The translations under genes and the position numbers were made by a program. The notes beneath the pieces were generated by a model. It was not told where the DNA came from. It made no database searches and was given only the letters and a program-made list of their open reading frames with translations. From Thraustochytrium sp. TN22 (taxonomy: Eukaryota > Sar > Bigyra > Thraustochytrida > Thraustochytriidae), in NCBI GenBank assembly GCA_013306675.1, contig JABLUY010000258.1, forward strand, positions 1-50,499: a stretch of 50,499 nt of DNA, written 5' to 3'. Within the stretch, counting starts at the first letter, position 1, and the number at the start of each line of letters is the position of its first letter. Shown one piece after another: positions 1 to 50,499 of the stretch.

Positions 1-2
1 GG

Positions 3-857
3 CGCGCGGCGCTGGCGGGGCCGGCGGCGGCGGCGGCGGCGGCGACGGGGCATGGCGCGGCGAGCGCGCGCGCGCGGGCGGGGCTGGCGGCGCGCGGCGC
101 GGGCGCGGCGGGCGCGGCGGCGTGGCGCGGCGGCGGGGCGCGCGCACTGAGCGAGGAGGCCAAGGGCGGCGGCGCGGCGGCGGAGAAGGAGGCCGGCGCG
201 AAGGAGAAGGAGGGCCCGGCCGGCGAGGCGCTGCTGGAGCACGCGGCCAAGGTGGTGCTGCCGGACGACGGCCACGAGATCTCGAACGTGGCGACGTGGT
301 ACAAGGCGGAGGGCGACGCGATCCGGTCGGCGGAGTCCATCGTGGAGATCGAGACGCCGGAGTTCTCGTACGACTTCCAGTCGAGCGTGTCGGGCGTGCT
401 GGCGCGCATCGTCAAGCCGGAGGGTGCCGAGGTCAAGTCCGGCTCGGTGCTGGCCTACATTGGCGGCACCGAGGAGGAGGCCAACGCCATCGTGGACTAC
501 ATGGCCAGTGAGGAGTACGCTGAGCTGCGCCGCGCCAAGAAGCGCAAGGCCGAGGAGGCTGCCAAGGCCGAGGAAGGCGGGAGTTCCGACAAGAGCGAGG
601 TGGACGAGGCGCAGCAGGAGGCGGAGCGCCTCCGCCACGAGGCCGCCGCCAAGGCGAGCGCCGAGGAGGTGCGTGCCTTTCTGGCCAACCTTGAGAGTGA
701 CATGAGCCAGTACGCGGAGGTGCTCATCAAGGAGGGCTTCGACTCCATGGGCGCCCTCGCCACTCTCGAGATGGACGACCTGCGTGAGCTCGACATTAAG
801 AAGGGTCACGCCAAGCTCATCTTCAACGCCATCCAGGCGCGCGCGCCCCCGTCCTGA
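3..857 (+). CDS. Degenerate lipoyl-domain + SAM-domain protein (5' end open)
   Basis: The frame is open from the left edge to the stop at 855-857 and has no in-frame ATG in the window. The start is therefore outside, in an upstream exon, or hidden by an indel in the GC-rich leader. An ATG at 52 lies in another frame and meets a stop at 148. From about 252 to 460 the protein has the fold pattern of a biotinyl/lipoyl domain: a GDAI turn, VEIET, VSGVLARI, then a second glycine turn. Where lipoyl domains have ETDKA, this one reads ETPEF, so the modified lysine is replaced by Glu. A charged Ala/Lys/Glu coiled-coil-like linker (about 500-660) leads to a C-terminal SAM domain (about 664-840, ending DLRELDIKKGHAKLIFNAI). 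The Arg/Ala/Gly-rich leader before RALSEEAK looks like a mitochondrial presequence (inference). The role is unknown; a scaffold related to 2-oxo-acid dehydrogenase E2 or PDH-binding proteins is possible. Confidence 0.7.
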   Translation, partial: RAALAGPAAAAAAATGHGAASARARAGLAARGAGAAGAAAWRGGGARALSEEAKGGGAAAEKEAGAKEKEGPAGEALLEHAAKVVLPDDGHEISNVATWYKAEGDAIRSAESIVEIETPEFSYDFQSSVSGVLARIVKPEGAEVKSGSVLAYIGGTEEEANAIVDYMASEEYAELRRAKKRKAEEAAKAEEGGSSDKSEVDEAQQEAERLRHEAAAKASAEEVRAFLANLESDMSQYAEVLIKEGFDSMGALATLEMDDLRELDIKKGHAKLIFNAIQARAPPS

Positions 858-1166
858 CCACTTCGAGCGAGCCCATGTATCAAGCATGCGAGGGGCGCGA
901 GCTCTGGGAATCCTTTGTTTGTTGACGGAAGAAAGGGAAATACAATTGGCTGATGCGATACAGCTTGCTTCTTGTTTGCTTGTTTGCTTGTGAGCGCGCG
1001 TGTGTGCGTGCGATCGATCGATCGATCGATCGATCGATCGAGCGAGCGCGCAAACCAATCAATCGCTCACTCAATATTTCCTTGAAACGACACACCGCGC
1101 CGGCCTTGGCTTGCCACGCTCCTCCTTGACTTGCCGCGCTTCGTCTGGGCTCTCAGGTCTCAGCTC
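858..1166. other. Convergent intergenic space with (GATC)n microsatellite
   Basis: This is the 3' space between two converging genes. It holds a TTGC-rich stretch (965-991) and a CGAT tetranucleotide run (1011-1041). I see no gene. Confidence 0.7.
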
Positions 1167-3968
1167 TCAGAATCCCAGCGGATGATGACAGCCGCAGCGA
1201 AGCTGATCGCGGAACCTCCCGCCGCGGCCCTCCGTGTACGGCCCAGCAGGCGCGTGCAAAGAGAGCGTCTCAGCTACGGACGGGCCGGGCTCGGTGAGGC
1301 GCGGCTCTCCATTGACAAAGACCTGCGTGACGCGCGTCGATAGCAGGCGCGTAGGGTCCTGCGCGATGTCATCCGCGACAACCGTGAGGTCGGCGACGAA
1401 GCCGGTCTCAATACGGCCACGCGTGTCTTCGTGGCGCCCAGCGAACTGTGCGCCCAGCGTGTAGAGCTGAAGCGCTTGCACGAAGGAGAGGCGCTCGTCC
1501 GGGTGGAAGGGCTCCGTGTGCTCGCGGTCGTGGCTGGAGGGCCGGTAGATGGCGTCGTACATGCCGAGCAGCGGCGAGCAGCACTCCACAGGCGCGTCCG
1601 AGGAACCGCTAACCTGGACGCCGGCCTTGATGAGCGTCTTCCACGCGTACGACCAGGGCAGCTGGTGCTTGACGCGCTCGCGCACCCAGGCCGCATCTGT
1701 GGGCAGGAAGCTGGGCTGCACATTGGCGATGACGCCGCCGGCCGCCATCTCGCGAATGAGGTCCTCCCCGAGAATCTGGCAGTGCGTCAGGACCGGGCGG
1801 TCGCGCGCGCTAAGGCCGGCGTCGCGGAAGCTCTGCAGCGTGATCTGCGCCGCGTAGTCGCCAATGGCGTGCACCTCAACGCGCAGGTTTTGTGCCTTGG
1901 CGCGCTTCACCATGGCCAGCAGCTCCTTGGGCTGGTGGTACACAATGCCGTGATGGCCGCCGCAGCCTCCCGAAGTGGCGTCGCTCTCCACCGCCGCCGC
2001 CACTGGTGCTGCCGCCGAATCCGCCGCGGAATCCGCCGCGCACTCCTCGCCCTCGCCGCCCTGCAGCTGGAGCTGCTGCTCATGCTCGCGTTGCTGGCCT
2101 TGCTGCTGCTGCTGCGAGGCCGGGTCGTCTGGAAAGTCGCGGAGCGCAGCAGTATTGGCGCCGAGAGAGCCATCCGTGAAGATCTTGACGCGGTCGATGG
2201 CGAGCATGCCGGAGGAGGAGCTCCAGGGCCCATCCACCTCGTCGAGCATGGGCGTGAGCTGCACGCGGATGGGCAGCTTGCCGTCCCGGTCGAGGACGCG
2301 GTAGACGTTGAGCATGTCCTCGTCGTTGGTCTGCACGGACGTGAGGCCGTGGCGCAGGCACTCGTCGAGGCCGCGCGAGAGGTACGCGGCGCGCGTGGGG
2401 ATGTTCATCTCTCGGATTGCGTCCACGACAGGCTTGACAGCGTTCTCGCGCAACACGCCGGTGGCCTCGCCGGTGCTCGGGTCGGTGTCGATCTTTGCGC
2501 CAGGCCCAGAGACCGGATGGTCGATGTCAATCCTGGCCGACTCGAGCGCAGAGGTGCTGACGACCATAATGTGCAAGCAGACGCGCCAGAGCGCCACGCG
2601 GACGCCTTGCGGCACGACTTTGTCGAGGTCGAAGCGCGTCGGGAGCGCGCCCATGACCTCGTCGTCCCAGCCGACGCCCTCGATCCACGTCTTGTCTGGG
2701 TTGGCCGCCGCGTAATCCGCCAGGAGCATCTGCAGGTCCCTTATACTCTTGCAGCCGCGCAGACTTAGGATGTTGGCGGCCTTGCCCATGTTATAGACGT
2801 GAATGTGCGCATCGCTGAGGCCCGGCAGCACGAAGCCGCCCTTGAGGTCGTGCACTGTGACCGGAGCGCTGTCCTGGGTGGCGCCCAGACTTTCGAGCGC
2901 GGCAGCAGCGGTGGCGAGCGCGGCAGCAGCGGTGTCGGGCGCGACAACAGCGGGCGCCTCCGCGTCATCCTTCTGCTCCTGCTGCTTATCCAGGGGCACC
3001 TGCGGCTGCGGCTGCGGCTGCGGCTGCGGACTTCGCGCATCCCCCGTGGTTTCCGGGCGCAGGTCGATGATCTTGCCGCCGCGCAGCACAAGCTCGAACC
3101 CGGGCTCGGAGAAGGCGGCCCGCTCCGAAAGCCAGAAGCGTGCATTGCGCAGCACGTGCACGGGCTCCTGCGTGCTGCGCGAAAAGGCCAGCGAAAAGGG
3201 CACGAAGCGCGCGAGCGGCGAGACGGGCTCGGGCTTGGCCGCCTCGGGCGGCAGGCGCGTGGGGAATGTGCAGACCTGGTCATTTGGCGGCAGTGGCGAC
3301 TCCGGGAGCTTGTGTGGGTCCCAGGCGGGCAGGTGCTTTTGGATGGCAGCCATGAGGACGTCGAAGACCACGCGCTGGCCCTCCGCGGACAAGTGCAGGC
3401 CGTCGTTGAGCAGGCGCGAGGGCGGGCCGTGCTCTTCAAAGGCAGCAAAGAGGTCAACGAGCACCACGTTGTCGCAGCCCTCGAGCGCGCGCGCGCACCC
3501 CTTGGCGTAGAGCTCGGTGTTGGCGCAGGTGCGCTCGAGCTCGCCGGATGCCTGGTCGCCCCACTTGGCGCGCTGGTGCTCGAGACGCATGGCCTCGTCG
3601 ATGGGCGGCGGCGTGAGCACCACGACGGTGGCGCCGCGCTTTTGCAAGCAGGCCACGACGGCGCGCACGTTGTCCTCATACTCGTCCATGGGCACAAACT
3701 GGCGCATGCCCGTCACGTTGAGCACCGCATCATTGGCGCCGATCCACACCACGGCTAGCTCGCCGCCGCGCAGGGGCGGCAGCGCCTCGAGGATGCCCTT
3801 GAGCCCGGCCACCAGCCAGCGCGACGAATACCCCCTGAAGCCGCGCACGCAGACGTCGGCGCGCCCCGTGAAGGCCGCGCTCAGCCGCCCGCACCAGCCG
3901 CCCTCCTCCTCCAGCCCGCGCCAGCTCAGGCTGTCGCCCAGCACCCACACGCGCCGCGCAGACGCCAT
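1167..3968 (-). CDS. SGNH/GDSL esterase fused to YtcJ-type amidohydrolase
   Basis: The gene encodes about 933 aa. The start is the ATG at 3968, directly before the GDSL strand (MASARRVWVLGDSLSW). The frame stays open upstream to 4295, but that part is low-complexity Arg/Ala/Gly and reads as leader. Residues 1-220 form an SGNH hydrolase of the isoamyl-acetate-esterase type: block I GDSL near residue 9, block III GAND, block V DGLHLS. From about residue 275 an amidohydrolase_3 domain follows: composite beta strand (LVLRGGKIIDL), metal motif DAHIH near 387, HAIGD near 698, THC near 727 and SSDAP near 788. Two low-complexity inserts interrupt it, a QP repeat before the metal motif and a Gln/Glu/Ala/Ser stretch before the HAIGD region. 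Both active sites look complete, so a two-step ester and amide hydrolase is likely; the substrate is unknown. It is probably cytosolic, as no signal peptide is seen. It shares a divergent upstream region with the myosin gene. Confidence 0.85.
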   Translation of the reverse strand: MASARRVWVLGDSLSWRGLEEEGGWCGRLSAAFTGRADVCVRGFRGYSSRWLVAGLKGILEALPPLRGGELAVVWIGANDAVLNVTGMRQFVPMDEYEDNVRAVVACLQKRGATVVVLTPPPIDEAMRLEHQRAKWGDQASGELERTCANTELYAKGCARALEGCDNVVLVDLFAAFEEHGPPSRLLNDGLHLSAEGQRVVFDVLMAAIQKHLPAWDPHKLPESPLPPNDQVCTFPTRLPPEAAKPEPVSPLARFVPFSLAFSRSTQEPVHVLRNARFWLSERAAFSEPGFELVLRGGKIIDLRPETTGDARSPQPQPQPQPQVPLDKQQEQKDDAEAPAVVAPDTAAAALATAAAALESLGATQDSAPVTVHDLKGGFVLPGLSDAHIHVYNMGKAANILSLRGCKSIRDLQMLLADYAAANPDKTWIEGVGWDDEVMGALPTRFDLDKVVPQGVRVALWRVCLHIMVVSTSALESARIDIDHPVSGPGAKIDTDPSTGEATGVLRENAVKPVVDAIREMNIPTRAAYLSRGLDECLRHGLTSVQTNDEDMLNVYRVLDRDGKLPIRVQLTPMLDEVDGPWSSSSGMLAIDRVKIFTDGSLGANTAALRDFPDDPASQQQQQGQQREHEQQLQLQGGEGEECAADSAADSAAAPVAAAVESDATSGGCGGHHGIVYHQPKELLAMVKRAKAQNLRVEVHAIGDYAAQITLQSFRDAGLSARDRPVLTHCQILGEDLIREMAAGGVIANVQPSFLPTDAAWVRERVKHQLPWSYAWKTLIKAGVQVSGSSDAPVECCSPLLGMYDAIYRPSSHDREHTEPFHPDERLSFVQALQLYTLGAQFAGRHEDTRGRIETGFVADLTVVADDIAQDPTRLLSTRVTQVFVNGEPRLTEPGPSVAETLSLHAPAGPYTEGRGGRFRDQLRCGCHHPLGF

Positions 3969-5537
3969 CGCGTCCCGCGCTCGCGCTCGCGCTCGCCCTT
4001 GCCCTCGCCCGCGCGCGCGCGCGCGCGCGCGCCCTCGCCAAGAACTTTCGCGCTGCGCGCGGCACGTCGCCTGCGGCGCCGCGCGGGCCGCTTGGGGCCG
4101 GCCAGGCCAGGCCAGCCGCCGCCGCTCGCGCCGCGCGCCGCCGCCGTCCGCGCCGCCGCCGCCGCCGCCGCCGCCCGCCGCCGCCGCGCGCGCAGCCTCC
4201 CGCGCTCGCGGCGCGCGCGGGTTTGCTTCCCAAGATTTCTTTCTTTGTAGTACCAGGGGTAGGCTTGACTGTCCTTTCTCTGCACGATCCTGCATGCGTG
4301 CGACGGAGAACGCGGCGCGGCTTTCGCGCGGCTTCCGTGGACGAGGGCCGTAGGGCGCGGCCGGCCTTTGGCGAGCCTGCGTTGCCGGCCGGCCCTCGAC
4401 CCGCGTGCGAGGCGCTCCTGCTGCCGCGTCGGCCTCGATGGGCCAGACTGTATGGGTGGGAGACCCATTGAGAACGGGGACAGGACAGCCCAGTCTCTAA
4501 GCACGAGCTGCGTGCTTCGTTGTCAAGTTCAACTTGGCTGTCGCGGCGCCGCGGCGGGAGCTGGAGTTCTTCTTCGCGCAACTAGGCCTAGCCTACCCGG
4601 GCCGCGGCGGCCAGGCCGCCTTGCCATCCTCTTCCTACTTTCAGAGCCGCCGCGCGCCGCGCCTGGCGCGCAGCGCTGACCTCTTCTCCTCGCTTCCGTC
4701 GTCCGCCGCCGTTCCTGCGGCCCGCGCCAGCCTCTCGCGCTCGCGCTGGCCGCTGCACTGCACTGCACTGCCTGCACTGCAGCGCAGCGCAGCGCAGCGC
4801 AGCGCGCGATCCTTATTAGAAGCCAAGCTCTAGCGCGCAAGCTATAGCTCGCTGGCCCTGTCATGTGCTCCGCCGTGGCGCGCAGCGACCCGATAAAAGA
4901 CGGCGTCCGCGCGGCGTCCGCGACGATTGAGACAGATCCAGGGCCGGCGTTCTTTTTGAATGTTTGAACAAACAAAGAAACAAAGAAGCCAAGTCCAAAG
5001 TCGAATCAAGCGGCGGCGCGCGTCCAAACAGGCAGCGCCCTCCTGCGCGGGCGCGGCGCGCGGCGCGGCGCGGCGCGGCGGCTGCGGCGGCGCTCGGCGC
5101 GGCGCGGCGCGGCGCGGCCCGGCGCGGGCCAGCGCGCGGCAGCGGCGGCGGCGGCAACGGCCCCCTTGGGCCAGCCTGAGCTGGGCTCGGCTTCGGCCAT
5201 CCAGGGGCGACCAAAGCGCGGGAGCAGCGCGCAGGCGCGGGACCAGGCGCGGCGCAGGCCCCGGGGCGGGCAGCGCGGGCGGGCAGCGGGCAGGTAGCGA
5301 GCAGGAGCTGCAGGGCTCGCGCTCGGAGCTTGGCTCCGGGCGACTGGGGGTGCGCGCCGCGTTGGTTTGTGAGGTTTTACTTGGTGCCTGCGCGACTTCG
5401 TCTTTGGCCACTCCTCTGGCTCAGGCCGCCTGCGTGCCTACAGGCTTGCCTACGGAGAGGCGCGCGAAGCTACAGGCGTGCCTGCGTGCGAGCAGAGCTG
5501 GAGCTGGAGCTGGAGGGTGCGGCGGCGCGGCGCCAGG
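3969..5537. other. Divergent upstream region with GC-rich simple repeats
   Basis: This 1.6-kb space separates the divergent esterase-amidohydrolase and myosin genes. It contains an alternating CG run (about 4010-4032, a potential Z-DNA former), TGCAC and GCAGC pentamer repeats (about 4753-4806), and GGCGC-rich tracts (about 5050-5130). No convincing gene is seen; the many open frames are a product of extreme GC content. Confidence 0.6.
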
Positions 5538-6848
5538 ATGGGCGACGACGAGTGGCACTACACGGACGCGCAGGACCAGGACGTGGGCCCGGTGGGCCTC
5601 CAGGAGCTGGCGGTGCAGTTCAAGGCCGGGTCGATCAAGGATGAGACCTTCGTGTGGCACCCGACGCATGTGCAGGCCTGGACGCTGTTCAAGGACCTGG
5701 ACCCGGCGGTGCGCAACAAGATCAACCCGCCCAAGCCGCGGCCCGTGTCCAGGCCGCGGCCGCCGCCCGTGGCGGCGCGGCCCAAGGTGCCCGGGCGCGT
5801 GAGCGTGAACCGCGGCGGCGTGGAGAACAGCAACGCCAACGGCAGCGGGGCGCGCCCCCCTGCGCCGGGCGGGCCGCGGCCCTCGGCGGGCGGCGGCGGC
5901 GGCGTGGCGGCGGCGGCGGCGCGCTTCAACAACACCGGCGGCGTCGGCGGCGGCAACGTGCCTCTGAAGAGGCACTCGTCATCGGGCAACGGGCGCTCCG
6001 GGGGTGGCAGCACGCCGCTCAAGGGCCCGGCACTGGCAGCCGCGACGGCGTCGGCGAAACGGCGCAGCGGCACCCTGAACGGCGGCGTGGGCGGCGGCGG
6101 CGGGCACACGCGCACGGGGTCCGGGTCCGGGTCCGGGGCGCGGCTCCTGGGGCGGCACATGTCGGCGCAGGGCAAGTCGCTGCTGCTGAACGCCGGGCTG
6201 GCGACGACGGAGTCCGGCTGGATGGAGCGCAAGACGGCGGACGGCGTGCCGTACTATCACAACGTGAGCACGGGCGCGCTGAGCTGGGATAAGCCGGACG
6301 AGATGAAGGACGCCTATGAGGTGGAGAACGAGGCCGGCAACTGGGTGTGGGTCCCGGATGCGACGGACGGCTACGTGCCGGGCCTGCTGATGAAGTCGCG
6401 GCCGGACGGGCGGTCCGTGGTGCAGCTGGAGAACGGGAGCGAGACGACCACCAAGCCGGGCGAGCAGGTCTTCCCGCTGGTCAAGTCCTCGTTGGCGCGC
6501 ACGGAGCGCGACCTGACGCTGCTGGATAGCCTGGACGAGGGCCTGATTCTGTACAACCTGCGTGAGCGGTTTGAGAAGCAGGGCCAGATCTACACGTGGA
6601 TCGGCACGATTCTCATCTCCATCAACCCGTACGAGACGTACCCGATCTACGGCGTGGAGAACATCTACACGTACAAGAGCCGCGGCAACCGCGTGCTGGA
6701 CCCGCACGTGTTCGTGGTGGCGGACGAGGCGCTCAAGCCGCTGCTGGAGTACGGCGAGAACCACTCGATCCTCATCAGTGGCGAGAGTGGCGCCGGCAAG
6801 ACGTGGAACACGAAGCAGTGCCTGGCGTACCTGACGGAGGTGACGCAG

Positions 6849-6879
<31 letters not shown>

Positions 6880-9797
6880 CGGCGACGGATTCCGCGGCGG
6901 GCGGCGCGAGCGTGGCGGCAGTGGAGGGCAAGATCCTGGCGGCGAACCCGATCCTCGAGGCCTTTGGCAACGCCAAGACGATCCGCAACGATAACTCGTC
7001 GCGGTTCGGGCGGTTCACGGAGGTGCACTTCAAGGAGTCGGGCAAGATCACGGGCGCGCGCATCGACAACTTTCTGCTCGAGAAGAGCCGCGTGGTGCGG
7101 CAGGGCCGCGGCGAGCGCAACTACCACGTGTTCTACCAGCTGCTGTGCTCGGACCGCGTGCAGAAGCTGGGCTTGGGTTCGATGGACTCGTTCGCGTACC
7201 TGAACGGGTCCGGGTGCTACACGGTGGAGGACGTGGACGACCACAACGAGTACGAGGTACTGCTGCAGGCGTTCGACGAAATGGGCGTGAGCCCGGACGA
7301 GGTGGACTGGATCTTTGAGCTGGTGGCGGCCATTCTGCACCTGGGCAACGCCGGCTTCGTGTCGGACGGCGGCGAGGGCTCGCGGCTGTCGTCGCAGGGC
7401 CAGTCGGAGATGCGGTGGATCGCCAAGCTGCTGCACGTGGACGAGAAGGCGCTGGAGTTCGGCCTCGTGCACCGGTCGATCGAGGTGCGCGGCACGGTGA
7501 CGAACATCCCGCTCAAGCCGCACGACGCGGTGGACTCGCGCGATGCGCTGTCCAAGTCGATCTACGGCCAGCTGTTCGACTGGCTGGTGGAGCGCGTGAA
7601 CAAGTCGCTGTCGGCGGCGGCGCGGCCGTGGGCCTTCATTGGGCTGCTGGACATTTTTGGCTTTGAGATCTTCGAGCACAACTCGTTCGAGCAGCTGTGC
7701 ATCAACTTCACGAACGAGAAGCTGCAGCAGATCTTCAACCGCGACACCTTCCAGCTGGAGGAGCGCCTGTATCAGAGCGAGGGCGTGGACTTTGAGCACA
7801 TCAAGTACGTGGACAACCAGCCGATCCTGGACATGATCGAGAAGAAGCCGGTGGGTCTGCTGCTCATGCTGGACGACATGAACCGCATGCCGCGGTCGAC
7901 GGACGAGGGCTTTGTGGCCAAGGCGGACACGAACCACAACACGTCGCGGTTCTACGTCTCGAGCACCATCACGCGGCGCGGCGCCAAGTGCTTCACGATC
8001 AAGCACTACGCTGGCGACGTCGTGTACAACACGGACGGATTTTTGGCCAAGAACAAGGACCTGCTGTACAAGGACCTTTACGACGCCATGACGGCGTCGA
8101 GCTCGCCCAAGACGGCGGCCATGTTCCCGGCCATGGACAACAACAGCCGCGCCAAGTACTCGCTGGGCGCGCAGTTCCGCAAGCAGCTGGACCGCCTCAT
8201 GTCGATTCTCAGCGCCACGCAGACGCACTACATTCGCTGCATCAAGCCGAACGAGGAGAAGCTGCCGCGCACCTTCAACGCGAGCCTGAGCCTGGAGCAG
8301 CTGCGGTACTCGGGCGTCTTCGAGGCGGTGCGCATCCGCAAGCAGGGCTTCCCCTTTCGCTACAAGTACGAGCGCTTCGTGGAGCGGTACAAGTGCGTGC
8401 TCCTGCGCGGCACCAAGTGGGTGCCCATTGAGGGCCGCACGCCGCGCGACAAGACGCGCTTCATCCTGGACGGCACGGGCCAGGACTTTAGCGAGGTGCG
8501 CTTCGGCAAGACCATGGCGCTCTACCGCGCCGAGCAGCACCGCCTGCTGGAGCTCCTGCGCGCGCTCTCGCTCGAGCGCGTGTGCGCCATGATCCAGGCC
8601 ATCGCGCGCGGCTACATGGCGCGCCGCTTCGTGCAGAAGGTGCGCTTCGTGCAGCCCAAGCTGGAGGCCGCCATCCGCTCGCGCGATGTGGCGGACCTGG
8701 ACCGCGCCCTCGCCGAGTTCTCGCGCGTCTGCGGCCACTTCTCCTCCATGGTGGCCGACACGGGCGTGGTGGCCAAGGCCAAGCGCCTGCGCTACGCCCT
8801 GGTCGAGTGGGAGAAGATCGCGCAGGAGATGAACCAGGTCGTGCGCCTCGACGTGGCCAACGACGACCTCGCCTTTGAGGCGCTCAAGAACGCCGTCTGG
8901 CGCGCCGAGAAGCTCCTCGACGAGCCCGGCACCGAGTGGCACATGCAGATGTTCGACTACGCCAACAACATGTTCAACGAGCAGCGCGCCGCGCGCCTCG
9001 AGCCCAAGCTCCAGCACGCCATGGACCTGCTCGAGCGCGACCTCATGTCCGAGGTCTACTCGGAGTGCAAGAACCTGCGCTTCGAGGACCCGCGCCTGGC
9101 CGACATTGAGCGCTTCGTCGGCCTCGGCGAGGAGGACCTCCTCAAGATGCAGTACCGCAAGGCCAAGAAGCTCGGCCTCGCCGACCGCGCCCAGGACAAG
9201 GAGATCCGCATCCGCGAGATGACGCTCGACCGCATGGCCGGCCAGTTCGTCTTCCAGGAGTTCAACAACTTCCGCGACCCGGTCGAGTTCTCCTCGCACT
9301 CCATCCAGTTCTGGAAGCGCGAGGAGCTCCAGCGCAACATGTTCAAGTGGCAAAAGTCCGCCATCAAGACGTCGCTCACCAACATGGACCCGGCGCCCGC
9401 CAAGCAGGCCGTGCGCCTCCACAAGGCCATTCTCGGCTGGTGCGGCGACAAGGCCAACCCCAACCCGTCCTCGCTCGCCTTCGAGGTCGTCTCCTCCGGC
9501 ATGGCTGGCCAGCCCCTCGCCGACGAGATTTACTGCCAGCTCGTCAAGCAGCTCACCGAGAACCCCAACCACCAGTCCTCCTCCCAGGCCTGGAAGCTCC
9601 TCGGCGCCTGCGCCACTTACTTTGCGCCTAGCACCGACCTCGCCAACTACATTCACGTCTTCCTCCGCAACCACGCGCCTCCCAACCTCCAGCCCAACCT
9701 CACCAAGCAGCTCTATGACGTCGAGTACGCTGGCTGCACTTCTGGCGCTCCCTCCGTGGACTCCATTCAGTCCATTGCCAACCGCTTCCAGCCTTGA
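5538..9797 (+). CDS. Unconventional myosin: GYF_2-WW-motor-IQ-MyTH4
   Basis: The protein is about 1,419 aa. The ATG at 5538 is the first in frame. Residues 4-55 match a GYF_2 domain (WHYTDAQDQDVGPVG, then WTLFKDL). A Gly/Ala/Pro-rich linker follows, then a WW domain (about 227-255, GWMERK to LSWDKP). The motor has P-loop GESGAGKT (415-422), switch I NDNSSRFGRF, switch II DIFGFEIFEHNSFEQLC and the actin-side IRCIKPNE. The residue 16 before DALSK, the TEDS position, is Thr, which suggests control by heavy-chain phosphorylation (inference). A poly-Gly insert enlarges the loop after the P-loop. The SH1 helix reads GVFEAVRIRKQGFPFR and lacks the reactive cysteines of muscle myosin. One IQ motif (near 1017, IQAIARGYMARR) leads to a MyTH4 domain (about 1240-1385). 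No FERM domain follows. WW-bearing and MyTH4-bearing myosins are known from stramenopiles. It is probably an actin motor for membrane or organelle cargo. Confidence 0.92.
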
Positions 9798-10767
9798 CCT
9801 GTCGAGCTGCCGAGCTGCCCGCTAAGACTCACTCACATGTCACAGCACAGCACAGCACAGCACAGCACAGCTAATTACCTTACTTACCGAGATGAAAACC
9901 GAAGATGACAATAGCCACGCATGATGATCAACGAACAATTCATGGTGACGCAGTCACGCCGAGCCAGCCAGCGAGCCAGTGCCACCTCGCGTCCGTAAAA
10001 GTAATGGAACCAAGCGTCTCCCACGTTCGAGGGTGCTTTTCTCCAAGCAACCTTCACTCAAGCGCCTGCCTGACAGGTCATCAGCACCTGTCTCCCAGTC
10101 CTTCACGCTGGCGGTTGGCCGTCAACTCTCTCTCTCTCCCCTTGCGCCTCCCAAGTCCCATTCCGCGCCTCAGCTCGCTCTTCCGAGCCGCCGACAGGCT
10201 CCTCCTGGCAGTGCTTCTTGCCCGTCAGCCGCCCGGCCTTCCCCAGGCCACTGCCTGTCGTCCCTTCACATCCTGGGACGGACGTCGCTCGTCCCCTCGC
10301 CTCCGCACCCCCGGACGCCCTCTGCCCGCCGTACGCCGCGGCCGTCCCATCCGCTCCATCCCGATCCCCGCCATGCCCTCTCGTCGCGGCCTCCCCCCTG
10401 GCGCTCGGCCTCCCCCGCGCCCTCCCGCCCGCGCGCTCCTCCCCGCCGCCGTCCCAGGCTCGGCGCGCGCGACCTCCCGCCTCCCCCCCGTTCCCCGCGC
10501 TCCCCGCGCCGTTCCCGTTCCCGCAACCCGCGGCGGCCGTCCCCGCGCGCACCGGCCCGGCGGGCGGCGGCGGCGGCGGCGCGGTTAGGGTAGCGCGAGT
10601 CCGGCGCGCGGCGCGCGGGCTCTTGGCCGTCAACCCGCGGGGCGAAGGCGCGCAAGCAGGGCGCGGCGGCGCCACACGCGCAGCGACTGGAGGCGCGGCG
10701 GGAGGCGCGGCGCGCGGCAGACGCGGGCAGAGCGCATCGAGCGGAGGACCCGGAGGACGCCAGCGCC
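9798..10767. other. Upstream region of RPL9 with CACAG repeat and pyrimidine-rich tract
   Basis: A CACAG pentamer is repeated about six times (9841-9870) just after the myosin stop. From about 10,130 to 10,550 the plus strand is strongly C/T-rich. This would serve as the uL6 promoter and leader. No gene is seen. Confidence 0.55.
10583..10593 (+). promoter_or_regulatory. Telo-box-like element GGTTAGGGTAG upstream of RPL9
   Basis: GGTTAGGGTAG lies 175 bases before the uL6 ATG. The identical 11-mer lies 145 bases before the first ATG of ubiquitin-eS30. In land plants a telomere-like telo box is a known element of ribosomal-protein promoters; a comparable role here is inference. Confidence 0.5.
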
Positions 10768-11732
10768 ATGAAGACCATCTCGGCCTCGCGCCTGGTCAAG
10801 GTGCCGGAGGGCGGTACGTGCGCGGGCAGCGGGAGGCGGGGCAGCCGCGAGCAGGCCAGGCAAGGCGAGGCGAGGCAAGGCCGCCGCGGAGGAGGGCCAC
10901 GGCCGGACGCGACCAGCGACGAGCGCGAGGGCGAGCGCGAGGAGAGGGAGGAGGACCGGGAGGACGAGGACGAGGACGACAGCGAGCGCAGCGAAATGGC
11001 AGGAGCAGCGAAACGGCAGGAGCAGCGGCGCGCGCGAGCGCAGGCGCTGCTCCAGGTCGCGCTGGGCGCCTGGCCTGCTCGCCGGCCTCACGGGCTTGGC
11101 CGAGGTGGCGCGCGGGACGTGCGGGGTGGACGGGGCGGGAAGAGCGTGCAGGGCAGGCAGGAGCAGGCAGACTAACCGGACGAGGTTTCGATCGCGCAGT
11201 TGAGGTGTCCATCAAGGCCCGCACGGTCTCCGTCAAGGGCCCGCGCGGCGAGCTGTCCCGCAACTACGACCACCAGTTCCTTGAGATCACTCTTGAGGAG
11301 AAGGAGGATGGCTCCAAGGTGATCAAGGTGCAGAAGTGGCACGGCAACAAGAAGGAGCTGGCCTGCATCCGCTCCATCTGCACGTCGATCATGAACCTCA
11401 TGACCGGCGTCACCAAGGGCTACCGGTACAAGATGCGCCTGGTGTACGCTCACTTTCCCATCAACGCCGTCATCAACGGCAACAAGGAGATTGAGATCCG
11501 CAACTTCCTCGGCCAGAAGAAGGTGTTCCGCGTGAAGATGCGTGCCGACACCACCATCGAGAAGGGCACCGCGCTCAAGGACCAGCTCATCCTTGAGGGC
11601 AACGACGTCGACGCCATCTCCCAGTCGGCCGCCGACATCCAGTGCAAGTGCAAGGTCCGCAACAAGGATATCCGCAAGTTCCTCGACGGTGTGTACGTCT
11701 ATGAGAAGGGCCCTATTGAGGAGGAGGAGTAA
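10768..11732 (+). CDS. RPL9: 60S ribosomal protein uL6 (RPL9), one intron
   Basis: Exon 1 is 10768-10813 and exon 2 is 11200-11732, giving 192 aa, the usual length for eukaryotic L9/uL6. Exon 1 encodes MKTISASRLVKVPEG and splices in phase 1 into VEVSIKARTVSVKGPRG. Family landmarks follow: RYKMRLVYAHFPINAVI, EIRNFLGQKK, DQLILEGNDVDAISQSAA and NKDIRKFLDGVYVYEKG. The intron (10814-11199, 386 bp) starts GTACGT and ends CAG, with a clear ACTAAC branch site at 11171-11176. The frame stays open across much of the intron, so a single-exon reading would give a false long N-terminus. The product is part of the large ribosomal subunit near the P-stalk base. It converges on RRP41, with a 21-bp repeat array between them. 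Confidence 0.95.
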
Positions 11733-12155
11733 GTAACAGCATTTGCCCTGCTCTACTGGTTCGTTGCTTTCTTTCCAGATGTGAGGTTACGGTAGCAAGT
11801 ACAAGAGAAGCCAAAGCGATCGCAACAGCCGGCTACTGCCATTCAACAAGAAACGAGAAGCCGTATGACATGAGACTAGCTTACTTGGCAGAGACTGACT
11901 GTGAGAGAGGGCTTGTGTGTCATTGAGTCCTCGCTCAAGCGTTGGTCTCGCTCCTCGCTCAAGCCAACGCCATCGCAAAAGCAAAGCCCTGCCTGCGGCC
12001 CTGCGGCAGTGCGGCAGTGCGGCAGTGCCACAGTGCGGGCAGTGCGGCAGTGCGGGCAACAAGAAACGAGAAGCTTGTTCGTTTTCCGCATGACATGATA
12101 CAGAAGAGGACGAGACTACTTGACAGAGAGTGAGAGAGGGCTTGTGTCCTTGAGT
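11733..12155. repeat. Imperfect direct duplication and GCAGTGCG-type repeats
   Basis: A block at about 11845-11955 (from AACAAGAAACGAGAAGC through GAGAGAGGGCTTGTGT to CCTCGCTCAAGCG) recurs in altered form at about 12058-12165. Between the two lies a short GGCAGTGC-type tandem (about 11999-12056). It appears to be the seed of the larger array next to it. Confidence 0.6.
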
Positions 12156-12319
12156 CCTCGCTCACGCGTTGGCCGTCCTCGCTCACGCGTTGGCCGTCCT
12201 CGCTCACGCGTTGGCCGTCCTCGCTCACGCGTTGGCCGTCCTCGCTCAAACGTTGGCCGTCCTCGCTCAAACGTGGCCGTCCTCGCTCAAGCGTTGGCCT
12301 CGCTCCTCGCTCACTGGCA
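12156..12319. repeat. 21-bp tandem array between convergent RPL9 and RRP41
   Basis: The unit CCTCGCTCACGCGTTGGCCGT is perfect at 12156-12239 (four copies). It then degenerates through two units with AAACG and a last unit with AAGCG. The array stops about four bases short of the RRP41 stop codon. There are no spacers, so it is a minisatellite and not a CRISPR array. Confidence 0.85.
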
Positions 12320-12322
12320 GAG

Positions 12323-13256
12323 TCAACCGCGCTTGGACACGGCAGCCGCGACGAGCTCGCGCACCTTGCTATCTAGAACCTTGTGGACGAGTTGGCAGCC
12401 GGCCTGCGCCTCCTCGAGCAGCTGCTTGAGCAGCTCCTCCGTGACGCGCACGGAGCTGCTGGCCATGCGCAGCGTCAAGACCTTGGAAGCCTTGGGTAGC
12501 AGCGTCAGCGTCAGCTCCGGGCCGCCGGCCGCCTCCTCGAGGTAATTCAGGTCCAGCAGAGCCGTGTGGTCCAAGAAGCCGACGTTGCAGCACGTCACAA
12601 AGTCGACCATGGGCACGCCGGCGTGAATGAGCGCCAGCGAGACCGCGTTCACACACGCTGCCAGCACGCCGCCGTCCGCCTGCAGAATGTGCACAGTGAT
12701 GTCGATCTGCGACCGCTTGAAGAGCTCCGTCTGGATCACCTGCGTGAAGGTGTCCTCCACAAAGTTCGCCACGGCCAGCGACCGCCTGTCGCCTGAGCCA
12801 CGCCGTGTCGGTACATCATCTTCCGTCAGTACGCCTCGCCCGACTTTGCTCTACCCTGCTTTCTCACTCGCTTGCTCGCGCTTGCTTGCAATGCCCCAAC
12901 CTACCGGCCCTGCGCCGCCTGCGCTCCGTCGTGCTAAAGGGCGCCTGCGAGACTTCGCACTTGACGATGGCCCTATCATGCTTGGCGCTGCGTCGCGTTG
13001 CGTCGCGTCATCCCTCCACGTCAGTGACCTCCTCCTCCTCCTCCTCCTCCTCCTCCTCGCTGTCCTCCGCTACGTACTCGCCGCGCTGCGCGACCTCGCG
13101 CGGGCCGTGCACGATGGCCAGCACCTTGGTCAGGCCCTGGTCGAGCAGCGCCGACCCATCGCAGTCCGCCACGGCCGCGAACTGGCAGCCGATCTTGCGC
13201 ACCTCGTGCCCGCGGCGTCCGTCGCCGCGCAGCCCCGACAGCTGCACGAACTCCAT
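12323..13256 (-). CDS. RRP41: Exosome complex subunit RRP41 (EXOSC4), three exons
   Basis: The exons on the minus strand are 13256-13078, 12987-12905 and 12792-12323, giving 243 aa (human EXOSC4 has 245). Exon 1 starts MEFVQLSGLRGDGRRGHEVRKI and ends at GPREVAQRG. Exon 2 encodes KHDRAIVKC and APFSTTERRR. Exon 3 begins GDRRSLAVANF and carries the RNase PH core (RSQIDITVHILQADGG, EEAAGGPELTL). Intron 1 (13077-12988) has donor GTACGT and intron 2 (12904-12793) has GTAGGT; both hold ACTGAC 33 bases before the acceptor. Spacing between GPRE and DRA matches archaeal Rrp41 after splicing. The product is a ring subunit of the RNA exosome, normally without catalysis in eukaryotes. A poly-GAG tract inside intron 1 could be misread as a Glu-rich exon. 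Confidence 0.92.
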
Positions 13257-13963
13257 CTCGCTGCCGCGCCGCGCCGCGCGCGCCCCTGGCTGGTCTTCTC
13301 GCTCTGCCCGCCACGAGTCCCGCCGCCATCGCCGTCGCTACTTATGCCGTCCGCCTGGCTGCTGTGGCGCCTTGCCGCTGCCAGCCATGGCGAGCGCGCC
13401 TGCCCAGGCCGTCAGACAAGACGCGGCGCCAGCGCGGCCCGGGCCGAGCTGGAGCTCCTCACAGACGAGCGGTCCGAGCTTCGTGAAACATACATTCCGT
13501 GGTACGTGAGGTATACCTACGTGCTGCTGCCGCCGTGTCTTTGCCGCCTCATGGCACAGCGGCCCGACGTGGAGACGTCAAGGCGGAAGGCCAATCGAAG
13601 GCCTCTTTGCAAAAGCTGTGAAGGCCCGTTGTGTGAACACGATTAGGTGTCTTCTATTACTTTCCCAATTTACAAGCATCTCACGGCGTATCGAGGTCAC
13701 CTCAAAACCGGACGTCATCTTCGCGCTTCGCCGCTTGGCAGGCCAGGAGGCTCGTTCGCGCGGCCCCAAGCACGTCACTGACAGTTCGGTAGACTTTTTG
13801 CCGCCCACCGCGTTTCGACTTCAAGTTTCCCTGCTGCTGCGGTACGGGAAGCAGCTTGCAGGGCCAGAGCAAGTAACTTACCTGCGTGGAATGTGAAAGA
13901 AACTGGAGGTCAATGAGGAAAAGGCGGCGGGGAAACAGAAGGACTTCTTACCAACCAAATCAC
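13257..13963. other. Intergenic region upstream of RRP41
   Basis: This 0.7-kb space contains the RRP41 promoter and the 3' flank of the next minus-strand gene. It is less GC-biased near 13,620-13,690 and 13,900-13,960. I see no gene or repeat. Confidence 0.5.
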
Positions 13964-15661
13964 TCAAAAGGCCGTGAGGCCGAAGACCTTGAGCTTGGGA
14001 CTCGTCGCACGAGGATCGTCGACGGAGCAGACGCGGATGAACTTGGCGCAGCCTTCAGAGCCGCCTTCCTTGAGCTGGACGAGGCGGTTGGTGCCCTCCG
14101 ACGAGTGGTCCTCCCACTTGCAGCTGAGGCGCACCGGGGTGCCTACGACAGCATAGTTTTCCTGCTGCGGGCACGACTGCAGCAGGCTCACCTCGGCGAC
14201 GCCAATCATGTCGTAGGTGTGGAGCAGTTCGATCATGTAGACGAAGATGGGGCTGGAGGTGGACAGGTTGAGGGTCAGACAGGCGCCTTGGGTAGTGGTC
14301 ATGGCGGCCCGCGGTTTGCGCGGAACATCTGTCGTATATGACCATCCCCTGGACACCGCTGCCACGACGTGCGCCCTGTATTCCTTGGTTTGTTTAAGGT
14401 TCATCTTGAGGGGCTTGGCGGATCGGAGCACTGTGTCAATGTGCTCACCCATAGCAAGGGGTGGGGGGAGGTCTGCAGAGCCGAAGTGGTCCGCCTTGTA
14501 CAGAGTGGCCGGGTCGGCGGCCCTGAAGCGCTTGTACATCTCGTCAAGCGCCCAGGAGAGCACTGAGGCGGTGATGTTGTGACCGAACTTTGTCGGATGT
14601 AGCCCGTCGTTGATGAAGCACTCCTTGCGGAATTCAAGGACCTCCTGTTGCCAGCCTGGGCCGGCCATGCGCATGAGATCGATCTGCGGGACGTCGTAGT
14701 ACTCGAGCACCTCCAGGTGGATGTCGCTCGAATCCGTCCGAAATGGAGCATCATATGGCCTCCGCGTTGAGATCTCCAGCCAAAATAGGGCTACGTTCGG
14801 ATACGCGGAGCGCAAGTGGCGTGGGATGGCCTCATTCCAGAACGAGACTGCGGCCTTGGTTTCTTGTCCGGCCTGAGGCGGCGACCGCTCCACGTCGTTT
14901 GCACCCACGTCCATGATGACAAGGTGTGCCTTCTCCAGGTGAGCCTTCACGTCGGCATCGACCATGCGCTTGAAATGGTGGTCTGCGCCGACAGAAGTCT
15001 TGCTCAAGTTGATCACCGAGTGCTCACCCTCGCACGGGTGACGCGTGTTGAGGATATGGCTCAGACGGTTTATCCAAGTGTCCTTGCCGCCATCTGGATG
15101 GTCCGGATCCTTTTTATTGCCAGACCACCCAATGCCGATGGAGCCCCCAATCGCGACCACCGTTGTGCACTCTCCCTGGCTGAGTTTCGTGAAGAATTGC
15201 GAAAAGCGGCTCTCGTCGCCCAGGTTGGTCAGGCTCTTGGCGCACGCGTTCGCCGTCAGGTCTTCAGGTCGAAACTTGCACAAGGGTTTGATTTCGCCGA
15301 TATGAGAGCCGTCCAGCTCCTGGGCCCAGCACGGCGCGTGCGCTGCACTGGTAAGCTTCGGCGACGCCGAAGGCGACGACATCGACGATGACGGCTGTGG
15401 CGGCCACGTCGGAAGTGGCTGCGATGGAGACTCAGGCGACAGCGGCTGCGACTGCTGCGTCGGCATCTCGTGCTGCGTGCCCTGCGTGGCGCTGGCCACG
15501 TCATGCTGGACCAGGTCAACTTCCACGCCCCTTAGCGCGCTTGCCGGTGCACTCGTGGTCAGCGCATGGGCGAGAAGCATCGCAAGCAGCACGAGCAGGC
15601 CCCACGCGACCCACGGGCGCACGCGCACATAGCCATCCTGCTCCTTGTCCTCGTTGTCCAC
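13964..15661 (-). CDS. Membrane-anchored SGNH-hydrolase-like protein (5' end unresolved)
   Basis: The frame is open from 15661 (a GTG) to the stop at 13964, about 565 aa. No ATG occurs in frame between 15661 and the upstream stop at 15790-15788. The first in-frame ATG (15580) falls inside the membrane span, so an unseen upstream exon probably supplies the start. A short polar N-terminus precedes one transmembrane helix (VAWGLLVLLAMLLAHAL), a type II anchor, then a Ser/Pro/Gln-rich stem. The catalytic region shows SGNH-like blocks: VVAIGGSIGIGWSG with Ser in GGS, a VGAND motif, and DGLHPTKFGHN with the Asp-x-x-His pair. A C-terminal beta-rich region of about 140 aa follows. The protein likely acts in the Golgi lumen or outside the cell on acetylated glycans or lipids; that role is inferred from topology only. 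Confidence 0.75.
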   Translation of the reverse strand: MDNEDKEQDGYVRVRPWVAWGLLVLLAMLLAHALTTSAPASALRGVEVDLVQHDVASATQGTQHEMPTQQSQPLSPESPSQPLPTWPPQPSSSMSSPSASPKLTSAAHAPCWAQELDGSHIGEIKPLCKFRPEDLTANACAKSLTNLGDESRFSQFFTKLSQGECTTVVAIGGSIGIGWSGNKKDPDHPDGGKDTWINRLSHILNTRHPCEGEHSVINLSKTSVGADHHFKRMVDADVKAHLEKAHLVIMDVGANDVERSPPQAGQETKAAVSFWNEAIPRHLRSAYPNVALFWLEISTRRPYDAPFRTDSSDIHLEVLEYYDVPQIDLMRMAGPGWQQEVLEFRKECFINDGLHPTKFGHNITASVLSWALDEMYKRFRAADPATLYKADHFGSADLPPPLAMGEHIDTVLRSAKPLKMNLKQTKEYRAHVVAAVSRGWSYTTDVPRKPRAAMTTTQGACLTLNLSTSSPIFVYMIELLHTYDMIGVAEVSLLQSCPQQENYAVVGTPVRLSCKWEDHSSEGTNRLVQLKEGGSEGCAKFIRVCSVDDPRATSPKLKVFGLTAF

Positions 15662-16491
15662 GCCTCGGCGCTGTATTGCGCTGCTCTCCTTGTTTGGGCC
15701 GCAACGCGCTCTGCGCCCGCGGTGGCGGCTGCGCCGCCCCCTGACGCGCGCGTCGCGCGCTGCGCCGCCTACGCCGCCCCGGACGAGCTACCCGCTTCGT
15801 CACCTCTGTCAGCTCCGTCAACTTCGAGCTTTGCTCGCTGGCGCTTCACGTGCTCCTCCGGCCGGCCGGAGCCTCTGTCCAGGCCCGAGTGCAAGTGCGT
15901 GTCCAGCCTGAGCGAGGGCGCGCGCGCCACGTGTCGGTCGAGACCGTGACCTAACTTAAGTTAGTTCAAGTTACACTGCCTCTGCCCGTGCGAAACATAA
16001 CTAGTTTTTCCAACTGTAATAGGCCCGAAAGTGGACTTTGACGACTGCGCCACTGTGCATTCGGAGTTCCGACCGCCCCGCGTCAAGTTGGACTCGCGAG
16101 CTCGAAGTGGCGCTGCCGGGCCAGGCCACGGCTGCTTGCTCAAAGCAGCTCAAGTGTGTGCGCAAGATGTCTGGTGCCATCACCAGCAAGTGCGCCTAAC
16201 TAATGTCTCCTGCGGGGCACGATGCAGGATGCCGCGCCATGTGCAAGTCCGCACAACAATGATCAGCCAGGGTTGAAAAACTCTATCTTGAGCAGTCGTG
16301 ATGATCAGTATCAGCATCAGGCATCAGAGCCCGCAGAGCCCGCGGGGTCTCAGGCACGGCCAGACATGCGCCACATCGTCTCATGGCCTGAGTCAGGCAC
16401 AGCAGCCAAAGCATGTGTCACGCATCGTCTCTCAGACTCAGAGTCAGCAGGTGTCCGTCGCACAGGCACGGTCGAGCATGCCGTCGCATCG
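15662..16491. other. Intergenic region with 14-bp palindrome
   Basis: The space upstream of the membrane SGNH gene may hide its first exon. A perfect palindrome CTAACTTAAGTTAG lies at 15951-15964 in an unusually AT-rich patch. CAT/CAG-rich words fill 16,300-16,490, the 3' flank of the transporter gene. Confidence 0.5.
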
Positions 16492-18165
16492 TCAGGACTC
16501 GGCGGCGTGTTGAAGGCTGACGACGATGGACCAGAGGCCGGTGATGGGGAAGAAGATGAGAATGCAAGCGATGAGCATGAGCTCAGAGCGGGCGAGCGGA
16601 CGGCGCACGCGTAGGAGTTCTGCAGAGGGCAGGAGAGCCGGGCCAGGGGAGGAGAGCGAGACGGAGGAGGACGGCGAGGCCAGGAGAGGGTCGTCGTCTA
16701 GAGCCTCCGGGTCGCGGTGGCCGGGCCAGAGCGCAATGAGCGCGATGCAGGTGGGGAAGACGTAGGAGAAGCCGACTACGGCGCCGCCGCCGGTGACGGC
16801 GAAGACGGTTTTGATGCTGGGCACGCCGAGTGCCACAACGTATTGCACGGCCATGAGGCAGACGGTGACGAGCAGGCGCCAGCGGCGCCTGTGCGGGAGG
16901 CGGAAGATGGCGAGCACCGTGGCGCGCAGAGGGTGCTCGAGCAGCGGCAGGCAGAGAAAGCAGCAGAGCGCGATGGAGGCGCGCGCCGTGTTGATGCCGT
17001 CGTCTGTGGGCGAGAAGTTGTTGAGGATGTTGCCCTGGGTGTCCGGGCCGAACAGCGCAAAGCCGGAGACACCGAGGAGCGCGTAGAGCACGAAGCAGGT
17101 GACGATGGAGCCGATCAGCACGAGGCGCCAGGTGCGCACGTTGCGCTGCGCGGGCGGCAGGCTGCGAAAGAGCGGCACGCAGTTGAAGTGGAAGACGTAG
17201 GAAAAGTTGAAGATGGAGAGGCCGACGACGAAGCCCTCCCAGCGCGAGAGCGCCGGGCAGGCGGCGTCCCAGAGCCCGGGCTGGCGGCCCTCGCCGCGTG
17301 CCAGCGCGCTCAGACCGCGCGCGCTCACCACGACGATCATGTAGACAGAAAACGCGAAGCCGAGCATGCTCGTGTAGCGCAGGCTGCTGAGGCGGCGGCG
17401 CAGCGACAGCGGGAGCGAGACCGCCAGCACGAGCGCGCCCGTGACGACCTCGGCGCTCGCGTACCAGGGCAGCGGCTGGCCGTGCTCGTACTCTGGGCCG
17501 AGCATGCGAGCCGCCAGATCGGGCCAGACCTCCTTGCCGATGGCAATGTACGCGCAACAGCCGCCAAAGAGCCCCAGCGCGTTCGTCCCGTTCACGACCC
17601 AGCGCACCGTGGCCTCGCGGCGCCGCACCCAGGGCTGCGCCGAGGACCTGCACGCGTGCAGCGCAAGGCCCTCGTACGAGTCAAAGTCCTGCGCCGACGT
17701 CAGATAGCTCCGCACGAAGATGTCGCCCGTGAAGAAGGTCAGCGCCGACACCGCCAGCAGCGTCAGCAGCCCCGGCAGCACGCCCAGGCACTGAAAGGCC
17801 GCCGCCAGCGACATGAGCCCCGTGCCGATCACCGACATGACCAGCGTGAACGCGGCGCCCAGCGGCGACAGGTGGTGCTTGCCCTCTGCGTCCGACACCA
17901 CGCTCCCTGCCACCGACACGCCCGCCGCCGCGTCCTCCTCGTCCAGCGCGAGCAGCGCGCCGGCCGCCGCGCCGGCGGCGCCGCCGTGATGCTCATCCAG
18001 CCGCCGCCACTCCTCCTCCGACGACCCGGACGACCCGGGCGACCCGGGCGCCCCGGGCCGGCGGTCCGCGCGCGCCCCGCCCGCCATCGCCGCCGCCCCG
18101 CGCGCGCCGCCTCCGAGCTCGCCACCCGGCTTTGCCTCGCCTCGCCTCGGCCGCGCCATCCTCAT
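16492..18165 (-). CDS. Amino-acid transporter, AAAP/SLC38-type
   Basis: The gene encodes 557 aa from the ATG at 18165 (a second Met two codons later is equally possible). The N-terminal 110 residues are hydrophilic and Gly/Arg/Glu-rich. The first membrane helix carries the Aa_trans signature (HLSPLGAAFTLVMSVIGTGLMSL). About eleven helices follow, including NGTNALGLFGGCCAYIAIGKEVWP, VVGLSIFNFSYVFHFNCVPLFRSL and the late GGGAVVGFSYVFPTCIALIAL. The family imports or exports neutral amino acids by H+ or Na+ symport at the plasma membrane or vacuole; substrate and membrane cannot be told from the sequence. It diverges from the Kintoun-like gene across a 1-kb space. Confidence 0.88.
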   Translation of the reverse strand: MRMARPRRGEAKPGGELGGGARGAAAMAGGARADRRPGAPGSPGSSGSSEEEWRRLDEHHGGAAGAAAGALLALDEEDAAAGVSVAGSVVSDAEGKHHLSPLGAAFTLVMSVIGTGLMSLAAAFQCLGVLPGLLTLLAVSALTFFTGDIFVRSYLTSAQDFDSYEGLALHACRSSAQPWVRRREATVRWVVNGTNALGLFGGCCAYIAIGKEVWPDLAARMLGPEYEHGQPLPWYASAEVVTGALVLAVSLPLSLRRRLSSLRYTSMLGFAFSVYMIVVVSARGLSALARGEGRQPGLWDAACPALSRWEGFVVGLSIFNFSYVFHFNCVPLFRSLPPAQRNVRTWRLVLIGSIVTCFVLYALLGVSGFALFGPDTQGNILNNFSPTDDGINTARASIALCCFLCLPLLEHPLRATVLAIFRLPHRRRWRLLVTVCLMAVQYVVALGVPSIKTVFAVTGGGAVVGFSYVFPTCIALIALWPGHRDPEALDDDPLLASPSSSVSLSSPGPALLPSAELLRVRRPLARSELMLIACILIFFPITGLWSIVVSLQHAAES

Positions 18166-19188
18166 CGCCCATCACCCTGGCCACGCCCATGACGTCCATC
18201 ATGCCGGGCGCCGCCAGCGCTGCGCGGCGCCGCCTGCGCCTCGGCGGGCGTGACCGAGGTTCGCCGTGCAGTCACTGCAGTGCAGTGGCGCCCCGCCGCC
18301 GCGAGGTGCCGCGCGGGCCTTTTTGTGCAGCGAGCGCTTGAGCTGCGCCGCCGGAGTGGCGAGACCTGGAGGCCTTCAAAGTCGTGGCGCTGCAGTGCCG
18401 GTCGCCGTGCAGCTGCAGCTCGTAGGCGACGCAGGGCGCGGGCCTGACGACCAGGCGTGATGCGAGGGGGAGGTGAACGCCGAGCAGAGCGGGAGGGAGG
18501 AGGCGGCTTCGGCCCCCACGCGGGCGACACCGCATGGCATTGGACAGCGCGGCGCTGCGACCAGCGCCACTGCCTGCCTGCCTCCTGTGCGACTACCGCC
18601 GCGCTCAGCGGCGCGCTGCGACCTTCCTTCCTCTGACAGGAGCCTTGTTGGGGACGGCTGTGAAGATTGTTTACCACTCATGGTCGTGACGGTCCCACTG
18701 CACGGAGCCGGAGCCGGAGCTGCCGGACCACTGGCACTGGCAGGCAACAAAGAGCAGCCAGAAGCTTCACCAAGCTGCGCATCGGTGCCGGGCCCTTCGT
18801 GATCGTGGTCGTCGCAGCGCGCCGGTCATCCGTGTCTTTCTTGCTCGCGCGTCCGAGTCCGAGTCCGAGTCGGAGTCCGAGTCTTGCGCGATGATGCGCA
18901 TCCATCGAGAACTCGCAGGCAAGCGAATTGGAGGCGGCTCTCGCCATCCGGCCGCCATCCGAGCTTCGCGCCGGTCGGCCAGCGCCCGCCCGCCCCGCCC
19001 ACGCGCGCGCCGCGGCTCGGGCCTGGGTCGGGCGGGACCCGCTTGCCCGGGTTCTGCCAGTGGGCTCCGGCGCCATGGCGAGTCGGGCCCTCAACAGAAC
19101 CCAACGGCCGGCAACGCCAGGCGAGGCGAGGCGAGGCGAGGCGAGGCGAGGCGCGGCGCGCGCGAGGCGGGCTTCCGGGCGCGGGAGG
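18166..19188. other. Divergent upstream region with CGAGTC and GAGGC repeats
   Basis: The 1-kb space between the transporter (-) and the PIH1 gene (+) contains a GTCCGA hexamer run (18851-18883) and a GCGAG/GAGGC pentamer run (19119-19152) just before the PIH1 start. No gene is seen. Confidence 0.55.
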
Positions 19189-20535
19189 ATGGCGGGCGCG
19201 GGCGGCCCGCGCAAGGTGTCGGAGATGCCGGACGAGGTGTTCGCGGCGTGCGTGGAGGCGGCGATGAAGAGCGGCCAGGAGCAGATCAAGATGACGGCGG
19301 AGGAGCGCGACAAGTTCATGACGGCCATGGCCAAGCCGGAGTTCACGACGCTCATGAAGGAGTACATGGACGAGATCTCCGACCCAAAGTACCGCGCGGA
19401 GCAGGAGGCGTACCTGCGGCAGCTGGAGAGGGATAACCAGGTGCCGGAAAACGTGCGCCTGGCGCACCCCAAGGCGGGCTTCGCGGTCAAGGCGAAGCGG
19501 CTGGAGGCAGGCAAGGAGGCAGGCAAGGTCTTCATCAACGTGTGCAGCCTGGAGGAGCTGGAGCGGCCCAGCGCGACGCGCGGCGACAAGGGGGTCAACT
19601 GGAGCCTGCCGTACTCCCTGGGCCCGCTGCGCCACGAGAAGGACAACCGCGGCGAGGCACAGCCCACTTTTGACTTCGCGCTGCACCCGGACGTTGTGCA
19701 GCGCTGCGGGCGCGACGATCGCTTCCGCAAGATGGTGGTGGACACCGCGCTGGACGCCGTGGACCGCCGCATCGCCGAGGTCATGAAGGCCGACGTCAAG
19801 CTGCAGCGCCACACTGTGCGGGTGCTGCAGAACGTCGCCTGCATCGGCGAGAAGCCCGCCATCATGCAGATTGGCGCCAAGGCGGGCGGCGCGGGCCCGG
19901 CGGCGCAGGCCGCAAACTCGCCAGCGACCAAGGCAAAGGCCGGGAAGGACGCCAAGGCCGAGGCCGCACAGCCTGCCGCAGGGAACGCGAGCGCGCCGCA
20001 GCAGAAGGAGGCACCGGAACGCCCCGCAAACGAGCCCAAGTACACCATCAGCCACCGCGGCAAGCTAGACCTGACCGATTTCTGCAACGACAACCGCGTG
20101 CGCGAGGCGAGTCGGCGACCCAAGGAGCTCGTCATCCGCGTGCAGGTGCCCAAGCTCAAGTCTGCCAAGTACATTGACATTGAGACTTCATCCGGCACCT
20201 TTCGCCTGCAGACCGTGGCCGGTGCGCCCGCTGACTACTGCCTGAACCTCGACCTCCCCTACCCTGTGAAGGAAGACGATGGCTCGGCCAAGTTCGACAA
20301 GTCCGCACGAATTCTCGAGGTCGTGCTGCCGGTTGAGCCACCCTCTGCCGAGGCGCTCGAGCGCGAGCGCGAGCGTGCGGCCGCTCTGGCGCCGAGGCCC
20401 AAGGCCGACGAGCCGCCACGCGCGCTGGTGGAGGAGTTGCCGTCTGCGTCTCCGGCTGAAAAGGACGAGATCCAGGACGACGAGACCGAGCACAAGGAAC
20501 ACGCTGTTGACGAGGTGGAGGGTGGTCATCATCAT

Positions 20536-20567
<32 letters not shown>

Positions 20568-21126
20568 GGTTGCAGAAGAGGTGAAGCCACCCGAGGTGCT
20601 GGAGGACGCTAATCAGCAGCTGGAGCAGGAGCAGGAGCAGGAGCAAGTCTCGGAGGTCTCGGAGGACCCGGAGAAGAAGAGGCTTGCAGAGATTATTGCC
20701 ATGGCCAAGGCCGCCGCACTGCAGCCACTGCCTCGCGCCGAAGACAACGAGAATGTCACCGCCGCTGCCGAGCCGCAGGAGCAGCCCGTTTCTGGGACGC
20801 AAGAGCAGGCATCGGAGATCGCCGAGCCGCAGGAGGTGCCAAGCCCAGAGGACTGGGTGGACCTGGAGGCAAGCGAGGAGGACGCCGGTGACTTTGTCGC
20901 CAGCAACACGTTCGCCGGTGCCAGGCCAGGCTTTGTATTCAAGCTGGGCGCGCGCGGCCTCGGGTACTACCTGGACGAGCGGGCGACGGCAACGACGTCC
21001 TCTTGCGCTGCGACCCCTCCGGCGCCCACGCCAGCTCCGACTCGAGCGCCCGAGCCAGCGCCCGTGGCGCCGGCGCCGGCTTCGCGACTTACCCTGCGGA
21101 ACAAGGCCATCTTCGAGCTGGACTGA
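19189..21126 (+). CDS. DNAAF2: PIH1-family dynein assembly factor, Kintoun-like (DNAAF2)
   Basis: The ATG at 19189 gives 645 aa. The frame stays open further upstream with another ATG near 19075, but conserved sequence begins only with this start. Residues 20-220 form a PIH1 domain (FINVCSLEELERPSA, VNWSLPYSLGPLRHEKD, FDFALHPDVV). After an Ala/Lys-rich linker, a CS-like domain (about 280-385) shows YCLNLDLPYPVKEDDG, AKFDKSARILEVVLPV. The C-terminal 250 residues are acidic, with a poly-Gln run (20,536-20,565) and a short conserved-looking end (FVFKLGARGLGYYLDE). Kintoun works with HSP90/HSP70 in the cytoplasm to preassemble axonemal dynein arms. This two-domain order fits Kintoun better than PIH1D1, but another PIH1 paralogue is possible. 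It implies flagellate stages. Confidence 0.78.
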
Positions 21127-21218
21127 CAGTGACCACACGATTGCAAACACAGATGAAAGGCTTGTTTCTCTCGCAACCAACACATACACACTCGCAACCA
21201 ACACCACGGTGGCGAGGA

Positions 21219-21803
21219 TCAGATCTTGCAGTGCTTGCTCACGAGCTGGCGTAGCGAGGACTCGTGGGCGCCCATGAGGCGGTCGACCTCGCTGCCGCCC
21301 TGGAGCACAACAAAGGTTGGCATGGCAGAAACGTTGAGGTCGGCCGCGACGGTGTCGATCTCGTCCACGTCGATCTCGACGAAGCGCGCGCGGCCCTGGT
21401 CGCCCTTGTTGGCCTCGCCGCAGAGCTCCTTGAAGACGGGCGCGATCTTCTTGCACGGCCCGCACCAGGAGGCGGTGAACTTGGCCACGACGAGGCGGCC
21501 GGGCTTGCTCTCCTCAAGCAGCGCCTTCCAGGCGTCGGCGTCCTCGAGCTCCTGCACCTCCTTGTGCGCAGCAGGCCAGGTCGCCAGGTCGGCACCGCTG
21601 TCCGCGTCCTGCGCAGCGGGCTGCGCCGCGCCAGCGTCGCCGCCCTTGAGCGGCTTCTTGAGCTCGCACACGCCGTTCTCGCAGACCATCTCACCCCCGT
21701 ACCACCAGTTCAGGATGTAATCCTTGCACTTGACCAGGAACGCCATCACGAACGGCAGCACCGCGTACACCGGCACGCACACCGGACCCAGGCAGATGAT
21801 CAT
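21219..21803 (-). CDS. Thioredoxin with N-terminal membrane anchor
   Basis: The ATG at 21803 gives 194 aa; the frame is open upstream, but through repetitive GC-rich leader sequence. The first 35 residues contain a hydrophobic span with cysteines (MIICLGPVCVPVYAVLPFVM), then a CENGVC pair and a Gln/Ala/Asp-rich spacer. A complete thioredoxin domain (about 85-194) follows: active site WCGPC at 113-117, EIDVDEI, and the cis-proline in SAMPTFVV. The CGPC site suggests a reducing, thioredoxin-type potential, as opposed to the CGHC of PDI. The N-terminus may tether the enzyme to a membrane with the domain on the cytosolic side (inference). It converges on the Kintoun-like gene with 92 bases between stops. 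Confidence 0.85.
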   Translation of the reverse strand: MIICLGPVCVPVYAVLPFVMAFLVKCKDYILNWWYGGEMVCENGVCELKKPLKGGDAGAAQPAAQDADSGADLATWPAAHKEVQELEDADAWKALLEESKPGRLVVAKFTASWCGPCKKIAPVFKELCGEANKGDQGRARFVEIDVDEIDTVAADLNVSAMPTFVVLQGGSEVDRLMGAHESSLRQLVSKHCKI

Positions 21804-24672
21804 CCTCTCGCCGTCGCCGCTCGAGCCGACCTTCTGCACGCGCACCAGCTCGAGCGCCTGAGCTGGAGTCGCTCGGACGCGCGCGCACGCACGCACGCAA
21901 GCACGCACGCACGCACGCACGCACGCCGACAAGCACAGGCAGGGACCGGCCGGCGCCGCTCGCGCTCGCCGCTCGCCTCCCCGCGCGCAGCTCGAGCTCC
22001 GTTCGTTCGGAAGACCCCGTTCGGAATTCGCAATTTGAATTCGTCCTTGCCCATGCACCGGGGCTGCTTCTGCTTTTCCCCGCTCCACCTCACCGCGCGT
22101 GCGTTCCGTTCTTCCCCGCTGTCCGTTTCGTCCCGTTCTGTTCTCCTCCGCCTGCCAGCGGCGGCTTTTACTCCGCCGCTGCCCCCCTACGCCCTGGTCC
22201 GATTCCCCGGCGCGTCTGCTTGCTGCGGGCCGAGGCCTGCACCGGGGGAACGTCCCGGCGCCGGGGATGCGCCGGCCGCGGAGGCGAGCGGGCGCGCGGA
22301 CGTGCAGGGCGCCCCCGGCCCGGGAGGCTCCCGGCGCGGACCGGCTCACGGCGTAGAGACTCAGCGCCGCGTTCAAGCAGGTTGAACGGCGGCCAGCCGT
22401 GGCCACCGGCGGCGCCGCGCGCCCGGCTGCCGGCGTCTGCGCGGCTGCCCGGCCTGGCGGGGGCGCTCCCTCCGCCGTGGCGCGAGCTGAAAGGGCCGTC
22501 GCGAGATGCGCCGGAGTCGGCATCCGCCAGCCAGCCGTGTTTTGCTGGTTGGCAGCGGCACCGTGACACGGTGACCGTGACGAACTAGAGGGCTGGCTCA
22601 GCCTGGCTGGCGCACCGGGCGGTTAGGTGAGCCAGCGGTGGCGGGCGAGCTAGCCCGAGCGCAGCGTGCAGTGCGGCAGCGTGCTGCCCGTGATCGCAAG
22701 CCTTGCACAGCCTTGCAGGCAGGCGGCAGGTTGAAGTTGAAGGGGAGCCTGGCGGGAGAATGCAGCGCGGCCGGCACTGGCAGGCGTGCAAGCAAGTTGC
22801 AAGCAAGCTGGGGTCCGCGTCAGCTTCGTCTTGCTTGCTTGGCCTTGCGCAAGTCGCGCGGTTGGAGCCGAGCTGGCTGGCGGCGGGGGTGGTGGAGCCT
22901 CGGAGGACCTGGCTGCGGCACAGCCGCTGCCAGTGCCGGCCGCCGTGGCTCAGCTGGCTGGCGAGCGGAAAATGCGAAAGAAGCTGCTCGCGGATGCTCT
23001 CATGGCGCATGCCTCCGACTCCGAGTCGGCGGCGGCCAGTGTGACACCGTCCGAGTCGTGGCTGTCGTCAGCCAGCGGCGCTTGGCCTTGGCGGCTTGAG
23101 TCTCGGCGTTTCCAAACTTTCCACAGCTGCGATCTCCAAGCAAGCAGAAAGCAGCCAGCCAAGGGCGGCCGGGCCAGCTGACTCTGAGAGAGGCGTCATC
23201 CCAAGCGGCGCGAGCAGCTTGCGGCCGCGCAATCGAGCGCGAATGCAGTCGTCTGCGCCTGGCTTCTTCAAGTTGACTCGATGTGAGTGCTCAGCAGCCG
23301 CTGGGGGTCCGAGTCGTGGTCCATCCATCATCGATGGTCGCTCCACGCCCGCCCGCCCGCACGCCCGCACGCACGTACGCACGGCTGGCTGGCAGCGCGC
23401 GGACCAGCTTGCGAGCGAGATCGGAGATGGCCGGCCACCAAAGCGCAGCTCGTGGAAGTCCGAGCCACTGCAAGCGGGTTCTTTGTCACTCGCTGTCAGC
23501 TCGCGGCGGGCGCCCCCAAGACCGTGGCCGCCGCGGGGTCCGCCACGAGCCCAGCCGCCTCCGAGTCTGCGCCACCGGCCGCCCGCCAGTCAGCCAGCTC
23601 GGGGCCTTTTGCTCGCAAGATCCTGCCTCGCCAAGTCGTGCCTCGCCGTGCCTTGGCGTGCGCTGGCGTGCTTCCGTTGATGCTCAGCGAGGTGATGATG
23701 ACGAACGTGCAGCCCACTGCCGGCCAGCCTGCTGGAGTCATGGGAGAGAGATCGAGAGGGTGGCGAGCTCCGGCCCGGCGCGCAGGCGGCTCGCGTCCGT
23801 CTCTTGGTCTCGCCGCGCGGCCTGGCGCGATGGCGGCGCTGCCAAGAGCCTGAAGGCTGGCCGCTGGGAGCCTGGGTCAGCGCGCCTGGTCTTGCGCGCG
23901 CATCATTCGGCTCGAGCCGCTGCCCAAAAAGTTGCGCGCGACCCGCTGCCCTCCAAGCAAGTTGCGCAGCACCAGCTTGAACGCACCCAGCGGCAGCCGG
24001 CACTGGTGATGGCAGGCACCAGCGCTGGCCGCTCTCGCCCGTTCGCGCTCCAGCCCCTGTTGTTCGTCGTGAGGCTCGCGGCGCGCGGGTCCCGTGCTCA
24101 TGCCGCCGCGCGTCGAGTCGGAGTCCGCGTCCGCGTCCGCGCCGGCGCCGGCGTCGGTTGCTGCTCGCCGCGGGCTCGCTCCCTCGCCGCCGCGCCTCGC
24201 CTGCCGCGCCGCCCGCGCCGCGCCGCCCGGCACGGCGTGGCCGCGGCCGGCCGGTCGGGCCTGAGCGCCCCGCGTTCGAGCGGCGGCATGCACGGCGGCG
24301 ACGCGCAGGAACCCAGCGCCGCGCCGCGCCGGCCTTGCCCGAGCACGCCGGCGGAAGGGAGCCGCGTTGCGGCCTCGGCGGGCGGCCGGGAGGCGCCGGC
24401 GCGTGGCCGCGGTCCATTGATCCCGCTTAGACGCTCGCGCCGCGCGCCAGTGGCCACGGGATCCACGGGTGGCGCGCCGCGCGCCGAGGTCGGCGCGCCT
24501 CAGCGACCGACCCGAGTTCCTGGTTCTTGCTGCTTTTCTGCGCGGGGACGCGCGCCGGCCGTCCCCAGCGCGGGTCGCGGCGGCGCGGCGGCGGAGAGCG
24601 CAAAACCGCAATCGATCTGGAGAGCAGAGCAGAGGAGGAGGAGGGGGAGGAGGAGGCGCGGAGCGAGGCAAG
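21804..24672. other. Long gene-poor region
   Basis: The 2.9 kb hold the thioredoxin 5' flank and the permease 5' flank. Visible elements are an ACGC tetranucleotide run (about 21,885-21,926), a related CGCACGCA stretch (about 23,350-23,385), and many copies of short words such as GCTGGCTGG and CACTGGCAGG. Open frames here, including a long one merging into the permease gene in another frame, lack recognisable protein features. I found no tRNA. Confidence 0.5.
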
Positions 24673-26778
24673 ATGCACAACGGCATGGAGGTGCTCTCGG
24701 ACGACGAGCGCGCGACCCGGCGCGAGCGCGCGGCGGAGCGCGCGGTGCTGGCGGTGCGCGGGCACGTCATCATCCCCGACATGAAGGACTGCGTGCCGTA
24801 CATGATGGTGCGGTCCGGCGACTGGAACGGCTTCTGCCAGCTGCTCTTTGATAACGTGGCGACCATTCTGTCGCTGCTCAGCTCGTTTGATCTCGTCGTC
24901 ACAGGCTACTACAACAGCACGCTCATGACGTACGCGGATGCGCCTGAGATGGCCGGCTTCTTCGCCACGGTGCAGGACATTCAGTACCGCCGCATCCTCC
25001 CGGGCTACGGCTTCTCGCTTTTTGTGGCTGGCCTCGTGTACTCGCTGCAGTGCGTCCGCCTCAGCGCCGTCGACGGCTACCAGGCGACTGCGTAAGTTTC
25101 GATGTCCCTTTGCCGCACACACATGTGCACCCGCGCATCTCATCTCCCCGAGCGAAGAGACTGACGTCGCGTTCTTGCCTTCTTCGACGTTCACAGCCAG
25201 CCGTACGGCATCAACACGCCGGCGTCCTTCGCGACGCTCTTCACCATCATCTCCGGCACTGTGACCGCCTTCAGCGCGAGCTGCACGCTGTCGGACGCTC
25301 CTTCGAGCGAGGAGCTCGTGCTGTACAACGAGTGCTGGACCAATGCGGCCGAGCAGGGCTGGCAGGCTGGCATCGTGACCAACTTCGTCGTGGGCCTGCT
25401 GCAGATCGGTCTCTCGTTCGTCGCGCCCTGGCTGCTCTACATTGCGCCGCCCGTGGCCGCTCTCGTCGCGCTCGGCGGTATCTCCATCAGCTTCCTTGGC
25501 ATGAACCAGCTGGCCTACGTGTTCGCGGAGCCCATCACCGGCTTTCTGCCGCTCTTCCTCATCTTCGCCCTCTACCTGGGCGAGGTCAAGGTGCCCTACT
25601 TCCCGTCCGCCGCGCTCGTTGTGCTCACCGGCCTCGTCATTGGCTGGGCCGACGGCACGCAGACGAGCGAAGACGTGCACGCCTCGGTCGAGAACGTCCA
25701 GTGGTATGGCCTCTCCACGAGCTTCTACGTGCTCGGTGACTCCTGGGAGTCCGTGTCCAGCTACGCCGGCACCGTCGTTCCCATTGCCATCGCCGCGGCC
25801 ATCGGCACGCTCACCAACTGCTACGCCATGCACCTGGCCGGCGACAAGTACAACGTCATTGAGACCATGATCATCGACGGCTCTTGCACCATCGTGGCCG
25901 CCTGGTTTGGCTGCCCGTACAGCACCTCGGTCTACATCGGCGGCCCGGCCTACAAGAAGATGGGTTCCGGCAGTTTCTACTCCATCTTCACGCTCACGCT
26001 CATCTTCTTCGTCAGCATGAGCGGCCTCTTCGCGCTCATCGACGCCATCGTCCCGCTCGAGGCCGTCGCACCCATCATCCTCTTCGTCGGCCTCACCATT
26101 CTGGCCGAGACCGTGGCCGCGGCCTCGCCGCCGCAGATGGGCCTTGCCTTCTTCGGCCTCGTCTTCAGCCTCTCGGACTGGGCGCTGCAGAACGGCTTCA
26201 ACTACAGCGACACCGCCACGTACTTTGGCTTTGTGGGCATGGCCAAGGGCACGCTGCTCAACGCGCTCGTCCTCACTTCCATCGCCGCCTTCTTCATCGA
26301 CCGCAACTACATCCCGGCCGTCTTCTGGTGCCTGCTCGCCGCCTTCCTCTCGGCCTTTGGCATCATGCACCAGACTGGCGGTGACGTCGAGGACTGGGTC
26401 GAGCCGCAGGGCACCTCGGCTGCCACCGGCTACTGCATCATCTCGCCAAACACCGACGGCTCCTGCCCGGATCGCACGCTGCCTTGCGGCGACGAGGGCC
26501 TCTGCGGCCCTACAGGCACCACCAAGTGGCGCTTCATGACTGCCTACCTCATGGTGGCCTGCATGGCGCTCATCTTCTTTGTCGCGCAGAAGTTTGGTGG
26601 TGATCTTGTACCGCCCCCGCGGGGCACGCTCGAGGAGGAGCAGGCCAAGGCTGAGGCGGGTGCGCACGACCTAATCGAGGGTAAGGCTGTCAGCCGCCAG
26701 GCCCAGCCTGCCCAGGACGGCAACACCATCGACCCCGAGCGCGACGGCAGCAGCAGCAGCGTTGTGCAGCAAGCCTGA
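24673..26778 (+). CDS. Nucleobase permease, NCS2/AzgA-like, one intron
   Basis: Exon 1 is 24673-25091 and exon 2 is 25197-26778, giving 666 aa. The intron (105 bp) starts GTAAGT, ends CACAG and has ACTGAC at 25160-25165. Splicing joins GYQATA to QPYGINTPASF in phase 2. The protein has roughly 13 hydrophobic segments. Family motifs of xanthine/uracil/adenine permeases are visible: PYGINTPASFATLF, and the region IETMIIDGSCTIVAAWFGCPYSTSVYIGGPAYKKMG, here cut short for length as DGSCTIVAAWFGCP and YIGGPAYKKMG. The substrate (purine, pyrimidine or other) is not evident. The family uses proton symport at the plasma membrane. The cytosolic C-terminus is hydrophilic and Ser/Gln-rich. Confidence 0.85.
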
Positions 26779-26806
26779 GCCTGCCTTGCCTTTCGCACCG
26801 TGTTTT

Positions 26807-26842
<36 letters not shown>

Positions 26843-27633
26843 TTATCTTTTCCTACTGGATCTCGATCCCCTTCGTTCTTAGAAAGAGAGAAAGAGAGAG
26901 AGAGAGAGAGAGAGCCTGCCATGAAGTGTGAGACTCAAATGAGGCCTTCTCTGACTCTCCGTGTTTTTGCCTTGGCCTAGGCCGGGCTCGGGCTCGAGTT
27001 GCCCCGCATTGCACGGCCACGCTACGTCGTTTGGCAGTCGCCTTGACGCGGCCGCTGCTAGCTCGTGGCACTGCCAGTGCACTGCCACTGGCAGGTTCAC
27101 GGACTCCCTGGCTGCCAGTGCGCCGTGCGGATGACGACGTCATGACGCCTTGCCCGGGCCGCCTCCGTCGCCTCGGTCACGAGGTACTGCGGGTTCCAAC
27201 GGGCCGCATCGGCACACGCCGCCGGCGGGGGGCAGAACTTCGAGTTGGCCAAGAATAGAGAGGGAGGCGCGACGACCTGCCAGTGGCAGGCGCGACGACC
27301 CGGACGACCCGGCGGCGGACAACGGCGCACCCTACGTCCCGAGCTAGTAGACTAGGCCAGCGCGGCATTTGCTGACAGTCGAGCAGGCAGGCAGGCAAGC
27401 AAGCGACTCGGAGAAGGGAGGCAGCGCAGGCGGTGGGCGTGCGGGCGGCGGGTGGGCAAGCGGGCCAGCAAAAAGTCTAGGCCGGCGCGCCAGGAGGCCG
27501 CCCCTGACTGGACCAGCCTGAGTCGTGGCGGCAACTAGCGAGGCCCGGCTCGGCGAAGGCAGCAAACACGGAACGAGCCACCCTCTCCGGTGCACGCGAT
27601 TGCTTGCTCTTGCTCGCTTTCGAGCAAAAAAGC
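26779..27633. other. Intergenic region with paired GA tracts and CTGCCANTGGCAG palindromes
   Basis: Two GA-dinucleotide tracts (about 26,808-26,840 and 26,881-26,914) each follow a TTAGAAAGAGAG word and are 40 bases apart. Two 13-bp palindromes, CTGCCACTGGCAG (27082-27094) and CTGCCAGTGGCAG (27277-27289), lie upstream of the PP2C gene. No gene is seen. Confidence 0.6.
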
Positions 27634-28863
27634 ATGGCTGGCGAAGAGACCGCGGGCTCCGGCCTTACGGTGACCAAGGCGCAATCGGCTGTGGCAAACC
27701 CGGTCGCGGTGGGCAGCTTCCTGCACCTGGGCACCAAGCAGGAGCAGGAGGATGGCATCGTCATCTGCAAGGAGCTGAGCCCGTATGCGGCGCGCGTGGC
27801 ACGCAAGCAAGGCCTGGACGCCAGCGGCATTGACGAGTCCGCCCCACGCACCTTCATCTGCCTGCTGGACGGCCACGCCGGCGACTCCTGCATGGTCTTC
27901 GTTCGCGAGGCCATCTTGGAGCAGGTCTGCATCGAGTACGCGCGCATCACATCCAGCGCGAGCGATGAGGAGGAGGAGGTCAAGGAGGACGCCGAGGCCC
28001 AGGAAAGCGCGCAGTCAGGCCCGCACGCAGCGTCCAGAACGCCCCCGCGCTCGGCATGGTGCGAGGCGATGCACTGCGGCGTCCTCGAGCTGGAGCGCCA
28101 GTGGAGCGCCAACGTGCGCGCCACAGACCCAGCAAACCGCGCCGGGTCCACCATCACGCTGGCCGTCGTGGACGGCGACGCGCTGCATTGCGCGTGGACC
28201 GGCGACTCGCCATGCTGGCTCGTGCGCGGCGGCGGCGAGACGCGGCCCGTTTCCTCGCAGCACCGGCCGGACGTGGCGAGCGAGCGCGAGCGCATCGAGG
28301 CTGCCGGCGGCGAGGTGCGCGCCAAGGTGGTCGAGGTCGGCGGCTTCTTATGCATGCGCCCGCTGCGCAAGGAGGGCCCGCTGCGCGTCTTCCCCAGCGG
28401 GCTCAATATCTCGCGCAGCATCGGCGACGTCAAGTACAAGTTCGCGGCGCTGGGCGGCCAGGCTGGCGTCATCATTGCCGACCCGGACACATGCACGGTG
28501 GAGCTCGGCCCGGACGTTGACTATGTCATCATTGCGTCCGACGGTGTCACGGACAACTTCTCCAAGAGCTTGCAGGAGACCTACAAGCCTCTGCGCAAGG
28601 GCTTTTTCAAGGCGTATCACGCGCTCGGCTCGGGCCGCGCCGAACCACGCCCGGATGAGGATGCCATGGACTACGTCGCGGACCGCGCCGCCGAGGCCCT
28701 CGTCTACCACGCGCTCAAGCAGGGTAAGAGCGCGCGCTACCGCGACAACGCCTCCGCCGTGGTTGCCTGTCTCGTCGACAACATGGACTGCGACTTTTTG
28801 ACCATTGAGCGGCCCGTTGTGCCCGAGGCGGCCGCTCAGGAGAACCAGGCTGCCGCAGCATAG
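27634..28863 (+). CDS. PP2C-type Ser/Thr protein phosphatase
   Basis: The ATG at 27634 is the first in frame and gives 409 aa. The PPM/PP2C metal and catalytic motifs appear in order: LLDGHAGD (near residue 79, DGHAG in place of the usual DGHGG), AGSTITLAVVDGDALHCAWTGDS, QHRPDVASERERI, LNISRSIGDVKYK, IIASDGVTDN and DNASAVVACLVDN. All the aspartates expected to bind Mn/Mg are present. An acidic Glu/Ala/Gln-rich insert lies after the first catalytic strand. There is no signal peptide or membrane span, so it is likely a soluble cytosolic or nuclear phosphatase. Its target is unknown. Confidence 0.92.
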   Translation: MAGEETAGSGLTVTKAQSAVANPVAVGSFLHLGTKQEQEDGIVICKELSPYAARVARKQGLDASGIDESAPRTFICLLDGHAGDSCMVFVREAILEQVCIEYARITSSASDEEEEVKEDAEAQESAQSGPHAASRTPPRSAWCEAMHCGVLELERQWSANVRATDPANRAGSTITLAVVDGDALHCAWTGDSPCWLVRGGGETRPVSSQHRPDVASERERIEAAGGEVRAKVVEVGGFLCMRPLRKEGPLRVFPSGLNISRSIGDVKYKFAALGGQAGVIIADPDTCTVELGPDVDYVIIASDGVTDNFSKSLQETYKPLRKGFFKAYHALGSGRAEPRPDEDAMDYVADRAAEALVYHALKQGKSARYRDNASAVVACLVDNMDCDFLTIERPVVPEAAAQENQAAAA

Positions 28864-29280
28864 CGTGTAGTAGTACACTAGCAAGTCCTGGCTGGCTTCT
28901 GGACGGTGAAGCCAGGCACTCGCTCTATACTTTTCCTTGGAAGCACAATTTGATGCTGTATTCTTTCTCGTCCAATCAGGGGGACCTCTCGTGTCTTGGC
29001 TTGACCGCGAGGCCAGGCGCTCCTTTGACTTCTGATTAGAAAACCTTTTTCTTTCCATTCTCTAGGCCTAAGCTCCAGTACCAACACTATTCCACACGGC
29101 GCGCCAGGCCTGACGGCCGCCAACGCACGCATGCCTTGCCTTGGCGGCGGGCTCGCAGCATGTGTGGCTGTTCAGACACACCGAACGAACTCACGAATGC
29201 TACCGCTGCTGCCTACGAAGAGGTGAGCGAGCGACCAACAAAAAATTGCCACATCAAGGCTCTGCCCCGGTGTCCCCACA
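28864..29280. other. Convergent 3' space with a duplicated stop-codon segment
   Basis: This is the 3' space between PP2C and the CRAL-TRIO gene. The word CACATCAAGGCTCTGCC occurs at about 29,251 and again at about 29,277, the second copy overlapping the CRAL-TRIO stop. Nothing else is seen. Confidence 0.55.
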
Positions 29281-30297
29281 TCAAGGCTCTGCCTCGGCGT
29301 CCGGGTCGTCCTCCTCGGCGGGCGCGAGCTCGCTGAGCTGCTCGACCAGGGCGCGCAGCTTGAGCTCCTCGGGCGACTCACCCAAAGGAACGTCGCAGAG
29401 GCCCCCGAACTCACGCGGGATGTACTCCATGTCAATGTGCTCGGCGAGCGCCGCAAGCGAAGCCTTCTTGCTGTGCAGCACGTGGATCTTCTCCAAGGTC
29501 ACCGGGTCGATGAGCACGGAAACGGCGCGCCAGACCATGGTGAAGAAGACGGGCGCGTTGATGATGAAGACGCGGTAGGCGCGCTCCGGGTAGTGGCGAC
29601 CCATGATGACGTTGGCGGCCTTGATGAAGCGCATGGCGTCGCCCGGGAGGCGGCGCAGCGTAAGGCCGCTGCAGTCGATCACCGTGATGGTGCGGTCGTT
29701 GTCGTCCGGCATGAGGTAGGTGTAGAGGAACTCGGTCTCGAAGCTGTAGAAGCTGAGCAGCTCGTCAAAGGTGACGCCGCTGGCGTAGAGCCCCTTGATG
29801 TTGATCTTGCCGACGCGCTCGTAGTAGACCTGGCAGTTCTCCTTGGACTTGAAGTGCATAAAGTGCGGGTAGTGCTGCTTGATGCGGTCGCAAAAGGGCT
29901 GCGGCGTGGTGAGCGCCTCGTTGACGCGGTTCTCCGCGCGCCAGCGCAGCGTCTCCTCCCACCTGGCCTGCGCCTCCACGGCGTCGCCCTTGGCGCACCT
30001 GAGAAATCGCTGCGTGACGGGCGGGAACTCGCCCGTGCGCACGTAGGACTCCGTGGCCTCCCTCATCACCGTGCTGGGCGGCGCCAGCACGTCCCAGCGC
30101 ATCTGCGCCGCCTCCGCCGCCTCGCCCTCGCCGGCCTCGCCGCCCACGGCCGGCGGCGCCGCGCGCGCCTCGGCCTCGCGCCCGTGCTGCTGCCGTTGCG
30201 CCATGCTCGCCGCCACCACGCCGCGCCGCGCCTCCGCCTCGCGCCCGGCCCCGCGCCCGCGCACCAGCGCCACCACGGCGCCCGCGTCTGCGCCCAT
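29281..30297 (-). CDS. CRAL-TRIO (Sec14-like) lipid-binding protein
   Basis: The ATG at 30297 is the first true ATG of the frame and gives 338 aa; a Met near 30204 is an alternative. The N-terminal 70 residues are Arg/Ala/Gly-rich and low in complexity. A CRAL-TRIO N-helix region (FLRCAKGDAVEAQARWEETLRWR) leads into the lipid-binding domain: GLYASGVTFDELLSFYSFE, TITVIDCSGL, the ERAYRVFIINAPVFFTMVWR strand-helix pair, and IPREFGGLCDVPLG near the end. The tail is acidic (EEDDPDAEAEP). Family members move or present phosphoinositides, sterols or tocopherols in the cytosol; the ligand is unknown. It shares a divergent upstream region with ubiquitin-eS30. Confidence 0.88.
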   Translation of the reverse strand: MGADAGAVVALVRGRGAGREAEARRGVVAASMAQRQQHGREAEARAAPPAVGGEAGEGEAAEAAQMRWDVLAPPSTVMREATESYVRTGEFPPVTQRFLRCAKGDAVEAQARWEETLRWRAENRVNEALTTPQPFCDRIKQHYPHFMHFKSKENCQVYYERVGKINIKGLYASGVTFDELLSFYSFETEFLYTYLMPDDNDRTITVIDCSGLTLRRLPGDAMRFIKAANVIMGRHYPERAYRVFIINAPVFFTMVWRAVSVLIDPVTLEKIHVLHSKKASLAALAEHIDMEYIPREFGGLCDVPLGESPEELKLRALVEQLSELAPAEEDDPDAEAEP

Positions 30298-31514
30298 GCG
30301 CGCGCCGCGCCGCGCGCGCGGCGGCTCCTGGCGCGCGCGCCGCGGAGGTACGCCCTGCTCTGCCCTGCGCTGGAAACCGGCGGCGGCCCGGTCGGATCCG
30401 GGGCCGAGGCCATGCACGCGCGGGGCGACCCGGCTACGCGCTGGCAGGGCAGGGCAGCCTGCTCGCCGTCAGGCTCGTCCGAGCCGCGCGGCGAGGCCGA
30501 GGAAGGTCGCCGGCCAAGATGCAGGGCCTCTGCACGGTCGCGGGCTCGCGCCGGAGCGACGCCCTCAGGCTGGCTGCGCCTGGCACGCACGCATCCGTGA
30601 GACCTTAGCCTCTGGCGCGCTGGAAACCGGCGACGGCCAGGGCGCAAGTCCGAGCCCGAGACACGCGGCTGCGTCGCTGCTGGCCGGGGCTCATGCGCGG
30701 AGACTCGGGCTCGCATCTCACAGCTTGTCTGCGTCACGGTTGGTCGAGATGAAAGGCCACGGCCGCGCGCAGCGCGCATCAGTGAGACCTTAGCCTGCGC
30801 AGCCGGGCCTGCAGCGCCCAGCAGCGGACGTGGCCCGGCCTGCCGCAACGCGACGCAGGCGAGACGCCTGCGCCTGCGCCTGCGCCTGCCAGCAGAGCCG
30901 AGCCTGCCGCCGTCGGCCGGCGCGGACTCGGAGAACGCCGGCGGCCCGTGGGCGACTCGAAGGAACTTGAATGACCAGCCTGAGAACTTGAGGGAAAGGG
31001 GACATGTGTCTCGTGAGGGGGCAGTGCGGGCAAGCCGCTGCGGGCTAGGCCCGGCACAGACCGGGAGCGCACGCAGGCTGGCAGGCACAGCCTCACGGGC
31101 AGTGGCAGCGCGACTCGGCGAGGCGGACCCGCTCAGGCTGGCGCCCACTGGCCCGCCTCGTTGGCCGTGGGCCTCTCTTCGCTGCGCAACGCAAACGCAA
31201 CGCAAACCACGCTTCCGCGTTGCGCCCCTTCCACAGCGCGTTGCGCACGCCGCGCACCAGCGCCGCGCGTCCGCGACTGTCGCGGACGTCGCGGACGCCG
31301 TACGAAACGCTATCGGTCGCGTCGCGCCGGTATCGTGCACGCTACCGTGGCCGCCTTACGGGGGGCTGGGGTTAGGGTAGATGACTGGGCGCGGAGCAGG
31401 CGCGGCGAGGCGCGTAAGGCGGCGCGGGCGCGGCGCGGCGGCGGGGCGCTTGGCTGGGTGGTTTTCAAAGTCAAAGAGGCTTCTATTCGGGTCGTCGCCG
31501 CCGCCGCCGCCACC
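30298..31514. other. Divergent upstream region of CRAL-TRIO and ubiquitin-eS30
   Basis: The 1.2 kb contain internal direct duplications: GTGAGACCTTAGCCT at about 30,597 and 30,782, and CGCTGGAAACCGGCG at about 30,369 and 30,619. There is also a CGCCTG hexamer run (about 30,867-30,890). The telo-box-like element is near the right end. No gene is seen. Confidence 0.55.
31370..31380 (+). promoter_or_regulatory. Telo-box-like element GGTTAGGGTAG upstream of ubiquitin-eS30
   Basis: This is identical over 11 bases to the element before RPL9, in the same orientation and at a similar distance from the first ATG. Confidence 0.5.
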
Positions 31515-32437
<923 letters not shown>

Positions 32438-33118
32438 GCCTAAACTATATTCTGTGGCGACTGACCCTGAACACGCCTTGCTTTTCGTGCTTGTGGTTCG
32501 CATTCCGAAGGCCGCGCCCAGGCGAGTCCTCGGACCACGAAGAAGCTGCGCCTAGAAGCGTCTGCGCTGCGCTCAGAAGCGTCTGCACTGCGCCCAGAAG
32601 CGTCTGCACTGCGCCCAGAAGCGTCTGCAGAACTATGCCAGCTTGGTTCCTGATGAAAGCCAAGTCGGTTCGTGCAACAGAGCAGCACGTTGGCTGCGAG
32701 CAGGCCACCTCTTGTTTGAGGCGAACACAAATCAAACCTTGAATGAAACTTGTTCTTGCGTTGCGAGCTTGTTTGAGTGCAAGCAGGACACTGGAGACTC
32801 GTCGCTTGCTGTTGTTGTTGTCGTTGTTGTCTGCTGGTTCGTCGCAAGAGGCTCAGTTGACTGACTCTCACACTTTGAATGCGGCATGCTTGTGTTTGTG
32901 CTTGCGTTTGCGTTGCGTGCGTGCGTGCTTGCTTGCGTGCGTGTGTGCGCGACCTCGCGTAGGTCGGCTCCCTTGTTCATGGTGCCTTCTTACAGGCACT
33001 GGGTGCTCTGGACAGAGCCAAATATCCCAATCTCATCACGGAGTTTAATCAGGATAGCCAACTCTCATAAGATCCGGCCGACATTTCCGAGTGGAAGTGC
33101 GCTTCCTGAAAGCGTTTG
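32438..33118. other. 3' region of ubiquitin-eS30 and left flank of the duplicated island
   Basis: It contains the 21-bp array listed separately, then TTG/TTGC-rich sequence. A stretch at about 32,915-32,985 (TGCTTGCTTGCG, then GTAGGTCGGCTCCCTTG) resembles the right flank of the island at about 39,085-39,150. No gene is seen. Confidence 0.5.
32554..32630. repeat. 21-bp tandem repeat downstream of ubiquitin-eS30
   Basis: The unit AGAAGCGTCTGCACTGCGCCC occurs about 3.6 times (32554-32574 with changes, 32575-32595, 32596-32616, partial to 32630). The period equals that of the array after RPL9, but the sequence is unrelated. Confidence 0.85.
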
Positions 33119-35620
33119 AGGTCCCCGAGGTGTCGAGGACTAGCCACGCGGGCCGACGAGGCAAGGCCGGCAGACGGCGGCAGTCGCAAAATTGTCCCCA
33201 CAAGGTGTCCTTGTCAGGCTATCTCGAATCAGACGTAACGTAATGCTGGGGACCTGGGGTGATGCAGGCTTGCGATCCAGCCCTCGCGATCGCACCTGCC
33301 CATGGGGGAAGAAGATAGACCGCTTGCTTCTGGCGCAGATGTTGTGTGGTCAGGCAGCCGCCGACTGATCAAGACCTGCGCGCATCTGCTTCGCGCCGAG
33401 CCCCGAGCGCCGCCAGAACCAACCACGCGTGAGAGAAGCCTGTGTGTGCAGGCCACCTGCAGTGCATGGATGCCAAGGACTGCGATCACTGGAGCTTCAA
33501 GGGCGGATCCTGGTACACCTGCCCGCTCTTTGCGACCGTGTACGACTCTGAGGAGGATGTGGCCAACTACGTCAGCGGCCGTGTGGACTGCGCGGTGGAA
33601 GACGTGGAGGAGGAAGAGCCCATCCCGGAGTGTGCCGTCGAGGGCGCCTACATCGACGTCAGCCCGAGCCACAAGGCGCACCTGGAGACCTATCTGTCCA
33701 GCGAGGACATCGCCTCTCCCTTGGCCTGCATGAAAAAGTGCCAGAAAAAGACGAAGTGTGCCTTCTGGGACTTCGTCGTCAAGCCCTATGCGTCCTCGTG
33801 GACCTGCAACCTCTTCAAGAAGTGGATCGAGCCGACTGAGGTCGACACCTGGGCCGTGAAGTACTACACCATGGGCCCCAAGTGGTGCACGGCCGCGCCG
33901 ACCACAGCCGAGCCCACCGTGCAGCCCACCGCATATCCCACTCGCGAGCCGACGTGGGAGCCCACGCCGAGCCCGACGGAGGCGCCGACCACTGCCGCGC
34001 CGACCGCGGACCGTCTCGTGGACGAGGACCTTTGCGCCCAGCAGGACCTGTACGGCACGACGAAGCTGGACACTGCCATGCTCGAGACGCCGCTCGAGTG
34101 CGCGAACATGTATTTCGTGACGGAGGGCTGCGCTAGCTGGTCGCACAAGACCAACCTCCGCAACTCGGCCAAGAGCTCGTGCTGGATCTTCGCCGAAGGC
34201 TACAGCTCGGTCTACACAACCGGCAAGAACTTCGTCTACGTCTCCGGTCCGCTTGACTGCGAGGGGGACTGCTACACAAGCGCTGCCAAGGCCAAGGGCC
34301 AGCGGCCCATCTCGTCGAGTGCCGCCACCAAGGAGGAGTGCGCGGACGAGTGCGCGGACGACTAAAAGTGCAAGCTCTGGTACTGGGACGTTGACTCCTG
34401 CAAGCTCTACAAAAAGAAGAAGTTCATCAAGGAGGGTGGCGACGCAGCAAGCTACGCCGGCGATACCGGCTGCACGAGTAATGGCATTTGGCTAGCCTCC
34501 TTTTCTTCTTTCAAAATTGGCGAGGCGATTGCTGCAGTCTGCGGAGCTGTAAGACAGGCAGGCCCTGGCACACAAGAGACCGCGACCCCTCGAGATTAGC
34601 TGCTGATCGTAGCAGCTTTCCGGATATGGCAGCTTCCTGGGCTGGCCTTGAATGGACGTGGCAAAGGGGAGCGGCGCCGCAGCGACGTTGCGACGCAGCA
34701 GGTGGCAGCGAAAGAGGAGTTCAAGCGCGGTCGTGGCGAGGAAGGGCGACGTCGTCATTGTTGTTGTCGTCGTCGTCGTCAGCGTCAGCGTCAACGTCAA
34801 CGTCAGCGTCGGCGTCGGCGTCGGCGTCGTCATCGTCGTCGTCGGAGGCGGCGGCAGCGGCGACCTCATCGTCGCTGTACGTGTCGTTGGGGACGGCAAC
34901 AACGGCCTCCGAACGAGGTGCTGCTCGCTGGCTGCGAGTGAAAGGACGGCCCACTGGCCTGCTCTCGGCAGACTCGCTCGCCGCCACGTCGCTGGCCACT
35001 GACAACACGTCGCTGCCCTGCATGCTCCGCTTCACCATCCCTCCTGCTGTGTCCCCCTTCCGCGCACGCTTCTGTCCAGACATGACGGCAGCTTCGGTGG
35101 GCTCTGAAGCTTGAGCTCTCCGCGGCGGTGGGACGAGCTAGGATGTCGTCCCGGCTGCCTGAGAAGGGCGCCTGTGGATCCACAAGCTGGAGTTGCGCGC
35201 GCGATCATCGTCGCCTTCTTGCCAGAGCAGCGTGCCCAGAACCCGGCTGGCGGGGATAGTCTCGCCAACTTGGTCAGAGCGATCCAGGCCTTCCTCGTTG
35301 ACATTGAACTCAACACGGGGCGCAAGCGCTGGCATTTTGCACAGCTTAGAGGCCGAGGTTCTTCAGGTTCGTCTTGGTCTCCGGGTCGAGGTCATCGATG
35401 CTCGCTCACGCGCTCGCTGGCTCGCCCTCCGGCGCGCCGGCAAGAAGCAGAGCGTGAGGGCGGGCGCCGGCGGGCGCAGCGCGCGGCAGCGTACTGCCCT
35501 GCATCCTAACATGCACTAAGGCGTCTTGACAGCGTTCTGCTGCTCGACCAGGCCGCAGTCTAACCGCCGGTCCATCACGCGCTGCCTGTTTTGGCAGAAC
35601 CCACGCCAAGCAACAGGCAG
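33119..35620 (+). repeat. Left copy of a tandem segmental duplication
   Basis: This block matches 35810-38905 in three parts: the leader around GTCGCAAAATTGTCC..CACAAGG, about 150 bases starting GAAGATAGACCGCTTGCTTC, and about 1.5 kb from 33,985 onward. By eye the last part is well over 90% identical. The intervening coding halves are unrelated. Confidence 0.85.
33466..34365 (+). pseudogene. Truncated secreted PAN/apple-type gene, left copy
   Basis: The open frame (from 33442 with a GTG, first ATG 33466) encodes Cys-rich segments like PAN/apple domains (CMKKCQKKTKCAFWDFV, CNLFKKW), a PT-repeat linker, and a second Cys-rich domain shared with the right copy. It ends at a TAA (34363-34365). 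The right copy has a tyrosine codon there (TAT), and the same frame continues after the stop with the paralogous KCKLWYWDVDSC region to about 34,599. No signal peptide is visible; the frame begins in mid-domain right after a CAG that also exists in the right copy, so a first exon may lie upstream or be lost. I judge it a broken or truncated host gene; a shortened functional protein cannot be excluded. Confidence 0.65.
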
Positions 35621-36435
35621 CCGTGGCTGCCAGCCAGCCCGGCCCCTCGGGCTCGCAAAGAGACTCGCAGCGACAACGCGTCTGATCAACGGAGCGCATG
35701 CGCAGTTGCGCACGCTGGCACTGGTGACACCGGTGGCGCGCCAGCCACCGGCCGGGCTTGTTGGCTGGTGTGGTGGGCGGAGCTTCCAAAGAGCCTCTGG
35801 CCTACTCGAGTCGAGGAGTCGACGAGGACCAGCCACGCAAACCGACCGTGACGAGCCTCGGACGACTCGGAGGCAAGGTGGGGACTCAAGGTGGTATAGT
35901 CGCAGACAAAATTGTCCCGCACAAGGCGTCCCTGTCTCAGGGGACCTGGGGTGAGGCCCTACCTACCAAGAAGGCCTTGCAGTGCACCCGGGCCGTGACC
36001 GTGACCGGGTGAAGAAGATAGACCGCTTGCTTCTGGCGCAGACGTTGTGTGGTCAGGCAGCCGCCGACTGATCAAGACCTGCGCGCATCTGCTTCGCGCC
36101 GAGCGCCGAGCGCCACGACCAACCACGCGCGTGAGAGAAGCCTGTGCGTGCAGGCCCTCCTGAACTGGCAGTTACTGCAGTGCAAAGCTTCCATAACAAT
36201 TTTTGAGTGTGGGGTGAATGGGCCTGACCGACGTGACCGTGACGACGGGGGTTGCTCTCTCTCTCGACGCCCGCAGCTCCTTCCAGCAAGTCTGTCCTCC
36301 TCCCCCTCTCCCTCTTCCTCCCGCCTTTTCCGCTCCCGGCCCCTCCTCTCCTCTCGAGCGCCGACTTCGAGACGGCTGCGAGCAAACCTCAAACAACAGC
36401 TCGCGTCCAGAGCCCAGTCGAGCACGAGGACCAAG
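34600..36435. other. Spacer between the two PAN-type copies
   Basis: The first part (to about 35,620) is duplicated after the right copy. It includes a GTC/GTT trinucleotide tract (about 34,757-34,860) which on the minus strand reads as an Asp/Ala-rich open frame (34721-35083). About 35,810-36,150 is the leader shared with the left copy. The final 250 bases are a pyrimidine-rich leader for the right PAN gene (CTCCTCCCCCTCTCCCTC near 36,295). No confident gene. Confidence 0.5.
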
Positions 36436-38905
36436 ATGAAGTTCATGGTCGGCCTTGTGGCCGCATCTGTCGCTGTCGCCAATGTCAGGGCCGCCGATGA
36501 CTGTCTGGAGGAGGGCTATTTCTACATGGGCTCGATCATTGAATTCGAGCACAGCACGACTAGCGATGCGACACTCGAGTACTGCCTGGAAAAGTGCGCC
36601 AACACCGAGGGCTGTGCCGCCATCTCCAACTTAGCGCCGGTTACCTGCACAACCTACTCTGACAACATTTGGGGAAAGGCGAAGCTGGAAGGTATAGAGC
36701 AATTCACGAGTCGTCCGCTTTCCTGCGACTCGCCCATTAGCTTCGTCCCTCTTGACCACTGCCAACAAATCGGCACTATTTTCTCCGGCGACCACAACAA
36801 CTACGAGACCATCTATAACGACCCCACGGTGAATGACCCGTCTGCCTGCCAATCCAAGTGCCAGGCCGACGGTGTCTGCACGGGCTGGGCGTTCAATTCG
36901 ATATTCTACGAGAACGTTTGCGGTCTCTTCTCCGGCGAGAACCTCGTGACCAGCACCACGGGAAAAGACTCGCCGTACTGGGTCGCTGGTCTCAAGAGCT
37001 GTCTTCTTGAGGGTGAGACGTCCGCTCCCACGGAGTTCCCCACGGCGTACCCGACCGACGCGCCCACTCAGCGGCCCACGGACGTACCCACCAAGCAACC
37101 AACTGAGACTCCCACCGAGTCGCCCACCGCGCTCCCCACTGAGACTCCCACCGCGCTCCCCACTGAGGCCCCGCCGACCACTGCCGCGCCGACCGCGGAC
37201 CGTCTCGTGGACGAGGACCTTTGCGCCCAGCAGGACCTGCGCCTGTACGGAAAGGCGAAGCTGGACACTGCCAAGCTTGAGACGCCGCTCGAGTGCGCGA
37301 ACATGTGTTTCGTGACGGAGGGCTGCGCTAGCTGGTCGCACAAGACCAACCTCCGCAACTCGGCCAGGAGCTCGTGCTGGATCTTCGCCGAAGGCTACAG
37401 CTCGGTCCACACAACCGGCAAGAACTTCGTCTACGTCTCCGGTCTGCTTGACTGCGAGGGGGACTGCTACACGAGCGCTGCCAAGGCCAAGGGCCAGCGG
37501 CCCATCGAGTCGAATGCCGCCACCAAGGAGGAGTGCGCGGACGAGTGCGCGGACAACTATAAGTGCAAGCTCTGGTACTGGGACGTTGACTCCTGCAAGC
37601 TCTACAAAAAGAAGAAGTTCATCAAGGAGGGTGGCGACGCAGCAAGCTTCGCCGGCGATACCGGCTGCACGAGTAATGGCATTTGGCTAGCCTCCTTTTC
37701 TTCTTTCAAAATTGGCGAGGCGATTGCTGCAGTCTGCGGAGCTGTAAGACAGGCAGGCCCTGGCACACAAGAGACCGCGACCCCTCGAGATTAGCTGCTG
37801 ATCGTAGCAGCCTTCCGGATATGGCAGCTTCCTGGGCTGGCCTTGAATGGACGCGGCAAAGGGGAGCGGCGCCGCAGCGACATTGCGACGCAGCAGGTGG
37901 CAGCGAAAGAGGAGTTCAAGCGCGGTCGTGGCGAGGAAGGGCGACGTCGTCATTGTTGTTGTCGTCGTCGTCGTCGTCGTCGTCAGCGTCAGCGTCGTTG
38001 TCGGCGTCGGCGTCGTCGGCGTCGTCATCGTCGTCGTCGTCGTCGTCGGAGGCGGTGGCAGCGGCGACCTCATCGTCGCTGTACGGGTCGTTGGGGACGG
38101 CAACATCGGCCTCCGAACGAGGTGCTGGTCGCTGGCTGCGAGTGAAAGGACGGCCCACCGGCCTGCTCTCGGCAGTCTCGCTCACCGCCACGTCGCTGGC
38201 CACTGACAACACGTCGCGGCCCTGCATACTCCGCTTCACCGTCCCTCCTGTTGTGTGTCCTCCTTCCGCGCACGCTTCCGTCCAGACATGATGGCAGCTT
38301 CGGCGGGCTGGATGTCGACGCCAGTGCGCCTTGCAGACTGGAGCTTGAGCTCCGCGGCGTTAAGACGAGCTAGGATGTCGTCCCAGCTGCCTGAGAGGGG
38401 CGCATGTGGATCCACAAGCTGGAGTTGCGCGATCATCGTCGCCTTCTTGCCAGAGCAGCGTGCCCAGCACCCGGGCTGGCGGGGATAGTCTCGCCAACTT
38501 GGTCAGAGCGATCCAGGCGTTCCTCGTTGACGTTAAGCTCAACACGGGGCGCAAGCGCTGGCAGATGGTCTTCGTCCTCCGGACCAAGCCGGGCTTTGCC
38601 TTCTGCACAGCTCAGAGGCCGAGGTCCTTGAGGTTCGTCTTGGTCTCCGGGTCGAGGTCATCGAGGCTCGCTCACGCGCTCGCTGGCTCGCCCTCCGGCG
38701 CGCCGGCAAGAAGCAGAGCGTGAGGGCGGGCGCCGGCGGACGCAGCGCGCGGCAGCGTGCTGCCCTGCATCCTAACATGCACTAGGCGTCCCTTGACAGC
38801 GTTCTGCTGCTCGACCAGGCCGGAGTCTAAGCACCGCCGGTCCATCAGCCTTACCACGCGCTGCCTGTGTTGGCAGAACCCACGCCAAGAAGCAGGCAAG
38901 GTTTG
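35810..38905 (+). repeat. Right copy of the tandem segmental duplication
   Basis: It matches the left copy in leader, C-terminal coding half and 3' spacer, and ends near the GCCTGTGTTGGCAGAACCC word at about 38,870. It differs in the length of its GTC tract and in its N-terminal coding half. Confidence 0.85.
36436..37794 (+). CDS. Secreted PAN/apple-type Cys-rich protein with PT-repeat linker, right copy
   Basis: The ATG at 36436 gives 452 aa with a clear signal peptide (MKFMVGLVAASVAVANVRA, cut near Ala-Asp-Asp). Two Cys-rich modules resembling PAN/apple domains follow (FYMGSIIEFEHSTT..CLEKCANTEGCAAISN, and CQSKCQADGVCTGWAF). A mucin-like PT linker comes next (TEFPTAYPTDAPTQRPT), probably O-glycosylated. 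Then there is a third Cys-rich region (CANMCFVTEGCASWSHKT) and a last one (EECADECADNYKCKLWYW). The tail after CTSNG is not Cys-rich and may be a run-on after loss of an older stop. Such modules bind glycans or proteins outside the cell, so a wall, scale or adhesion protein is plausible. It is a tandem paralogue of the truncated left copy. Confidence 0.82.
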   Translation: MKFMVGLVAASVAVANVRAADDCLEEGYFYMGSIIEFEHSTTSDATLEYCLEKCANTEGCAAISNLAPVTCTTYSDNIWGKAKLEGIEQFTSRPLSCDSPISFVPLDHCQQIGTIFSGDHNNYETIYNDPTVNDPSACQSKCQADGVCTGWAFNSIFYENVCGLFSGENLVTSTTGKDSPYWVAGLKSCLLEGETSAPTEFPTAYPTDAPTQRPTDVPTKQPTETPTESPTALPTETPTALPTEAPPTTAAPTADRLVDEDLCAQQDLRLYGKAKLDTAKLETPLECANMCFVTEGCASWSHKTNLRNSARSSCWIFAEGYSSVHTTGKNFVYVSGLLDCEGDCYTSAAKAKGQRPIESNAATKEECADECADNYKCKLWYWDVDSCKLYKKKKFIKEGGDAASFAGDTGCTSNGIWLASFSSFKIGEAIAAVCGAVRQAGPGTQETATPRD

Positions 38906-39365
38906 AACAAAAATGAAACCTCCGGTGAGGAGTTCTGCACTTTGTTTTGACTTCCCGGGAATTTCGGTGCCATTCGTTGCACCGGAGTTTACGCCGGGTG
39001 CCAAAATGGCACCGAAATAAGGTACCAGTAGGTAGGGTTAGCCTGCCCAAACTCAAATGATTGGCTTTCATAGACTGCTTGTGCTCTTGCTTGCGCTCTT
39101 GCTTGCTTGCATGCTTCCGTGAGTAACCTCACCTAGGCCAGCTCCCTTGCCGCAAGTCCCTTGCCGCAACTACAAGCAATGCAGAAAAAAACATCTTCGA
39201 AGTTACCAGGAAAAGTCGCAAGCAGGCCGCCAGAGGGTTCACCTCTCTTTGGTGTTGGTGTGTTATCTGCAACCAGGCCCGCCAATGGCTCACCGCTTGC
39301 TGTTGCAGTCTGCAGGTAGGCTCGCCACTTGTCGTAGCTCGTCGTTGTTGTCACAGGGTCGCTTC
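37795..39365. other. 3' part of the duplication and right flank of the island
   Basis: It is duplicated sequence to about 38,905, with a longer GTC trinucleotide tract (about 37,945-38,050) and the Asp-rich minus-strand frame at 37916-38239. Unique sequence then follows, with the hairpin at 38961-39018 and a TTGC-rich stretch (39,070-39,115). No confident gene. Confidence 0.5.
38961..39018. repeat. Perfect 14-bp inverted repeat (hairpin)
   Basis: The arms ATTTCGGTGCCATT (38961-38974) and AATGGCACCGAAAT (39005-39018) are exact complements. The 30-base loop itself contains GCACCGG and CCGGGTGC, nearly complementary. It lies just past the point where the right copy stops matching the left. Confidence 0.8.
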
Positions 39366-40541
39366 TCACTGAAAGAGCTCAGGAGTCTCGCCCTCGATAA
39401 AGACGAGGGTCTTGTCAACATTGTCGGTCCACTGGACGAGCTTGTCGCGGAGCGTCTCGAGCTGCGTGGGGTCCAGGACACGGGGCTTGAGCCAGCTAAT
39501 CTGCACGGTCTGGTCGATCTGGTCAATGGAGCCACGGATGAGGCCCTTGGACATGGCCTTCATGAGGAGCCACTCCACCTGGTCGTCCTCGAGGCGCGTC
39601 GCGTAGGCAATGTCCTTGAGCGGGATGAGGCGGTCCTCGGGTGGCCGCACGAAGATGGTCTGCATGAGGCAGAGCAGCGCAATCTTCTGGCGCAGCAGCT
39701 CCATGTTCTCCATGAGCACGGGCTGCGCCTTTACGGCGTCCTTGTGCGCGCCCATGATGTCGGCAAACTGTTCAATGTCGCCGGCCGAAAAGGCCTCCAG
39801 CAGGTTGTGGAGCCAGCCGGACTCGGACGAGTCGAGCACGCGCAACACGGGCTGCGCCAGGACCTCGCCAAAGTTGAAGACAGTCTCGCCGACGAGGGCG
39901 GCCAGGCTCATGTCGACGGCCAGCCGCCGCTGCACGGCCTCGTCGAGCGTCTCCTGCGGCGTGTAGGCGAGGAACTGGATGCAGCTCTTGTAGAACTCGT
40001 CCGCCGGGCCGGCCACCTTGTAGTACTCGCACGAGACGCGGTAAAAGCTCGAGTTCACCACCGTCTCGGCGCCCGTGCCGGCCAGCTCCTGCAGCACGGG
40101 CTGCGCGTCGTCCAGGATCTTGCGCGCGCGCTTCAGCTCGTCCGTGCCGCCCAGCTGCACCAGCATCTCAGCGATGGCCATCTGGGCCACCAGGTAGGCG
40201 TCCTCACCCAGGCGCGCGCGCTTCTCGCACAGGAACTCCATGAAACCCACGGCATCCTCCACCTCGCGCTGCGACGGCTTCTCCGACGGACAGTACTGCC
40301 TCGCGATCACCGACGCGATCTGCACGAACTTGAGCTGGTTCAGCTTGCCCTCGAACTTGTTGATGAAGTTCTCGTACAGGTCAATCAGGTTGCGCCCGCG
40401 GTGGAAATCCTTGCGCGCCACCAGCACGCTCAGCTCCTCCGTCAGCTGGTGCCACAGCTTCCCGGCGTACAGGTCGCCCAGCCGCTGGTAGTCCGCCGCC
40501 AGGTCGCCATACTTGGTCGACTCCGCGTCGAGGAAGTCCAT
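39366..40541 (-). CDS. RPN9: 26S proteasome regulatory subunit RPN9 (PSMD13)
   Basis: The ATG at 40541 gives 391 aa (human PSMD13 has 376). The helical-repeat N-terminus includes KLWHQLTEELSVLV and LIDLYENFINKFEGKLNQLKF. The hallmark YYKVAGPADEFYKSCIQFLAYT lies mid-protein. The C-terminal PCI domain is recognisable from LLEAFSAGDIEQFADI through VEWLLMKAMSKGLIRGSIDQIDQTVQISWLKPR, split here at natural motifs. RPN9 is a structural lid subunit next to RPN5 and RPN8 in the 26S proteasome (cytosol and nucleus). The open frame upstream of 40541 is Arg/Ala/Pro-rich leader. It is followed on the same strand by the mastigoneme-like gene upstream. Confidence 0.95.
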   Translation of the reverse strand: MDFLDAESTKYGDLAADYQRLGDLYAGKLWHQLTEELSVLVARKDFHRGRNLIDLYENFINKFEGKLNQLKFVQIASVIARQYCPSEKPSQREVEDAVGFMEFLCEKRARLGEDAYLVAQMAIAEMLVQLGGTDELKRARKILDDAQPVLQELAGTGAETVVNSSFYRVSCEYYKVAGPADEFYKSCIQFLAYTPQETLDEAVQRRLAVDMSLAALVGETVFNFGEVLAQPVLRVLDSSESGWLHNLLEAFSAGDIEQFADIMGAHKDAVKAQPVLMENMELLRQKIALLCLMQTIFVRPPEDRLIPLKDIAYATRLEDDQVEWLLMKAMSKGLIRGSIDQIDQTVQISWLKPRVLDPTQLETLRDKLVQWTDNVDKTLVFIEGETPELFQ

Positions 40542-41680
40542 CCTGCTCGCGCCGCCGCGCCGGCCGTTGCCGCGCGCCGCCGCCCCCCCGCGCCGCCGCC
40601 CGCCCCGCGCCGCCCCGACCGGACCGGACCGGACCGACCGAGCGAGGCCGCGCCGCGCCCGCCCGCCGCCGCCCGCGCCGCCGCCGCCGCCGCCGCCGCC
40701 GACCGCTCCCGCGCGCGCGCCGCCGACCAGGTCTGCCGCGCCGCCCCGCGCGCAGCGAAGCTTCGGCTCGCCGCGCTTGGGCCGCCGCCTTGGGCCGCTT
40801 GTTTTTCCCGCGCCGGCGGGGCGCGCGGGGCGCCGCGCCGCGCCACGGAGGCGGAGTCGGCGCCGCGCAGGGCAGGCTGGGCGCGCCGGGCGCGCGGAGG
40901 GGAGGGGGGATGCGTTTGGCTTGCGCGTGAGCTGGTGGAGCTCAAGCCGGGCTGAGCTGATCCGAGTCGAGTCGAGTCGAGGCGAGGCGAGGCGAGGCGA
41001 GGCGAGGCGAGCGAGCACGCACCGGCAAGCGGCGCGAGTCAAAGGGCAAGTCGTGCGCGGGAGGAGCCGCAGCAGCGCCGGGACTGCGGAGGGGAGGGTG
41101 CAGGAGGGGTGTAGGAGCACGAAGTGCGCGTGAGAGGGAGGCAGACATCTGATGAATGTGGATGGATTCCTTGGTGGTGGCGTTTGCTGGCGAGGTCCAA
41201 CTTGGTGTGTGCGCTCTCTCAGACTCTTTGAGCCGACTTTTGCTTGACACGGGCGCAGCTCGCAGGGCACGCGAAAGAGAGAGGCTTGGCGCTTGACTGA
41301 GAACTGACTTCATGGCGATGATGGCTCCAGTTATCCATGTGCCCTCTCTCAGGCTCCTTGAGCCGCTCCTGGGTACCCACTGTGTGCTCTGTGCCCGCCG
41401 TTACTCTGGGCTGGTCCTAGTCTGTGTCCCTTCATTTGCACGCGTCGCTGCCTGCGTGTCACGTGCGCGCGCCAGGATTTTCGCGACACGCGCTTCGTTC
41501 TTTGGCCTTCGGCGACGCCCTCCAAGATCAGCCGCGGCGCGCTCATCGCAAGGTAGGGTCCGCCTGTCTCGTGGCGCGACTTGGCAAAGACTGTGCACAT
41601 TGCCACCTTTTGGGGACCTCATCACCAACCAACCCAAAGAAGAAAAGATTGCTTTCCTGAACTTGCTTGTGTGAAAGATC
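40542..41680. other. RPN9 upstream region with GAGTC/GAGGC pentamer tract
   Basis: A pentamer tract changes from GAGTC to GAGGC units (about 40,963-41,011) some 420 bases before the RPN9 start. The rest is extremely GC-rich leader sequence near the gene and more mixed 3' flank of the mastigoneme-like gene beyond 41,150. No gene is seen. Confidence 0.55.
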
Positions 41681-43624
41681 TTACTCGTTGCCATAGCCGG
41701 CGGAGAGGGCGTTCTGCGTGGAGCAGGCCCAGCCCGTGTAGCCCTTGAAGCAGCGGCAGATGCCAGCCTCGCGGTCGCAGAGACCGCGGCCGGAGCACTC
41801 CTCGCGCTCGCTTGTGGCGTCACCGCGCTGGTAGACGTCGTCGGTGCCGGCGGTGGTGCCGGTCTCATCGTTGGAGTCGTCGCCCGAGTACGCCTTGGAC
41901 AGGAAGATGTACGACTTACCGAGGTCGTCGTCCCACTGCACCGAGGAGATAGTAGGCGTGACGGACTTGAAGGTGTCGACCTCGAGGACGTCGCCCGCAG
42001 AAAGCATGGCAGTCACGTCGGCGTTGGATTCAACAATGTAGCTCTCCAGCTTCACCTCGAGGTTGCCGCTGGCGGAAATGTCGCAATCCGCCAGGTCCTC
42101 GGCAACCGTCAGAGAGGTGGCGCCAAAGGTGACGGACGCGACGGTGAAGGTGCCGCGAAGAACACCGGCGCAGGTGATCTTGATGCGCGAGTTTACCGGG
42201 TACTTGATGACCTCGGCGTTGCTGTTGAGCTCGACAAGCTTGGTGGCGGAGTCGACGTCGCACGGCGTGGCGCACGTCGTGGAGACGCCATCCGGGTGGG
42301 TGAAGGCCATGGTGATGCCGCCGGTAGCGTGGTGCACGCCGATGGCGCGCTTGCCGGTCACCGCCGAGCCCACAAGCGCGGTGAGGCGCTGCGAGTCGGT
42401 CAGAGAGCCGACGGTGACCTCGCTCGTGTCCACCGCCAGCTCGGTCAGGTCGCCGTACTGCGACGGAAACTTGATCTCCAGGCGGATGCCCCACTGATGC
42501 GCCACCTGGTAGCAGGTCGTATCGTCGATATCGGCCATGACGACCGCGGTACCATCGTAATCAAGCATGTCGGTCCCGCTCGAGGAGTACCCGAGCTTGT
42601 CCACGTCAGCTCCGGTCTCGGGGCAGCGAATGATGCTGCCCGTGAAATCAAAGTTCGTCGGGTTGGTGGTGGCGGTGTCAAAGGCGCCCGAGTTAACCTT
42701 CACGTTGCCCGGAACCACGCTCTCAATGTAGCCTGCGCTGACGGTGACGCCGGAGAGGACATCGTTGGGGAGACCGTTCAGAGCATCCGCCACGGCGTCC
42801 GTAACGGAGCTGCTAAGCGAGGTGGTGTACGGCTCAATGGGGATGGCATCGGTGGTCCACTGCTTGCCGTTGTAGTCGGTGTACTTGAGGCGGATGTGGC
42901 CGGCGAAGGTGCGGTCGTCGGCGCCGTTACGATCGGTGTAGATGTCCACCCACTGAGTCTCGGTCGTCTGGCCCACGGTGAGCGGGTCGTCACCGTAGCC
43001 GCACTTGCGCTCGGAGCAGTCCGGGCCGGCGTAGCCCGGGTCGCACACGCAAGAGCGGGACATATCCTTGTCCCAGAGCGTGTAGGCGTAAGAGCCGCGC
43101 TGCTGGTAGACGGTCTGGCACACGCCGTGGCCGCTGCAGTCATTGGGGCAGGTGGTGCGGCGGCAGCCGGCGCCCGTGTAGCCCTCGAAGCACTCGCACT
43201 CGCCCGTGGTGCGGTCGCAGATGCCGCGGTTGGAGCACTCCATGTAGAAGTGGCCCTCGTCCACGCCGGCCGTGTTGCCAAACGCAGGCCACTGCTCCCA
43301 GAAGCCGTTCGGCTCCTGTTCCGTTACAATGTAATCCAGACCCGAGCTCTGGAAGGCGTTGTCCGAGTCGTACACGGTGACGCCATCACGGCTGCCGTCG
43401 CCGTTGATGTCGCCGTTTGCATTCGTCGTGATCCACGCCCAGCTCTTGGGGCACGCGCGCAGCGAGCAGTCGCCGCCAACCCAGTCCACATGGCACTTGC
43501 ACGCGTCGTTCGCGCCGCACTGGCCGTGGCCAGAGCACGCGTTCGGGCACGCCGCGTCCGCGCTCTCCAGCACCGCCAGCACCGCCACGGCCACCAGGCC
43601 CAGCGCCTTGTTCATCTTGCTCAT
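41681..43624 (-). CDS. Mastigoneme-type EGF-repeat glycoprotein (SIG1/OCM1-like)
   Basis: The ATG at 43624 gives 647 aa and a clean signal peptide (MSKMNKALGLVAVAVLAVLE, cut before ADAAC). An in-frame ATG at 43762 would bury that signal under 46 polar residues. EGF-like modules follow: CPNACSGHGQCGANDACKC, CSNRGICDRTTGECECFEGY, CPNDCSGHGVC and CVCDPGYAGPDCSERKCGYG with the DDPLT motif. A long beta-rich region of about 370 aa comes next, and a last EGF module near the C-terminus (CSGRGLCDREAGICRCFKGY). This order and the CGYGDDPLT motif are what I know from diatom SIG and Ochromonas OCM1 proteins, components of the tripartite tubular hairs on the anterior flagellum of stramenopiles. It is secreted, with no membrane anchor at the end. 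Confidence in the family is good; the exact role is inference. Confidence 0.85.
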   Translation of the reverse strand: MSKMNKALGLVAVAVLAVLESADAACPNACSGHGQCGANDACKCHVDWVGGDCSLRACPKSWAWITTNANGDINGDGSRDGVTVYDSDNAFQSSGLDYIVTEQEPNGFWEQWPAFGNTAGVDEGHFYMECSNRGICDRTTGECECFEGYTGAGCRRTTCPNDCSGHGVCQTVYQQRGSYAYTLWDKDMSRSCVCDPGYAGPDCSERKCGYGDDPLTVGQTTETQWVDIYTDRNGADDRTFAGHIRLKYTDYNGKQWTTDAIPIEPYTTSLSSSVTDAVADALNGLPNDVLSGVTVSAGYIESVVPGNVKVNSGAFDTATTNPTNFDFTGSIIRCPETGADVDKLGYSSSGTDMLDYDGTAVVMADIDDTTCYQVAHQWGIRLEIKFPSQYGDLTELAVDTSEVTVGSLTDSQRLTALVGSAVTGKRAIGVHHATGGITMAFTHPDGVSTTCATPCDVDSATKLVELNSNAEVIKYPVNSRIKITCAGVLRGTFTVASVTFGATSLTVAEDLADCDISASGNLEVKLESYIVESNADVTAMLSAGDVLEVDTFKSVTPTISSVQWDDDLGKSYIFLSKAYSGDDSNDETGTTAGTDDVYQRGDATSEREECSGRGLCDREAGICRCFKGYTGWACSTQNALSAGYGNE

Positions 43625-44488
43625 GCTCCTGCGCACACGTGCGCTCCTTGGCCCTCGCTCTGGCCGCCGGCTAAAGGTTGCGGAATTGCTCACTTTGCGC
43701 TGCCCCTCGCGAGCCTGAGCCTGCTTGCTTGCTCGCTCGCATTGCTGCTCGGACTCGTGCATCGTCGCTCAACCGTCCTCTTCAACGTCTCTCATCCCGC
43801 AGCGCGCTTCTGCGCCTGAAAATTGCCTTTCCTCGACCGCCCCTCTGGCCCTCTGTCTGGTGTCTGGGAGGGGGCGCCGCGGCGTGGCCCGGCGTGTTAT
43901 CTCCCCTTGTCTGCGCCAGTGGGGCCTTCCCGCTCGCGGGGTCGAAAACGCCAACTCGAGTCATTGCGATGGCTCAGGCGCCTCTGCACGATGGGTCCTC
44001 CCGCGCCCTCTGCCCCCGTGCGCCGTCAGAGGCGCCCAGAGGCCGGCGCCGCGCCCCTGCGCCGAGCGCGCTTGGCCGGCGCCTCGCTCAAGCTCATGAC
44101 CGTTCAACGGTTTTTCCCTCGGCGTACTCTTACAACCTGAGCACGAGCTCGGGTATCGCGAGACAACAAAAATAGAGCATGCGAGCGGGCACGCACAGTC
44201 TCAATCACTGGCAGGCAGCCGGCCTCCGGAGAACGTGGTTTCCCTGACTAAACCTAGCCAATGAGCCTCGAATGAGGGCAGGCAGGCCAGATGGTCGCTC
44301 CAACGCGCCGCGGCAGGCCGAGGGAGCACGTTGGCCAGGAGGCCGGACGCGGTATGGAAGTCGTTTCGCAAGCCGTTTCGGGCCCGCGGGAGCAAGCGAA
44401 GCCAAGTGGAGACGGCGAGCAAGTGTCAGAAGATGGATGGAACAAGTGTGTGCGCGTACTTTTAGAAAAGCTGCAAGCGATGCGATTC
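43625..44488. other. Intergenic region
   Basis: This is the upstream region of the mastigoneme-like gene and 3' flank of the VPS9 gene. No repeat or gene stands out. Confidence 0.5.
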
Positions 44489-46579
44489 TCATGAGACGGC
44501 GTCCTCGCCGTCAGGAGGTGGAACGACCTCACTGTCGGCTTTGGCGGACCCTTCGATGCCCGGGAGGGAGCTTGCTTCTTCCTCGCCATCGCCAGCGCCA
44601 TCGCCGTCGCCGTCGATGCCCGGGAGGGAGCTTGCTTCTTCCTCGCCATGGCCGTCTCCAGCGCCATGGCCGTCGCCGCGTCCTCCTTCTCCTAGGTCCT
44701 TTTCTTGTTCACCGGCGCTGGCTTGGGCTTGCTCCTTGTTCGCATCACCTTGATCAACTTCGTTGCTTTGTTGACCTTGCGGGCCAGAGGGCGCGACGAC
44801 GGCCTCGGTCCCGTCCTCGAGTAGCGTGGGAATCGTCTGGAGCGCGGTCTGCAAGAGGGCGAGCGCGTAGCCGGCCTCGCTGGTGAGAAGCGAGTCCGCC
44901 ACGCAGCGCTCGAGGGAGTGACAAAGAGAAGCGAGGCGCGGGGGCTGCGACCAGATGGTGGCGAAGCAAAAGATGGGCAGCAGGTCGTCGGCGCCGATAT
45001 TGGCGTCGAGCTTGCCCTCGGCGGCGCGCGCGATCTCGAGCGGGATGGTGCGCGAGGCGCGCACCAGGAGACGGGCCTTGGTGGTTGGCCCGCTGCCGTA
45101 AGGCGATGCCGGGTCCCAGACGTGCGAGAGCAAGCGCACGACCTCGGCGTAGGGCCGGGGCGTGGTGGCGAGCACAAAGGGCTCGCTCGCCTGGAGGCGG
45201 CGCAGCAGCGCATGTGGCGTATTGGAGGCCACAAGCTTGCGCGCGGCCGCGGCGACTCGACGGTCGTGGTCCGCAAAGCTGGACGACGCGGAGTAGAGCG
45301 GCGCGACGACGCCGCGCAGCAGAGGGACCGCGACAGCCTCCTCGACGGCACAGCGGCAGACCAGGCTCGCCTTCTCGGAGAGCGGGCGGTTGCCCGGCTG
45401 CGCGTCCAGGTGGCGGTCCTCGGCCGAGGTGGTGAGCGTGGCCGTGGCCAGCACGGGAAATTCGGTGATGACGCACTGCGTGAGCATGCGCACCACGAGT
45501 ACGACGTCCTCTAGCGCCGCGTCCACGGCGTCGGCCGCCGACACGTCCAGCTTGAATTGGTAGAGCAGCACGAGCACGCGCACATAGCATGCGGCCACAC
45601 GGCCCAGCGCGAAGCGCAGTCGGCGGTCCTGGCCCAGCAGGTAGAGATGTGGAATTCCGCGCAGCGCGCGCGAGGCCTCGGCCAGGTCCGCGGCGTCGAG
45701 CGGGTCCTCGGACCCGCGGAGCACGAGCCCCAGAAAGGCGCGGATCTCCGCCTCGTCGATGCGGTGTGTAAGCGACTGCGCAAACTCGCGTGAGATGACA
45801 AGGATCTTGTCAAAGTCGTCCGTCGGGTCCTCGGGCCGCCGCGGCAGCCCGAAGACCGCCAGCAAGCCCTGCAGCGCGTCCGTGCGGTACCCGTCCAGGC
45901 GCGCGCGCACGAAGGCCTCAAGCTCCGCGTTGGCCACGCCGAGCAAGCCGCGTGCGATCCCTCCTCCTCCTCCTCCGCCTGCGCCTGTGCCGTTGCTGCC
46001 TCCGCCTGAGCGCGTCGCAAATTCCCTGTACACGGCGTCCAGGAGCGCCTCGGCCCGGATCTCCTCGGACGCGCTGCAGCGCGGCCGCTGGCGCTCGCCG
46101 CTTAACCTGCGGTGCGCAATTGCGTCTGCAAAGACGGCGGCGAGCGCCTGGTCCAGCCGCGCGCTCGCCTCGTTCGCGCCGCGCTCCAGCTGCCTGGCGG
46201 CCTCCTCGTCGCTGCGGCGCCTGATATCGCGCAGGCGCTCGTCCGCGCTGCGCGGCCGCTGCTTCTGCGCCGCCGACGCCGCCGCGCCGTGCAGCGGCTG
46301 CGACTGCGACTGCGACTGCCTTTGCAGCAGCTCGGGCCTGCTCGCCGCGCGTGTGGGCCGCGGCGGCGGCGCCTGCCGCAGCGTCGGCCTGCGCGAGGGC
46401 GCCGAGGGCGGCAGGGCCCTCGCCATGGCCTGGCTCAGCCGCATTGCGCCGCCTGCTGCCTTCGCCGACGTCAGATGCGCGGCGCCGCGTGTCGAGCTAG
46501 CCGCGGCCGCGCCGCCATCTTCCTCCTCCTGCTCCTCCTCCTCGTACAGCTCGTCGAAGAGCTCGGCCTCGAGGTCCAT
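44489..46579 (-). CDS. VPS9-domain protein, probable Rab5-type GEF
   Basis: The ATG at 46579 is the first in frame and gives 696 aa. The N-terminus is acidic (ELYEEEEQEEEDGG), then Ser/Arg/Gln-rich with a coiled-coil-like stretch. Residues about 230-480 are helical and resemble the bundle before VPS9 domains. The VPS9 core (about 500-590) shows ANIGADDLLPIFCFATI with the Asp and Pro used in Rab binding, PPRLASLCHSLERC, and SEAGYALALLQTAL. The C-terminal 90 residues are acidic and low in complexity and contain a 60-bp direct DNA repeat (44553-44589 and 44613-44649) encoding GEEEASSLPGI twice. VPS9 proteins load GTP on Rab5-family GTPases in early endocytosis. Confidence 0.82.
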   Translation of the reverse strand: MDLEAELFDELYEEEEQEEEDGGAAAASSTRGAAHLTSAKAAGGAMRLSQAMARALPPSAPSRRPTLRQAPPPRPTRAASRPELLQRQSQSQSQPLHGAAASAAQKQRPRSADERLRDIRRRSDEEAARQLERGANEASARLDQALAAVFADAIAHRRLSGERQRPRCSASEEIRAEALLDAVYREFATRSGGGSNGTGAGGGGGGGIARGLLGVANAELEAFVRARLDGYRTDALQGLLAVFGLPRRPEDPTDDFDKILVISREFAQSLTHRIDEAEIRAFLGLVLRGSEDPLDAADLAEASRALRGIPHLYLLGQDRRLRFALGRVAACYVRVLVLLYQFKLDVSAADAVDAALEDVVLVVRMLTQCVITEFPVLATATLTTSAEDRHLDAQPGNRPLSEKASLVCRCAVEEAVAVPLLRGVVAPLYSASSSFADHDRRVAAAARKLVASNTPHALLRRLQASEPFVLATTPRPYAEVVRLLSHVWDPASPYGSGPTTKARLLVRASRTIPLEIARAAEGKLDANIGADDLLPIFCFATIWSQPPRLASLCHSLERCVADSLLTSEAGYALALLQTALQTIPTLLEDGTEAVVAPSGPQGQQSNEVDQGDANKEQAQASAGEQEKDLGEGGRGDGHGAGDGHGEEEASSLPGIDGDGDGAGDGEEEASSLPGIEGSAKADSEVVPPPDGEDAVS
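44553..44649. repeat. 60-bp-period direct repeat in the VPS9 gene
   Basis: A 37-base segment is repeated exactly with a 60-base period. It keeps the reading frame and duplicates the peptide GEEEASSLPGI. Confidence 0.85.
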
Positions 46580-46877
46580 GGCGAAGAGGGTCTGCGGTCT
46601 GCTGCGGCGCTCGAGCCCCAAGTACCAGCACGACCGCCACCCCCGCTACTGCTACGAGCGCACGTACGTCTTTCGAGCGCGAGTGCATGTGAGTTAGATC
46701 GATCGCAACTTCCCTACCTCGAGCGCAACGTCAAGATGCAGATGCCTAGCGCGGGGCTCGACAGCAAGCTCGATTCTGCTTGCAAGCAACGCAAAGCAAA
46801 AGGAAAGCAAATGAGAGCAAAGCAAATCGCAAAGCGACGCAGTCGTGGTCGCCCCGTCGTTGCGGCGGCAGGAGCAC
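46580..46877. other. Short intergenic space
   Basis: This 298-base space lies between two co-directional genes and is A/G-rich around 46,780-46,840 (AGCAAA words). Nothing else is seen. Confidence 0.5.
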
Positions 46878-48404
46878 CTACAGCAGGGAACGCTGGAGCA
46901 GCAGGACCAGGATGACGACGAGCGGCGCCAAGGACACTTGAGGCGAGCCGGAAGTTGAGTTGTCGGTCTCGGCGGTCTCGGCCATGGCGGAGACGCCAAA
47001 GTCGCCGGCAGCGACGGCAGAGGTGAAAAAGCCAAAGTCGACGGCGACCTGGGCTGCGTAGGCGCTGGCAAAAGCCCAGACCTCTGCGCGGAATTCGGCG
47101 TGGAAGGTGTCGACCTGGGTGGTGACGAGCGCCTCGAAGCTCTGGCCAACGATGGCGGTGTCGTAGTCGTCGTCGGCACGCGCGTGCGCCGCGGCCAGCA
47201 CGATGCCCCACTGCTCGCTGAGCTTGACGAGACGCGTCTCGGAGGTAAGGTCGGCCGCGTCGAAGGTCTCCTTGTATGGGCTGCGCTGGCGCACAGAGAA
47301 GTGCTGGCCGCCAATGGTAGCGTAGCCGAGCGTGTCGTCGGCGTTGTTGAGCATGGCGCGGTGCACAGTGATGACTCGTGCGCCGTGGTGGTTGCCAACG
47401 TTGGAAGAACCCATGAGCGCGGACTGCGCGGAGGCTGTGGTCACCGCGAAGGTGCGCGGCGCCGCCTGCAGCTTGACGTCCAGGATGAGGTCGTCGTCCG
47501 CATCCGAGGTCTTTCCCTCGACCAAGACGTAGTACCGCAGCGTGCCAAAGGAGCCAAGGCCCGCTTTGATGCGCTTGGCCACGTCCTTGACGGCATAGTA
47601 GGAGGCATCTCCCTGGGACGTGCCAGCCACCGTGTTACGGTACGAGGCGATGGCGGCGGTGACGGCGGCGGCGGTGGTAGCGTCGACGGCCTCGAGCTTT
47701 TCGTGGTTGGTCTTGAAGGTGCGCGTGCCGCCGGCCTTGTCAGTCCAGTCGTTGAGCATCGACTTGCGGCTCGAGCTGTCCTCGACATCTTCGAGGAACT
47801 CGTCGAGGCGGCCGTACGCGTTGGTCTTGTCGACGAAGAAATCGCCCTCGTCCTCGGCGCTTACGAAATCGTCGAGCTTGTCCACGTAGGCCTCCACGAA
47901 GGCGTCCACCGCCTCGTGGCACGTGTTGGCGTCGCCGTCCGAGATCTCGTCCATGATGTCCTCGCACAGCAGCACGATGGAAGCGGCCGCGCGGTAGAGG
48001 TCGTAGCGAAAGTCCGCCACAGAGCCCTCGTCGAAGTCGTTGAGGTCGTAGACGACGTCGCCGTCGTCGTTATCGAAAGCGCCGAAGTTCTCAATGTGGC
48101 AGTCTCCCTGCACGAAGGTCAGCGCGTTGCTGAGCGCAAACTGCGAGGAGAACGCGTTGGACGTCATATCCGTGTAGTAGATGCGCGCCGTCGCGCGGTA
48201 GAACGCAAAGGGCGACACCATCATCTTGCCAAGCTTCTCCGACTTGAGTGCCGCCGTGAGCCCATCCAGATCCTGGTTCACCTGGGTCACCACCGCATCG
48301 CGCCGCGCGCTGCTCGAGGTCACTGTCCAGGCGCCCGTGGGCGTCGCGGCGAGCGCCAGCAGCGCCAGCAACGCCGTGACGGTCATGCTTGCAGTGGGGG
48401 GCAT
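46878..48404 (-). CDS. Secreted, probably GPI-anchored DUF2252 protein
   Basis: The ATG at 48404 gives 508 aa; a second Met six codons later (48386) starts the signal peptide proper (MTVTALLALLALAATPTGA). The DUF2252 core is clear: MMVSPFAFYRATARIYYTDM, GDCHIENFGAF (near residue 98), YDLNDFDEGSVADFRYDLYR (near 120) and AASIVLLCEDI. DUF2252 is distantly kinase-like (aminoglycoside-phosphotransferase fold), and the HxxNFG and NDFDE motifs stand where catalytic and metal residues sit. The C-terminus has a glycosylatable NSTSGS segment, then a hydrophobic tail (LAPLVVILVLLLQRSLL), typical of a GPI signal or terminal membrane helix. The family is mostly known from bacteria as cytosolic proteins, so the secretory version is unusual. 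The function is unknown. Confidence 0.83.
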   Translation of the reverse strand: MPPTASMTVTALLALLALAATPTGAWTVTSSSARRDAVVTQVNQDLDGLTAALKSEKLGKMMVSPFAFYRATARIYYTDMTSNAFSSQFALSNALTFVQGDCHIENFGAFDNDDGDVVYDLNDFDEGSVADFRYDLYRAAASIVLLCEDIMDEISDGDANTCHEAVDAFVEAYVDKLDDFVSAEDEGDFFVDKTNAYGRLDEFLEDVEDSSSRKSMLNDWTDKAGGTRTFKTNHEKLEAVDATTAAAVTAAIASYRNTVAGTSQGDASYYAVKDVAKRIKAGLGSFGTLRYYVLVEGKTSDADDDLILDVKLQAAPRTFAVTTASAQSALMGSSNVGNHHGARVITVHRAMLNNADDTLGYATIGGQHFSVRQRSPYKETFDAADLTSETRLVKLSEQWGIVLAAAHARADDDYDTAIVGQSFEALVTTQVDTFHAEFRAEVWAFASAYAAQVAVDFGFFTSAVAAGDFGVSAMAETAETDNSTSGSPQVSLAPLVVILVLLLQRSLL

Positions 48405-49081
48405 GCTCACGAAGCTTGCAGTAATGCTCGCGTCGTGCCGCGCTCGTGACGGATGGCCGCGCGCGCCGCTGCCGCTATCCGAGCCGCCAAGATTCTGTCG
48501 CGCCACGTGCCGTGCACGCGCGCGCCGCCGTCGTGGTGAGTAGGCCTAGGTTGGGGGGGGGGCTAAGGCTTAAGGATGACCAATGAGTGCGCATCGAACT
48601 CTGGCTCGGACTCGGGAGTTGGGGTCGAGAGCATGGACGTGAGCATTATCAAGGACCGGGTGGTGATGATGGGCTGGGAGAAAAGGAAGCAAAGAGCACG
48701 AGGGCCATCATCAATGGCGGAAAGCGACGAGAATAAAGGAGGAAGTTGAGAGGCGAGGAAAGAAAAAGAAAGCGAATAGAATGATCATGATCATCAACGA
48801 CTACGAAAGGGGCTGGTATGAAAGGGGCTGGGCAGGCCGGCTTACACGAGGAGGCGAGCGACCGACTGGAGCAGATATACAGAGGCCGGCGAGCGAGAGG
48901 GAGAGGCAAGCAAGCGGAGCGAGCGAGGCGACAGCAGCGTGTCCGGCCCCATTGGCAGGCAGACACCGCTCACGTGAGGAACGCGCGCGACGTAGCGTAT
49001 CAAAGCGCAACATAGAAGAGCGTAGCGGAGAAGCGCGAAGCGGAGAAGAGCAAAGCGAAGCAGGACGAGCAGTCCAGTGGG
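48405..49081. other. Intergenic region
   Basis: This is the upstream region of the DUF2252 gene and 3' flank of the polyQ gene. It holds a G homopolymer (about 48,552-48,561) and AGCG/AGAAG-rich words at 49,010-49,065. No gene is seen. Confidence 0.5.
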
Positions 49082-50042
49082 TCATTCCGAGTCCTGGGCG
49101 GACGCTGTGGTCCAGTTCTCACAGAACTGACGTGCGATCTTGGTGAAGTTGGAGCGCGAGATGCGGTGGCCCTCGAGCTCAAGCATGCTCTCCTGTTTCG
49201 GGTCCTCGCTCTCAATGATCCGCGTGTTGGTGAAGCCAGCTTCGTGGAGGTGGAACTCGGCGCGGTGCATGAGCGCAGACCAAATGCAGCTGCGCAGCGG
49301 CGCGTTGCGGATGCTCTTCTCGTAGGCGCCAATGACGTCCTTGCAGGCCTGGCGGATGAGGACCATGCGGCGGTCGACGTCGGCGCCCGTGTCGTCGTCG
49401 GCGGCCGCGGCCGCGGCAGCCGCAGCCGCGTCGGCATCCTTGCGGCGCTGCACGTCGGACATGCGGCGCACCGAGGGCCTGCGCGCCGAGGGCGCGCCCG
49501 CGGCGCCGGCGCCGTTGGCGGTCTGGGCCGTGCACATGGCGATGACGCTGGGCTCGGGCTTGACGGAGTGCGTGCTGTGCAGGACGAACTTGACATCGTC
49601 CTCGAAGAGGATGGCGGTGCGGTGCTTGGGCTTGACACGCAACTTGGAGTGCTCGATGCGCTCCCGGTCGCGCTGCGGCAGCTCCTCCATGTTGGAACGC
49701 TCCAGGACGTTGAGGAACCAGATGGCGTGATGCACCGTGAGGCTCGAGTCTGAGTTGGGCCGCTCGCTCACGGCAAAGCCGGGCGGGAAGAGGTCTCGCG
49801 GCATGACACCGTCGCTCTCGGCCTCGGCGTCCTCCAGCTGCGCGTCTTCATCCTCCATGCCCAGCGCCGCGCCCTGTGTTGTTGTCGTCCTCATGTTCTG
49901 GGGCGGCAGCTGGCCCAGAAAGCCGCCGCCGTGCGCATGCAGCTGCTGCTGGTGCTGCAGCGGCAGACGCTGTTGCTGTTGTTGCTGCTTCTGCTGCTGC
50001 AGGTATTGCGAGGCGACAAAGTGGCTCTGCTGCGCATACGGC

Positions 50043-50087
<45 letters not shown>

Positions 50088-50308
50088 GAGCCGTGCATCA
50101 GGTGCATATGCGGCGACGGCGTCTGCGCGAACGGGCCAAAGCCGCCAGCGCCCGCGAGGTGGTGCTGCGGCGTCGCCGCACCGCTCGGCGCCAGCAAGTG
50201 CTGGTCTTGCATGAAGCTCTCCAGCTCCAGCGGCAGAAACGGCGACGGCGTCGTGTTGCGCATGTCGAACGTCAGCGCGCCCGCGTCCTCGGCGTGCTCC
50301 TGCTTCAT
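49082..50308 (-). CDS. PolyQ-rich protein of unknown function
   Basis: The ATG at 50308 is the first in frame and gives 408 aa. The N-terminal half is disordered: short hydrophobic-acidic patches (FLPLELESFM), a long Gln run coded by CTG/TTG on the plus strand (about 50,040-50,092), and further Gln/His-rich stretches. The C-terminal half looks folded and conserved-like: SLTVHHAIWFLNVLERSNMEEL, KLRVKPKHRTAILFEDDVKFVL, VLIRQACKDVIGAYEKSIRN and a final SRSNFTKIARQFCENW. An Ala/Asp-rich insert divides it. I recognise no domain. PolyQ with acidic-hydrophobic patches is common in transcription co-regulators, but that is only a guess. No signal peptide. Confidence 0.75.
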
Positions 50309-50499
50309 CCCGCCCTGCGCCACGCCGCGCCGCGCCCCGCCCTGCGCCTCCTAGCAAGCAACGCGTGGGTCGCCCTGCCTGCCGGCCGGCCGGCGGGTCG
50401 GTCGGTACGCCTCCTCGCGCGGTCGCGCCTCACGCCGCCCTCCGCGCGCGAGGGGCCGCCGCCGCGCGGGGCGGCCCGCGCGCCGCCCGCGCCCGCCCG
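50309..50499. other. Upstream GC-rich leader at the right edge
   Basis: The leader of the polyQ gene. It has a short GGCC-rich patch (CCGGCCGGCCGGCGGGTCGG, about 50,381-50,402) and is otherwise almost pure G/C to the edge. Confidence 0.5.

Follow-up and report, generated by a model that had tools for sequence, protein, structure and literature searches.

The window analysed here, a 50,499-nt stretch of DNA from Thraustochytrium sp. TN22, carries two ribosomal-protein (RP) genes, and the same telomere-like 11-mer, GGTTAGGGTAG, stands upstream of both. Is this a coincidence of two promoters, or part of an element by which RP genes are controlled together? The uL6 (RPL9) gene occupies positions 10768..11732 of the forward strand, with exon 1 at 10768-10813, an intron from GTACGTG at 10814, and exon 2 from ~11200, which carries the Pfam Ribosomal_L6 domain. 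The ubiquitin-eS30 gene, on the same strand at 31515..32437, has exon 1 (ATGCAG) at 31515-31520, again an intron from GTACGTG, and exon 2 from 31982, with Pfam ubiquitin and Ribosomal_S30 domains; the splice sites of both genes are predicted. The telomere-like element of uL6 is at 10583..10593 (forward strand, within a 17-nt profile match at 10580-10596), and that of ubiquitin-eS30 at 31370..31380 (forward strand, profile match 31367-31383). The earlier note gave spacings of 175 and 145 bases, one taken from the motif end and the other from its start; from motif start to ATG (positions 10768 and 31515), the distances are 185 and 145 nt. The window has exactly these two copies of GGTTAGGGTAG, and 100 dinucleotide shuffles have none; allowing up to 2 mismatches, there are 7 places where 3.55 are expected. 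That these are the only RP genes of the window holds in a search with 84 queries (72 human RPs besides uL6 and eS30), in which both window genes were recovered as a positive control and no further RP gene was found at E <= 0.01. The flanks are otherwise unrelated, as had been claimed, since comparing 300 nt of each leaves only words of at most 12 bases, the 11-mer included, that match exactly.

The answer comes from the rest of the genome. In 37.9 Mb there are 24 copies of GGTTAGGGTAG, and 22 of them precede the first detected exon of an RP gene by 104-1002 nt (naive binomial P ~5e-55, with the window copies counted in). The remaining two copies (L008 and L012) are inside a duplicated segment where no RP gene was seen. 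The same word reversed without complementing has 134 genomic copies. GGTTAGGGTAG is itself a variant of a wider element with the consensus (C/T)AGGGTTAGGG(T/C)A(G). The word AGGGTTAGGG itself has 40 genomic copies, 34 at RP genes and 6 at none; with 35 occurrences across 32 RP genes, it is the dominant form, and it has telomeric spacing. These long forms are therefore specific enough for gene prediction, and the eL41 and eL28 genes were recognised through AGGGTTAGGG. The 8-mer GGTTAGGG is mostly elsewhere, with 30 at RP genes among the first 100 of 156 places listed.

A profile of the wider element, with core GGGTTAGGG(T/C)A, matches at 60 of 75 RP genes (55 of 70 promoter regions), where a match is a score of 10 no more than 1,050 nt from the first detected exon. 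In ten shuffled sets, 0-3 of 75 match. Without eS26, placed by way of a motif locus (L007), and without the uL6 and ubiquitin-eS30 genes of the window, 57 of 72 RP genes still match. When the RP genes are split in halves by contigs, profiles from one half find 24/38, 23/35, 27/38 and 28/37 of the held-out genes at score 10, with matches in 0-1 of 43 background pieces, and the reversed profile scores in 1-6 of 35-38 held-out genes. By word counts, the top-ranked 7-mer is GTTAGGG, present in 49/75 RP promoters versus 0/44 window pieces, and reversed words occur in 0/75, 0/75 and 2/75 RP promoters. The 43-44 background pieces of 1 kb all come from the window; the main control is the genome-wide copy number of exact words. 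The analysis covers 80 of 81 planned upstream regions, with presumed mitochondrial uS4 left out. The earlier note had named two outcomes that would speak against the element, no enrichment at other RP promoters or a frequency equal to that of random sequence, and for the TN22 genome the shuffles, the word counts and the held-out test exclude both. Other words enriched at RP genes, GGTACGTG, CGTCAGTC/GACTGAC and CGCCGCCACC, were set aside as the probable 5' splice site, branch site and start context.

At fifteen of the 75 RP genes the profile does not reach score 10 (uS2, uS11, eS1, eS12, eS17, eS28, uL3, uL5, uL16, uL22, uL23, eL8, eL30, eL33 and P2b), and six of these have the YTAGGGY core. 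Amongst the controls, the element was not found at five presumed mitochondrial-RP and ribosome-assembly genes, nor at EF2 or fibrillarin; a weaker form of it stands at EF1A, which had been chosen as a control outside the RP genes.

The element is close to the genes. For the 36 genes with both ATG and site placed, the site is 124-248 nt from the ATG in 22, which bears out the enrichment expected at 100-250 bases; in the other 14 it is at 361-691 nt, a distance that introns in the leader or early in the gene may account for. Beyond 800 nt, profile matches thin out. The best sites lie on the same strand as the gene in 35 cases and on the opposite strand in 25 (n = 60). Five divergent RP pairs have a common promoter region, and all 10 of their genes score. 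As observed, then, the element strongly prefers RP genes, is promoter-proximal, occurs in both orientations, is shared by divergent pairs and is missing at the presumed mitochondrial-RP and ribosome-assembly controls. With a probability of roughly 0.78, we propose that (C/T)AGGGTTAGGG(T/C)A(G) acts in promoters as double-stranded DNA, marking the cytosolic RP genes and bringing them under common control, with a telobox-type Myb protein as its putative binder.

The genome encodes three telobox-type Myb proteins with a V-x-x-K-D core, whose best solved relatives are TRF1 or TRF2 and other telomere-binding proteins. The candidates were picked by family resemblance, inspecting 8 of 44 Myb matches. 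The leading one (C288, from ~base 147 of G000:C288) has two tandem telobox Mybs, VDLKDKWRN and VHLKDKWRN, and a long acidic tail; the two Mybs could fit the two GGG half-sites of AGGGTTAGGG. The alternatives would be C31 (C31:24351-26264), with VDIKDKWRT, and C142 (near 2240-2640), with VSLKDRFRN. The Myb domain of C31 also passes the Pfam cut-off of a CHD1 helix-turn-helix family. Some plant telomere-binding proteins have a ubiquitin-like region; we rejected such an assignment for the C-terminal region of C31, for which Pfam support is none. Single-sequence structure models are poor, with pLDDT 46 for the C31 Myb domain and 54 for its C-terminal region. In the mechanism that we envisage, a telobox-type Myb protein would bind the TTAGGG-like core, at 100-200 bp before the start, and bring in the transcription machinery; RP genes would then be turned up or down as a group, in step with growth. 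The tandem domain of C288 would be expected to prefer the double site AGGGTTAGGGTAG over a single half-site. Activation should not be taken for granted, because loss of the TRBs in moss raised the transcripts of RP genes with telo boxes, according to the available part of PMC12616469.

The same cis-element could instead be read by another kind of protein on AGGGTTAGGG (forkhead Fhl1-like, zinc-finger or other), with the telobox Mybs serving telomeres only. Fission yeast Fhl1 binds HomolE, AGGGTAGGGT, as reported in the sections available of PMC10253590; in TN22, AGGGTAGGG is found in 9/75 RP promoters, and three of the nine genomic copies of TAGGGTAGGGT are at RP promoters (eS19, uS9/eL13 and uS15). 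However, the 50-kb window has one copy of AGGGTAGGG as well, and the dominant form, AGGGTTAGGG, has telomeric spacing that a tandem double-telobox Myb would fit. Because such a protein is encoded (C288), we rate another binder as less likely than a telobox Myb, and on the whole as unlikely.

It is much more improbable that the word acts in RNA, as an element of the 5' leader under translational control, or as a G-quadruplex, rather than as a factor site. The motif is G-rich, 16 of the 22 sites closest to the ATG are on the sense strand, and plant telo boxes are mainly inside 5' UTRs (PMC3022908, in the part available). Against these readings stand the 25 of 60 best sites on the opposite strand, the presence of only two or three G runs, and the sites common to divergent gene pairs. 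That the sites are functionless leftovers of telomeric repeats, inserted where open promoter DNA had broken, is hardly credible: although the core amounts to ~1.7 units of TTAGGG, the assembly has no TTAGGG- or TTTAGGG-type telomeric array of ~3 units, the sites are one short word with flanking preferences in common, they are strongly biased to RP genes within a narrow distance, and the complete genomic lists of AGGGTTAGGG and GGTTAGGGTAG put no copy beside 20 places with tubulin, actin, GAPDH, histone H4, EF1A-like, EF2, fibrillarin or ATP-synthase genes.

We take the promoter element, with its putative telobox-Myb binder, as the reading to compare with other systems. Among the listed matches in open-licence PMC papers none describes an element of this kind from stramenopiles or thraustochytrids, and the available portions of PMC3597505, PMC10840233 and PMC10421102 mention no telomere-like RP motif. 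The logic is already known in plants (telo box) and in fungi (Tbf1, HomolE); the consensus is new, and so is the lineage as far as searched. The element offers a practical growth-promoter word for Thraustochytrium sp. TN22, and C288 is a concrete protein candidate.

The plant telo box (AAACCCTA, bound by TRB Myb proteins) is alike: most RP genes have this interstitial word, similar to telomere repeats, close to their start. In the available text of PMC3022908, it is reported in 209 of 252 RP genes of rice, and in the genes illustrated it stands 0-280 bp away from the start codon, a proximity that TN22 matches with its 22 genes at 124-248 nt; for AtTRB1, binding to RP-gene telo boxes is reported (PMC12616469, in part). 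The words differ: the core is AAACCCTA in plants versus GGGTTAGGG in TN22, whose profile core does not spell the plant form AAACCCTA(A). The description as telo-box-like stands for the word in general and not for the exact plant word AACCCTAA, of which the window has 0 copies. The telo box is found in 9-10% of Arabidopsis genes (PMC3022908, same part), whereas the long forms in TN22 are mostly at RP genes. Neither site II (TGGGCY) nor the TEF box is among the top-ranked enriched words listed for TN22 RP promoters. In Candida albicans, where 72/72 strong Tbf1 peaks are reported to be in RP intergenic regions (PMC2834713, as far as available), the likeness is a TTAGGG core together with an encoded telobox-Myb protein, whose role as binder in TN22 is putative. 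C. albicans requires the palindrome TTAGGGN6CCCTAA, whereas in TN22 direct AGGGTTAGGG prevails and a YTAGGG-CCCTAR palindrome with a gap of 0-12 occurs in 2/75 promoters (eS1 and uL5, both CTAGGGN5CCCTAG). With its two tandem Mybs the C288 candidate differs from Tbf1, and the likeness is at the domain level. HomolE of Schizosaccharomyces pombe (ACCCTACCCT/AGGGTAGGGT) activates RP genes from an upstream position, according to the same sections of PMC10253590; the word AGGGTAGGG is a minor form in TN22, and HomolD (CAGTCACA) is absent from the top-ranked enriched words listed for the RP promoters. As a telomere-like RP promoter element in general, the TN22 element is strongly enriched at RP promoters, in its long forms (22/24 and 34/40 copies) and by its profile (60/75 RP genes). 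It is conceivable, if on balance doubtful, that a TTAGGG-type RP regulon driven by telobox-Myb proteins arose early in eukaryotes and was retained by plants, fungi and the protist lineage of TN22, with one protein family on telomeres and RP promoters coupling telomere state to growth before these lineages split. Another, apparently distant lineage with telomere-like RP logic makes it testable whether control of ribosome production by telomere-type Myb proteins goes back to early eukaryotes or was recruited repeatedly.

The earlier note singled out a telo-box-like 11-mer, GGTTAGGGTAG, and an exact search finds just two copies of it in the window, at 10583-10593 and 31370-31380, both on the plus strand. 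Exactness of the word matters, because allowing up to two mismatches gives 7 places in the window versus 3.55 expected. The ribosomal protein (RP) genes here are uL6 (ATG at 10768) and ubiquitin-eS30 (ATG at 31515). That the window holds no others, as the note had said, agrees with queries using 72 other human RPs and 12 further proteins, which recover both genes as a positive control and no further RP gene. In the ubiquitin-eS30 gene, ATGCAG occurs twice, at 31515-31520 before the donor of a presumed intron and at 31976-31981, where its AG is the acceptor, so that a complete protein could still be made from transcripts that start within the intron. At 1170-4295 on the minus strand, a GDSL lipase domain and an amidohydrolase domain share a single reading frame, an uncommon-looking fusion.

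We mapped RP genes across the TN22 genome (37.9 Mb in 453 contigs) with RP queries. The resulting table has 75 genes: 72 from the queries, the two window genes, and eS26, placed via the motif locus L007. Weaker matches underlie P1, a second P2 and eL36, and the whole-genome queries did not place uL29, eS21, eL29 or RACK1. The 11-mer has 24 exact copies in the genome (134 for the reversed word). By tblastn with 72 RPs, 20 of the 24 loci have RP genes, 22 when the two window genes are included, and by the 75-gene table the same number are 5' of an RP gene, at a distance of 104-1002 nt from its first exon detected. These 22 copies adjoin 25 genes, since some promoters are divergent. RP upstream space makes up 0.26% of the genome, for a naive P of about 5e-55. 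The two exceptions without an RP gene, L008 (C111:66375) and L012 (C141:40962), lie in two near-identical segments adjoining a coiled-coil reading frame.

The 11-mer belongs to a wider element. We collected the DNA upstream of the 75 RP genes, along with that of five genes presumed not to be targets. The top-ranked 7-mer, GTTAGGG, occurs in 49/75 RP upstream regions versus 0/44 window pieces of 1 kb, and expectation-maximisation seeded with GGTTAGGGTAG results in (C/T)AGGGTTAGGG(T/C)A(G). At a profile score of 10 and within 1,050 nt, the element is found at 60/75 RP genes versus 0-3/75 in ten dinucleotide-shuffled sets, the enrichment over shuffled sequence that the hypothesis called for; without eS26 and the window genes the count is 57/72. 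All 10 genes of five divergent pairs score, and as each pair shares its promoter region the count by region is 55/70. Because the profile was first trained on these same genes, we retrained it four times on half the contigs. Held-out RP genes then score in 24/38, 23/35, 27/38 and 28/37 cases, with 0-1/43 for background pieces and 1-6 held-out genes for the reversed profile. Fifteen RP genes have no site at this threshold, and six of them carry a YTAGGGY core; for this looser core the counts are 62/75 RP promoters, 0/43 window pieces and 2/74 distal pieces. Two of the six genes, eS1 (L040) and uL5 (L060), which lack the usual element, have the core as a palindrome CTAGGGN5CCCTAG (CTAGGGTAGAACCCTAG and CTAGGGCTTAACCCTAG) that resembles the Candida Tbf1 site.

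The core AGGGTTAGGG has 40 exact copies genome-wide (127 for the reversed word), and 34 adjoin RP genes: 31 placed without the motif, together with eS26, eL41 (Pfam PF05162, 632 nt from the motif) and eL28 (PF01778, 147 nt). We recognised eL41 and eL28 on inspecting the DNA beside the copies. The other six are at a TCP-1 chaperonin gene, which we read as CCT6, at PET117, at a cytidylyltransferase gene, and at three places without a recognised gene. The word GGTTAGGG alone is less specific, lying at RP genes in 30 of the 100 places listed (156 in total).

The distance from the site to the downstream ATG is available for 36 genes whose ATG was roughly placed from an N-terminal tblastn match. It is 124-248 nt for 22 sites, within the zone of 100-250 bases that had been proposed, and 361-691 nt for 14, with none between. 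We infer that introns interrupt the leader or the early part of the coding region in the genes with the more distant sites. The best sites are on the gene's strand in 35 cases and opposite in 25, and one or two sites occupy the common regions of uS12/P2, eS10/uL14, eL13/uS9, eL39/eS31 and eL42/eL31. Other words are also enriched near the element in RP promoters (L025-L099): AACGCGGG and ACGCGGGG downstream of it (11/60 and 12/60 versus 0/636), and GCGCACACC (19/75 versus 0/44). All three are possible partner sites. The start codon context is GGCA(A/G)GATG in 13/44 placed RP genes, unlike the CCACCATG of eS30.

Among control genes, mitochondrial uS9, uL2 and uS12, MRTO4 and RLP24, labelled from weak matches, score at most 2.0 within 1,050 nt; uL4, with its site, faces the uS9-like gene from farther upstream. 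The complete genomic copy lists place neither AGGGTTAGGG nor GGTTAGGGTAG at 20 tubulin, actin, GAPDH, EF1A-like, EF2, fibrillarin, histone H4 and ATP-synthase beta places (the same query included eIF5A, NAC subunits, TCTP and eEF1B, outside the 20 scored), and DNA upstream of EF2 and fibrillarin scores at most 2.0. EF1A may belong to the regulon, since GAGGGCTAGGGTTT scores 12.9 in the 728 nt examined upstream of it; telo boxes are also reported for Arabidopsis EF1A (PMC3022908).

A search with telomere-binding Myb domains gives 44 matches; among the 8 examined, three proteins, named here by contig, have the telobox core. The C288 protein (L109, G000:C288:1-2060), which starts near base 147 at the contig end, has tandem telobox-type Mybs, RTSVDLKDKWRN and RTSVHLKDKWRN (two Myb stretches by Pfam), followed by a long acidic tail. 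Among solved structures its best matches are a telomere repeat-binding protein and TRF1. The C31 protein, with core VDIKDKWRT and 594 aa counted from the first Met, is similar to TRF2 and TRF1, while TBF1 ranks lower among its relatives; it also reaches the cut-off of the CHD1 helix-turn-helix family. The C142 domain (VSLKDRFRN) has relatives including Trf1, TRF1 and TBF1. The core V, K, D and R are invariant when the four candidate Myb domains are aligned with TRF2. A tandem Myb would fit two half-sites of AGGGTTAGGG, and we infer that the candidate tandem Myb binds it.

A search of the 37.9 Mb assembly for telomere arrays of about three units, of TTAGGG or TTTAGGG type, finds none, so TN22 telomeres are absent from it or of another kind. 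Telomere-like words at RP genes are described in other lineages. A telo box is reported in 209/252 rice RP genes (PMC3022908), and TRB1 at the telo boxes of Arabidopsis RP genes (PMC12616469); the latter source also describes more transcript from telo-box RP genes in moss trb mutants, and no enrichment in promoters of differentially expressed genes alone. In C. albicans, Tbf1 is reported at RP promoters, where TTAGGGN6CCCTAA is required (PMC2834713), and the fission yeast HomolE, ACCCTACCCT, is reported as Fhl1-bound (PMC10253590). The TN22 element differs from the plant telo box in its exact word and is not an exact member of the Candida Tbf1 palindrome; it probably works like the RP elements of plants, Candida and fission yeast.
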